Below are positions 1 through 64,000 of a stretch of DNA of 64,000 nucleotides, one piece after another. The notes under the pieces are model-generated. The model saw only the letters and a list, made by a program, of their open reading frames with translations. It did not search any database and was not told the DNA's origin. Position 1 is the stretch's first letter, and each line of letters starts with the position of its first letter. This stretch comes from Scenedesmus sp. ARA3 (lineage: Eukaryota > Chlorophyta > Chlorophyceae > Sphaeropleales > Scenedesmaceae): assembly GCA_004335835.1 (NCBI GenBank), contig RWJK01001203.1:53228-117227 (forward strand), given 5' to 3'. The position numbers and the translations under genes were made by a program.

Positions 1-312
1 CTGGCAGTACCTAGCCCCTGCGGGGTTGGGGAGACCGCCTCCGTGTAACAAATGCAATGCAATACCAACTCCAAGAAGCCCCACCAGCTCCAACAACGGC
101 TCCAACAAAGAAATCTGATCATGGCAGCGTACCGCATGTCTTGAGAGTTGCAGCCTGTTTCAAGAGTTGCCTGTTGAGCAAGGGATAATCCTGCAGGTAT
201 GGCTGAAAATAGATCGTCTTTGACATCAACAACAACAACTGCTGCACAGTGCTGATGTGACCTACTGCAAACCTCTGCATCATGCATGGCACATGTACAG
301 CTGCAGCGCTGC
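1..312. other. No gene seen at left edge
   Basis: I see no coding region with family support here. The stretch lies downstream of the minus-strand F-box-like array. It has no long repeat and no clear TGTAA-type signal that I would assign to a gene. Confidence 0.4.
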
Positions 313-436
313 TCAAAACAGCTCTGCTGCTTCAACACCACCCAGCTGCCGCGCTGCATCCAACCTGCACAGCGCATTGACAGCGCTGCTGCTGTTGCAC
401 TGCACAGCGCTGCGCAGCTGGCCCAGTAGGGCCTTC
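313..436 (-). pseudogene. Relic of a fifth F-box-like repeat gene
   Basis: The minus strand encodes a short piece (about 40 residues, including LRSAVQCNSSSAVNALCRL) that matches an internal segment of the paralogues at 7.0-9.3 kb and 10.0-12.3 kb. At the DNA level, 336-436 is visibly close to about 7892-7990. Upstream of the piece the reading frame continues with unrelated residues, and the conserved segment ends at a stop after about 40 residues. It lies just 3' of the first complete array member, so it is most simply a truncated remnant of another tandem copy. It has no domain of its own, and I infer no function. Confidence 0.7.
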
Positions 437-524
437 ACAAGGCATTGCCATCTCACATAACGCACGATATGCAGCAACTCGCTCCACTTGATGTTTGCAG
501 AACCAATGAGCAGGCATGCACTGA

Positions 525-3264
525 TCATCCCAGCTTCAGCTGCTGCTTCAGCATGCTCAGCCACTCCTCACTAGCCCCAGCCACCCGTGCACGCTGCACA
601 AGTGCTGTAGCACCATCAGGGCCTAGGCAATCTACGACCAGCAGCCCACGCACCAGCACCTTCAGTGGCTGCTTCGGCAGCTGCTGCTGCACTGCCTGCT
701 GCATCAGCACATGCACAAGCTGCGGCCACTGCTTCAGTGCTGCCGCGCCCGGCAGCGCCAGCACTGCTCGCAGCACCTGCTGCTGCAGCTGCCACTGCTC
801 TTGCTGCTGCCCGTCCCGCTGCTGCTGCCACTGCTGCTGCGCAAGCACCAGCTGCAGCAGCTGCGCCACCAGCAACTCTGCTACGTGCTTGGCTGCAGGC
901 CGCTCACACAGGCTGCACACTGCTGCCATATCTCCTAGCTGCACTGCTGTTGCTGCCAGCCTAGCGACCACCGCTGCCTCCCATTGCCTGCGCTCCTCCT
1001 TCTGGAGTTTGGTGTTGCCACGGCCGTCACGAAACATGCGTGCAGTACGCTCCACTGAACTCTAGCAGGGCCTGAAACACAGGCGAGCTGTAGCCCGACT
1101 GTATTAGCGTCTCCTGTAGAGCCTGCTCGGTTGCTGGCCCAGGCAGGTTTTGAAGATGCACACGTAGCGTCCACTGCCCTGTCACACTGCTGCTCCTGCT
1201 GTGAATGCTGCTATCAAACAGCAGGCCCTTAGCTGCCGCCAGCTGCAGCAGCTGGTGCGCATTGCTCGCTGCTTGAAGGTAGCCGCGCAGCGGCACGTCC
1301 AGCATCTCCACGATTGCTTGCACAGCCGCTGCGTGGTCGCACTGCAGCGCCTGCAGCAGCACAGCCACTGCCTGGTCTGGCGGCAGCTCCGCTGCAGCCC
1401 TGCACTTGCATAACGCGCTGATGACTTTGCCGCTTGCGCTCTGCTGAATAGCCAAGTGCAGCAAACCGAGCAGCTCCTGCACAGGCAGCAGCTCTGACAC
1501 TGCTGCAGTGCCACACACTGCCGGCACGCTGCTGCAGTGCTGCTGTATGGCTGCTTGCAGGAACGCTACCACGCCTGCAGTGTCCAGCACATGTGTGCGC
1601 TGCACCTGCAGCTCCTTCAGCTGCTGCTGCTCCAGGTGCCGCTGCTTCAGCTGCTGCTGACGCTCACGTTTGGGACCCCTCTCCAGGCATCGCAGCAGCG
1701 CAGTTGCTGTGGCTTCCTGCTGCCGCTCACGTGCCAGTTGAACCATAGCAGCCACTGCAGTGGGGTCCATCTTCTCGGCTGCAAGCGTCTCGCACAGTGC
1801 TGCAACCGACACGGCATCCCCCCGCTGCATCAGCTGCTGCACCCAATCCTGCACTGCAGGACCAGGCAGCGCAGATCGCTGCGCTCTGTGCGCGAGCCAG
1901 GCGATGACTTCGGTGTTTCCCGTATCGACAGCTGCAGCAAGCAGGCGGCTCATGTGTGCCGCGGGTACGGTCATCGCGCTAGGCAGCCTGAACAATCTTT
2001 TTAAGGCCTGGCACTGGCCATGCTGCACAGCCAGGAGCATCAGCTCTACTGCCTGCTGCTTGTTGACCAGCTCTTTCGATGTGAAGGGCACGTTGCGGCC
2101 TACAGTGGCTGCTTGGCCATTGATGATCTGCTGCTGCATTGCATCGATGATCTCAGAGGCAGATGGGCTCCTCCAGTGCAGCACTGCCGCTGTAAGCTGC
2201 AGGAAGTGCATGTATCCACGCTGCAGTGCCAGATCCTGCAGGTGCTGCTTGGCTGCAGGTAGCAGCGACTGCAGGGCTGCCTGCTGCTCCTGCTGCCACT
2301 TCTTGATTGCTGCGTGGCGCTCTGGTGAGCCACCGGCATACCGGGCTGCTCCAGATAGCAGTGCACTTGCCAGGTCCTCCAAAGGTGACTGGTAAATGCC
2401 GTTGAATCGGCCAGACGACATGCTGAGGGCCACAAGCAGCAGGTCGCACAGAGCTTCGGGGGTCAGCTGCAGCGCAGCCAGCCGCTGCTGCAGCTGTGCC
2501 GCAGGTGCTGCCTCAGATGCATCGCTTGCCTGCACGCCAAAGTTCCCAGAGAACATCACTCCTGCAAGCGGCGGCCACTGGCCCTGTGCCAGATACTGCT
2601 GCAGCTGCCGCTGCAGCCGGCCTGCTTCCTTGCTGTGGACTATGTCAAAGCTGATGCTGAGTCCGCTTCCCGTTTCACATCCCTGGTAAACTGCTGCCTG
2701 CATCCACGCATGCAGGCCTTGAGTGCCGCTGCGCGCTGCTGCCACGAGCTGCGGGTACGTCGGCCTGATGCCTGCAATCACCAGCTCCTTGGCACACCGC
2801 AGGGGCACATCTGATATGCAGGCGAGCTGCTGTACTATGGCTGGCCCTGCTGCTGCTACTGCTGCTGGCCCAGCTGTGTGGAGCAGCCACTGGAAGCCCT
2901 GCAATAGCACGTAGAGCAGCAGCACGCAGGTAGTTGGTGAGCTGCCGGGTTGATTGGACATGTGCTTGGTGCTGCAGCGAATAACACTGCATAGCGTGAG
3001 CCTTCGATGCTGGTGGTCCAGCAGCTGCATCAGCTGAAGCAGCAGCAAATGCATGGTCAGCTGGCAGCGCACCTGCAGGCACTGCTGCTGTTGTGGAGTG
3101 CATGCACAGGCCCTGACAGCAGGCGGCAGCAGCTGAGCTACGCTTTGTCGCGCGGCCTGGTTCGTCGCGGTCCTGAATAGTTTGCTACAGCTGCTGAGCC
3201 GAGCGAGAGAGGGCAGATCGCAATGGGGCGCACAAAGCGCCAGAACCTGGTGAACACGGTCCAT
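525..3264 (-). CDS. F-box-like helical-repeat protein, array member 1 (frameshifted 3' part)
   Basis: The ATG at 3264 opens an F-box-like N-terminus (MDRVHQVLALCAPHCDLPSL) followed by hundreds of residues of paired-helix repeats about 35 residues apart. These are rich in Leu/Ala/Gln and resemble degenerate ankyrin/HEAT-like units. F-box proteins usually recruit SCF ubiquitin-ligase targets; that role is inferred. The frame is open from 3264 to 1027 (745 codons). The paralogous C-terminal part (key motif AAVCSLCERPAAK) continues in another frame at 525-1055, so a net +1 shift lies near 1030-1060. It may be a sequencing error, or it may mean the protein ends early. A donor (CAG|GTGCGC, intron starting 3072) and an acceptor (TTGCAG|GGC, exon resuming 2898) match the intron needed in member 2. 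Here that 174-nt intron has no stop and is a multiple of 3, so it may be spliced or retained. Confidence 0.72.
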
Positions 3265-3639
3265 TGTGTCCGATTGTATGTTTTTTTGCCCTTAACAGCA
3301 TGTGTTTCATGTGTAATATCCCAGCACTGAGCAGGTACAACGGTGAGCATCGGGTTAGTTCAAATTTGAACTTGGTGGCATGACAACTTCCCTGCCATTC
3401 AGTCATGCCGGCCCTTTTTCCTGTGAATCGCGATGTGCTGTTGACACGGGTGCTCCTGCTGGTCATTTTGATAACCAGCTGGCCCCTACTAGTGGCCTGA
3501 GGCACAGCAGTACAGTTACGGTGTACCGGTACTGCCTGTTCAGCAAGAAGGGCTTCTGCCAATACAGTTGTATATAGAAAGTCAGTTTGTGCTTTGCCAC
3601 AATGTGTATTCAGATACCCATGCCGTCATGCCAGTGGCA
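3265..3639. other. Spacer and promoter of array member 1
   Basis: This spacer lies between members 1 and 2 of the array. It holds the perfect palindrome GTTCAAATTTGAAC at 3358-3371, 94 bp upstream of the member-1 ATG, then a TGGCATGAC-like stretch that is partly conserved upstream of member 2. I see no other gene. Confidence 0.45.
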
Positions 3640-6520
3640 TCAGCTGCACACAGCTGGCAGCAAGCTGACATAACACGGGGCACCCCTGGAAACACTGCCA
3701 AAATCACAAGTAAACCAACATCTGTATGCTTGCAGATCCGCTGTGCTTGATTGCAGCAGCAGTCCCTCCAGCGCCAGCTGCTGCTTCAACATGCTCAGCC
3801 ACTCCTCACTAGCTCCAGCCTCCACTGCGAGCTGCACTAGTGCTGCAGCATTACCAGGGCTCAAGCAGTCCACAGCATCCAACCAGAAAAACAGCGTTTT
3901 GAGCGGCTGCTTTGGCAGCAGCTGCCGCACTGCCTGCTGTATCAGCAAACGCACAGCAAGTGGCCACCGCTGCAGCGCTGCTGCACTTGGCAGCACAAGC
4001 ACTGCTTGAATTGCCCGCTGCTGCAGCTGCCACTGCTCCTGCTGCTGCCGTCCCCTCTGCTGCTGCCACCGCTGCTGCGCTAACACCCGATGCAGCAGCG
4101 GTACCACAGGCATATCTGACGTACGCTTCGCAGCAGGCCTCTCACACAGGCTGCACACAGCAGCCGCATCTCCCAGCTGCACTGCTGTTTCTGCCAGCCT
4201 CGTAACCACCTCTGCCTGCCACTGCCTGCGCTCCGCTGCTGTGACCTGGCCCGGACCCTGCAACGTGCACGCTTCGTGCTCAAAAAACCCTAGCAGGGCT
4301 TGGAACGCAGGTGAGCTGTAGCTTGACCTTGTCTGAATCAGCTGCCGCTGCAGTGCCTGCTCGACTGACGGCTGGGGCACATACAGCAGGCTAGCACGTA
4401 ATGTCAAGAGCCACTGCTGTGATGTGAACTTGCTGCTGCTGCTGCTGCTGCTGATCAGCAGGCCTTTCGCTGCTGCTAGCTGCAACAGCTCGTGACTGTT
4501 GCTAGCTGCTGCAAAGTGCCTCTGCATTGTCGCATCCTGCAGCGCCTCACACATCTCCTGCACAGCTATCATGTGGTCACACTGCAGCGCCTGCACCAGC
4601 GCAGCAACCACCTGATCTGATGCCAGCTCTGCAGCAGCCCTACACTTGCGCAAAGCACGGATAACTGCGCAGCTTGCTCCCACCTCAATAGCAAGCTGCA
4701 GCAAACCGGGCAGCGCTTGCGCAGGCAGCAGGTCTGACACTGCTTCAGTCTCACAAACTGCCGCCGTGCTGCCGAACTGCTGCATGATGGCTGCTTGCAG
4801 GAAAGCCACAACGCTTGCTGTGTCTAGCCCACTGAAGCCACGCGCGTGGGGCCACATGTGACTCTGCCACTCCTGCTGGTGCTCCTGCTGCTGCCGCCGC
4901 TTCTCGCGCCTGTACTTCTTGGCAAAACACAGCAGCAGTGGTGTTGCTGTGGCTTCCTGCTGCAACTCGACTGCCTGCTGAAACAGAGCGGCCACGGCGC
5001 GGGGGTCCATCCGTTCTTCAGCTGCCTGTCTCACACAGTGCCGTTACGGACTCTGCATCGCCGCGCTGCACCAGCTGCTGCAGCCATCCTCCCAGTTCAA
5101 AGCAAGACAGCAAAGACTGCCGCGCCCTGTGCGCTAGCCAGACGATCACTTCTGTGCTTCCCGCCTCAACCGCTGCAGAGGGCAGCGGGCCGACGTGTGC
5201 ACAGTGTACGGTCTTCGCGCTTGGCAGCCTGAACAATGCCTTCAAGGCCTGGCACTGGCCATGCTGCACAGCCAGATGCATCAGCTCTACTGCCTGCTGC
5301 TTGCTGACTAGCCCTGCGGAGATGAAGGGTACATTCGCCCGCAAGGTGGCGGCCTGGCCGTTGACAATCTGCTGCTGCATGGCTGCTATGACTTCAGCAG
5401 CAGATGGGCTGGGCCAGCGCAGCACTTGCGCTGCGGCCTTCACAAAGTGTATGTGCCCGCGCAGAAGCGCTAACTCCAGCAGCTGCTGCCTTGCGGCAGG
5501 CGGCAGCAACTTCAGCACTGCCTGCTGCTGCTGCTGCTGCCACTCCTTCAGTGCTGCGCGCTGCTCATCCGACCATCTGGTAAACCTGCTTGGCCCATAC
5601 AGCAGTGCATCGGCTAGGTTATCTAGAAGCTCCCGGAAGATGCGGTTGCATCTGCTGGGGGACATGCTGAGAGCCACAAGCAGCAGGTCATGGAGTGCTG
5701 CTAGAGTCTGCTGCATGCCTGCTAGCCGCTGCAGCAGCCCTGCCGCAGCTGCTGCATGTGCTGCTCGCCTGCACGCTGAGTTCTCCAGAGAACATCACTC
5801 CTGCAAGCGGCGACACTGGCCCTGTGCCAGATACTGCTGCAGCAGCTGCTGCTGCTGCAGTCGCCTTAGTTCATGGGCTTTTGCTATGCTGGATCTGATG
5901 CTGCTGCCATCTTGAGTTTCACACCCCATGTATGCTGCTGCCTGCACCCAAGCGTACAGGCCCTGGGCGCCGCTGCGCCCTGCTGCCAGAAGCTGCGGGT
6001 ATGTCGGGTTGATGCCTGCACTAACCAGCAGCCTGGCGCACTGCAGGGGCACATCTGATATGCAGGCCAGCTGCTGCACTGTGTCTGGCCCCACTGCTGC
6101 TATTGCTGCTCGCCCAGCTGTGTGGAGCAGCCACTGGAAGCCCTGCAGGAACAGTTGATACAGAATCTAGTGAGATGATGTTTTGCAGGGCTGCTTGCTG
6201 GGCAGCTGTTTGGTTCAGCTGAACCTTTCCCACTGCACATTGTCAGGCTTGCCTTTGGTTTCAGAACTGAGTTTCGTAGGGCTGCATGATTGAAAGCAGC
6301 TGTGTTGCATTGTCGCAAGGCAGCGCACCTGCAGGCACTGCTGCTGTTGTGGTGCACATGCGCAGTCCCTCACAGCAGGGGGCAGCAGCTGAGCTACGCT
6401 TTGTTGCACGGCCTGGTTGGTCGCAATCCTCAGAAAGCTGCTGCAGGTGCTTAGCCGACCGAGCGAGCGCAGATCGCACTGTGGAGCAGAAAGCGTCAGA
6501 ACCTGGTAAGGACGATCCAT
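3640..6520 (-). pseudogene. F-box-like helical-repeat gene, array member 2 (disrupted)
   Basis: This is the closest paralogue of member 1. Exon 1 (6329-6520) encodes the same 64-residue F-box-like start (MDRPYQVLTLSAPQCDLRSL). It is followed by a 186-nt GT-AG intron (6143-6328) and an exon resuming at 6142 with GFQWLLHTAG. Against member 1, the coding sequence has a 1-nt loss near 5812. A TGA at 5795-5797 follows, a net 5-nt loss around 5720-5770 restores the frame, and a net +1 shift near 5030 breaks it again. The last block runs open from 5034 to 3640, with a C-terminal tail longer than member 1's. Several independent frame breaks favour a decaying pseudogene over sequencing error. The repeats themselves remain recognisable throughout (for example LLLVALSMSPSRCNRIF). 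Confidence 0.75.
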
Positions 6521-7030
6521 GGCGTCTTAGGCAAGACGGAGGAAGATTTTTTCATATACAGGTGTAAGCTTCTCCTCGGGGCAAGTCCAACGGGTGAAGC
6601 AGTGTGCCTTTGCTGACAACCGGTCAGTTGAATTTGAAATGTGACAGCATGACAAACCGCCTTGCCGTTGAAGTCGCTGGCTGGCAGATCACAAGTTCTG
6701 AGCAACTTGTTTCATCCGTTGTGGCTGCTGCATCGGTACAGCTGCCACTGCTGATCAGCGCACTGACCTGCTGGCAAGCAGTGGCACAGCAGTACACTAA
6801 CAGATGTAGTGCCTTTTGAACTCGACAAGGGTTGAGAACCTGCGTTGGCATGTAAACACACTCTGCATTAGCTGAATGCAAGGGTTGGAGCACGCCTCCA
6901 CCCTACCAGCGCACCCTTCAGCAAAACGGTACAATGTCTACTCAAGTTCAAGTGTGCAACGTGCGGCAATACTCCGCTGACATGACAACAGCTGCTGCAA
7001 AACACTGTGTCGCAAACACCAAGCTCAAGG
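6521..7030. other. Spacer and promoter of array member 2
   Basis: A TATA-like run (ATATACA, about 6553-6560) lies about 35 bp upstream of the member-2 ATG. GTTGAATTTGAA at 6627-6638 corresponds to the palindromic motif upstream of member 1. The remainder, up to the stop of member 3 at 7031, shows no supportable gene. Confidence 0.4.
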
Positions 7031-9340
7031 TTATCGCTTGGCTGCCGGCTGCTTAGCACCTCGCAGGTGCCTCAGCTGTGCTGCTACTGCTGCAAACCAC
7101 GGGTGCCGCCCCATGTTCCCTGCCATCAAGCCCTTTGCTGTTGCCAGCCGCAGCAGCGCGCCCGCATTGCGTGCGGTTGCCAGCTGCGCAGCCGCTGGCA
7201 GGCCATCGCTGATTTTACTTGCTGCTGCGGTGTTGTCATGCTGCAGAGCGTGCAGCAGCAGCTCCACTGCTTGCTGCGGCTCCAGCTCCTGCAGGACTGG
7301 CATGGAGCAGAGCGCCTCAAACACCTGACAGTCCAGATAGCTCTCGTGACTGCCTCTCAGCCTAATGGCCATTTGCAGCAAGCTCACTGCTGCTGGGGTG
7401 TCCAGCAGCTGGCGCAGTACATCCAGCGTGGTGCAGCAGCACTGCTGCACTGCATTCGTCAGCAGCGCCAGCACGTGAGGGCTCCCCAGTAAGTCCCTCC
7501 ACTGCTGCTGCTGCTGTTGCTGCTGCTGCTTGTCGTCATTTCCTGTCTGATGTGTCTGAGCCTGCTGCTGCTGCTGGGCTGGCCGGGTTGCCGAATGGCG
7601 CCACTGGCAGCACTCCAGGTAGTGCAGCAGGTGAGCTGCTGTGGCGCACTGCTGATGCATCACAGCACCTTTGAACAGCCCCTCCAGCGCTGCCACATCC
7701 AGCTGCGACAATGCACCCATGCGGCACATCGCCTTCACAACTGCTGTGCTGTCCTGCTGCACTGCTGACTGCAGCAGGTCAAACATGCTGTCACTGGCTA
7801 TGGCGGTTGTCCGGAAGGTGTCAACCAGCACTTCAGCTGCCTCTGCATGGCCCAGCTGCAGCGCTGCTGCCAGCAGCTCTGCTGCTGGCACACCACCCAG
7901 CTGCTGCGCCGCTTTGAGCATGCACAGCGCATCAACAGTGCTGCTGCTGTTGCACTGCACAGCGCTGCGCAGCCAGCCCAGCAGTGCCTCTTCTGCAATG
8001 GCTGTTCTGCTGTAGGTCTTGGTCAGCACGTGCAGCGGGCCCCTGGTGACCCGCTGCTTGCTGCCCACTGATTTCCTAAGCGGCTGCGCAGGCTGCGGAC
8101 CGCCTCTGCTGCTGCTGATGATGCAGCTAGCAGCCAGCATTTGTGACACCGCAGCTGCCAGCACGCCTGTTACCTGCTCCGCACTGAGCTGCTTTGCTGC
8201 TCGCATGCGGCACAGCTGCTCTGTCACTTTCACGCTGTGCCCTGCTGTTGCCAGCAGCAGCTCTGCTACTGCCTCTCGCGCCATGTTTGACTCCCGGGCT
8301 GCATGCAGCTGGAACAGCCAGTCTACTGCACCTTCTGCATGCCCCTTGGCTGCTGCAATGATCAGCTCACGTATGTGCGCCGCGCTGAGTATGTCAGTTC
8401 TGCCGACCAGCACTCTGCGAGCTAGTAACTCGGACGCGCTGCTGAGGTGCTGTTTCGCAGCAGCTGTCAGTGCATCACCCCACATGCCCTCCTGGAGGTC
8501 AACTGTGGCATCATCTGCGCCCGCTGATAGCAGCTGCTGCAGCGTACAGAGCTCCTGGTGGGACGGGGTGTGTCTGACTGCCACCGTTATCAGCTCCTTG
8601 ACAGCTGCCACAGGGGAGTGAGCCAGCAGCGCACACTGCTGCCGGGCCCACTGCACCAACCCCTGATCGCGCTGTCCTGGCGGATGGGCTGGCTTATAAT
8701 CGAGCAGCTCGAGCAAGCGCCCAGCTTGCCGTGTGCTGAGGCCAACAAGCAGCACATCCATGAGCTCTGCCTGGTCAGGCTGCTCCTGGCACATGCGCTG
8801 CATGAGGCTGCCGTTGCTGCTGCTGCTGAGTAGCTGCCTGAGGTCCAGGTTGGACAGCAGGGTTGCTTCTGCAAGGGCTGTTGCGCCAGGCAGCAGCTTG
8901 TTGCGTGTCCTGCAAGCATCCAGCCATTGCCGAGTGCAGTGGCCGCAGCGTGCTGCTGCAACTACTTGCTGCCATGTTGGCAGCACGCCTGCTTCTACCA
9001 GAGCAGCTGTGCATTCTGGTAGAGCATGCCGGATGCTCAGCAACTGCTGCATAGCGTCTGGCCCCACGGTTGCTGCTGCAGCAGTGCGAAGCAGCCAGCG
9101 TAGTGTGTCTACGCTCTTGGTGAACTCGTCATTGCCACCTGTACCCTGAGTCCATTGATAGTACTTGGGAGTTATCGCACAGCATTTTGCTGCTGCCACC
9201 AGCAGCTGCTGGAAGTTCTGGCGCACTACAGATGTGCAGCGGGTCTTGATCAACCTGCTGGTTGCACTCAGTGCCAGGAGCGTGCGAGGATCACAGCAAT
9301 GTGATAAAACAATGTCAGCCACCTCACTGTACTCTGCCAT
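7031..9340 (-). CDS. F-box-like helical-repeat protein, array member 3 (intact)
   Basis: This is an uninterrupted 769-residue frame from the ATG at 9340 (MAEYSEVADIVLSHCCDPRT). I prefer this ATG because member 4 aligns from the same residue, although the frame stays open 33 codons further. An F-box-like N-terminus of about 50 residues leads into a long alpha-helical repeat region with units such as LLAAALQLGHAEAAEVL and LLQSAVQQDSTAVVKAMCRM about 35 residues apart. A poly-Gln linker (CTG tract about 7501-7530 on the plus strand) sits near residues 600-620. The C-terminus carries ATAKGLM, which recurs in every member. There is no intron, whereas members 1 and 2 have one after codon 64. An SCF-adaptor-like or protein-binding role is inferred from the architecture only. 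It is the only array member without a frame break. Confidence 0.75.
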   Translation of the reverse strand: MAEYSEVADIVLSHCCDPRTLLALSATSRLIKTRCTSVVRQNFQQLLVAAAKCCAITPKYYQWTQGTGGNDEFTKSVDTLRWLLRTAAAATVGPDAMQQLLSIRHALPECTAALVEAGVLPTWQQVVAAARCGHCTRQWLDACRTRNKLLPGATALAEATLLSNLDLRQLLSSSSNGSLMQRMCQEQPDQAELMDVLLVGLSTRQAGRLLELLDYKPAHPPGQRDQGLVQWARQQCALLAHSPVAAVKELITVAVRHTPSHQELCTLQQLLSAGADDATVDLQEGMWGDALTAAAKQHLSSASELLARRVLVGRTDILSAAHIRELIIAAAKGHAEGAVDWLFQLHAARESNMAREAVAELLLATAGHSVKVTEQLCRMRAAKQLSAEQVTGVLAAAVSQMLAASCIISSSRGGPQPAQPLRKSVGSKQRVTRGPLHVLTKTYSRTAIAEEALLGWLRSAVQCNSSSTVDALCMLKAAQQLGGVPAAELLAAALQLGHAEAAEVLVDTFRTTAIASDSMFDLLQSAVQQDSTAVVKAMCRMGALSQLDVAALEGLFKGAVMHQQCATAAHLLHYLECCQWRHSATRPAQQQQQAQTHQTGNDDKQQQQQQQQQWRDLLGSPHVLALLTNAVQQCCCTTLDVLRQLLDTPAAVSLLQMAIRLRGSHESYLDCQVFEALCSMPVLQELEPQQAVELLLHALQHDNTAAASKISDGLPAAAQLATARNAGALLRLATAKGLMAGNMGRHPWFAAVAAQLRHLRGAKQPAAKR

Positions 9341-10021
9341 GCCTGTTGTTGATTTCAACAGCGTGAAGTAGCCTGTGAACGAGGCAGACAACAGCAACAG
9401 CGGTTGGAATTTCCTGTGGCATCGACTTAAATATGTCATCGATGCTGCATACGTCTTTCAGGGAGCGGCCAGTCCATTGGTCGTCGACCAGTCGACCAGA
9501 GGTCGAACAATATGACAGATTTTGTGGATTTGTCCGTCAGGTGCTCAGCACTGCTGAGCAGTACTTCAGGCAGCACTTCTTGTTCTGTGCATCGCAGAGT
9601 GGACAATTTATCTGTTATCCTGACTTCACGGACAATAATACCGTGGCTGTTGTCGCAGCCTTCGCTTTCAGAACATGGAAGGTGCACAACACACAAAGTT
9701 CATCATGTGGAGTCCAGCCACATCTGTTTCTGGTGTAGCTGGTAAATGTAAGGTGGTGCTGCTGTAACAGCTGCCTACCCGTTTCAGACATGCAAACCCT
9801 TCTACACATTCCCCACCTGCCTGACAAATCCAACGCTGGTGCTGATAACAACAGCATCTGCAGGCATCCTACATGTGCTATAAATTGTGTGTTACACGAC
9901 GAAAACAGAGCCCCTTTTCGAGCCAATGACAGGCGCATTGGCCCAACTCCTGAATCCATCAGCTGGATTCATTGCCAGCTTGAGCTTACTGCGCGAATGC
10001 AGCGCTTGCCACTGCTGGGCT
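9341..10021. other. Spacer between array members 3 and 4
   Basis: This spacer holds the upstream region of member 3 (a GGAATTT...GTGGCATCGAC stretch near 9404-9424 that resembles the one upstream of member 1) and the 3' end of member 4. TTACA at 9892-9896 is a TGTAA-type poly(A) signal on the minus strand, about 126 nt downstream of the conserved member-4 stop. I see no gene. Confidence 0.4.
9892..9896 (-). terminator. TGTAA-type poly(A) signal of array member 4
   Basis: TTACA on the plus strand reads TGTAA on the coding strand, the chlorophyte polyadenylation motif. It lies about 126 nt downstream of the conserved 3' stop. Assignment is by position only. Confidence 0.4.
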
Positions 10022-12279
10022 CTACAGGCGCCTAAGCTGCGCTGCTGCCGCTGCAAACCACGGCTGCTGTCCCTCATCTGCCGTCATCAACCCCTTAGCT
10101 GTTGCCAGCTGCAGCAACTCGCCAGCGTTTGGCGCAGGCACTCGCTGACGGCCCTTGCTGCTGCAGTGTTGTCGTGCTGCAGCGCGAGCAGCAGCAGCTC
10201 CACTGCATGCTGCGGCTCCAGCTGCTGCAGCGCTGGCAGCCAACACAGTGCCTCAGCCACCTGCATGTCCCCCAAACTCTCGTGACTGCCACCCATCCCA
10301 ATGGCTGTTTGCAGCAAGCAAAGTGCTGCTGGGGTGTCCAGCACCTGGCGAAGTACGTCCAGCGTGGTGCGGCAGCACTGCTCCGCTGCATTCGACAGCA
10401 GCGCCAGAAGGGAAGCACTGCCCAGCAAGTCAAACCACCGCTGCTGCTGCTCCTGCTGCTGCTGCTCCTGCTGCTGCTGCTGCTGCTGCTGCTCTTGATC
10501 TGGCACCGCTGCTGCTGAGCGTCGCTGCTCCTGGTCCCCCTGCCACCACTCAAACCAGTGCAGCAGCTCAGCGGCTGTGGCGCACTGCTGCCGCTCCACA
10601 GCACCCTTGAACAGCTCCGCCATTGCTGCCGCATCTAGCTGCTCAGCTGCAGCCATGCGGCACAATGCCGCCACTGCAGCTGTGTTGTCCTGCTGCACTG
10701 CTGACTGCAGCAGGTCAAACAGCTGGCCGCTGGCGATGGCTGCTTTCCGGAACTTGCTGGCTAGCACTTCAGCTGCCTCTGCATGGCCTAGCTGCAGCGC
10801 TGCTGCCAGCAGCTCTGCTGCTTGCGCTGCATTGACCTGCCGCACTGCATTCAGCCTGCACAACGCATGCACAGCGCTGCTGCTGTTGCACTGCACAGCG
10901 CTACACAGCCAGCCCAGCAGTGCCTCGCCAGCCACTGGGGTTTTGCTGTAGGTCTTAGCCAGCACATGCAGCGGACTGCTGGCTCTGCCCTGCTTGCTAG
11001 ACCCTGCCCGCTTGAGCTGCGTAGACTGCAGAGCACCCTTCTGCTTGCTGCAGCTCGCAGCCGCCACTTGCGTCACAGCAACTGCCAGCACGCCTGTCAC
11101 CTGCTCAGCGCTGAGCCGCTTTGCTGGCCTGAACCTGCACAGCTGCTCCGTTATCATGACGCTGTGCCCTGCTGTGGCCAGCAGCAGCTCTGCCACTGCC
11201 TCAGGCATTGAGTGCAGGCGCTTGGCTTCGTCCAGCTTGAAGAGCCACTCTGCTGCGCCATTGGCACGCCCCTTGGCTGCTGCAACAAGCAGCTCGCATA
11301 TGTGCGCTGTGGTGAGCGCCCTGCTGCTGCCGTTGAGCATGCAAATCACCTGGTCCTCCCTGCCGCTGCTGAGGTGCTGCTTTGCAGCAGCTGTCAGCGC
11401 ATCACCCCAGAGGGCCATGTTTGGCACATCTGGCCTGTACCCAAAATGGTCCTCGCCTTCGTCCAGCAAATGCTGCAGCTTATGCACCTCCCAGTAAGAC
11501 GTCTCATGTATGACTGCCACCACTAGCAGCTCCTGAGCAGCTGCCGCCGGCAGCTGACGCAGCAGTGCGCGCTGCTGCTGCTGCCACTGCTGGTACGGCT
11601 GCCACTGCTCTGCCGGCTGCCGCACTGTCTTGTCGCTGAGCAGGGACAGGAAGCCCCGTGCTGTGCCTGTGCTGAGGGCTACATGCAGCACAGTCACAAG
11701 CTCATCCTCACTAGGCTGCTCCTGGCACATGCGCTGCGTGAGGTTGCTGCTGCTGGGAGGCTGCAGAAGGTCGAGCTCTGCTACCAGTGCTACTTCTGCT
11801 AGAGCAGTCATGCCAGGTAGTGGTTTGACCAGCCTCCTGCAAGCCACCAGCCACTGCTTAATGCAGTGGCCGCTGCGTGCTGCTGCACCCAGCTGCTGCC
11901 ATGTGGGCAGCACCCCTGCCTCGACCAGAGCAGCTGTGCACTCCTTTGGGACATGCCGCATGCTCAGCAGCTGCTGCATGGCGTCTGACCCTACAGCTGC
12001 TGGTGTGCCAGTGCGAAGGAGCCAGCGCAGTGAGTTCAAGGCCTTGGTAAAATCATCCTCGTAATCCATCATATGCAGCCATACAGATGACTGGGGTGCC
12101 AACACACATGACTTGAGTGCTGCCAGCAGCAGCTGCTGGAAGTTCTGGCGTACTACTGATGTGCAGCGGCTCTTGACCAGCTTGCTGCTTGCACCCAGCG
12201 ACAACAGCGTGCGAAGATCACAGCAATGTGCCAAAACAACGTCAACAACCTCACTGTAGTCAGCCATGCCTGTTGCCAT
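10022..12279 (-). CDS. F-box-like helical-repeat protein, array member 4 (3' frame break)
   Basis: This is the paralogue of member 3 and is intron-less. The likely start is the ATG at 12279 (MATGMADYSEVV) or at 12267 (MADYSEVV, which aligns with member 3). It has the same F-box-like start and the same paired-helix repeats, with a poly-Gln segment from the CTG tract near 10441-10495. The main frame stops at 10087 after SECLRQ. In a shifted frame, 10022-10135 encodes the tail conserved in member 3 (NAGELLQLATAKGLM, ending AAAAAQLRRL). One net 1-nt shift near 10130 therefore separates body and tail. Losing about 40 terminal residues may not abolish function, so I keep it as a CDS. A sequencing slip is equally possible. 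Confidence 0.7.
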
Positions 12280-14083
12280 TGTCTGCAGTGTGTACCAGAT
12301 CCGACGAACATGCCAGGCATAAGGAGCGACGGAAATGTGCATCGTGCATTTCGCTGTGTAGTTGTTGTCGTGCGTTGTTGGACGGATGAAAATTCTGGTC
12401 ACTTTTTGAATTGTGTCAGACCAGTGCCCCTTGCACTTCACGCTGTTCTTTGACTCTGCCGTGCAGAAGCCGAGACATCCTTTCCTTGTTATGTTTCAGC
12501 ACTCACATCTCAGGGCGGAGGCACACACACCACTCTAGACGGAAGACCGAAGCCCTGGCGCACATGCTGGCTTCAGGTGCCTGCCGTACTGGCACCTGGC
12601 GCAGCCTGGCAACTGTGAACAAATCATTGCCGCACTCCAACAAACTATCTGGGGATGCAACGCTGCATGGGGTTTGGCGCAGCCGGCTACTCCTTGCATG
12701 CAGAGTGCCATGTAGCTCGTAGTATACTAGGACCGCTTGAGGCAAGTGCTGACTGGCCAGCAGTGCCCAAACAATGCACAGCTTGCTGGCACGTGGTGTT
12801 CAGATAACACCAGGTTAATGTGTTTACATTGCACAACGCATGGCACCATAAAAGCACCGGTTGACCGTCGGATGGCCAGCACATGTTGAACTTCATGATG
12901 TGACATCATGATGGTCTGTCAGAGAGCATCAGTGGCGGGAAGTCCTGCTTGACATCAGGGTGAATAACAGCATTACATCCTGAATCAAAATGCAACCTCT
13001 GACATCCAAACCATCGTGCCATCAGGGCATGATCTCACGATGAGATCCTGTCACTGAAGTTCAGCACCAGCAGCAACAGTTCGGCAAGCTAAGTGACACA
13101 GTGCTGTGTCGCTCAGCCCCATCGACTAGCAGGGCAAACAGCAAAACCCTGCGCAACTCTGCGCACACATGTGACTTTCAGCTGATGTAAGGCCATCAAC
13201 GAGCACTGTATATGCGAGGTCGGGCAACATGCCAGTGCATTCTCACAATCCAGCAGTCGTCACAACGGTTGTCAAACACACACCCACCCACCCCAGCTCA
13301 AAAGCACTGAGCTGTTTTGTAGGCAGAGCAAAGCTACCTGAATACTCTATGGCCGCATGGGACTGCGTACCGGCTAAGTCACTGCCACACCAGCTGCAGC
13401 TGTTGTCCACGCAGCACGCGCACATCAGCAGCAGCGCTGCACACCTGCCAGGCAGCTGCTGGCAGCAACAGCGCAGCAGCTTGCTGCTGCCAGCCTCGCA
13501 TACACACGAGGCTGTTGCAGCAGCGCCACCACGCAGCCTGGACTTGGCACCAGCAATCAACAAACCGGGCACACCGCATCAAACGCGCAGCTGGGCAAGC
13601 ACAGTGCTGCACGCCCGAAACAATGGCAGGAGCAGTAGTTGCTTAAACTTGGCCAACAGCAGCCGAGCCGACGCACAGCATGCACAAGGCCGCACACATA
13701 TCAGCAGCGCTAAACGCAGCTGAGCACAAGTGGTTGAGCGAGGCAGCACAGGACCCACACTAAGGACTGATCCCAACACCCACGCTGGCACTGCTTCAAC
13801 GAGAGACGCTGGCACCGATTCGACGAGATACAGCTGGCATCGCAGTGAACAAATCAGCTCTCCCACGCCAAACCGTGCAGCTGTGTGCATGCATCAGTCA
13901 GTCCTCTTTGGCCCTGTAGCCGCCGCCCACGCCACCCCCGAGCACACTCAGCTCGAGCGAGCTGCCAAACATGCTGCTGCCGCCGCGCGCAAACGCGCCC
14001 GCGCTGAAGCCCCTGCCCGCTGCACTTCCCGCTGCCTCAATTGGCGCAAAGCGCGGCATCAAGTCCCATGCGGCCTCCGCGAT
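12280..14083. other. 1.8-kb spacer without supportable gene
   Basis: This stretch separates the F-box-like array from the membrane-protein gene. Its member-4 end holds TTTGAATTGTGTCAGA near 12402-12420, similar to the upstream motif of member 2. A short dyad (CATGATG-TGA-CATCATG) sits at about 12894-12910. A 164-codon plus-strand frame at 13229-13723 has biased Ser/Ala/His composition and no recognisable motif, so I do not call it. Confidence 0.4.
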
Positions 14084-17000
14084 TCAATCAGTCTTCGCGC
14101 GTCCATACAGCAGCGTGTCCTGCTTGAAGCGCATCGCCACCATGCAATAGGTGCCCGCAAAAGTGAACCAGATGAGGATGAGAGCCACTGCGTAGCCTGT
14201 GGCCTTGTTGGCAAAGGACTTGCTGAAGGCTGCCTCTGAGGGCGCGTTGCTGCCGGCCAGGTCGGCACCTGTTGGTGCAAGCAACAGCAGCAGCAGTCGA
14301 TGCGGCGCATTAGACACCGCTCACTCAACCAAGAGTCTTGCAGCACATGCGAGTTACCGTGAACAGCATGCAGCTCCCTTAAATTCGCCAGCAACTGTGC
14401 TAGCACCCTGCTCCTATGCTGACCTGTCAATTTGACCTCGCACGCAGCTGCAGTCGCACAAGTGGAGACACACTTGCTGCCAGCACGCAGACACACACCG
14501 GCAAGCCTGGCTTGCACAATTCAAATGCTCAGCAGCAGCCTGTGTGCTCACGTGAGCGCTGCCGCAGCACCGTCCTGTGCTCACAGATGCATGCAACCAT
14601 ACAACCCTGGCAAACGTCAAAGTGCCTCAGTGGCAGCCTGTGTGCTCACCTGAGCGCTGCAGCAGCACCCTGCTGTGCTCACAGATGCATGCAACGATAC
14701 AACCCTGGCAAATGTCAATGGCAAACGTCAAAGTGCCTCAGCAGCAGCCTGTTCACCCACTTGAGCGCTGCAGCAGCACCCTCCTGCTGACCTCCTTCCA
14801 GCCCATCAGGTCGGAGGCCTGCCCAGAAGACACAGGCACGTCACCCAGCAGAGACACCTGCGACAGCAGCACACAGCATGCACAGCAAGATGTCAGTGTT
14901 GCATGGCAGCATGTAGCAGGCATGCCCAAAGGACACAGTCACTTCAACCAGCAGAGACACCTGCGACAGCAGCACACAGCATGCACAGGACGATGGTGAG
15001 AACACTACAGCAGCAGGTAAGATACCTGGCCAGAAGACACCGGCACAAAAGGCAGCAGCACCTTTTGCAACAGCAGCACCCAGCATGCACGAAACAAACG
15101 TAAGAGCGCCAGTGCCCGCCAATGCCCGGCCGCATGTAACTGCCGGGCGCACCGCTCAGCGGAGACACCTGCGCAGCAACGCGCGCCATGCAAACAGCCA
15201 TGTGCGAGCGTTGTTGCACAGCTGCACCCAGAATGCACAACATAATGTAACACGATGTCACACCCCATCCCGCAGCTCGGAAAACTTGCACAATCATTCA
15301 GAATTGCCCCAGTGTCTATATCGTCCAGCTGCAAAATGTCGCCCTGCAAGCCGCAGCCCACCTGGTACAGCACGTCGTCCCCAAATACCTCCTTGAGCTG
15401 CCCTGCAAAGCCTCCTAGCAGCCCCACCAGCGCCGCCTCTGCTGCTGCCAGCGCCTGAGAGCCAGCGGGGTGCAGCGCTGCCAGGCCCTGCAGGCCCACA
15501 AAGGTGCTCTCATACACCACCATGTCCTGCAAGCCACAAGCAGGCAGGCGTTTGTTTATTTTGGATTGTCGTCTTGATCGTGAAATAGGTGTGATACTGT
15601 CATGAACGACAGGCATGCACTGTTGCAAGCAGCGCAACGAACTGCCCTGCCTACGGCTGCTGTCGGCAGCACACAGCGATATGTACTGCGCAGCGATGCC
15701 CCCTGCACCGCACGCAGTGTCACACACCCAGCCACATCAGCCAGCAGCACACGGTACCTGATCCTCCTCTTGCTGCTGCTGCATCCTCAGCACGTCCAGC
15801 TCCTGCTGACTGGCCCCCTGCAGTCCTGCAAGCTCGATGCCAAACAGCCGAGCAGCAGGGTGTGCCAAGTCCAGAGGTGCATCCACGCCAGGCAGTGCCA
15901 GGCTTCCTGCAAGCCCCGCCTTGCTGCTGCTGCGCTGCTGCTGCTGGTGCAGCTTGCCGCCGCAGCGGTGTGCAGCAGTTGAGAGGTGGCCTGCCATGCA
16001 CGTGGCTGCGTGGCAGCCCTGCAGGACATGCAGAACACAGAGCAGCAGCGCAAAGCGATAATGCTTGTCAGAATCAAACATGGCATGTCTGGCGCTGTGG
16101 TACATGGTGATCCTGCTGAGACCATTGTACACATACATCAGATGCAGAGCACAACTGTTTATGTCCAAAAGGCCTGCTGCCATGCTGGCTGCTGCAACAA
16201 CAGCCACACTGCCCACGCCCTCACGCCTCCTTGTGCTGCCTGGAAATGGCCCACACGACTTGTACGGCACTACAATGCTTCGCACAAATTGCAGTCAAGT
16301 TAAGCAGCGCACCTTGAGCGCAGAGTGGTCCAGCACTTTGACTGCCAGGTCTGGGTTTGCAGAAGCAATGTCGCTGGTGGCCTGCAGCATGCTGCCTGCA
16401 GTGGCTGGCTTGCTGCTGTCTGCAACATCCAGCCTCACTGTGTGGCCGCTGCCAAACGACTCCAGCAGCTGCTGCACACTGCTGGATTCTGCAGGAGAAG
16501 CATGCCACAGGCAGCGGCACAAGTGAAGCGTTGATGTGCTGCATGTGCATCCTAAGCCAGCCATTGCAGGGCAGAACAACTCCCTAGCACATCAGCTGCC
16601 GTGTGCTGGCATTATTTTATGCAAAGTACTTGCACAAAAGCATCGGTTCAGGTGCAGAGATAGTGATCCAAACATCATGCAAGAGCAGGTGTGGATTGCA
16701 GCAGTACATCCAGTAGGCTGCTCATGCATGTTGCGCACCTGGGGCCAGCCCAGCGATGTTCAGCAGCAAAACGGCCTTTGGCTTGTTGAAGACATTGTGC
16801 TGCACGATGCCTTCGACCTGCAGCGCCAGACAGGCAGAGGATAACTGAGGTGAGCTTGCTGCCCTGTACTCGCGCCCAAACCCCGCCTGCTGAAGCTTGC
16901 AGCGGGCCTGACCTGCTTAGCAGTATCGGCTGAGAGTTTGTAAGGAGGAACTAGTGCAGTGGCTGCACACAGAGCTCCTGCACTGGCTGCCTGCGTGACC

Positions 17001-17125
17001 GAGCTGGGCGTAGCTTGCTGCTGCAGAATCTTGCTGGACGGATCGTGCAGCAATACTGTTCCAGCTTCAACGTTTGCATCGATATATGCCACGATCAACG
17101 TGATCGCAAGAACTCCCCTCATCAT
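14084..17125 (-). CDS. Type I membrane protein, DUF7794-like
   Basis: A seven-exon model is phase-consistent: 16913-17125, 16739-16817, 16313-16488, 15758-16018, 15362-15526, 14761-14857 and 14084-14268, giving 391 residues. The start is CCACC-ATG at 17125, a signal-peptide-like segment (MMRGVLAITLIVAYIDANVE). Exon 2 carries HNVFNKPKAVLLLNIAGLAP. I recall a comparable segment in plant predicted ER type I membrane proteins (DUF7794), together with a single C-terminal helix (ALILIWFTFAGTYCMVAMRF) and a short tail FKQDTLLYGRAKTD. Most of the protein is therefore lumenal. A Gln-rich patch in exon 4 is lineage-specific. The 3' ends of exons 5 and 6 are the least certain: exon 5 could extend about 60-80 nt past 15362. 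The family function is not established. Intronic partial exon copies surround exon 6. Confidence 0.65.
14519..15200 (-). repeat. Splice-junction echo array around exon 6 of the DUF7794-like gene
   Basis: Two sets of tandem partial copies are seen. At about 14535-14800 there are three copies of a segment containing the exon-6 donor side (CTGCAGCGCTCA followed by a GT), offset about 98 and 111 bp. At about 14851-15175 there are copies of the exon-6 acceptor and its first codons (CGCAG|GTGTCTCTGCTGG): one 103 bp upstream, and looser copies near 15030 and 15160. The copies are truncated, so using them would add or shift sequence. Confidence 0.6.
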
Positions 17126-17720
17126 GGTGGCATGAACGTGCACACACCGACGCAACACAGGAAGCTACAGTGATCTGATGTCTACCGTGAAGAAATCGCT
17201 TCGCTGGTGCTGTATCTGCTGATCTGCATAAGAAGGCTCGTGCAGTTGGGGTCATACACAACCCTAGTGGTTGAGACCAGGGTGCGTGAGGAGGTCAAAG
17301 CGGTGTTACCGGCGAGCATTTGCTGGCAGTGACATGCCGCCCTCTTTTGTTTAGCAGCACAAGCTTTGGTGGTGTTACACAGCAGCGGCTGCTCCATTCC
17401 AACCTCTCATTGTCCAGGGTAACTGTTATCCCAGTGACTGCCAATGATCACAGGTGGGAGACCACACAGTTTTCACCTCTGGCAGCCTAGGCGACCCAGC
17501 AATGCTTGTACTTGGTTTGAAGACGATATTGATCAAAACACAGCATGCTTAAAGGCCCCGATGCCACAGGCATCGCCAACTTGGCGGCTCCTTGAAGGAG
17601 CCGCAGTGCATGCCTCCTGCCAAAAGCACTGAACAGTTCAGTCTGAACTCTTTTCAAAGACAATCTGCCGCGATCCCGCAGCCAACTAGCATCAAAGGTC
17701 GTGCAGTTCTGGCTTGCAAC
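17126..17720. other. Spacer between the DUF7794-like gene and MYND copy A
   Basis: This stretch holds the upstream region of the membrane-protein gene and the 3' flank of MYND copy A. TTACA near 17364 could be a TGTAA signal for copy A, but it lies about 350 nt from the stop. I see no gene. Confidence 0.35.
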
Positions 17721-20700
17721 TCATTTGCCATCTTCGTGCTGCTGCTGCTGCTGCTGCTCCGCGGCCGCTGCGGCTATGCGCTTGCACACCCGCCTGTGCA
17801 GCTGGTTGGTCCAGCTGGCTGTCAGGCACTCCCTGCTGCAGAACCTGGCAGCCCTGCAGCCGCTGCACACGCAGCCCTTGCCGCCTACCAGAGCCAGCTC
17901 ACTCACCCTGGCCAGGCTGCTGCAGGCGGGGTTGCAGCACCACAGCGGCTGCGGCAGCTGCACGATCACTGCAGAGCCCACCTGCTGCAGCTGCTGCGCC
18001 AGTTCTAGGCTCATCACCTGCTGCACTAGGCCATGCATGCCAGCAGCGCTCGTTGATGGTGCCTCGTCTCCGCTTCCATCTTCACACCCGTCTTCAGACC
18101 CGTCTTCCTCTTCGTCTTCACACTCATCTTCATACTCGTCTTCCGCATCGCCTGTCATCCCAGACACGTCAGCACCCTCCTCCTCCTCACCATCATTGTC
18201 ATCATCATCATCCTCATCATCATCATCCTCATCATCTTCCAAATCGCTGTCAGTCACCAGCCCGTGCTGCCGCACATGGCGCACACCAATCTGAAACAGC
18301 GACTCCAACTGCTGCTCCAGCTGCTGCTTCGCCTGCTCGGCAGCTGCTGCTGCGCCAGGCAGCCGCACACGCGCCAGGCCGTCTGTGAGCGCACCGATCG
18401 AGCCGAACACTGTGGCCAGCACGCACTTCACCTTTGCCTGTGAAGCCTCAGGCGTCAGGCAACCCGTAGCTGCGCTGCCAGTGCGCAGTACCAACGCCAT
18501 GTGCTCCTGGCTGCTGGCTGCAGCAGGCGCCGCATGCACTTGCGCGAGCAGCTGCCCCACCAGCGCCATGCAGCGAGCCAGCAGCACCAGCCGCTGCTGC
18601 AGCGGCAGCTGCACAGGCAGCTCCATGACCAGCTGCAGCAGCACACCGGCAAGCAGCAGTGTGAATGCCGCCATGGCTGGCGTCGCGGCTGCTGGTGCTG
18701 GTGGTGGTGCTGCGGGTTCATCTGCCGCTGCCACAGCCGCTGCTGCTGCTGCCGCTGCTGCTGGTGGTCCATCCGCTGCCGCTGCCGCTGCTGCTGCTGG
18801 TCCATCCGCCGCCGCTGCTGCTGCTGCTGCTGCTGGTGCCACTGCCAGTAGCTTGATCATGGTGGTGACCAATGCAAACAGCTCACGGGGTGCTGCTGCA
18901 GCCGCTGCAGCCATCACAGAGCGCTCTTGGCCTGCTCGGGGCCCCTGCTTATCAGCAAAGTTCAGGGCTGAGCACAGGAAGCTGATGCTGTTGTGCATGG
19001 GCCCCAGCCCACTGTCTGCTGCCAGGCGCAGCCCTGCCTCCAGAGTGCTGCAGCTGCTGGCTGGGGCCTTGCTGATTGTGCCAGCTAGCTCAGCAGCAGC
19101 AGTGCTGGCATCGCTACCGTGTACTGCCGCTGCAGCACCACAGGCAACAATGACGAGGCTGTGAGTAAAAGGTGTGGGCTGTGGAGTGTGTGCACTGACG
19201 GTGTGACACCTGTTGCATGCAGTTGTCTTGTGTGCAACACCGGTGTGTGACACCCATGCTAACATGTATGTCAGCAGCATTCAGGGTGCTCAGATTGTGA
19301 GCGTGCCTGTGCTGCATTGTGTGTAGCACCTGGGTCTGGCAGCGTCACTGGCACCTGAAGCACCTAACCAGCAGCCACAGATCTGCAACATGCACACTCA
19401 GCACAGCTGCAAGCACTGCCTGCCGCGGCTGACACATGGCAATTCAGCCGCAACACCACGCGCTGAGCTGTGCCCGGCAGCAAGGCCCCACCTGCGTCAG
19501 TCAGCAGCACCACCAGCCGCCCAAATCCACTCCGCAGCGCTGTGGCGTCTTCTGCAGCATCGCTGCTGCCGCTGCCGCCGCTGCTGCTGCTGCTGCTGCT
19601 GTTGATGCGCTGCAGCAGGTGAGGCCCCACACATGTGAGCAGCAACTCCAGCAGCAGCCTTGCTGCGTGCTGCCCTCCCATAACTGGTGACTCAATTGCT
19701 GTTGCCACAAGATCCAGCACGCGGTGTGCCAGCTGCATGTCACCAGGCTGCAGCAGCAACAGCTGTAGCAGCATTGGCAGCAGCGCCGTGTCAAGCACTG
19801 TGTCTGCGAGCATGCCACCTGACGTCGCACCTTGCAGCAGCTGCTGCAGCTGCTGCAGCAGCTGCTGCTCCGGCTGCTGCGAGGTTCTACCCCGCACAAG
19901 CTGCTGTGCTGCATGCGCTGCATGCAGCAGCAACACCATGTGTGGAGGATCAACAAGCTGCTGCTCACCCGTAGGCAGCAGCAGCGCCCTGGGCAGCAAC
20001 TCCTGCAGCAGCTGCTGATGGCAGGCAGGGACTTTGGCTGGATCTTGCTGTCGCCCAGTTGCTACTGCTCCTTGTTGCTGCTGCACATGATGCCTGTGCA
20101 GCCTGCACACCTCGACAGCTGCAGGACAAGCAGGCAACACGAGCAGACGTGTACACTCGTCAGAAGAAGGCTGCATGGCAGAGCTTTGCTGAAAAGAACC
20201 AACATCCCTGCGTTGCCCTTGTGTGCTGCCACCTGTCGAGGGCAATGTGTACCACCTAATTCTGCAAGCAACGCCTCATCATTTTACTCATGCATGTGCT
20301 CCTGTATGCTTGCGAAGGCAAGCAGCTTGCAATGCGTCATTCCAGCAGCATAGTATTCTGCAAGTTAATTGCACAACACCGGCGTACAGAGCGGCATTGC
20401 CCAGTTGGCCAGTCTTGGCCAGCGACTTGGCACTGCGCCCGCCCAACGTCCTACATCAGTGCCGCAGGGCGTGCCCAATCAAAAGGCAAGTGCTCACCTA
20501 GCCCCAGGGCCAGCAGCTTGTACAGTGCAGGCTCAGCCAGCAGCTGAATGCTCTGCTGCGGCAACCGCGTCACCTGCTGCCCCGCAATGTCTGTGCCCAG
20601 GCGCTTGGCCAGGCCCTTGACCCACAACGCTACTGACAAGCCGCTGTGCGCGTGCGCGCGCACGCCGGCGCTGCTGCTGCTGCTGCTGCTGCTGCTGTCG

Positions 20701-21672
20701 TTTGCCCGTAGGCTGCTTGCATGCATCACTGCATCCGCACGCACTATCTGCCACAGCAGCGACATCGCCGGCTTGAAGCATGCGGCAATGGTGTTTCCTG
20801 CAAGCAGCTTGCCTGGCCACGGCTTGGCCATTGCTGTATAGCAGCAAAGCAGCGACCAGCTTGAAGCGTACACGTTTGGGTATATGTGCAGGCGCTGCTG
20901 CTGTTGCAGCTGCCGCCTCTCAGGCTCAGTAGTCTGCTGCCCCACTGACTCCTGCAGCAGTGATAGCTGATGTGCTGCTGAGGTGCAGTGAGAAGCCAAG
21001 CACTGAAGCAGGCCTGCAGGACAGGTGGATGTGGCATCAGGCAGCAACAGCAGCAGCATCAGCAGCATCAACAGCAGCATGACAGTAAGCAGTAAGCTAA
21101 CATGGTTCTGCATGTCAGCGTGCACTAATGCTGCTGCTGCTGCTACTGCTGCTGCTGCTGCTGCTGCTGCTCTGCGCATGCACCATCCACAGTTTCGCAA
21201 GGAATGCACATCACGTGCTGCAACTGGCACATTATGACTGAATCATTTCACCCCTCGCCAATCTTGAACATCCTGCAAGCCCACCTGACTCTGCAAGCTG
21301 GCGCGCTATCAGCAGAGAGCTGACAGCAGCGTCCGGCCCGCCCCACTTGTCGCATGAGGCGAACAGCTCAGCTATAAAGGTGACCAGGTGGTCTGCGCTG
21401 CATCTGATGCCTTCAGAGATTCCCGGCTGGATGAGTTGCTGGAACAGCAGCGCCAGCGTGTGCTTCAGTGCCTGGCCCAGCACCTGCGCCAGCTGCTGCT
21501 GCTGCACCAGCTGCAGGACATCTGCATGCATGTCTGTGACAAGCAGCAAGCGGAAGTCCGCGAGCACTGTACCAGCCATGATACCTCCTCGGTGAGGCCC
21601 CACACCTGAGCAGGACAAGTGCTTCAGCTGCCTCAGAATGGCGTTTGGAACGGTTTCCTTGTCTGACTCCAT
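17721..21672 (-). CDS. MYND zinc-finger protein, tandem copy A
   Basis: Four exons (21285-21672, 20498-21013, 19492-20118, 17721-19129) keep phase 1 at every junction and give 979 residues. An in-frame ATG at 21696 would add eight. Exons 1-3 encode a helical, Leu/Gln-rich region without a recognised domain (for example PGKLLAGNTIAACFKPAM, conserved in all three copies). Exon 4 has a poly-Ala/Gly-Pro stretch, two Asp/Glu-rich acidic blocks and, at about residues 907-960, a MYND-type finger: WCCNPAC, then CSGCRAARFCSREC, then HRRVC. The first Cys pair is spaced C-x3-C rather than the usual C-x2-C. MYND fingers bind two Zn ions and usually mediate protein-protein contacts. No SET or other catalytic domain is seen. 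A TATATAA box at 21731-21737 favours the 21672 start. Confidence 0.82.
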
Positions 21673-21730
21673 CGCATTGGGGCGGGTCAACGCCATCAGC
21701 GGTACTTACTGCTGCTAGATTCACACAGCG

Positions 21731-21737
21731 TATATAA
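21731..21737 (-). promoter_or_regulatory. TATA-like box of MYND copy A
   Basis: TATATAA on the plus strand (TTATATA on the coding strand) lies about 60 bp upstream of the ATG at 21672 and 35 bp upstream of the alternative ATG at 21696. The spacing suits transcription starting near 21700, so the inner ATG is preferred. Confidence 0.4.
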
Positions 21738-21824
21738 CGCTTCCTTTCAATGGTTGTAAAGGGTCCGGGCATCTCATGTGTGGAGTGACAAGTGAGGTCC
21801 CCACCGCAAAACCGCGTCCCTGCA

Positions 21825-21868
21825 GTTCAAATGAAAAAGTAACAGCTAGGCAGCCGAGCCTCGACACC
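21825..21868 (-). promoter_or_regulatory. Conserved upstream block, MYND copy A
   Basis: GTTCAAAT, then GTAACAGCT, then CCGAGCCTCGACA recur in the same order upstream of all three MYND copies, about 150 bp from this start codon. They stand out against weaker flanking similarity, so they are a candidate promoter module or a well-preserved part of the duplicated unit. Confidence 0.5.
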
Positions 21869-21872
21869 TGAT

Positions 21873-22580
21873 GCTGCTTACATTTTGGTCAGACGTGTAT
21901 ACCTGTTGTTTACGGGCCTCCAGCTTGCCAGTAAAGGCAGCTGTAGTGCCATTGGCAATACCGTACAGCTCTGCGCACATTGCTGAGCTTGGATGCCAAA
22001 CGATTAGGAACGGTGGGCGTGCATGATACAGTGGGCGATCACAATCGCATGGAGGACTGCAGTAAGCCTGGTGACATGGGGACAACCGCCTCACATGTGT
22101 ATGATAGGCTGGCCATGTCTGCATGACTGCAACACCTGCACTGTAGTGTTGCTGATACGTATCCCTGCCAGCAGCACAGTTTAGAGGGTTACAACGTGCG
22201 CGCAGGTCATATTTTACAAGCGCATGCAACATAATGCGTACTCACATAGCAAGAAGGGGCCCTCAGGCCAGCATGGCTGCTTCAACTTCAATGTTGTGAT
22301 GCTGCTGCTCCTCCTTAGTATGGTATCGTGGCATTACCATCTATGTTGGGAATGCGGAACGGGAAACGCACATTGAGGCCTGATTACAGCAGGAATCCGC
22401 AGTGCATGCTCCGAGCATCAAACACACATTGAGGGCTGATTACAGCAGGACTGCGCAGTGGATTAAAGCAACAAAGCATATGTGGCTACTGGATTGCATG
22501 ATCCTTCACTCGAATGCCCACTGCTGCAGCCATCTACCATCACCAGACACCAGGCAGCGCTGGCTATGTCATTTATGGGC
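21873..22580. other. Spacer between MYND copies A and B
   Basis: Similarity to the upstream regions of copies B and C continues for about 300 bp (for example GGCAGCTGTAGTGCCA), so the tandem unit includes promoter DNA. Toward copy B, GATTACAGCAGG occurs twice (about 22382 and 22437). Each contains TTACA, a possible TGTAA poly(A) signal for copy B. I see no separate gene. Confidence 0.4.
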
Positions 22581-23695
22581 CTACTGCTGCTCCTCGGCAG
22601 CTGCTGCAATCCGTTTGCACACTCGCCGGTGCAGCTGGTTGGTCCAGCACGCCTGCAGGCACTCCCTGCTGCAGAAGCGCGCAGCCCTGCAGCCGCTGCA
22701 CACGCAGCCCTTGCCTCCCACCAGCGTCAGCTCACTCAGCTTAGCTAAGCTGGCACAGCTGGGGTTGCAGCACCACAGCGGCTGCGGCAGCTGCACTATT
22801 ACTGCTGACCCTAGCTGCTGCAGCTGCTGCGCCAGCTCTGGGCTCATCACCTGCCGGATGAGCTCCTGCATGCTGGCATCACTCACTGGTGCTGTCCCTG
22901 CTGCTTCTGCTGCACCGGCATCATCGTCTGCTCCATCTGCACCTGCAGCCACCATTGCTGCCGCAGCAGCAGATGCTGATGATGCTCCTGAGCATGTGCT
23001 GGTACCTTCCTGCCCCTCTTCCTGCTGCTGCTGCTGCTGCTGCTGCTGCACTGTCCTGCCCATGTCTTGATGTGGTGTGATGCCGTGCTCAGGCTGTCTG
23101 TGCGGCGAGGCAAGCTGCTCCCCTGCCTCATGCGCGACGCTGTCACGTGTCCTGTGCAGCTGCTCTGCCTGCTCTACCTGCTCAACTTGGTCTCCTGCTT
23201 CCTCATTAGCGTCTTCTGCTTCTTCATTGGTCCAGCACCCCTCGTCACCCTCCTCATCACTGCCAGCAGACAGCACACGCTGCTGCCTGAGACAGCTCAC
23301 AGCACACTCCTGCAGCGCCTGTAGCTGCTGCGCCAGCTGCTGCACAGCCTGCTCGGCAGCTGCTGCTGTGCCAGGCAGCTGCAGCTCCTCAAGGCCGATC
23401 TCTATGGCACCAGCAGCCCTCAAGATGTTGCCAAGCAGCATGATAAGCTGCGGCTTTACCGCCGCAAGTGGAATGAAGAGGGCACATCCACCCCCACCAC
23501 TCAGCTGCAGGTGCTGCAGCTGCTCCTGGCTGCTGGCTGCAGCAGGCGCTGCATGTACCTGTGCGAGCAGCTGCCCCACCAGCGCCATGCAGCGAGCCAG
23601 CAGCACCACCCGCTGCTGCAGCGGCAGCTGCTCCGGCAGCTCCAGTAAGAATTCCAGCAGCCCGCCTGCATTGGGCAGAGTGCAGCCTGCCATGC

Positions 23696-23728
<33 letters not shown>

Positions 23729-25981
23729 AGCTGGCTGCTGGCGGTGCTGGTGGCGCGGCTGCTGCTTCGCTGGCTGCTGGCGGTGCTCGTACAGCCAGCA
23801 CTTTCATCATTGTGGTGAGCAGCGCAAACAGCTCGCGAGGTGCCGCCTCGGCCGCTGCATTCCTGGCTGGCATCCCTGGCGCGCGGGCGCCTTCGCTCTC
23901 CTCCTCAGAGGCCAGCTCCAGGGCGCAGCACAGGAAGCTGACGCTGTTGTTGAGCTGCTCCTGCGGCAGCCCGCTGTCTGCTGCCAGGCGCAGCCCTGCC
24001 TCCAGAGTGCTGCAGCAGCTGGCTGGAGACTTGCTGATGGCTGCAACTACTGCGGCGGCGCTGCTGTCCTCGTAAAAATACCCTGAAGCACAACAGGCAG
24101 CGACAGGAGTGTCACTCGGTCAGAGCTCCAGCCAGCAGCTGCAGCACCTAGGCAGGGCTGCGCCTGGCAACAGACAGCAGGCTGCAGCACGAGCAGCTCA
24201 ACAAGCGTCAGCTTCCTGTTGCACATGCAGCACCACAGCCGAGCAGCAGCACTCGCACCCCTAGCACCCAGCCGGCTGTCTGGCAGCCCTGCAGCATGCG
24301 TGTCGCTGCTGACAACGCTTACGTACGGCAGATCAGCGACAGCACCAGCTTTGAACAGCACAGCGTTCCTGGCAGCAAGGGCCACCCACCTAGGTCAGTC
24401 AGCTGCACCACCAGCCCGCCGAATGCGCCCTGCAGCGCTTTCACGTCTTCTAAACCACCGCTGCTGCTGCTGCTGCTGCGGTTGATGAGCTGCAGCAGTT
24501 CAGGCGCGTTGACGTGGAGGAAGAGATCCAGCACTGTCTTCCACGCATGCGGCGCTCCCATCAACGGAGCCTCCATCACTGCTGCCACAAGTGTCAGCAC
24601 GCGCTGCGCCAGCTGCACATCATCAGGCTGCAGCAGCAGCAGCTCAAACAGCACCGGCAGCAGGCAAGCGTCCAACGCCCTTTCTGCTATCAAGCCGCCC
24701 GACACAGCGCTGTGCTGCTGCTGCTCATCCCATGTGAGGGCCTGGGCCTCTCGTGCTATGTGCAGTAAGGCCACGGCATGCTCAGGTGCCAGCAGCTGCT
24801 GACTGAGCTCCAGCTGCAGCACACCAGGCAGCAGCGGCTGCAGCAGCTGCTCGTGAACGGGGACGATCTTGTCAATGCGTTGCCGCTGCCCACTGGCTGC
24901 TGCTGCTGCTTGCTGATGCTGATGCATCCTGCAAACCTCCGCACCTGCAAAGTACACATTTCTAATGATCAGCACATGTGTAGATGCAATTTCGCTCCAA
25001 GGCACAGCAATGCTGGAGCTGGGTGCAGTAGCACAAGAGCTGCAGCAGCTCACTCTGTAGCTGATTCTGTTGCTACTTCAGCGCACCCTGCAGCTTACTC
25101 TGCGCCACAGTCTGCACCCCGCACTGGCAGTGCTATTCAGCACCTCGACTGTGCTACTGCATGCGGCTGTTATACAGCCTGCTCAGTGCGGCACAGGACG
25201 GTTGTCGCTGATGCAGTGGCTGAATGGCAAAGTAATGGCAATGGCTTGACTAGTGATGTGATTTGTCAGGCTGCTCACCTAGCCCAACCGCCAGCAGCTT
25301 GTACAGCGCAGGCTCAGCCAGCAGCTGAATGCTCTGCTGCGGCAGCACCTGCACCTGCTGCCCCGCAATGTCTTTGACCAGGCGCTCAGCCAGGACCTTC
25401 GCCCAAAGCACTGCTGACAAGCTGCTGTGTGAGCGCGCTCTGACGATGGTGCTGCTGCTGCTGCTGCTGTCGTCGTGCGGCAGGCTGCTTTCATGCCTGA
25501 ACATTACTGCATCCACACGCACCATCTGCCACATCAGCCGCAGTGCCGGCTTGAAGCATGCGGCAATGGTGTTTCCTGCAAGCAGCTTGCCTGGCCATGG
25601 CTTGGCCATGGCTAGATAGCAGCACAGCAGCATCATGCTTGCACTGTACAGGTTTGGGTACTGCCGCAGCCGCTGCTGCTGCTGCTGCCTCTCAAGCTCC
25701 GAAGTCTGCCGCCCTGCCGGTCCCAGCAGCAGTGATAGCTCGTGTGCTGCTGTGGTGCAGTAGAAAGCCAGGCATTGAAGCAGTCCTGCAGGACAGGCAA
25801 ATGTGGCAAACAGGCATACAGGCATGCATATCAGCAATAGCGCGCGCCATGCTGATCTGCTAGAGTGCAATGCAGATCTACTGGAGTACCATGTAGCTGC
25901 TGAGAAACGTTTGAATTGCGGGATATATGTACTATTTTTGTGCCAGTCCTGTGCTGACCTTGCTTGCTCAGCAGGCTGCCA

Positions 25982-26017
<36 letters not shown>

Positions 26018-26532
26018 AGCTGTATGGTACATGTGCACACACACAAAACACACACAGCTCCACCAGGTATGCATCTGGTGCAGCTGGCAGAGCATGAACT
26101 TTCGGTCCATTTCTGCACCGATCCTACGCATTCTGCAAGCGCACCTGACTCTGCCAGCTGGCGCGCTACCAGCAGAGAGCTGACAGCAGCATCTGGCCCA
26201 CCCCACTTGCCGCGCGAGGCAAATAGCTCAGCTAGGAAGGCGAGCAGATTATCTGCGCTGCATCTAATGCCTTCAAAGAATGCTGGCTGGTGCAGTTGCT
26301 GGAACAGCAGCTCCACTGTGTGCTTCAGTGCCCTGCCCAGCACCTGCACCAGCTGCTGCTGCTGGACGAGCTGCCGGACATCAGTATGCCTGCCTGTGCT
26401 AAGCAGCAGGCAAAACTCTTCGAGCGCTTGAATTGCCACAACTCCTCCTTGGTGAGGCGCTATACCTGAGCAGTACAAGTGCTTCAGGCGATTCAGGATG
26501 GCTTGTGGCATGGGGGGGTCCGTGTCTTGCAT
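22581..26532 (-). CDS. MYND zinc-finger protein, tandem copy B
   Basis: The exon layout is the same as copy A: 26145-26532, 25279-25785, 24390-24944 and 22581-24082. Exon 1 is also 388 nt, and phase 1 holds throughout, giving 983 residues. The ATG at 26532 (MQDTDPPMPQAILNR) aligns with the inner ATG of copy A. Exons 1-3 keep the helical Leu/Gln region. Exon 4 starts after CTTCAG with GYFYEDSS and carries Ala-rich and poly-Gln tracts instead of the long acidic blocks of copy A. It ends with the MYND-type finger WCCNPSC, CSGCRAARFCSREC and HRRVC. The open frame and conserved phase argue that the gene is active. The role is inferred to be protein interaction. It is transcribed in the same direction as its neighbours, with about 0.9 kb of shared-ancestry spacer on each side. 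Confidence 0.82.
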
Positions 26533-26689
26533 TTTTGCACTGGGGTGCTCTGAGGCCAACTGCGGGGAGTCGCTGAAGGATGCGACACAATACTCTTCTG
26601 ATGCACGAAAGCTATGTCTGGTGCAGGCATCGTCATGTTGCGCGTGCGAGTGTCACATGAGGTCCTCCATCCGGAACCCGCGTTTCTAC

Positions 26690-26733
26690 AGTTCAAATCA
26701 GGAAGTAACAGCTCAACGGCCGAGCCTCGACAT
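26690..26733 (-). promoter_or_regulatory. Conserved upstream block, MYND copy B
   Basis: This is the counterpart of the block upstream of copies A and C: GTTCAAAT, AGTAACAGCT and GCCGAGCCTCGACAT, 158 bp upstream of the ATG. Confidence 0.5.
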
Positions 26734-26739
26734 CTATCA

Positions 26740-27507
26740 GAGGCGCCTAACGCGATTACGTTCTTTTGAAAGAATGGCCAAGGTTCCTTAAGCTGGCCTG
26801 CAGGAGACAGCTGTAGTGCCACCGGCGGTGCTGTGCAGCACTGCGCTGAGCTTGCATGCCAAACATGACTGGAAACGTGATGCCTGCATGCTATAGTGGC
26901 GCGGTCGCCACATAGTATTAGTAATGCAAGTGAAATTTGCATCTGCCGGATGGGCTGGGCTGCTATGTATCATACATGGCAGACATGTATCAACGTGCAG
27001 ACACCCCCCCTGAAGCAGGGTCTAGGGGCTGGGGTGGGACCCAAGCGATGTCAATTTCTCGCAGCTCAACTCAAACTACTGAACAGAAAGCTGGCAAATA
27101 AAGACAAGATGTAAATGATTTGATTAAGGGCTTCTGTGCGTGCAGACATGTATGCATGACTTCACCACCAGCACTGCAGTATTCCTTTACATGTGTCCTT
27201 GCAAATAGCACACGCAATGACAACTTATGTTTTCGGACAGCACAACATGCAAATACGCATTGATGCCCTGATTGCATCATGACCAACAGTACAGCACGTG
27301 CAGTACTGGTGCACTACAGGTATACTACAGCATGTAGTACCGTAGTTACAGTACATGCTCACAGCAGTAAACATGAACAATAATATGAACCGCATGGGTT
27401 CCTACATTTGTGGTGGCCATCCAACCAGTTCGTCCACTGCCGCAGCCAACCGGCATCAGAGACCCTGCAGCACTGACTTTGCAGATACCGATGATCAACC
27501 AGTCAGC
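26740..27507. other. Spacer between MYND copies B and C
   Basis: This spacer holds further upstream similarity to copy A. GTAGTTACAG at about 27344 contains TTACA, a possible TGTAA poly(A) signal about 160 nt 3' of copy C. I see no gene. Confidence 0.4.
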
Positions 27508-29804
27508 CTACGGTTGCTGCTGCTGAGCCGCAGCTGCTATGCGCTTGCACACCCGCCTGTGCAGCTGGTTGGTCCAGCACGCCTCCAGGCACTTCCGGCT
27601 GCAGAACCTGGCTGTCCTGCAGCCGGCACAAACACAGCCCTTGCCGCCCACCAGCGACAGCTCACTCAGCTTAGCCAAGCTGGCACAGCTGGGGTTGCAG
27701 CACCACAGCGGCTGCGGCAGCTGCAGCACCACTGCTTGACCGAGCTGCTGCAGCTGCTGTGCTAGTTCCAGGCTCATCACCTGCTGCACAAGACCCTGCA
27801 TATCAGCTGCACTCACTTCCGCGCCCTCTGCAACTGCTCCTGCTGCTGATGCACCGGTGCCGGCGCCTGCTGCACCTGCACCTGCAGCTGCTGCAACAGA
27901 TGACGATGCGCCACCTGGGCATGTGCTGGCGCCCTCCTCCGGCTGCCGCTGCTGCTGCTGCCGCATCTCATCATCATCATCCTCACCATCACTACGCAGT
28001 GCAACCAGCCGCTGGACATGGTCCTCGACGCACTCGTGCAGCGACTCCAGCTGCTGCTGCAGCTGCTGCGCAGCCGCTGCTGCGCCGCCAGGCAGCCGCA
28101 CCTGCTCCAGGCCAGCAGCCACGATGCCAATCGACCTCACAATCGCGACAAACAGCATCTGCATCTGCATTTGCAGCTGCCGCAAAGCCTGGCTGCCAGA
28201 GGGATCGCTGGCGCTGCTCATCTGCAGCCGCCGCTGCAGCGCGGCGGGGCTGGCAGCAGCAGCAGCCGCATGCACCTGTTCAAGCAGCTGCCCCACCAGC
28301 GCCAAGCAGCGGCTCAGCAGCACCAGCTGCTGCTGCAGCGGCACCTGCGCTGGCAGCTCCATGCACAGCTGCAGCAGGACAGCTGCAGTGGGCAATGCGA
28401 AGACTGCCGCCGGACCTGCTACTGCTACTGCTGCTGCTCCATCCGCTGCTGCTGCTTCTTCGCTGGGTGCTGCTACTGCTGCTGCTTCTGCTGCTGCTCC
28501 ATCCGCTGCTCCGCCTGCTGGTGCAGCTGGCGCTGCCAGCACCTTGATCATTGTGGTGAGCAGCGCAAAGAGCTCGCGTGGTGCCGCCTGTGCCGCTGCA
28601 TTCCTGGGGCTGCTCTCAGCGCTGCTGCCTGTGTTGAATGCTGCACACACAAAGCTGATGCTGTTGAAAGCCTGCCTACGGCTGCTGCCTGCTGTGAGGC
28701 GCAGCCCTGCTTCAAATGTGCAGCAGCAGCTGCGCGGGTCCTGTCTGATGAAGCCGCCTAATGCGGATGCTGCGGCGAGAGTAGTGGCCATGTCGGCTGG
28801 TACTGCAGCTGCAGCACCGCAGGCAGCAAGGGTATGCATGTGAGACCTAAGGCAGAGTGTGACTGTTGTGCAGGTAGCATGCCAGCCATGCTGGCGGAAC
28901 CGGTGACAACTCTTGCCTCACAGCTCTGCATCTTGTGCATTAATCACTAACGCTGCTAGAGCACATGGCAGCCAGCTGCCACGACAGGATATGCGGATGG
29001 CGGCGGTGCCATGGCTCAAAGCAACAACGGAGAGAAAAGATACGAGTACAACCCGGGTCAGCAGTATGCTGGCTTGCTGGGCTTGTGCCTGAGGCTTGTC
29101 CTCTCTGATCGTTGCAAGGTGTTGTTGTGTTGTGTTGCAGATGATTCTTGATGTTGGGGAGGAGCTGTGGCATGCGCGGCAGCAGAGGTAGGAGGGATAT
29201 TACACTAGGCTGCTTTTAAGCTGCTTGTAGAGGAATAAGGCCCACCTGGGTCAGTTAGCAGGACCACCAGTCGCCCAAATGCACTCCGCACCGCTGTGGC
29301 GTCTTCTGCAGCATCACTGCTGCTGCTGCTGATGCTGCTGCTGTTGATAAGCTGCAGCAGCTGAGGCCCCGAGCCTTTGACCATCATCATCTCCAGCAGT
29401 AGCCTCAGTAGCTGTTGCCTGGGGCGCTGCTGCTGCCTGTTGAGGTGCAGCAGTTAGCCCCGGAGCATGTGGTGTCGCTGCTGCGCGTTGAACATGAAGC
29501 ACAGTGCCTGGCGCGGGACTCCCAGCAGCAGCAGCAGCAGCACTCGCTGCAGCAGCTGCTGCAGAGTGTTTCGTCAGGCGAATTGACCATCATCATCTCC
29601 AGCAGTAGCCTCGCTGCATACTGCCCTCCCGTGACTGGTGACTCCACCGCTGCTGCAACCAGAGTCAGCACCTGCTGAGCCAGCTGCACATCACGCGGCT
29701 GCAGCAGCAGCAGCCGCAGCAGCATCGGCAGCAGCACCATGTCAAACATTGCGTCTGCAGTCAAGTCGCCAGACAAAACACTCTGCAGCAGCTGCTGCAG
29801 CGAG

Positions 29805-29840
<36 letters not shown>

Positions 29841-31763
29841 GAGTCCCGCGCCAGGCACTGCGCTTCATGTGCAGCTCGCAGCAGCGACGCCACATGCTCA
29901 GGGGCTAACAGCTGCACCTCAACAGGCAGCAGCAGCGCCCCAGGCAACAGCTGCTGCAGCAGCTGCTGATGGCAGGCAGGAATGTTTGCAGAGCGCTGCT
30001 GCTGCCCGTCTACTGCTGCTGCTGCCGCTCGCTGCTGCCTGTGCATGCGGCGCACCTCCACACCTGCAGCACCAGCAGTCAGCACACATCAGCCAAGAAC
30101 AGATACAACAACAGGCCACACGGCAGGGTATAGCGTAAGCAGTAAACAACAGCCCTGAAATGTGCGCGCGTGCTACAGTGTATCGGAGGCCACGTGCGAC
30201 TTCCTGCATGCAACGTCTGGAAATTTGAGCAACGCCTGATAAACACTTTCTAACTCACGCAACTCCGCTTCAACCCATGCTGCAACAGCTGTGCTCTCTA
30301 CAGTGACGTACAGTTTCACCAAGCAACTTGGCACTGCAGGCGGCAAACATTTCAATCAATGCTGCTGTGCATGCCTAACAAATCAGGCCCCTCACCTAGG
30401 CGCCCCCGAACCTGTATTTGCATGCAGGGCACTGTTGACCAGCAACTAGCAGCCTATTTGCTGCTGCAGATCATGCCAAGGCACATGATGAAACCACAAC
30501 TGCTCACCTAGCCCCACCGCCAGCAGCTTGTACAGCGCAGGCTCAGCCAGCAGCTGAATGCTCTGCTGCGGCAGCACCTGCACCTGCTGCCCCGCAATGT
30601 CTGCATGCAGGCGCTCGGCCAGGAGCCTGATCCACGTTATCATTGCTATGGTGGTGCTCCTGAGTGTGTCTTCATCGCAGCTGCCAACGCTGCTGCTGCT
30701 GCTGCTGCTGCTGCCGCTGCTGCTGCTGCTGGCATTGCCATGCCGGCTGGGAGGGCGTATGGCCACAGTTATAACGCCACGTGACAATTCAGACAGCAGC
30801 AGCATTGCTGGCTTGAAACATGCGGCGATGGTGTTTCCTGCAAGCAGCTTGCCTGGCCACGCCTCGAACACAGCCAGGTAGATGCGCTGCAGCAGCATGC
30901 CGGCACGGTACAGGTTTGCATACTCCTCCATCCTGCTCCGCTGCTGCTGCTGCTGCTGCTGCTGCTCTGCAGACGCCAGGTCAAGTACCAGCTGCTGCAG
31001 CCGCTGTGCTCCTGTGTTGCAGTAGTGTGCCAAGTAGTGCAGCAGTTCTGCAAGACAGGTGGTTGAGGCATTGGGCAGCAGCAGCAGCAGCAGCAGCAGC
31101 AGCGGCAGCAGCAGCAGCACTCAGAGATCAAGGCACGCGTCCCAGTTGAGATGCGCAACATGCCAGCTCAGCAGCTACTGCCAGGCCAATCACGTGCCGC
31201 ATGTACTTGCATTGCCCATGTGCGCTAGCCTCGCGCGCCCAGCATGCATTTGTGCCGCTGCTGCAGCTGTGTGTGTATACACCCAGCTCCATAGGTAAAC
31301 TGACGACACATGGTGTACAGGAGCATATCTGTATTGCAGCTTTTGAAGTGATCATCTTGCACAGCGTGCAAGCCCACCTGACTCTGCCAGCTGGCGCGCT
31401 ACCAGCAGAGAGCTGATGGCGGTGTTTGGCCCACCCCACTTGTTGCACGAGGCAAACAGCTCGAAAACGAAGTCAATCAGATGCTCTATGCTGGCAACAA
31501 TACCAGTGGTGAGTTTCATCTGCTCCACGTGCTCGAAGAGCAGCTCCACTGTGTGCTGCAAAGCTAGGCCCAGCGCTGTCGCCAGCTGAGGCTGCTGCAC
31601 TAGGTGCAGGATGTCTGCATGCCTGCCCAGGCGGAGCAGCACGCGAAACTGTTTGAGCACTGACCCAGCAACGGCACCTCCTTCGGTAATAGTCTATGCT
31701 TCCGCGAGACAAGCTTTCCAGCTGCAACTGGAGCATGTATGGGGCTTCCCTGGACACCTCCAT
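27508..31763 (-). pseudogene. MYND zinc-finger gene, tandem copy C (disrupted)
   Basis: All four exon positions are preserved: 31378-31763, 30508-31047, 29246-30063 and 27508-28808. Exon 4 keeps an open frame with the MYND-type finger (WCCNPSC, CAGCRTARFCSRKC, HRRVC). Two lesions are visible. Exon 1 has one extra A compared with copy A (CGAAGGAGG against CGAGGAGG, near 31690), which shifts the frame after about 25 codons. Exon 3 has a 206-bp insertion. Exon 3 is 818 nt as it stands. Without 206 nt it would be 612 nt, a multiple of 3 like exon 3 of copies A and B (627 and 555 nt). Exon 2 (540 nt) and exon 4 (1301 nt) keep the family phase. I therefore call a recent pseudogene. A transcript could still be made. 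Confidence 0.8.
29377..29956. repeat. Inverted templated duplication inside exon 3 of MYND copy C
   Basis: Left arm 29406-29587 is the reverse complement of 29759-29956. By eye there are about 10 mismatches over some 165 aligned bases. The CAG tract is 6 units in the left arm against about 11-12 in the right. The insertion is flanked by a 30-bp direct repeat (29377-29406 and 29583-29612, TTGACCATCATC...AGCCTC), an offset of 206 bp. TTGAC is shared at one breakpoint. RNA from either strand could fold into a stem of about 180 bp with a loop of about 170 nt. Confidence 0.88.
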
Positions 31764-31889
31764 TTGATCGGAGCCTCACATATACAGCGGTGATCTACTG
31801 CAGGAATCAACTGCTTTCAATGTCTCCCTGCAACAGCACACGGAGGTTGTGATTCGTGCCAGGCATCCCCTCGCAAGCGTGTCACTCTT

Positions 31890-31935
31890 GTTCAAATCGC
31901 AAATGTAACAGCTAGGCTAGCGAGCCCCGACATTC
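31890..31935 (-). promoter_or_regulatory. Conserved upstream block, MYND copy C
   Basis: GTTCAAAT, TGTAACAGCTAGG and GCGAGCCCCGACAT match the upstream blocks of copies A and B, 127 bp upstream of this copy's ATG. The block is kept although the gene is disrupted, which points to recent inactivation. Confidence 0.45.
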
Positions 31936-32990
31936 ATGCTGCCTACGCTGCCACTCAGCTCTAAATAGTAAGTCTGCAACCTCTCGGCCGGCTCACCTCC
32001 AGCCTGCATGCAAAGCAGCTGTACTGCCACCGACAGCACAGCACGGTAGCCGCAACAGACAGTCACTCTGAAATATCTGTGACACGGTGTCTGAGGCAAA
32101 TGCGAATGATGATGAACCTGAATGTCCTCACTGATGAGCGTAATGGCAGCACCAAGCAGATCCAATTACACATGCAGGAACCGCAGCACGTGCAAATCCT
32201 ACTAGGATTGCATGTTGTGAATGCGCTTGACTGCAAGACTGACCGCATGCGGAGCAGATGATAGGTAGCAAACACCAATTCCCACCTGCATCATGCACCA
32301 CGCGCCAAAGACCACCTTGCAGATAACGCTTGCATGCACAGCCGGCCGCACCCACTGCCAACTTCAAGTTTTTGTAAGGTAAAGTAATCAAAAAGTTGAA
32401 GCTGCAGTAACGGCCTGTTAAGACATGTCTTAATCTGCTGTACAGCAGGGACGAGCACCAACAGGAAGTGGCGGCAGCTGGGGAACAAGCACCAGGCTGG
32501 CGCAAATCGCTTCGCAGTGTTGCACTGCCAGCATAAGCTTAATCACAGCCCTGCCACATGGTAGACCCGCAAGCTGCAATGGATGAACCTGCAGAACCGC
32601 GCATGGGGTGCAGGTAGCGCCGCATCAGATGCGTATCGGTGCCTACACACTGCCGGCTGTGCCGACAAGTTCAATTTATGCATCAGCCCTGAGCGCCTGC
32701 AGCTGGGTGCAACTGCTTGCATGCATGCGCATGCAGAGAGCATAGTGTGACTGCAACAAGTGGCCTACCAGGCCTCTCAATCAATCAGGGCTTCTCCTGC
32801 TGATGCAGCTGTACTCAGCACTGTGCGGGGCATAACAGCCAGGTAGACACAATATCAATGCAACCAAGAACAGCTCACCAGTGGGTACGGTATGCACATG
32901 TGCATGCATCCTTGATGCGTTGCCAACCCATTCCAAGGACTAGTAAGCGGCAATGCCCCTTGCAGGACACATCAAATGCATGATGCAGCT
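31936..32990. other. Spacer between MYND copy C and the sugar transporter
   Basis: The right flank of the MYND unit fades within about 150 bp. A 125-codon minus-strand frame at 32128-32505 has no motif, so I reject it. Nothing else is supportable. Confidence 0.4.
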
Positions 32991-35678
32991 CTACACAGCA
33001 TGGTCGCGCCTGTGCACTCCTTCACTAACGTGGCCCTCCGCACTGCCGCCGCCATCCGCCCAATCCTCCTCCGTTTGTACTTTGACATACTCCTGCTGCT
33101 GCTGCTGCTGCTGCTTGCTGCTGCTGATAACTGGACCCAACCCGTATTTCTCAAGGTACTTGAGCCAAGTGTACCACACGCCTCCCAACGTATTCATAGT
33201 GAGCCCCAGGATGTTGAGCACGTGGAACTTCACAGTGTCTACAAAGAAGCCCAACACGATTGTCACCACACCCCGCAGCACGCCCACGATGGTCGTTGTC
33301 AGCGCGCTGTTGTGCATCGTGCAGAGGAACATGCTGCAAGGCAGGGAGCCAGGCAGGCAGACAAATGGGCAGGGGAAGGTTGCTTTAGTTCGGGTGAGAT
33401 ATCGAGCACTAAGTTAGTGGCGCATCTGGCAGCAACCAAGCAGAGCTGCAGCAGTTTGATCCACAGCTGCTGATGGCGGCTGGGCAGACAATCCCGCTTT
33501 CCTTGCTGGCAAAAGCCGCTGCCGACATAAACTGCAAAACATTTTAATAACTGTTCGCCACCGCCAACAGCACAGGCAGCACCCGCCTTACTTAATAGGC
33601 ATGCACGCCAAGCAACATGCCAACACAAAACCAGTTGAATGTCAGGAAAAACATTGATCTGTGCATCTCTGCAGACCCACCTGTAATTCAGCAGGCACCC
33701 CATTGTTGATGCAGCCACCACCATGAAGTAAAAGTACAACGCGCCATGCGCCGCACTGCCGCTCTGTATGTGCTGCGCCACGCGCGTGAAGTCACCATTG
33801 GCTGCTGTGATGAGCAGCAGCAGCGGCAGCGACTGCATGGCGTTGTACCAGAGCAGCTCCGAGGTCGACGCGCCAGCAACGTCGCTCTGCAGCAGCACAG
33901 CGCAGGCCGCGGCAGGCAGCATGCCAAGTGTGCTTAGAGCAAAACAGCACCGTGCTCACAGCAGCGGCAGCGACTGCATGGCGTTGTACCAAAGCAGCTG
34001 CGAGGTCGACGCGCCAGCCAGATCACTCTGCAGCACACAGCACACAGCATGCAGCACAGCGAGCTCAGCCTCTTCCAGTAGGGGTCAAACTTGCACTTTT
34101 CCTCCTGGAAAAAACGATGGTGAATATACGCATACATATCACTCTGCAGCACACAGCACACAGCATAGCCAGCTCAGCTTTCACCACAGCAGGGGACAAC
34201 ACCTGACGTCGCTTGGGCGTCAAAGACCATGGCGCGATGCACAACTCAAACCAACATGCCAGCAAGATAGCCGGATGGCTTTTGCACACTTACGTAACCG
34301 CACGCTATTACTATAGCAATGTGACTACGTACTGCTGCTCTGGATGAAAAGTGCACCGCTTGCCCTTCAAAGCAACTCGGTACTACAGAGCAGCGCACCT
34401 GGAACTCCACCAGCAGCAGGTAGAGCGCCTGCACCAGCACGCTGCCAAAGGCAAACAGGTAGGCCGTGCCGTCAAATGACAGGTCACCCGCGCCAGCCAC
34501 CAGGCAGCCCACCACCACCAGGCCCACAGAGGCAGTGATGCGGGGGTGCGGCCATTTGCGCTTCCATACAGACTTGATAATAAGGATGGTCATTGGAGTG
34601 AGGCGCTTGATGGCGGTGTACCTGCAGATGGCCAGTGTTGCATGATTAGTGTTGGTTCGCTGTTAGTTTTGTGTGTGTTGCACGGCTGCGGCCACACAGA
34701 CTTGATGATAAGGATGGTCATTGGAGTGAGGCGCTTGATCGCCGTGTACCTGCAGGCGTGCAGCATTGCATAAAGTGTGTTAGTTTTTGGTGTGTTATGT
34801 GCGGCTGCGGCCGCTTGCGCTTCCAGGCGGACTTGATGATGAGGATAGTCATTGGGGTGAGGCGCGTGATGCCCGTGTACCTGCAGATGGACAGTGTTGC
34901 GCAAAGTGTGTTGGTTTTGTGTGTGTTGCACGGCTGCGGCCACTTTCGCTTCCACACGGTTTTGATGACGAGGATATAGTCATGAGCGTGAGGCGCTTGA
35001 TGGCAGTGTACCTGCGAGTGTACAGCGTTGTGATTGATTACACGTGTGTTACGTTTCCAAAGTGACACAGTGTGGAATTTGTTAGGAACTGTGCAGGCAT
35101 ACAAGGGCCACTGCCGTGCAGTTGCATGAAGCCCTTCCTGACAAATCCCACACTGTGTCACTTCAGAAACGTAACACATGTGTAACCAAGCTACCAGCTC
35201 TACATGCCGAATGGCAGTGTACCTGCAGAAGGATATGGGCAGGTTGAGTGGATGACAGTTTGGTGTGTACGATGGGGGAGCGGCAGATTGGTTAGTGGAT
35301 GTATGTGTAGATGCAGCCTGAGGGTTTGCATAGCAAATCTGTGCAGGCGCGTGCATTGACAGCTGCAAGCGGCCCGTGCACATAAGCGAGGCTGCGTCCT
35401 TGCCTTCACAGCAGATTTCAACAACCTCACTGCGAGCCGCACACTCACATTGGCAGGTTCATGCCCTTGAGGCCAAACAGTGCAAAGGCAGTGTTGGCTG
35501 TGTATAGGAAGCTTATCCCAAGCAGCGACTTGAAGCGGCGGGGATTGAATAGACTGAAGTTGAGCACACGTGCCAGCAGCAGCGGGTACAGTATGACCAT
35601 CGTCGATGCCATTTGCACCAGCAGCACCACGGTTGGTAGCGGGAAGATCAGCAGGCACAGCCGGTTGATTATGCTCAT
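32991..35678 (-). CDS. Nucleotide-sugar transporter, SLC35D/TPT type (5' exon(s) unresolved)
   Basis: Four phase-consistent exons were found: 35449-35678, 34399-34621, 33681-33886 and 32991-33333, totalling about 334 codons. They encode hydrophobic helices with family hallmarks: FALFGLKGMNLPMYTAIKRL, DLSFDGTAYLFAFGSVLVQA, and NSALTTTIVGVLRGVVTIVL, equivalent to the NSALTTTIVG motif of SLC35D-type antiporters that carry UDP- or GDP-sugars into Golgi or ER in exchange for nucleoside monophosphate. The C-terminus is a cytosolic poly-Gln tail with acidic residues. The frame begins MSIINRLCLLIF, which corresponds to the end of helix 1, so at least one upstream exon is missing. A candidate first exon is at 36443-36694. 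The substrate cannot be told from sequence. Introns hold two echo arrays and a hairpin. Confidence 0.78.
33818..34160 (-). repeat. Splice-junction echoes of transporter exon 33681-33886
   Basis: The acceptor and first codons of the exon (CTGCAG|AGCGAC..., coding AGASTSELLWYNAMQSLP) are repeated 141 bp upstream as a truncated copy (about 33958-34040). A shorter remnant of the acceptor (GTGTGCTGCAG|AGTGAT) sits about 116 bp beyond that, near 34140. Only the copy nearest the exon continues into full coding sequence. Confidence 0.7.
34555..35025 (-). repeat. Splice-junction echo array of transporter exon 34399-34621
   Basis: The acceptor and first ~70 nt of the exon (coding YTAIKRLTPMTILIIKSVW) recur upstream at about 34694-34750, 34810-34880 and 34930-35011, at offsets of 128, 131 and 131 bp. 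A weaker copy lies near 35221. Copies 2-4 run out of exon similarity after KRK-PQP and pass into a shared intron piece, so each unit is exon start plus intron end. Copy 4 has a small indel that breaks its frame. Confidence 0.78.
35038..35185. repeat. Foldback hairpin with 51-bp arms in transporter intron
   Basis: Arms 35038-35088 and 35135-35185 are reverse complements at 46 of 51 positions (TTACACGTGTGTTACG... paired with ...CGTAACACATGTGTAA), with a 46-nt loop. It sits between the fourth and fifth echo copies of the downstream exon. No clear target-site duplication is visible. It could be a MITE, or a small-RNA precursor within the intron. Confidence 0.8.
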
Positions 35679-35686
35679 GCTGGTTG

Positions 35687-36098
35687 CAACAACAGCATCT
35701 GCACAACAGAAGCAGCAGCAGGGGCAGCAGGATTGAGCTAGTACGAGAGTTGTGGTTGCGTTGCAGGGTCAGGTTGCGGTTTGCACTTCTCAGCAAGATA
35801 CCTGCTGCGGCGATGCCTCCTCTGCTATGACAAGCCACAATGATGGATGTAATGGCTGAACAACCACTGGAACGACAGCTGGTGCACACAGTGCAGCATT
35901 AAAATGGCACACGTACAGTTTTCGAGTACATTGCTGCACTGCCCCTTGTTGAACAGCAACACGGGAGCTGCAGTACACCGCTGACCAGCAGATGACGCTG
36001 TTCGCCTACTATCGTGCTGATACATGGTATTTAGCTTCTGTCGTCAGTGGCGACAGCCACCTGCATGTGTGGCCTTTCCTCATCCCTGCCAGCCTCTG

Positions 36099-36132
<34 letters not shown>

Positions 36133-36442
36133 AAGCTGCACTCACACAGCAGCGCCGACCCCACTTGCAGGACTGTTTCATCCTTCCACCAAGGCATGTT
36201 CTGCGGCACGAGCGGCAACGTGCAGCAGCGGCAGCAGGCGCAGCATATTTACCCGAGCTCTGTGCAACACCACCGGAAGCAGGGTGGGTGGAAGTAGCAG
36301 GGGTGGCGGTCCTATGAAGTGACAGGGTTGCCATGCTGCACTTCTCGTCGTCTGCTGATGGATGGTTGATAAATTTCCACATTACTCACATGTGTGTGCA
36401 GTTGCTGTGAGCCCAGCTGTCACTTTCAGCGGAAAGCACTGC
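35687..36442. other. Unresolved 5' region of transporter gene
   Basis: I could not find an exon completing transmembrane helix 1 here. A (CTG)n tract lies at about 36100-36130. Minus-strand frames in the interval lack transporter motifs. Confidence 0.3.
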
Positions 36443-36694
36443 TTACTGCTGCTTGATGCTGCTGAGTACCTTAGGTTTCTCCTCCTCGTTGTCCTGCAAG
36501 CGGCAGTCGGCTACGAGCAACGTCTCTGGATGGCTCGCACGAGCGTGCGGCTTCATGCTGCTTGTTTCGCCCGCATGTGAGCTCGCTGAGTGCTGGTACG
36601 AAGAAGGGTTGTTGGCATGCACTGGCAAGGACAAATCAGACACACTTGAATTATTTTGCAGTGCTTCGTACGCTGTAACAGCCGAGCGATTCAT
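36443..36694 (-). CDS. Candidate first exon of the transporter gene
   Basis: The minus-strand ATG at 36694 opens a polar, Ser/Asn-rich segment (MNRSAVTAYEALQNN...) reaching an acidic EEEKPK at about 36470. There a donor-like CCTAAG|GTACTC occurs. A hydrophilic cytosolic N-terminus ending in charged residues just before helix 1 is normal for plant-type nucleotide-sugar transporters. The join to the next exon is not resolved, so this could equally be unrelated or non-coding. Confidence 0.3.
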   Translation of the reverse strand: MNRSAVTAYEALQNNSSVSDLSLPVHANNPSSYQHSASSHAGETSSMKPHARASHPETLLVADCRLQDNEEEKPKVLSSIKQQ

Positions 36695-37050
36695 GATGCG
36701 GTGCTAGCGACCAGCTTTTCATGTGACAGAGACCTGTAGCAGAAACCGTTTTGTGGAACCACGCCCAGCTCGCCCCATTGGCTCCAACATAGCGTTTAAA
36801 ATGTAAACTTGTGTACTAGCAATGACATTGCCGTACTCCGAGGCAAGCTCAGACACGCTGTAGGTCTCATAGCTGTGGACTGATGTCCCGTTTTTCATGC
36901 CCAGGTCCACCCCACCAAGCTTGCTGGGGACCCCTTGAAAAGGCGCCTGAGCGACACTCAAGCCAGCAAGCCTGAAAACCAAGCGATGCTGTAGGCCCAC
37001 AGGATAATCAGGAATTGAATGTTACATGCACCCAGGCAGCACGCCACCCT
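36695..37050. other. Spacer downstream of the cyclophilin gene
   Basis: This spacer holds the 3' flank of the cyclophilin gene. A 93-codon minus-strand frame at 36719-37000 has no recognised motif and may be 3' UTR. Confidence 0.3.
37022..37026 (-). terminator. TGTAA poly(A) signal of cyclophilin gene
   Basis: TTACA on the plus strand reads TGTAA on the coding strand, 25 nt after the stop at 37051. Such close spacing suits the chlorophyte polyadenylation signal. Confidence 0.55.
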
Positions 37051-37126
37051 CTACAACACACCACAGTCTGCTATGGTGACATCGACCTTGGGCACGCCAT
37101 TGGGTGATGCAGCCTCCTTGTCTGCA

Positions 37127-37165
<39 letters not shown>

Positions 37166-37383
37166 CGGCAGCATTCAGCAGAAGGACCTGCCGCTGCACT
37201 TTCTGATGCCAATTAGCACACCCTCACAGCACAGTTGGCAGCGTGCAGCCCTCAGCCAGATATCCACCCAACAACCTGCTGCAGGAACATCTAGCATTGC
37301 TGCTATTGCGGCTGCCATTTCTGCTGCTGCTGCTGCTGCTGCTGCAGTTGGTTCCCAGCGCTCCGCTGCAGGGTGTCCAGCTG

Positions 37384-37437
<54 letters not shown>

Positions 37438-39437
37438 AGGTATGTTACTCACCAATGCGTTGCAGGATGTCCAGCCCCTCCAGCACCTTGCCAAACACCA
37501 CGTGCTTGCCTGCAGTGAAGATTGGAGCAGCGGCAATATCACAAAACTGGGTGTCAAGGCAAGGCAAGCAGGTTCTTCCGCTCACAGCACCTTGCCAAAC
37601 ACCACATGCTTGCCTGCAGTGCGCAGCGCAGTAGCGGCAGCATCATATAATTGGGTGTTAGAGCAAGGCAAGCAGGGTTGTCAGCTCACAGCACCTTGCC
37701 AAACACCACGTGCTTGCCTGCAGCAAAAATCGAAGCAGCGGCAGCATCACAAAACTGGGTGTCAAGGCAGGACAAGCAGGTTTCTCAGCTGACAGCACCC
37801 TGCCAAACACCACTTGCTGTGGCCTGCAAGATGATCAGAGCAGTGGCATCACAGAATTGAGCATTTAAGCAAAGTAAGCAGTTATCTCAGGCGTTCCAGC
37901 ACCTTGCCGAACACAACATGCTTGCCTGCAACATGAGCGAAGCAGTGGCAGCATCACAGAACCGGTGTCAGAGGAGGGGAGGCAGTTTATTCACCTAATA
38001 CATGCACGCCTTCCAGCCCCCAAACATCGTGGCCTACAGCAGACAAAACCATCAAACCACCATAGCACTGCGGCGCCGCGGCTAGTGTGAAAGACAGCTG
38101 GTTGCTGTTGCTGTTCTTGCCACTGTTTGCCATGCTGTCGTAAGGTCGTGCCGCCTGCTGCTGAATGATCTGCAAGCCCATCTGTGCACTTGAACTCACA
38201 GCAAGCAGGGTCAAGATACAACCATGCAGCGCTATGCCCGACAAACAACTAGCATACTTTCATAGAGCGTTTGAACCCCTATACAGAACCATCAAACCCA
38301 CCACCACACTGCGGCGCCTCTGCCAGTGTAAAAAAGAACTGGCTGCTGTTGCTGTTCTTGCCACTGTTGGCCATGCTGCTGTAAGGTTATGTCTCCTGCT
38401 GCTGAGTTTTCTGCAAGCCCATCTGCGCATTTGAAGCCACAGAAACCAGGTCAAGACACAAACCTGCAGCACAACGCTGCAGGCCCAGCGGAATACAAGC
38501 AAACAACAAGCCCTGAAAGCGTTTGAACCCCTACAAATCACCATCAATTGTTGCAAACTCACCGTCGCACTGCGGCGCGGCCGCCAGCGTGAAAAAGAAC
38601 TGGCTGCTGTTGCTGTTCTTGCCGCTGTTGGCCATGCTGAGCACCCCGGCAGCGTCATGCTTCAGCTTGAGGCCCGGCTTCTCATCATTGAACTTGCCGC
38701 CGTATATGCTGTCGCCACCAGAGCCATCACCTGCAAAAAAAAAATTGCATGAGGCTACGAATGTTATTCTTTGTTAGCTGTGATTCGTCGTGCTTCAGCG
38801 ACAGGCCCGGCTTCTCATCATTGAACTTGCCGCCGTATATGCTGTCGCCGCCAGAGCCATCACCTGCAGGAAATGAGGATAGCAGTGTCAGTCTTTGTTT
38901 GCTGTGAGGAATAGTCGTGCTTCAGCCAACGCAGCAGCGTCGCTGGCAGCGTCATTGAACTTGCCACCATATATGCTGTCACCACCAGAGCCGTCACCTG
39001 CAGCAAATGAGGCTAACAATGTTAGTCTTTGCTTTGTGCCAATAGTCGTGCTTCAGCTTGAGGCCGGCTTCTCGTCATTGAACTTGCCGCCGTATATGCT
39101 GTCACCACCAGAGCCGTCACCTGCAGGAAATGAGGTCAGCAGCATCACTCTTTATTTGCTGGGAAGAATAGATATGCTTACACTAGCACAGCAGTGTTGA
39201 ATTTCATGTAGGTCAGGGAAGAGCTGCGCAAACTGTGTGCAGCAGCAGAGGTTGCCTCATCCTCTCATTGGGTTTTTTTACAGAGTGAGTTCACGGTTGC
39301 TAGGTCCAGCCCTTGTAACTGACTTGCTCAATTAACAAAAAAGCAGCAGAGGGCAGCCCAGCTTGCCAACACACCTCGCACCACGTCGCCGCCCTGGCAG
39401 CAGAAGCCCGGCTCTATCCGGTGGAACTTGGTGCCCT

Positions 39438-39489
<52 letters not shown>

Positions 39490-39539
39490 NNNNNNNNNNN
39501 NNNNNNNNNNNNNNNNNNNNNNNNNNNNNNNNNNNNNNN

Positions 39540-39602
<63 letters not shown>

Positions 39603-40037
39603 CAGCAGTGGCAACGGCAGCCGCAACGGCAGCGCCAACAACAATGTCAGTTCTGTTGACAATGTGCTGCATCAGAAGCACCAGCTAGCCAGCCAACAAG
39701 CACGCAACGCGGAAAGAAGACCCAGCACAACAAAGAAGAAGGGTTCATCACCTCAGCGCCCAAATTGACGTGTTTACACTCACCTACTAAGTTGCACTAC
39801 TAGCCTGCTTGCATGCAATCAACAGTAATGCCATTTTCAACAACATCATCTAAGCTTTGTCTCCAGTTCTGCTGCAACATGGTCCTGTCCGATGTTACGC
39901 AGCTGAGCACACGTGTCCAAGTTACTAAACTGTATGAACAAAGAGCTTCCATTTTTTCACCTTGAAGTGCAGCGGCTTCTTGCTGGACTTGCCCAGCCCC
40001 TTCTCACCAGTGCACAGGCACCTGGCAACAGCACATG

Positions 40038-40070
<33 letters not shown>

Positions 40071-41205
40071 CAGCAGTGGCACATGACGGATGAAGCAGCA
40101 CATCGCCAAAAGCACAGGTGTGACAGGCGAGACAATGTGCAGTGATCGTGCAATGTAGCCATGGGGATACCTGGTACTACGGGCTGCAGAGTGATAAGAT
40201 CTACAAGATGGCACCTGCTATTGCAGTTTAACCACGGAGCTAGATTGGAGAAGCATGCTTGCACCTGGTGTACAACATGGCTTTCGCTGCAGTAATAGGG
40301 TACACAGCCAATTGCTGGCAGCTGTACACACATGTCTTCACACACAGGACGATACTGTGTGACACAAGAAAACGTTGATATTTGGCTGTTGCATGTCACT
40401 AAACAGCCACCTGAAATTTTCAACTGTCTTTGGCACCTCCTTGTCAAACAGCTCAGCTACTATGCGTCCTGCGCGCAACGGCGGCGGCTGCTCTGTGCTC
40501 ATCTCCCCTGCCAAGTGCAGAGACAGCAGCAGAATATCAACCAGCAGCAGCAGCAGCAGCAGTTGTACAGTATGTTGGTCTCGTGTATTTTGAGTGGCAA
40601 CATATGTTGCTGTCTTGATGAAGGACACGGCCACTTGACAAATTGCAACGCAACATGGAGCTGCTGTTGCTGCTGCCTGCCGCATCTGCTGCATCTTGTT
40701 TGCTCGGACTTTAACTGAATGTATTCTGCTTTGTCAGTAGTGCACAGCAGACTGTTTCCTTCAGGCTGCCTGAAGAACACTAGCTTGTGTTGTTGTTTGA
40801 GTGCCAGCAGGAGATACCCAGAGGTTGCACTGTAATGCTGGTGGGGGACAGCACAGCTGCACCCACCAATCTGGCATGACACAGGAACTCAAAGTAATGC
40901 ATATGGTGCATTTGCATTGTGGGTGTCAGCGCGCGTGCCAATTGTTGCGGGTGATGACGGCAGCAGCAGCACTGGCAGCAGCTGTAGCGGCAGCACCTCT
41001 GCCCACCTTTGCTGTTCCAGTTGGGGTCATTGCTGTATCCTTCCCGCAGCATCTGCAGTCCCTCCTCATCTAGATCTGCTAAGTTGCCGCTGAGGCCGTA
41101 CTGTGACCCGCACTGCTGCATAAAGTCCACTGCTCGTTGGTATGCTGCTGACTCCTGCTGGTACTTTGCAGCATCGCCAATGTCGATGTCCAGGAACACC
41201 TTCAT
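37051..41205 (-). CDS. Divergent-loop cyclophilin (peptidyl-prolyl isomerase)
   Basis: The exons are 41007-41205, 40411-40507, 39961-40021, 39375-39435, 38563-38730, 37453-37509 and 37051-37121. Every junction is GT-AG and in phase, giving 237 residues. It catalyses cis-trans isomerisation of Xaa-Pro bonds. Visible motifs are GRIVAELFDKEVPKTVENF, the plant-type divergent loop GKSSKKPLHFK, FHRIEPGFCCQGGD (catalytic Arg, Phe, Gln), GKNSNSSQFFFTL and GKHVVFGKVLEGLDIL, ending VDVTIADCGVL. It differs from canonical cyclophilin A in two ways. An insertion of about 60 residues separates the first strand (KVFLDIDIGD) from GRIVAELF. At the cyclosporin-contact Trp position, the loop reads PQCDGKH instead of the usual EWLDGKH. 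There is no targeting peptide, so it is probably cytosolic or nuclear. Three echo arrays and a sequence gap lie in its introns. Confidence 0.9.
37129..37164. repeat. (CAG)12 next to the cyclophilin exon-7 acceptor
   Basis: On the coding strand this is (CTG)12 ending just before GCCTGCAG|ACAAGG, the acceptor of the last cyclophilin exon. It probably supplies the pyrimidine-rich tract. Confidence 0.6.
37386..37436. repeat. (CTG)17 tract
   Basis: Seventeen uninterrupted CTG units lie just 3' of the exon-6 donor in cyclophilin intron 6. They read as CAG on the coding strand. Confidence 0.8.
37484..38000 (-). repeat. 104-bp echo array of cyclophilin exon 6
   Basis: The acceptor and first 27 nt of exon 6 (GCAAGCACGTGGTG..., coding GKHVVFGKVL) recur at start positions 37484, 37588, 37692, 37796 and 37900, an offset of 104 bp each time. 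Only the copy nearest the exon (37453-37509) continues into EGLDILQRI and a donor. The intronic part of each unit (for example CACAAAACTGGGTGTCAAGGC) is also shared. A degenerate sixth copy may sit near 38013. Confidence 0.85.
38060..38640 (-). repeat. Echoes of the 3' end of cyclophilin exon 5
   Basis: The end of exon 5 (coding MANSGKNSNSSQFFFTLA) with flanking intron is repeated downstream at about 38290-38380 and 38060-38140, at offsets of about 261 and 241 bp. The donor region is changed in the copies (CAGTGTGGTGGTGGG). These echo the donor side of the exon, unlike the 104-bp array, which echoes an acceptor side. Confidence 0.8.
38690..39125 (-). repeat. Echo array of the 5' end of cyclophilin exon 5
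   Basis: Four copies of CTGCAG|GTGATGGCTCTGG... (coding GDGSGGDSIYGGKFNDEK) occur at offsets of about 133, 134 and 123 bp. The copy at 38730 belongs to the true exon. The upstream three stop after about 45-75 nt of exon sequence and pass into a shared intron piece. Confidence 0.85.
39439..39594. repeat. CAG repeat interrupted by assembly gap
   Basis: Uninterrupted CAG units run on both sides of the gap in cyclophilin intron 3. On the coding strand they are CTG units reaching the acceptor CTGCAG|GGCACC. The true length is unknown. Confidence 0.85.
39490..39539. other. Assembly gap of 50 N
   Basis: Fifty undetermined bases lie inside a CAG repeat. Fifty is likely a placeholder, so the repeat length and distances across it are not reliable. 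Confidence 0.98.
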
Positions 41206-41550
41206 TGCGTGGTCAAATATGTTGATCGATTGGTGTAATTATGCTGTATAGAGCTTGCGTGTGGTCGGTGAACTGGCTGGTTTGAGCAAAAGCGTGGGAA
41301 GGTTGTACACGCCAAAGTGCTGATCAGGCGAGGCAGGAGCTGGGGCGGTTCAAATATGTCATCATTCACGTTTGTGAGGACAATGCGATGTACAGCCTTG
41401 CTCTGTTGATGTGACGTGGGACCCCACCAGGTCATTGAGGCAGGCAATACTGGCAACCATGTCAGTGGCAAGGGTTGTTCATGTAACAGAACAGCCGCTG
41501 GTGCTGTACATGTTCCACCATCCCTCAACGTGACGGCTAGCTCGACTTAG
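41206..41550. other. Promoter-side spacer of cyclophilin gene
   Basis: No coding sequence is supportable here. A 108-codon minus-strand frame at 41202-41528 overlaps the cyclophilin start and has no motif. Confidence 0.35.
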
Positions 41551-41712
41551 CTGGTGATGCCACCACAACATCTTTTGGCGCTTGCATGTGGGGGCCTCTC
41601 ATCACAAGATACTTTGTCTGCCGCCACAGGCAGTACAGCCATACGGATGCCGCTGCCAACCACCCGCCAATGAAATGCATCACACGCAGCAACATCATGC
41701 CGGTGATGTCTG
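41551..41712 (-). CDS. Unassigned exon with one transmembrane helix
   Basis: After a plausible acceptor (TTGCACAG|ACATCACC) the minus strand encodes about 54 residues including MMLLRVMHFIGGWLAAASVW and ending SPAKSS, then a stop. It contains one hydrophobic helix and a basic patch. It could be an alternative last exon of the large TmcB-like gene, whose main stop lies about 230 bp upstream, or a small separate gene. I do not recognise it. Confidence 0.3.
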
Positions 41713-41796
41713 TGCAACGAAGCTTGCAGGATAAATGCTCGTGACATAGCACATTAATGTTGGAAGCAGGCTGCTGGCTCAACACCCCAATGGCAT

Positions 41797-42040
41797 GTCA
41801 TCCCTTCGCCCGATTACTGCTTGCTGTCCTTGTCAGCAGCTGCATCCCCGGCCGCCAGCACTGCTCGCACATGCCCCTCCACATCCACCTCAGCAGGCAG
41901 CTGACTCAGCAGCCAGCCTGCCCAGTCATCCCTTCACCCGATTACTGCTTGCTGTCCTTGTCAGCAGCTGCATCCCCGTTCGCCAGCACTGCCCGCACAT
42001 GCCCCTCCACGTCCACCTCAGCAGGAAGCTGACTCAGCAG
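41797..42040 (-). repeat. 128-bp duplication of the TmcB-like gene's 3' coding end
   Basis: The last coding segment with its stop (about 41925-42040, coding AEVDVEGHVRAVL...ADKDSKQ) is repeated 128 bp downstream at 41797-41912, including the stop. The downstream copy is outside the frame of use unless reached by splicing. Confidence 0.8.
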
Positions 42041-42918
42041 CCCCACTATCGCCTTGTCATCATGCCGCAGCTGCGCCAAGTAGGGCCGGTACAGCGCAAT
42101 GAAGTACAGCAGCATGCAAGCCAGCGAGGCAGCCAGCAGGATTATGTGCAGCTGCTTCACCTGCTCCAGCCTGCAGCAACAAGTGCAGCAGCAGGCACAG
42201 CAGCAGGGGCGACTGCTCAGCAGCAAGTAGTGGTGCATATTGCAGTGCGATGGCGGCAGTGTGTATTGCCAGTGCTGTTCAGCCTTGGAGGCCTATGTCT
42301 TGTGAGCCATAGCCAGCATGACGTGAAGTTTGCTGCCGCAAAGACGGCAGCACGTCTCTGTTGTTGTCAGTTATTTGGCTGGTGGCTGTCGTGCCAGCAC
42401 TACATTCCGCTGCTGTGCCTCATCCAGCTGCTGCATCTGCAGGTGCGCACCTTTTTATAGGCCAGTGGACAAACACATCTGCAGCCGTTGCCAGGCCATC
42501 ATACACATCACCCGCGACAATCTTGCTGGCAAACAGGTACCTGCAGAGGTGCAGTGCATTGCAGGCAGGTGCAGGGATATAAATGGCGAGCCTGGCAGTA
42601 CACCATGTGACTTAGTCATGATGCTCACTACGCTCAGGTCACATTGCATGTGGTTGTGCGCCTAACTAGCAGCTTGCTTACACTCATAACAACAGGTTCA
42701 AGTGCATGCAGCACAGGCTGCAGCTGTGCACCACCTGCGATGCACTACCAACTGCAAACAATGACAACACAGATAGGCTTGCAAATGCAAACAACATGTG
42801 TGACACAGGCACATCCAGCAGCGCTGTACAGTGCACTTACGCAGGGTGGTCTGGGTTGATCATGCTGTCTGGCGCTAGGCACAACATCATCTGCATGTCA
42901 GTGAACTTGCCAAGCTGT

Positions 42919-43017
<99 letters not shown>

Positions 43018-46000
43018 CGCACAAGACGATATGTCGAGTTTGCCAATCAGATTGTGAAAGCGGCTGCCATCAGTCACGCCCATGGTGTATGAGTGCTGGA
43101 CATGCAAGGTGTGCACAGTCATCAGCCTTGCTCACATTCTCTGGCAGTACGTCCTGCGTCTGTTTAAGATGCCTACATCTATCCCACAGCCCCCTCACCA
43201 TGCTGTCTAGGCCACCCATGGTGATGTCGTAGTTTTCATCGCCAGGCGGCACGCACTTGCTCTGGTCCAGGCGCAGGCACTTTCTGGACCTGAAGAACAG
43301 GTCTGCAGGCGGCAGCAGCAGCAGCAGCACCAGCAACATGCCTCAGCCCCAGCACATTTGCGTGCAACAGCTGGTACAGCTGCGCTCGGGCTGCAAGTCA
43401 AACAGTAAAACAGGACTCGGACAGCAGCCGCTTGCTGTGTTGACCAGGCCGAGAACAACATGAGATTCTGATGCACAGACTCGGTGCAGCAACAGCACTG
43501 CTTACCTGACACCTCAGGATTCTGGAACAGTGATGCCGGTGCCGTACCGTCAAAGCTGACGTTGGCCTACACAGCAAAAGCAGCAGCAGCGGCAGCGCAG
43601 ATCGAGATCGAGTTACCTTAATGACGCCATTGCTCTTAATTGAAATGTACACCCTTGCTGCAAACAAGCTCTTGAGGGCACGCTACGCTGCAGCCTCCAC
43701 TGGCACACCATCGAGTCCACCGCAGGCCTCGGGTGTGAGCTCACACGCCTCACCTCCAGCATGATGCGCCCCCCGTACAGCAGCGTGTTGTGCTCCGACT
43801 GCAGCTCCAGCGCGCGCTCGTACAGCGCCTGCCGGTACGCGGCTCGCTTCAGCGGGTTGGCTGCGCTGCTGAAGACCAGGTCGGTGGCGGCTGCGCGCAC
43901 GCGTGCCACGCGGTATGTGACATGCACGAGCGTGTCTAGGGATGCCAGCGGGCCCTGCAGTGTGCAGACAAAAGCACACGCTCAGCCGGTTGTTAAGATG
44001 GGAAGCCGCGGCCAACCGTCCCACCAACCTGCAATCATCCTGCGTGTGTCCACCCTTGCAATCAGATTTGAGGTATGTGCCAATCGCCTGCCAAGTGTGC
44101 TGGCAGGGCCAGCATGCGCAAATACAAGAATAAAGCGCAATGCCACTGGCTTGATCGCTACAAGCAAGACGTCTGTCTGCTGATGTGGTGTGTTGTCACT
44201 GCCACTGACAGCTGTGCTGCCAGGCTGCGCACCTGCATGCCGTGCAGCTTGTAAGCTGATACACCAAAGATGACGATGACAGCTGTCACCCACAGCATCA
44301 GTGGCACCTGCACAGCCATGGCATACAAGCGACATCAGGTCATCATCCTGTCCGCCAGTGTCATTGTGTGACATGCATATGTGCAGCAGATGAGGCGAAG
44401 CACAGGCTTCCCTGTGTATTGTTTTTGTGGCGGTTGCCTTGCACAGATCAGATCGCATACAGAGGAGGCCATACGGCAGCATGCTGCAGTGAAGGCAGCA
44501 CTGGATCATACTGTGTGCTTTGTCTTGCGCTGTTGCATTGCAGGGCTGCAGAGTTTTGCAGTTGACTGCGCCTGACCATACGAGGCACGCAGCATCATAC
44601 CACACTCTCTGCAGTTCCGCATGTGGTGGCATCACAACGTATGCCTGCACTGCGCTGCTCACCATGAAGCGAGCCAGCACTGCATTGCTGGGCTTCAGCG
44701 TCTTGCCGTTGTACTTCACCACTGGGTGCAGCCAGCTCAGCAGCCGCTTGTGCGCGGCTTTGCTGAATGCCTGCCAGGCAGTGGGCGGCGGCTTGTGCCT
44801 GCTGCCCAGCAGCGGTGCCTTGCTGCCGCTGGCGTCTTTCTTGGCCTTGGACTTGCTGCTGCTGCCTGCCTTCTTTGGCAAGTCTGCCTCATCATCCTCT
44901 GCAGGCATGCATTATGCACCAGCAGCTCACTAGATGACCACAATGAAAGAGCAGGAGCGATGTCTGGCAGCATGCAGGCATGAAAACCGCACTGCATGCA
45001 GGAGCCATGTTGATGTGGATGCCTAACAGCAGCAGCTGCTGCTGTTCATCACGTCGTGCCATGCGACCCTGTCCTTCGGACTCGCCATCCCCTGCCAGAC
45101 AACTGAGGGTCAACACACCTGCCACATCCATGCGTACAGACTTCTGCCTCTTGCTGCTGGCCGCTCCAGCAGCAGCACCAGCGCCAGCGCCGCTGTCCTC
45201 TGCATCGCCTGCTGCTGCAGCACCAGCCATGTCTCCTAGCTCAAAGTCGTCTTCACTGCCAGCATCAGCACCATCCTCTTCATCCACCTGCACGAGACCA
45301 TCGCCCGTTGGCAAGGCCGAGACTTCAACAGCACTGCCCCTTTGTGACTCATGTGCAGGCTCGCTGTGCCTGCAGCTCTATCAAATTAACACCATCAGCT
45401 CATTGGCAGCATGTGTTGCCTTGAGAATCCACAAGTTACAAACAAAGTACTTAACACCACATGATGAGCAGGTTCCAGGATACGCTTGCAATGTTATTGT
45501 AGACCCCACCTTCATGCAAGCGTTCTCTACTGCAGCTTCCCACCCCACCTGCATCTGCTGTGTTGCCATGATGCGCACTGTGGCGCTTGGCAGCGCCAGG
45601 AACACGCTGAAGACCCGCATGTGTGCCATGTTGCAGCGCTGCAGCAGGTAGGCCTGGTGCACCATGCAGCCCAGCTGCACCACCAGCGCCTGGTTGGAGC
45701 CAACAGGACAGCAGCACGCCATACAGGTGCAATGTGTGAGATAGCATGGTGGACAGCAAGCCATGCAAATGTGGCAGGAAGACTGCTCTTCACACATGGT
45801 GGCGTCTGTCAACAGGATCAACGCAACATGACAAGTTTGGTATGTGGCCGCCATAAATGAAATGCCCACTTGACAGGCAATGAAACAGCGCCAAATGCTT
45901 GCCACGCCTACAAGGCAACCGCCCCACCACGGCACCTGCATGCAGGGTGCTGCGTACCTCAACCACCATCATCACAATGATGATGCTTGAGAGGGACGCC

Positions 46001-49000
46001 AGATCCGCTAGCGTATAGTCCACAAATGTATCCAGCGACCAGGCATAGCCAGCGAACAGCGAGCCGGGGATGTTGTTCAGCAGGTACTGAAAGTAGGTGG
46101 TGTTCAGCATGGCGACGCCAACTGAGTCAGCCGCAAACTGCAGCTCCCTGCCAGCAGCTACCACCTTGTTGCCCATGTCCTGCACACACAAGAGTTTTCT
46201 ATTTTTGAGAAGGATAATTGCATGTGGGTCGTGGCACCATCTTGGATGTTATGAGCCACAACAGGTTGAACACACGGTCTGAGACCAGAAAAGGAGAGTG
46301 AGCAAAATAGAACACAATGCACACCCTTGCACTGATAAGTGTCTGGTTTTATTGACTGGTGAGGTTCTGATTGAAGTACTGCACCAGCCGTGTCTGTACT
46401 GGTTGAAGCAATCAGGCTTGTACAGGTGTACCAGGCAAGGCTGGCAACGTACCAGCTGGTGGCTGCCATTGCATGTGCTTCTTCCTGCCGCAAATATACA
46501 GCCCCTAACAGCAGAAGGCAGCACGTGTGCTCTGCAGCGTGACTGAACTCACCCAGAGTGTTTGGGTGCCGTTGATGCGCACGTTGGTGGCATTGCTGTT
46601 GCCCAGGCGTGGCACAAATTTGACCTCGTTCAGCTGCTTGTTGGTCCAGTAGTCCTGCACGTCCAGACACCACAGCACAGTGCATTGGCTGAGGAATGCA
46701 GTTTGGCGGAAACCACATCCTGCTACTTCAACCATGCATCCCTTTTGCTAGACCAGTCTTCTCACATCAAGCACTGCACATCTTCAGCAGCGGTGCATTG
46801 AACCAAAATGCAATGCTATCCTTCGCCATTGCTACCTGCAAGCGTGCATCCTTCCAACCCTTCAGGTATAGTGCATGGTGGTACACATTGGTTTCTTCCA
46901 TGTTATCTCCCAGCTGCTGTGCGTAGTGAGTCCTTTTGCTTTTGTTGCAGACCCAGTACTTCTGGTAGGCTGGCATGTAGCACTTCTGCAGCAGCAGCGG
47001 CAGCAGCAGGAGCAGTTGCAAAGCAGTTGCCCTGCAGCTTCAGGCCATGCGGCAAAGAGATGCACATAATCTCTGCACACACATGTGCAACGACCTTTCC
47101 ACGCTACAACACTGCTGGTGCTCGCCTGCATGAACCTCATCCTCAGCACTGCCTGCTGGGTGCTTGTGAGCAGCTTGGAGATGTTGGAGACATCCTGCAT
47201 GTTCCTGCAAGCATATTGAACACAACGGCGAACGTATTGCAGATGTCCGCCGGTTGGCACCAGCACAAGCAGGTGAAGGTTGCTGCAGGGGTTGATGCAT
47301 GGTGCTAGATCAGCCTGAAACTAACAAGAGTAACACAGTACATCATTCATAAGCACAGCAGCACTGCCATGGGTTAGCAGAGCAGGGAAAAGCAGCCCTG
47401 CTGATCGCAGCTCACTGGTGGCGCCTGTGCAGCTGTCCCGACAGAGCTGCAAAGCACGCCACATGTGCCACCAGCGCCACGAGCAGTAGCAGCCTGCTGT
47501 GGTCGCGCCAGGTGTGAGTGGCTGCCTGTGCCACTTTGCCGCTGAGCAGACCACCCAGCCGCCTCAATTGCTTGGAACGCCTGCAGGTGAAAACAGTGTG
47601 CCCAATCGATGTACATTGAGTCGTCAGTCTAATGTCAGCACCTTCAAAGACATTCAACATACATTGCACACTGCGCAATGAGTCCTGCATCTCGTTCCAT
47701 CACTACAGAGTATATGCTGCTGCCTCATCAAGCATAGCAAGGACACCTCGGTGCAATGAACCACTGCTGTGCAGAACAGGAATATGACGCCCTGGAGGCA
47801 TCATACCGGCTGCAACTGCTGCTGACGCGCACCTTGCGTCCACAGCCAAATCCTCTTCCTGCTCCGAGCCGTCAGGCAGGACGCCGAGCATGCCAGCATC
47901 AGCAGCGCCACCAGCACCCTGCCCAGCACTGGCATTGTCCTTGCCAGTGGCACTGCTGATAGCACTGGCAGCCCTGCCCATTGACATGTACCCAGCTTGT
48001 GGCTGCTGCTGCTGTGGCTCCTCGTCTTCATCGTCAGAGCTTGGTTTGTCTGGCTTGATGTAGCGCGGTGTTGGGGGATGCTGCCGTGGGTGCGCTGGAT
48101 CTGCAGGTGCTGCTGCATGGGCAGAAGCATGCTTGACCCACTGCGACACACGGTGGCTGCAGCCAGAACAGGGAGGCAGCAGCAGGCACACAGAAGCATG
48201 GCATCGTTAGCACTGCCATCCGTACAACTTGTTGATTCCTGAATAGCCAAGCAACAGCTGGATCAAAGCATACACAGGTGTCTTTGACCTGCTGTGTTCA
48301 ATCTACGGCCCGTGGCACCTAGGCAGCTTAGTTTGATATAAGCAGCGACAGGCTTACTGTAGATCTGCATGCCCTACTGCTGCCAGTGCATCCTCGCTTG
48401 CAAGCAATGACCGCCTGTCCTGCTCCTCCTCTTCCTCCTTATCATCTTCTCCTTCTTCCTCAGATGCGCTGCCGCCCTCACTCTGCTCACGACAGCTGCC
48501 AGATGTACGCTGCTTGGGTGGCGCATCATCTGCTGCTGCTGCTGCTGCTGCATGACCAGCAATGGCAGCAAGAGCTGCAGCTGCTGCGCTAGCATGCGGC
48601 CCGGCCTCCTTCAAACGCAGCAAAGCAGGCAAGCTGGCACTGCCGCCTTCAGGCTGCAGCAGCCGCAGCCTGACGTGATGATGCGGCTTGCCGCCCTGCT
48701 CGTACGACATAGCCTGTACACACAGCAGCAAATTGAAAGCAAAGCACCAACTTGACAAGGCTGGGTACACGCGTAACACAATGCTGCAGAATGGGCTCAG
48801 CATTGTCTGCCAGACAACAGGCAAGCACGCACAGCCTGCCCGCACACACGCATTTTGCTAGCTGGTAGTTTACGAGTGATAGAGGGTCAGGTTGCTGACA
48901 GAGCATTGCACAACTGCTGGCTGGCCAGGTAACAGCCAGTTGAGTTTGATAAGACACCCAGTTGCTCACTTGCATCTCCAGCAGCAGCGGTCGCCCGTCA

Positions 49001-52000
49001 ACCAGATGCTGTGCTGTCACCTGCTTCACCACACCCATGCGGTGCATGGAGCGGGCAGCAGCATGGCCAAACTGCGCTGCCTTGCCACTGGGGGCCTTCA
49101 TAGCGCCTTTCTTTGCAGCAGCAGTGGCCTTGAGGCCCAGCAGCTCATCAAATGCGGACGACGCATCCATGCCGACCAACCTGGCGGCAGGTATGACAGC
49201 AGATGTAATATATCACGCCAAGCAGTAGCACAGGACTTGCGAGCATTTGTTCTGATGAGTGCTCCGATCAAAGCGGGGACGTGGGACATGCAACTAGCAC
49301 TGCGAAGCTTGCAGCGCACCGCACCTTGCAAATGGCAGCCTGACAAGCTGCTGGCCTTCACAGCCGAACATCAGCCCAGCTGCTTCATCCGCGTGGGCGA
49401 TGCTGAGGTGCCTGTCCAGCTCAAGCAGCGCTGACAGCGCATCAGAGCGGTGCAAAGCCACCTGCAGCCAACCAAGTGGTCAGGCAGCACCACAAACACA
49501 GCAGCAGTAGCCATGCTGCTTTTCTCAGGAGAACTCGCATGATACGACAGCTGCGTAAAATAGTGATGCACTTTGAGACGCCATGGCATTGACTTCAGTT
49601 CAACTGATGAACAGTTGCAATCACATGCAGGCTTGCGACTGCGCACCTGCATGATGGGTGTCTCATCTGCTGCATCATCATCCTGCAGCAGCTGCTGGGA
49701 GGCCTCTTCATCCTGATGCAGCAGCTGCAGTGTCATGCAGGCTGGCCGCAGCCTGCTGCGCTTCTGCAGCATGCCCTTCACCCCAGATGCAGCGGCGCTG
49801 GCCTGCATGACGCACACATCACCAAGATTCGTGAGTAAACGCACACAAGTGTGGCAGGTTATGTTGATTGATCATGCATGCTTTGCTGCTATAAGCACAA
49901 CCGGTGAAATACTGTGCTGGCCCACATGCTGGCAGGATGACTGATATGCTGGAACTGCTATGCAAGAGGCAATACTAGATTACCAACAACAGCGATCAGC
50001 AGCACCCTACCTTCCCTCCAAGGCGGCTGCTCTCCACTGCCAACTGCTCTGCATTCTTGGCGATCAGCTCGTCAGAAGTTACAGGCAAGTGCACACCAAC
50101 CCGCCAACAGCCGCCGCCACTGCCACCAGCACCACTTGACCCCTCCAACTCAGCCTCCGCCCCTGACATATCAGCTGCCGCTTGGCTGGCCAGCAGGCAC
50201 AGCAGCGATTGGTCTTCTGCAAACTGCCGCCGCCAGAGGCCAAACACATCAACAACTGCTGCCAGGGGTTGTCCGACAGCCTCAGACGGATCAAAGCCAT
50301 ACAGTGCCTTGGAAGCTCCTACAATGTGCAGACACAGCAGCAGATGCGTTTTGCTGAATGAATGAAAAGCACTGGTGTTGGCACAAGGCAGCAGCAAATC
50401 ATAGCAACAGTGGCAGATAGCAGTGGCTGGAACAACACCGCAGAGCTTCTGGTACAGGCTTTGGTTGTGCTAAAATACTGGCGTGTTGTGCGCACCTGGC
50501 TTGACGCTGAGGATGGTGCCCTTGTAGTTGACGCTGAGCAGCAGGCGCAGCTGGTCTGCATGCGCTGACTTACTGGCTGGGATCACCTGCACCGCACCAA
50601 CATACACACCTTTGGCAAGAATTCACCTCAGCTGTACAGAATCATAGCCTGCAGGCAATGCTGATGCAGCGACCACTTGTGCTAGCAACATTGAGATGCT
50701 TTTGACTAGCCAGGTCGCAGCCGCATTCAGGTCAGCCGAGCACAGGCTGCTCCCCTGCACCTGTACAACATGCGACTGCCGCCCCGAGTCGGTGCTGTCC
50801 AGGGTTGTCATTTTCAGCGTCACAGGCAGCTGCGCGCCTGTCGCTGACAGCAGGTGCACAACTGCGCCAGACCTGCAGCTTGATGCGCCAGGGGCCCTGC
50901 TGTGCATCTCCTGCGAGACAGCACGCGGGCAAACACATGTTTCGAAGGATGGTGCCATCCTTGTTACTGATGCGGCACAGCAGCAAGAACACGTCATTGC
51001 TCCAACATTGGTGTGTTTGCCTGACTAGCGCAGCTGCCACATGGTGCTGGCAGGCATGCAATGCAATGTCGTGCAGCTGAGACACCTGTCGCACCTTGAA
51101 CCATGCGTCGTGCATCTGGCTGTAGGGCTGCGGCAGCAGCAGAGCAAGAGGCATCTTTGCCAGCGCAGATTGTGGGTAGCCAAGCATGCTGGCCAGCTGG
51201 TCGGATGTGTACACTAGCCGTGCCTTGTGATCCACCACCATTACTGCGCCAGCCTCTGACAGCAAGCGCGCCTGCACAGCAATGGCAGTTCAAAAGGCTG
51301 TGCTTCTGAGCGCACCTGCCTGGCATCATGGCTTGCAGCCAAGGGTCAACTATGCAGATGCAATGCAATTTGGTGCCTCCACAGCAAGCAGCCTGAGCTA
51401 TGCAACCATGCAATTCATCACGTGGCATACAACAACAGCAGAATACATGTTTTACCTGCACGACCAAGCTGCGGTAGTCGCCCTGTTCTGCGGCGGCGCC
51501 CGATGCATGCAGCGAGAGCTCCACATCAACTGGCGGGAGGTAGGTGCGGTTGATGCAGGCCTGCAGCAGAGGCTGCGCGCCTGATGCCAGCACTGCTGGC
51601 AGCCGCGAGAAGAAGCTGCAGACAACAAGAAACACAACTCAGAAGGCTACCTGTGGTCCCACACTTCCAGCAACAGCGCACACAGTAGCTCCTGCTACTC
51701 GAAAGCTGCAAACACCCGAGTTTACTAGTAGTGTCTGTTGTGCAGGTACGGCCAGTGCTGCGGCTGGCTGTAGCTGTGTCCCTGCAGCCCCGTGTCAGCT
51801 CACCTGTTCACTACATCTGGGTCTGTGCACAAGTTGCCAAGAGGGCAACCGACAAGGCTATTGGCATCTACGCCGAAGCAGTCTGCTGTGTTGCGGTCTG
51901 CGTAGAGGATGATGCCACTGGGGGTCGTCCAGAACCTCACAATGCTGCCGCCATCGCTGCAGGGCTCCTGGCTGGTGTGGCGGACGACGCCCACGAACAG

Positions 52001-55000
52001 CGCGTCGCTGCCGCAGCCAGACAGCCTCGCAATGGACAGGCATATGGGGAACAGCGAGTGGTCCTGCACATTCACAGCACAGGTGCTGCTCAAACACCGA
52101 CAAAAACAGTACTTGAAACATAAACACGTCACCGCAAGTTGCATGTAACCAAAGCAGCAGTTGCCTGGCGCATGGCAGGAACTGCCAGACTTGCAGGAAC
52201 CCCCACTCCCAGGCCTGATGGGGGATACCTGGCACGGTTAAATGGCGCGCCCAGGCAGCAAATCAGCAGGGGCTGGGCTCAAGGCGTTACTCGGCAAACA
52301 CAAATATAGAAACACGCATGGTATGTACCCCTATCCTGGATGCGCCGACAGCCTAGTGCTGGAGTGTTGGCTGCAGCTGCGTACCTTGTGGAGCATCACC
52401 AACGACATTGGAGTGTTGCCTGTGTGCGAGTGCGTGCCGTCCACAACGCGCTGCAAGCCGCACATGCACAGTAGCGCACAGCACAGCACGTCAGAACACT
52501 GGCAATGCATCACAACAGCTAGCGTTCTGCCAGGCAAGTGGACTGCCTAAAACATGCAACATAGCCTGCAGGAATGTCTGCGTCCTGCAGAGCAGGGGGG
52601 ATGCATGAGCTACACAACAAGTGCGCTGCCCTGTGTTCACTTGCCTGCATGAAGGCGTCCTGCTGTGAAGTGCTGGCCTGCGGCCTGCAGAAATGACAAG
52701 CACACACACCATAAATTCCACAAAACGCCGCAAAGAGCCAGACAGTCGCTTGCCAGCTACCTGGATGAGGCTGTTTGTTATGCACGTTATGCACAGCTCA
52801 ACATGTGCACACCTATCATGGCAGTAGACCCGCGGCTATGTGATGCATGGTCTCAACAGCCGCTGCTACTAGTGACGTTCGTGACCTTGGCGGCACTCAC
52901 ATCAGCACAGAGATGTTCTTGCCCTCCATCTCGCCCTTGCCGTAGCCAAACATGCTGCGGGCTGCCAGGTTCACCAGCAGCATCAGGCCTTGTGCATTGA
53001 TGATCACCAGGCCGTCAACCTTCTCGTCAATCGCTGCTGCTGCAGAGCCAGCGCTGCCACCAGCCACAGCTAGCGCAGAGCTGACCATCTTGACCATGCT
53101 GTCAGAGGTGCCATGGTGCGTGGCAGCTGAATAGTAGTGCCGGGCAGCTTCAGGATCGTTCTGCACAAACTCTAGGAAGCGGCCGTACACTTTCAACAGC
53201 TTGCCACTGTCAGGGTAGCGCTCAAGCACCCTGCAAGCCAGAACAAGCAGCACCAAGCGACAACGTGCATGCCAGCGTGGGTTGATGCCTGTAAGGCCAT
53301 GCAGACAGGACAGTGAGGCTTGCAGTGCCATGACTGGGGCGCCAAAGTGCTTCTGACCCCACCGCACATGGTGCACAGCATATCACATGCGGTCTGCAGC
53401 ATGCGCGGTCATTACGGTATTCTACTTTTGCGAAGTTCAGCCCATGCTGCCTCACCGCTTGTAGATGGCAGAAGCTCGCTGCTCTGCAGACTGCATGTGC
53501 TGCAGGCTGCGCTGCATGTCCTTGAACGCAATCGTGTCACGCAGCAGGCTGGCCCAAAACTGGCGCTGTGACATCAGCGCCATCTTATGGGCACGCACGC
53601 AAGCACTGCAGAAAAGCAACACCCCAGGCAGCACAGCAGAGCGCCGGCAGCAATACAGAATTTGGATCAGAAGCTTGATCAGGTGCTTGGCGGAGAGCTG
53701 CGATGAGGAAAAGTGACGCATTGATTGCACAGCAGGAGACCCTTAAGGGGCTTAGGAGCTCGCTGCAAATCATTAGACATGTCAGCCAGTGTGCAAGGCC
53801 ATGTGCAACTGCCGCCCCTGACTGACCTGTAGTTGCGCTGGAACTCCACGTGGCTGAGCAGGTCCAGGCCTTCGCCGTCTGCACAAACATGGCACACACA
53901 ACGAGCAGCAAGCGTGCAGAGCATAAAGAAAAGCTGAAAAGCTGTACTGCTAATCGTCTTGTTTAAACCCCCATACAGCTGCTTTGAGTGGGTGACATAC
54001 AGGCACACATCATGTGCGCTGTGAGCAGTAGTGCAGCAATGCTCTGTAAGAGGCGCAACAGCTACAATGCAGCGTTGAGAAACCACACCTCTTTTGAGCT
54101 GCTTAGCCAGCTGCTGCGCCACAAATATGTTGTATAGGCCAAGCAGTGAAGGATGCGCGCGCTGGGCCATCTGCATATGTGTACGCGCTGCCTGGCCGTT
54201 GCTGTGCACAATGAGGAAGTTGGCATACATCACAAGCAGTGAGGGGTCGCCAGGTAGGCGAGCCATGCCACTCTGCAGCAGCAGCAGCATCGGCAGCAGA
54301 CTGTGAGGTACGTTGCAGCGTGAAGCAAAATGGCCGCGCTGTATGTCGAGCTAGCACATGTTTGTGGTGTTTTGTGTGACCCAATTTCTGTCACTAATCG
54401 CTGTGCTGTTTTAAAAAGTGCACACCAGGTGCTGTAACCATTGCTCTGCACGAAACACGCATGCAGCCTCAAAGGTCCAACCCCAAGATCCCTCTCACCT
54501 TGAGAACAAACTCCCCAAAGTCAGCAGCATCTGGGTCAGGCACGCCATCTTCATCCCACACACGCATGCCGCGTGCCACGACAGAGATCTGCCGCACATC
54601 CCTCCATCTGTACACTGCCTTCAGGTCGCCCATCTGTGCCACAACAGAGTTGCCAAATGCTCCAACGCCCGCCTGGTCGGTGCTGTACGGTTCGTCAGCA
54701 CTGCTGGTAACAGACATGGCTGCCTTGCGCTGCTGGAATGCCTGCCGCAGCTGTTTGGTGATGCGCTGTGTGAAAGCAAGCCTGGCCCAGGTGATCAGGG
54801 CGCCGATGAACACGAACAGGAAGATGCTGTAAAGCACCGACTGCACGCAGTTGCAGCAAAGCAGTGGTCTCAGCGCTATTTCTCTGTTTCTCAACCGACT
54901 TAGGCGCGGCAGTTGAAATCACATGCCACAGCTGATGGTAAGACCTGACTGCTAGTGAAGGAAGAGCACCGCATAATACCATGGTATGTGGCAAGTGCTG

Positions 55001-57684
55001 AACAATCAGAGAAGAACAGAACAGCAGCACATTGTCAAGCGCTGATGCTCACCCAAGTTAAGGTGTCTGCGTACACGGGGTCACTTGTATGGTTGACGTT
55101 GGCCTCAAGTGTAACCAGCAGGGCCGCTACCAGCAGCAAGCCGCACCACAGCCCATTCCACATCACGTTGACAATCGCCTCATAGTAGGGCAGCTGCAGC
55201 ACCACAAGAGGAAGCACAGACGGCATCACAATATGGCACCCATTCTGCATGCAGGGTCTGAGGGATATGCCCTGCACGGTGTGCTTCTGCACTTGCTGTT
55301 GTGATGGCTGTTGCAATTGTTGTTGTGATTGCTGTCAAAGCTGTGCCAAAAGTGTGCACTACTTCATGCACCAGCAAACAACCTACCTCTACCACCTGGT
55401 AGAAACACACGCTCAGGACAAGCAGTGCCACCAGTGGCGGCTGCATCGAACTGAAATCATCCAGTGCGGTGGCGACAACTACCATGCCCATTTTGAGGCC
55501 TGTGATCTTGAGTGAAGTGGGTGCATCGCTGCTGGACAGCCAGGAGCGGGTCATGGGGTTCATGTCGCACATGCCCACCGACTGCAATCAGGCATCACAC
55601 GGCACAGACCCCATAACAGGATGTATTCATTCGTTTCAGCTTGCAGGAAAGATCTTGAAGCAGTAGGTACAGTATTGCATGGGCATGTGTGCAGTACAGC
55701 TTGCAGGAACCACCCTGCAGCCTCGAGGTGTTGGTGTGCATGCCTTTGCATTGTCTGCCATTCTGTTCTGGGGTTGCGGTGTGCGCAATCGCCAAGCAGC
55801 AGCACGCACTCAATGCAGGAGTTGATGCCGTTTTGCATGAACAAGCCCAGTGACCTGCGCTGTACAGATCCTTCAAGCGGAACTCACCATCAACAGGACC
55901 ATGCCAGCCAAAAGGATGCACACAGCAACAGAGAACAGCATGTGCGCCAGGTGTGGCATTGCTGTACAGCCTGCAATGGAAAACACAGCATGCTCGTCTC
56001 AAACACAAGCTCTGCAAATGCCTCAGCACAACTTCGGAACCTGCAAGCGGAAGTGTCACTGAGGAGCATTGCTGCTGACAGCATTGGTTGCTGGCACAGC
56101 TGCGTGACACGGCCACGGCCGTTGACGCTTCTACCTGTCTCAACAGCACAACTGTGCCATACCAGGGCACCCATGACGTTGACATGTCCATGCAGCTACA
56201 CCAGAATATGTCTGCATGTTACTTACTCTGCTCAGCAAACGTGATGTGGTGTGGTGCCTTGCCAGCTGCCAAGTCACTCCAACTGCAGTCCAGCAGAAAG
56301 ACGCAGTAGTCCAGCACGGCTGGCCACATCACGCCAAACACCAATAACGCCAGCAGCTGCAGCAAACCTATCAACCTGAAGCAGCAGAAGAGAAGGCAGC
56401 CAGGGAGAAGAAGGTTACCGTCAAACAGCTGCCAGGTGGTCCAGCAGCAAGCTATGTGGAGCGACTGCCTTGGCAATGCTATTGCCATACTGTGCCTCAC
56501 CTCTTCAGCCATGAACTGCGTGCTTCGTTGCCTTTCAGGTACAGAGCTACACACACCGTAGCACCTATGACGCCCAGCACCTGCAATACAGCAGCGCGCA
56601 AACAGACAAGCATTTACATGTTCGCGCTGAGCACCTGCTGGCAGAGCATATGAGTGGTCTTGCTGAAGAACTGGCCTGCAGGACAGCTACAATCGCTACC
56701 CAGCTGTAAGTGGCCAGCATGGTAGCTGCAAGTACAACAAAACAGCAATCACTGCTCACGCACCACGCCAGCCACCACATAGAAGATAAAGATGTACTTG
56801 TCGTATCCAGCTGGGATCACCAGCGCGCGAAAAAGCGTCCACTCTATAGTGCGCCATATCCTGTTCGGCAAGTTGAGGATAGCAGCAGCAACAAGAAATG
56901 TGTGCTGCCTGCAACTGGTGCGCAGTATCACGATTGTGCAGAAGCAAGCTGCTAAGGAGTGTTCAGTGGAGGCAAGCAGCTGGGGCATCTCCTCCATAAA
57001 TGCAATAGCTGCAGTGCTGCGTGCACCACAGAGGGCAACAGCACCAGCCCACTGACAGTTGCTGCACAACTGCTGCCGCTCACCACAGGCTTTTCTGTAT
57101 TTTCCAAGCAAAAGTCGTGTTGAAGAGAACTCTGAACATTTGCAGGAACTCCAGCACCACGCGTGCTGTTGCCAGGCGCAGGGATGCATCAAGCACTCTG
57201 TTTTTTGTGAGGGTATAGAGTGTGGCGAACACCTACAGCACAAAGCAGCAGCACAGCCTGATACAATGTACATGCAGGAGAACGATGTCTGCCACGGCAG
57301 CCACCTGCTGCTTGAAGTGTTGACAGTACCTCATTGTGCGGTACCAGCTTCCCGGCTGCAGTGGTGGTTCAGCAGGAAAGCTTTCCCCATGCGGCATGAT
57401 GCCGTTGCTTGGCGCTACTCACCACCTCTAGCAAACCCTTCTTTGCTTCAAGGTTGTCCACCTGCTCGTCAATGCCAGAGCTGCAAGCAGTGCCACCAGG
57501 TGAAGTCAATCAGCAGCATATGTCGACGCTCCAGTCACACTCGCCTGCAGGACTGAACACACCATACTCACCTTGCTGCCGCAAAAGCAGTGATGGCCCG
57601 CCTGTCTGTGTTGGCGCTGGAGGCTACGCTGCTGGCGTCTCCATGGCTGCTGAAACCCGTGCCACTCGAACCTGATTCACTCAT
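41942..57684 (-). CDS. TmcB-like multi-PAS, multi-pass membrane protein
   Basis: This is one gene of roughly 42 short exons. It starts at the ATG at 57684 (MSESGSSGTGFSSHGDASSV; exon 57572-57684, donor AAG|GTGAGT) and ends with the stop at 41942. Order: N-terminal transmembrane helices (about 57.2-54.8 kb, for example GMVVVATALDD and ALLVTLEANVNHTSD), then a TmcB/TmcC-type TPR region (GDPSLLVMYANFLIVHSNG, NDPEAARHYYSAATHHGT). About four PAS modules follow: VDGLVIINAQGLMLLVN; FWTTPSGIILYADRNTADCF; GAVMVVDHKARLVYTSDQLA; and NYKGTILSVKPG with LYGFDPSEAVGQ. Then come a long acidic/poly-Gln cytosolic linker (48.7-47.8 kb) and C-terminal helices flanking lumenal segments with N-glycosylation sequons (SNATNVRINGT). 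Such proteins are numerous in Chlamydomonas and ciliates and are thought to be membrane sensors. The ligand is unknown. Internal exon borders are approximate. Confidence 0.75.
42919..43011. repeat. (CAG)31 at a TmcB-like intron 3' splice site
   Basis: Thirty-one uninterrupted CAG units are (CTG)31 on the coding strand. They end just before the acceptor TGACAG|CTTGGCAAG of the exon coding LGKFTDMQMMLCLAP. The preceding exon ends near 43020. The tract nearly fills the intron. Confidence 0.85.
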
Positions 57685-58416
57685 AGCTACTTCTGTGGCA
57701 GTTGCGTAAAAGTGATCACCAACTGCACACCTGATGCCTGTTGGCTGTACTGCTGATTCTAATCAGTGTTGCTGAGGACGCGCCGCAGTAGCCTGCCTTC
57801 AGCCTATAAGCCGTTGCACTTCAATGCTTTTCCATTTACCATACACGCTAGCCACTTTGTCCTGACAAGCTGCCTGTGTCATGGTGACAGATGGCGCTGT
57901 AGCGTTTAAATTGTGCTGGCGTAAACTGCGTGAAGGCCCAAGAGGTGCTTGTCGCGGCACGCGTGGTTCCTATACATCATAACAGTATGTTTATCGTCAC
58001 AGACTTGCAGCAAAGGAGGCGACTGTTCAGTGTGCCAGCAAAGCTGCAACGCCGACGATGCCTTTCAGGCCCTGACAAGCAACGAACGCGACAAACGCAG
58101 CCAGACAGCGAACTCAGCTCACTAGGTGCCTACTAGGCAGCAGGCATGCATTGAATGTTGCTGTTGCACCTGCCCCAAACCCTAATGTCATGCAACTGCT
58201 ACAACCACGGCCAGTGCTGGACGGCCTCAGCAACTTGGTGTTTTGACTTACAAGGTACACTCAGCCACGATCAGGCTCCAAAGCATATGCACAAGGCAGC
58301 AACCCTGTCAACATCAACCATGCCTGTGCATCCCCGTTTAGCATGAGCAGTATCAAGACACCACAGCTGATGCCTTGGCATCTGCACCAGCACCAGCTCT
58401 GCATCCAGCTCCGTAC
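57685..58416. other. Spacer between hydrolase and TmcB-like genes
   Basis: This spacer holds the promoter side of the TmcB-like gene and the 3' flank of the hydrolase gene. TTACA near 58247 is a possible TGTAA signal about 170 nt after the hydrolase stop. I see no gene. Confidence 0.4.
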
Positions 58417-60824
58417 TTAGCTCCAGGTGTTCTTGTTGCGAAGGCTGTCCAGCATGATCCACTCCATGGCCTGTGCAACGCTGAAGACCTTGGTGTACCA
58501 GTTGCCCAGGAAGCGATGCATGTACTTGTCCTGCAAGCATGCATAACAGTATTGAGCAAGTAGCAGCAGCAAAGCAGGGTGTAGCATGTGATGACGAAGC
58601 AACAGTTGCAGCACAGCTGTCCCTGGATCAAAAGGGAGGCTCTTCAGGACAAAAGCAAGCAACGCAGCTGTGCTAACGCTGCCGAAGGCACACATCCACG
58701 AGTTGGAGCACAAGCTCAGCTGTCGCAAGATGCAATGCTTGGGTCGCTTATTGTATGTGTTGCACACTTGTATGCTATGCTGCTTATCCCAGTACTTCAC
58801 GCGCCCAACTCGCACCTTAGTTGCAGCAATCATCGCCTCTGCCTGGGGGCCCTGGCCCGCCTGCTGCACTGTCTCACTGATGGACTTGCTGGTCAGCACA
58901 GGCGATGTAACAGTCACAACACCCAGCTGGCGCTTCTGCTGCTGCACGGCACCATCTGCTGTGCCGCCGCCATCAGAGCCTGCAGCAGCCACTGCTGTGA
59001 ACTTCATGGCTCCCTGCCGTATGAACTTCTCGGCATTTACATCTGGTGTTGGCTCGTCCTCGCCAAAGGCCAGCTGCCAGCCAGCCGCCTTGTAGCGCTC
59101 CGCTGCTTTGCGGTTGACAGCAGCAATTGCTGCGTCAAAGGCTCCTTGGTTGAGCGCTGCTGCTGTCACCCCGTCTGCATAGATGCCGCTGAGCCCCAAA
59201 TCCTGCAAGCAGGCAGTCAGCAGGGGGAGAAGGCATTCTGAGTTTACGAATGGCTTGCAGGAGTCCAGATGTCTGTTGCATAGTTCAGCAGATCCACATT
59301 CGTTGATTGCAAGTGGAGACCACCGCACTCTGCAATATCCGCGCCTTTTGCCAAGGTATCTGCCTCCCGCATGCAACACACATGCGCAGCACAATCTGCC
59401 TAGCATTGGGCCGCTTGTGTAAGCTAGTGCTTGAGCCACTGCCGCTGCGCCTGCCACGCCAGCAACAAGCAGCACGGCACAACGATACTCTGGGCATGCA
59501 GGACAGGGACACCGAGCATCTCACGCCTGTGACCGCCGCACAGCATACCATATGCGTAACAACGCGCACCTGAGCATTGGCCTGTGGCCGCTGCAAGCTT
59601 GCAGGACAGCAACAAGAAGCACCTCAGGCTTCACTACCACCTTCTTGTACAACAACACTTCATCAAGCAGGTGCCAGCAATCACCTCAGCAATGGCCTGT
59701 GGCCGCTTCAGCTTCAGCCAATACTCTGGCGATGATGCACGACTGGTCAGCAGCGCTCCTTCTGTGGCAGGCCGCACCACATTAGGTGGCGCCACCAGCG
59801 CATGCACCAGCACCACCACGCTGCCGTCATCCTGCTCAGAGATGACCGGCTGGTTGAACAGCAGCGCCTGCAGGACAGGAAGTGATTGAACATGCATGTT
59901 CGTCAGTGGATGCTGGCTGCATCAGCACCACCACGCTGCTGTCATCCTGCTCAGAGTTGACCGGCTGGTTGAACAGCAGCGCCTGCAGGACAGGAAGTGA
60001 TTAACATGCATGTTGGCCAATGGATGCTGGCTGCATCAGCACCATCACACTGCCATCATCCTGCTCAGAGTTGACCGGCTGGTTGAACAGCAGCGCCTGC
60101 AGGACAGGAAGTGATTGAACATGCATGTTGGTCAATGGATTTTGCCTGCACCAGCACCACCACGCTGCCGTCATCCTGCTCAGACATGACCGGCTGGTTG
60201 AACAGCAGCGCCTGCAGGACAGGCAGCAGCCAGAGTTGTACGGTTTGTTGGTGTTGTGTGCTCCTGCATTGGTTCCCGACCTGCTGCCTGCCAAGCAATG
60301 GATGCAACAATTTCTTGTGCCTGAACACAGCAGCACCGGACAGCTGCATCAGTTCCTGCAAGCTGCCATTCAACCGATGCACCTGCAGTCTGCCCATCAA
60401 GCTCCTCCACACAAACTTATACTAGCCGAGCTGGCTTCAAAGCGCATACACAGCCACAGGGACTCAGCCACATCCGCACCTCTACTGTCGTGTGTGTCTG
60501 CACCACCACTCGCAGCTTTCCCAGCACTTCCCGTGGCAGCGTGCTCGCCAGCTTCAGCTGCGCAGCAGCAACAAAGCGCTCAGCCTTCTGCAGCACCCCA
60601 GGGTGCAGCGCAGCAGACACAGCAGCGCCTGCCTCGCGCCTGGCCCCTTGCAGGAGCGACTGCTGCAGGGATGAGGCTGCATGTGCAGATGCTCCATGTG
60701 CATGCTGGTGCTGGTGGCTGCTGTGTGATGTGTCTGGTGCGTCGAGGCTGGCTGTGGATTCAGGTCCACCCTGCCTGCCTGTTATCCAGGCGGCGCATGG
60801 GTTGCCCATGCCTGCAGGACAGAC

Positions 60825-60857
<33 letters not shown>

Positions 60858-63800
60858 CATGTTGGGTGTGGAAGAAGGCACTACAGCAAGGACAGCAGCA
60901 TCAGACGTTACACAAGCAGCACACAGTTCGCCCGTGCCTGCAGGATGCAAACAACAGCAGTTACACTGAAACTCAAATGCACGTTGCGCACCGGACACAA
61001 AGAAACTTCAAGCGGTTATGTCTGCACCGCACTGAATGTGTTGGTGCTTATATCGTATCCATTTATAGCTCACCTGATGCCATGAAGTACGGCGCAACCA
61101 GCTCTGCTGTCTGGCGCACCATCAGCAGCAGCTGGTCCGTAGCTGCCTGCTTCGCGCTCTTGCCTGGTCCTTCGTGTGCTGTTACAAATGCTGCCATGGC
61201 CCTTGCAAAGGCCTCGGTTGCTGTTGCATACTCGGTGTGTGCTGGGATGTCCCCGCGGTCGTAATTTGGGATGCCGTTGGAAGTGTGGCCATGGTTGGCG
61301 CCTGGCACGAGGATGAACGGCTGCTGCGCTGCTGCAAACCTGGAAGATGTATCGTGTGGAGCAGGAGGGGTGGACAGCGGTGCATGCGCAACGGTTAGGT
61401 TTTGATTGCCTGTTGAAATATGAGGTGCATTATGTCCAAAGAATAAGCAAAACCTGCTTTCACCAAGCCACAGCCGGCGTTTTGCCTTCACACCAATTTA
61501 AAATTGCCCCTTCCATTTCCACCCACTTCCATCCCGCCGTCTGCTACGCTGCATCTACTGCCAGGCCAGCCCATCGTACAGTTTCAATTCCCTCTCAAAC
61601 CATGAGGCTCCAATTCCACTGCTCACCTAGGCCCCGCCTTTTGCGCCAGTACCGCTGCGTCTGCAGCCAGGCCAGCCGACCAGGGCCAGCGCATCTGCCC
61701 ATCCAGCTCCGCACCCAGCAGCATCACAGGCCTGCAGCAGCAGCAGCAGCAGCAGCAGCAACAAACATGACACAGTGGCAGCAGCACAGGATGCGCTGTT
61801 CTGCTGCGGGTAGTGTGGTTGAGCAGGCCTCCATTGACCCAGCAGCAGCAACACAGGCCTGCATAGAGCATGGCAGCATGCTGCAGGGCCGTTGTATAGT
61901 GCACAACATCGCACCTGCCCCAGCCCTCCAGGCTGGGCAGTTTGCCCATTGAGGATCGCCCATCGAAGGTGCTGACCAGCAGGATGAAGCCAGCCACAGC
62001 CTTGAAGGCTGCAGCATTTGGACTTTGGTCAAGATCAAGATGTTCAATTTTCCATCACCGACCAAACCGTCACAGCTACGGTGTAACACCAACATCAAAA
62101 CTTGTCCAGCATGTCCACCGCTGGGCAATAACAAATGGTTTTCAGCGCAAGGCCGCTGCGCACCTGCCCCAGTCCTCCAGGCTGGGCAGCTTGCCGATTG
62201 AGTAGCGCCCGTCAAAGGTGCTGGCCAGCAGGATGAAGCCAGCCACAGCCTTGCAGGCTGCAACATTGGGACTTCAGTCAAGATCAAGATGTTGAACTTC
62301 GCATCACCGATCAAACTGTCACAGCTACGGTGTAACAGCAACATCATAATCTTGTCCAGCATGTCCACTGCTGGGTGATAACGAGTGGTTTGCAGCACAA
62401 GGCCGTGGCGCACCTGCCCCAGTCCTCCAGGCTGGGCAGCTTGCCCATAGAGTAGCGCCCGTCAAAGGTGCTGGCCAGCAGGATGAAGCCAGCCACAGCC
62501 TTGAAGGCCACAGGGGACAGCGTCACCCCAGCGGCGCTTTGGCAGCACAGGTACAGGTTGGTCAGCCGACCTGCACAGGGACACGCCGCAGAGCAGCTCA
62601 CATTGAATGAGAAGTTGCGAAAGCAGCAGAGGGCAGGTGCCCACAAACGTTCCGTTTGTAGCAAACGTTTAGACGACTGATGCCGCCTGCAACAGTGCAG
62701 CAATGTGCACATGGCAGAACCCCACAAGCTCCAAGTGGCCACTGCTGCTGCACGGCAAGCACCATCTGCAGTTGCATTGGCTGAAATTCATCAACAAGCA
62801 CTGTGGGCGCTTGCCCTCCCCCAGCCCGCCTCACCCCATCCCGACTGGCGCGGCTTGAAGCCAGCTGCTGCAGCAGCATCCTTCACACTGTCAAGGGCGG
62901 CCTCCAGCTTGCCACTGGAAGGAAGGTTCTGGTAGGCCTGCACAGCAGCAGCAGCAGCAGGAGCAGCAGCAACAGCATCAGAAGGTCAGCGAGCAGCATG
63001 ATCAGCAGGGGAAGCGGCAGCAGCAGCAGCAGCGGCAAATCCCGCTGCATGGCCACTGTGGAGGCAGCAACATGAATTCCTGACAATACACTGTTTGTCA
63101 AGCACAACAAATAAAGCACGGTTGTTGCAGTTTGGCTGCAGGTCTGTTGTTACTGCAGCTGCTGGAGCTGCCATTGCTGCTGATGAGTATTGAGGTACAG
63201 ATGAGAAAAGCATACAGGGCGCACCGCCAGCTGCACACCTGCTCATAAGACGTGCCCGGGTTCTCCTTCATCATGGCTGCCATGATGCCTTGGTAGTCCA
63301 GATGCATGCACGCCACCCACAGCCGCACATCAGGACACTGCGCCTGTGGGCATGCAGGATTTACAGATGATATATCAGTTACCAGTTACCAAAGCAGTTA
63401 CCAAAGCAGCAGCAGGCCCACCCACAACGGAGATATAACGTCAGCGGACGGGTTACCACATACAAAGTTGTGTGGTGTGTGCCGGGCGGCGCCTGTGCTG
63501 TTGCTGCCTCCGTCGTGACGTGTACAGCAGCAGCATGCATTTGGGCATCGCCTCTGCTACGTGCATTGGCCGCTGCATGCGCTGCTCAAGACTGCCCTGG
63601 CAGCACGGCGATGCCCAGCGCTGCATAACAACGCACAAGCTGCCGCCACTTGGGAACTCTTCACTTTATTGAGGAGTGATGCTGATCTTATGCAAGAATT
63701 TGGTTTGGAGTGTTGCCACCTGGCCTCCTGTCAGGACTCCCTGAGACCAGGTACCATGCAAGACTGCTTCCTTTTATTTTTTTTATTTTCCTGGCTTTAT

Positions 63801-63953
63801 TAATTTATTTGTTTATTGGCGCACCTGTACTGCCTCTCCCAGGTGCTTGAAGTCCGCAGGGCCGACTGTGAAGCCCGGCGCAAGCACCAGAAGCGTCTCT
63901 GTCTCTGCTGGCGCGCTGTTGCTTGCAGGAGGGGCTGCCACAGCAACCAGCAT
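58417..63953 (-). CDS. Alpha/beta-hydrolase-fold protein with C-terminal extension
   Basis: Ten phase-consistent exons were found: 63825-63953, 63239-63343, 62835-62937, 62414-62570, 61627-61731, 61074-61339, 60480-60811, 59685-59867, 58801-59202 and 58417-58530. They give 631 residues if the ATG at 63953 (MLVAVAAPPASNS) is the start. An earlier exon beyond the window cannot be excluded. Hydrolase features are strand and loop LLVLAPGFTVGPADF; a putative nucleophile elbow LYLCCQSAAGV; PVMLLGAELDGQMRW, with the acid on the usual strand; and FILVPGANHGHTSNG, with the His. The elbow is C-Q-S-A-A rather than G-x-S-x-G. The C-terminal ~300 residues (YWLKLKRPQAIAE, FGEDE, VVTVTSPVLTSKSISE, AMEWIMLDSLR) form a conserved-looking extension without a named domain. 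An esterase or lipase activity is possible; the substrate is unknown. Confidence 0.72.
59575..59600 (-). repeat. Donor-side echo of hydrolase exon 59685-59867
   Basis: GCGGCCACAGGCCAATGCTCAG|GTGCGC repeats the exon's end (GCGGCCACAGGCCATTGCTGAG|GTGATT) about 100 bp downstream. It is short but keeps the donor. Confidence 0.55.
59780..60240 (-). repeat. 114/115-bp echo array of hydrolase exon 59685-59867
   Basis: Four copies of the acceptor and exon start (CCTGCAG|GCGCTGCTGTTCAACCAG, coding ALLFNQPV) are found, with the shared motif at 59844, 59959, 60073 and 60188 (offsets 115, 114, 115). Each includes about 65 nt of exon (SEQDDGSVVVLV) and about 50 nt of intron. Only the lowest-coordinate copy continues into the full exon. 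Confidence 0.88.
60805..60950 (-). repeat. Acceptor echo and CTG tract at hydrolase exon 60480-60811
   Basis: CCTGCAG|GCACGGGCGAACTGTGTGC near 60940 resembles the true start CCTGCAG|GCATGGGCAACCCATGCGC about 115-130 bp downstream on the coding strand. A (CTG)10-11 tract lies between them (60829-60859). Confidence 0.45.
61890..62570 (-). repeat. 250-bp echo array of hydrolase exon 62414-62570
   Basis: The 3' part of the exon with its donor (coding KAVAGFILLASTFDGR to LEDWG, then CAG|GTGCGC) is repeated twice downstream at about 62164-62265 and 61915-62010. The shared motif is at 61982, 62231 and 62481 (offsets 249 and 250). Each downstream copy is preceded by a CAG and ends in a GT-containing donor, so it looks like a cassette exon. 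Its 94 nt would shift the frame if included. Confidence 0.88.
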
Positions 63954-64000
63954 GCAGCAGCAGCAGCAGCAGCAGAAGACGTTCAAGCAGTGTGAGTTGC
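63954..64000 (-). other. Right edge, possible 5' extension of the hydrolase gene
   Basis: A CAG repeat (CTG on the coding strand) abuts the putative start codon. The upstream region lies beyond the window. Confidence 0.4.

Follow-up and report, generated by a model that had tools for sequence, protein, structure and literature searches.

Tandem Copies of Exon Ends and Their Splice Sites at Exon–Intron Junctions of the Green Alga Scenedesmus sp. ARA3

In a 64,000-nucleotide stretch of the Scenedesmus sp. ARA3 genome (contig RWJK01001203.1; hereafter the window), exon ends occur in tandem partial copies inside neighboring introns, which raises the question of whether such copies lie at exon–intron junctions more often than chance would place them and whether they are formed there or kept there. 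The first-pass annotation had described such arrays at exon ends of five genes and taken them for a genome-wide mode of intron growth. We find that tandem junction arrays are real and found genome-wide in this alga, and that, given the gene models used here, junction-spanning tandem copies are far commoner than chance.

Tandem Arrays in the Window

In the window, TRF found seven arrays whose period reaches 90 bp or more (98, 104, 115, 128, 131, 134/257, and 249 bp). Copies were verified by in-frame reading and local alignment, with identities referring to the aligned part only, and diverge from the master by 2–23%. The names DUF7794-like, TmcB-like, and hydrolase are putative and were taken from the first-pass annotation; a Pfam search of the hydrolase gave no family name, and the transporter is TPT/UAA-like with a score below the Pfam cut-offs. 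The features are as follows:

14514..14802, minus strand, DUF7794-like gene: exon donor end near 14762 and two tandem copies, unit 98 bp (TRF)
14608..14675 and 14514..14577, minus strand, the DUF7794-like donor copies, 84–88% identity
33681..33886, minus strand, transporter exon with acceptor boundary 33886 and one copy in the upstream intron (gene model)
33963..34056, minus strand, copy of the transporter acceptor end 33886, 90% identity, lag 141, exon-part identity 0.90
34399..34621, minus strand, transporter master exon, acceptor TGCAG/GTACAC at 34621 (in-frame reading and gene model)
34692..35035, minus strand, transporter, acceptor copied three times in tandem, unit length about 131 bp (TRF and alignment, 79–84%)
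37453..37509, minus strand, cyclophilin exon GKHVVFGKVLEGLDILQRI, acceptor 37509 (read by eye; missed by the gene finder)
37585..37992, minus strand, cyclophilin, four tandem copies of acceptor 37509, unit 104 bp (TRF and alignment, 77–90%)
38043..38371, minus strand, cyclophilin donor 38562, two copies (38266–38371 and 38043–38130) downstream of exon 38563..38730 (alignment, 86–87%)
38563..38730, minus strand, cyclophilin exon DGSGGDSIYGG...AAAPQCD, echoed on both sides (gene model; PF00160 match across the exon)
38786..39161, minus strand, cyclophilin, three acceptor copies upstream of exon 38563..38730, unit about 130 bp (TRF and alignment, 81–88%)
41797..42042, minus strand, TmcB-like gene, two copies of what seems to be the coding end, with its stop codon and flank; unit 128 bp (TRF, frame reading, and alignment)
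59685..59867, minus strand, hydrolase exon ALLFNQPVISEQDDGSVVVLVHALV..., acceptor 59867 (in-frame reading and gene model)
59918..60226, minus strand, hydrolase, three copies of acceptor 59867, unit 115 bp (TRF and alignment, 94–98%)
61843..62258, minus strand, hydrolase, two donor copies downstream of 62413, unit 249 bp (TRF and alignment, 84–91%)
62414..62570, minus strand, hydrolase exon ending LPSLEDWG/GTGCG, donor 62413 (in-frame reading and gene model)

The arrays reported for the five genes were thus confirmed by TRF, frame reading, and alignment, but the one in the TmcB-like gene covers a stop codon: its unit is an open frame ending ...GDAAADKDSKQ* together with the stop codon and flank. 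Because the adjoining exon (41007–41199), which the gene finder spliced beside this array, is the cyclophilin N-terminus in Tetradesmus obliquus and belongs to the cyclophilin gene, the array is probably an echo of the gene's end and not of a splice junction. The two DUF7794-like copies carry the donors CTCAG/GTGAG and CTCAC/GTGAG; the donor near 14762 was set by eye, and the automated cluster count filed this array as intron-only. The copies of cyclophilin donor 38562 are missing from the TRF list, and the echo of transporter acceptor 33886 is absent from the first-pass list.

Gene Models and Detection of Copies

Our sample of 317 kb comprised the window, 20 contig starts, and 17 cyclophilin loci. 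A self-trained gene finder, run with a realistic intron cost, supplied the exon ends, including those of Pfam-identified exons. The gene finder called 85% of Pfam-anchored bases coding (4163/4878, strand-aware); its errors include calling some copies as exons and chaining separate genes together. The array signal is not due to chance because a cross-contig control, run as 20 comparisons 10 kb in size, yielded 0 matching windows, compared with 9226 in the 317 kb of real data. A soft-masked BLAST count gave 53 junction, 1 intron-only, and 12 other clusters, a contrast that may be too strong because masking can hide intron repeats, and the unmasked count was used in its place. A profile of duplicated bases around junctions was set aside as likely inflated by copies called as exons. 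MAFFT was used to align sequences for codon-position and between-copy comparisons.

Enrichment at Exon–Intron Junctions

Among 97 tandem-copy clusters in the 317 kb, 77 cross an exon–intron junction and 9 are intron-only, the former making up 90% of these two classes (49/53 in the contig starts alone). Ratios of junction to intron-only clusters at increasing minimum window identity were 77:9 (70%), 67:7 (76%), 62:6 (80%), 53:6 (84%), 44:7 (88%), 40:6 (92%), and 21:2 (96%). The nine intron-only clusters include three that by eye belong to the cyclophilin acceptor (at 37459 in the window), the DUF7794-like donor (14565), and the stop-codon array (41778), and these were left in the intron-only column.

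The observed junction fraction exceeds that of all three controls, which upholds the earlier claim of duplication across exon–intron junctions that leaves decoy sites. Neutral random duplication, simulated on the 20 contig starts only and read with the same detector, is expected to give 41–46% junction-spanning clusters, and random placement of units gives a fraction of 0.44–0.48. When whole clusters were placed at random, 34 junction and 23 intron-only clusters were expected, and 0 of 300 placements were as extreme as the data (mean junction fraction 0.59, maximum 0.79). Restricting the comparison to non-coding windows gave junction versus other counts of 29:13 (80%), 28:10 (85%), 23:6 (90%), and 12:4 (95%) against an expected junction fraction of 0.355 (36%), although junctions and clusters are different count units here and a near-master window may hold the exon-derived part of a copy; the six others at 90% include the same three clusters reassigned by eye above. 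Among Pfam-identified exons, a copy was present at 15 of 53 junctions, and 0 clusters lay wholly inside the flanking introns.

Enrichment at junctions is seen in the all-cluster controls but not with TRF arrays alone in the 20 contig starts, where 9 arrays met a junction compared with 7.9 expected from random placement (80 of 200 placements reach 9). For TRF arrays alone, the excess was slight within the window (5 vs. 3.1 expected; 27/200 placements) and marked at the cyclophilin loci (10 vs. 4.8; 1/200, with overlapping loci still counted). We did not rely on the TRF-only test because TRF misses diverged copies, such as those of the cyclophilin donor.

Echoed junctions number 68 of the 669 sampled, about a tenth. 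In the cluster count over the 317 kb, donors and acceptors were struck equally (37 and 37), both kinds of site being copied, as had been proposed from the window arrays. Junction clusters occur in 14 of the 20 sampled contig starts, in keeping with a genome-wide mode, and introns with copies are longer (median 310 bp, n = 98) than those without (262 bp, n = 320), in keeping with intron growth. Of five algae tabulated in PMC5966456 (Table 1), T. obliquus shows the longest introns on average (462 bp).

Properties of the Units and Their Splice Sites

Units are mostly 100–150 bp or about twice that length, and 34 of the 37 units of 95–155 bp have 20–70% of their length inside the exon. Most copies are non-coding: a frameshift interrupts the exon part in 37 of 108, and unit lengths show no clear bias to multiples of three (length modulo three 31/28/21, n = 80). 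Exon parts are more alike than intron parts even when copy is compared with copy (0.83 vs. 0.64). The gradient of age with distance is weak, the nearest copy being closer to the master than the farthest in 15 groups and the opposite holding in 9. A search for breakpoint microhomology showed that in 14 of 15 young pairs the ungapped run falls short of the lag, probably because of indels, and the breakpoints are not cleanly readable.

With the best site no more than 6 bp away taken for copies and random intron spots, acceptors score 6.93 in copies, 6.68 in masters, and 0.31 at random spots, and donors 6.55, 7.85, and −1.77, respectively; the score of the real site is matched by one or more copies at 42 of the 68 junctions with echoes. 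The acceptor AG is intact in 62 of 64 copies compared with 122 of 146 control AGs at other positions of the copied exon part (Fisher p 0.006 if pairs are taken as independent), whereas the donor GT is intact in 39 of 44 copies compared with 84 of 102 controls (p 0.46). AG retention and the likeness of exon parts suggest that the copies are not wholly neutral. Cyclophilin and hydrolase proteins spliced from the window without decoys match T. obliquus proteins at 100%, the cyclophilin product being identical including exon GKHVVFGKVLEGLDILQRI; these matches identify the alga as T. obliquus or a strain very close to it. The copy splice sites are strong but, judged from these two annotated proteins, apparently unused. 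For the two genes examined, the proteins also agree with the earlier statement that phase is restored only by the copy joined to the full exon.

Origin and Persistence of the Arrays

We consider it fairly probable that the arrays stem from recurrent tandem duplication of junction-straddling segments, with silent outer copies and a formation biased to junctions. Segments of about 100–150 bp straddling a junction would be duplicated repeatedly in tandem, in several rounds at some junctions, and the duplicated exon end, with its splice site and the intron sequence next to it, would pile up on the intron side. The spliceosome would take the innermost donor and acceptor around each exon, as under exon definition; the outer copies would consequently be silent and decay near-neutrally while the intron lengthens. 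Duplication would begin preferentially near junctions, as suggested by the excess over intron-only duplications, of which a model of tolerance alone falls short.

Selection could instead keep the copies if additional splice sites and exon ends attract U1/U2 components and so make the real exon easier to recognize, intron-only copies being lost for want of benefit. The strong copy sites and the retained acceptor AG fit this reading, as do the better conservation of the exon part than the intron part between copies in 15 of 19 arrays with at least two copies and the concentration of between-copy differences at third codon positions (.141/.121/.241). However, retention of the donor GT is not significant, a third of the copies are frameshifted, and where a junction is echoed its real site is not clearly weak (donors 7.85 vs. 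6.17 for all annotated donors; acceptors 6.68 vs. 6.93 for all); moreover, if the real exon evolves slowly and is copied repeatedly, part of the signal at third positions and in exon parts would arise from that alone. We regard selection as an unlikely explanation and, between the two, modestly favor biased formation. A reading that spans both we hold to be evenly balanced: junctions may be specific targets either of duplication, in junction-centered units some 125 bp long, or of selection that favors several splice sites around an exon, and introns may grow outward from exon edges, leaving arrays as a fossil series of earlier exon-end states.

Random tandem duplication filtered only by damage to exons, in which junction copies are tolerated and their exon part stays recognizable, is already disfavored and seems to us quite improbable. 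It accords with the lack of a junction excess for TRF arrays alone in random contigs and with the better conservation of exon parts, which implies that a detection bias exists, but the simulation that includes this bias and the unit placement both fall far below the observed fraction, and the non-coding windows still show the excess. Evidence for purging of frame damage within exons is mixed, exon-only lags being multiples of three in 5/5 cases in the unmasked count, whereas exon-only clusters from masked BLAST include lags of 143, 223, 238, and 430. We consider it very unlikely that some transcripts translate the copies as alternative or mutually exclusive exon ends: in-frame copies are strongly third-position biased (.078/.055/.207) and the gene finder takes some copies as exons, but unit lengths are not clearly biased to multiples of three (31 of 80), 37 of 108 copies are frameshifted, and the two T. 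obliquus proteins lack the copies. Birth of introns from duplicated AGGT-bearing exon segments (the Rogers model), with arrays as the interior of new introns, would agree with tandem units that contain exon sequence and often AG/G at the acceptor; however, when the donor window of each intron was compared with the acceptor window of the same intron, 0 of 418 introns reached 30/50 matches or more (control 0.2 per set), which refutes it as a general explanation and leaves the suggested link to intron gain without support in these introns. We give this model hardly any credence here, although there may be isolated instances, or births so old that they no longer align. An assembly or sequencing artefact is scarcely credible: the assembly consists of 1567 contigs with N gaps and one array (L014) starts at the edge of an N stretch, but clusters are spread over many contigs, and the divergence of copies from their masters in the window makes an artefact unlikely.

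Relation to Known Duplications

Intronic tandem repeats, or minisatellites, consist of a few head-to-tail units within introns, and layout, low copy number, and location are common to the arrays described here; in this alga, however, the unit regularly takes in the end of an exon together with its splice site, and arrays confined to introns are under-represented. Introner elements multiply a single element at dispersed sites, creating or enlarging introns genome-wide. Genome-wide enlargement is common to both, but the unit in this alga appears to resemble its own junction. Across the sampled loci, 54 of 80 units have no match at another locus and 26 have one. Among the 25 matches listed, six link the window cyclophilin junction 38730 to other cyclophilin loci, fourteen link junction 8929 of L013 to L011, four involve junction 698 of L008, and one links window junction 33886 to L020.

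Gao and Lynch are said to have described, in 2009, internal gene duplications in eukaryotes that alter gene structure or create introns. The arrays share with these the tandem duplication within a gene of segments that include splice sites, being adjacent direct copies of a segment of their own gene that in 77 of 97 clusters includes a splice junction; unlike them, the copies are intron-side and junction-bound, leave the product apparently unchanged, and occur as arrays at about a tenth of the sampled junctions. For potato RdRp, a tandem duplication is reported to have copied intron–exon structure together with splicing signals and yielded a new intron and exon (PMC4974935). Duplication of splicing signals in tandem along with intron–exon structure is shared with that case as described there, whereas no new intron is indicated in the alga, given the absence of donor–acceptor homology in the 418 introns.

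The number of echoed junctions suggests that introns often lengthen by a route tied to junctions. The arrays offer natural tests of exon definition, since real exons adjoin strong sites that are skipped in both proteins examined, and if the live exon gives rise to its copies one after another, the arrays would be dated records of that exon. In genomes of this kind, gene prediction can yield false exons, as appears to have happened with the present gene finder.

Source Organism and Gene Models

The window belongs to a eukaryotic assembly of 87.27 Mb in 1567 contigs. When spliced without the repeats, a 169 aa window protein matches Tetradesmus obliquus OEZ85_006099 with 100% identity and coverage, and a 382 aa protein matches T. 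obliquus OEZ86_013893 with a listed identity of 100% and one substitution in the alignment. These two nearly perfect matches of predicted, decoy-free proteins identify the source organism as T. obliquus, or else as a strain very close to it. A glutaredoxin-like protein predicted on another contig has 94% identity to a T. obliquus protein.

Exon ends were supplied by a two-strand gene finder that was trained on the sampled DNA without transcripts and that called some copies as exons and chained adjacent genes together. Its output comprised 524 exons and 370 introns entering the length statistics (median 289 bp), with the consensus donor CAG/GTGAG and acceptor CTGCAG/G. Outside the window there are 29 Pfam cyclophilin matches, and 4163 of their 4878 bases were called coding on the correct strand (85%, strand-aware count). 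Among eight predicted proteins searched against Pfam, six matched above the curated cut-off (SNF2/helicase, TPR, FAM91, eIF3i, P450, and a cyclophilin of the CYP38 type), the transporter matched TPT and UAA below cut-off, and the hydrolase-like protein had no Pfam match.

Tandem Copies of Splice Junctions

The first-pass annotation had described arrays in five window genes in which an exon end, its splice site, and adjoining intron are tandemly copied. Using a tandem-repeat finder (TRF), in-frame reading, and copy alignment, we found these arrays where it had placed them. Around cyclophilin exon 38563-38730 the array is confirmed, but copies flank both sides and two donor copies are missing from the TRF list. 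The repeats in the TmcB-like gene are also present, but their unit is not a splice site, as had been proposed; it is an apparent coding end with a stop codon instead:

41797-42042, minus strand, TmcB-like gene: tandem copies of an apparent coding end including the stop codon

A similar coding-edge array lies at 19-337 of another sampled locus (L019), and gene ends may be echoed as splice junctions are.

We scanned 317,236 bp (N gaps counted) in 38 sequences (the window, 20 contig starts, and 17 cyclophilin loci, leaving out 12 overlapping cyclophilin loci as well as L001 and L040, which lie inside the window) for copies repeated in tandem with a lag of 60-500 bp. This yielded 97 clusters: 37 donor, 37 acceptor, 3 two-junction, 9 intron-only, 5 exon-only, 2 coding-edge, and 4 other, and zero matching windows in 20 cross-contig control comparisons. 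A junction-spanning copy occurs at 68 of 669 junctions (exons of at least 60 bp), and one or more junction arrays are present in 14 of the 20 contig starts. Dominant lags of the non-exonic clusters fall mainly at 100-150 bp (48 of 92) and 200-270 bp (21).

Excess of Junction-Spanning Arrays

Among junction or intron cases, randomly placed duplications are expected to span one junction in 44-48%, and a simulation on the 20 contig starts that included divergence, a real-exon constraint, and the actual detector gave 41-46%. The observed values are 77/86 overall and 49/53 on contig starts; TRF arrays alone, however, show no junction excess in contig starts, which counts against an enrichment. Raising the identity threshold from 76 to 96% gave 67/74, 62/68, 53/59, 44/51, 40/46, and 21/23. 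Random cluster placement predicts 34 junction and 23 intron-only clusters versus the observed 77 and 9, with none of 300 placements as extreme (junction fraction: mean 0.59, maximum 0.79). With non-coding windows only, where a junction share of 35.5% is expected, junction arrays versus other clusters numbered 29/13, 28/10, 23/6, and 12/4 at 80, 85, 90, and 95% identity. Exons resting on PF00160 matches, with ends from the gene finder, have a copy at 15 of 53 junctions and no cluster lying wholly within the flanking introns.

Properties of the Copies

In 34 of 37 units of 95-155 bp the exon part makes up 20-70% of the length, and random placement is flatter than observed (KS p 0.025 for exon fraction, 0.045 for depth). 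Acceptor copies keep AG in 62/64 cases versus 122/146 control AGs, and donor copies have GT in 39/44 and GC in 3. Copy splice-site scores far exceed those of random intron spots, and the real site is no stronger than the copied one for 38 of 63 acceptor copies and 23 of 44 donor copies. Because exon parts carry indels in 51 of 108 copies, with a net frame change in 37, and unit lengths show no clear bias to multiples of three (31/80), many copies are untranslatable as they stand. Across 23 TRF-selected arrays, between-copy identity is 0.834 in exon parts versus 0.640 in intron parts, and differences by codon position (.141/.121/.241) are highest at the third.

Formation, Splicing, and Selection

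Arrays scored as junction-spanning hold their copies on the intron side, which leaves the real acceptor and donor as the innermost pair. Under exon definition this pair would be selected regardless of outer-site strength; intron definition would prefer the copies. Annotated protein products of the two genes checked agree with exon definition. No insertion is seen in T. obliquus cyclophilin at its three echoed junctions, where it aligns without gaps to Chlamydomonas, Volvox, and Raphidocelis proteins, or in the T. obliquus hydrolase at its two; at the second of these two, EukProt protein GHRQ01010379.1.p1, whose name looks transcript-derived, carries one copy.

Junction-straddling duplications are therefore tolerated, but the scarcity of intron-only arrays is not explained by tolerance alone, and we conclude that duplication formation is probably favoured near junctions. 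The main rival is selection for multiplied splice sites. Serial copying from a live exon, with mostly synonymous change in the exon and a drifting intron, would predict the direction of the exon-part and third-position signal; the size of this effect and the retention of acceptor AG leave room for selection. Intron gain by tandem duplication is an already described route (PMC4974935) to which the arrays had been linked; the donor-acceptor homology expected as its signature occurs in none of 418 introns, and the link is not supported. Among the titles and abstract openings listed by literature searches of partial coverage, none described junction-centred echo arrays. The mean T. obliquus intron of 462 bp, the longest among the five algae listed in Table 1 of PMC5966456, fits intron growth and is no proof that echo duplication is the cause.

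Other Repeats

In the top locus of the masked-BLAST list, a TPR-protein gene at the start of contig C1400 (L017), duplications form ten distinct clusters within 10 kb. The five exon-only clusters of the unmasked scan (L002-L021 and the window) have lags of 78, 102, 108, 114, and 168, all multiples of three; those found by masked BLAST include lags not divisible by three (such as 143, 223, 238, and 430). Long CAG/GCA/CTG runs occur in the window at 37321-37437, 42919-43013 (100% over 95 bp), and elsewhere, partly inside predicted exons as poly-Q or poly-A.
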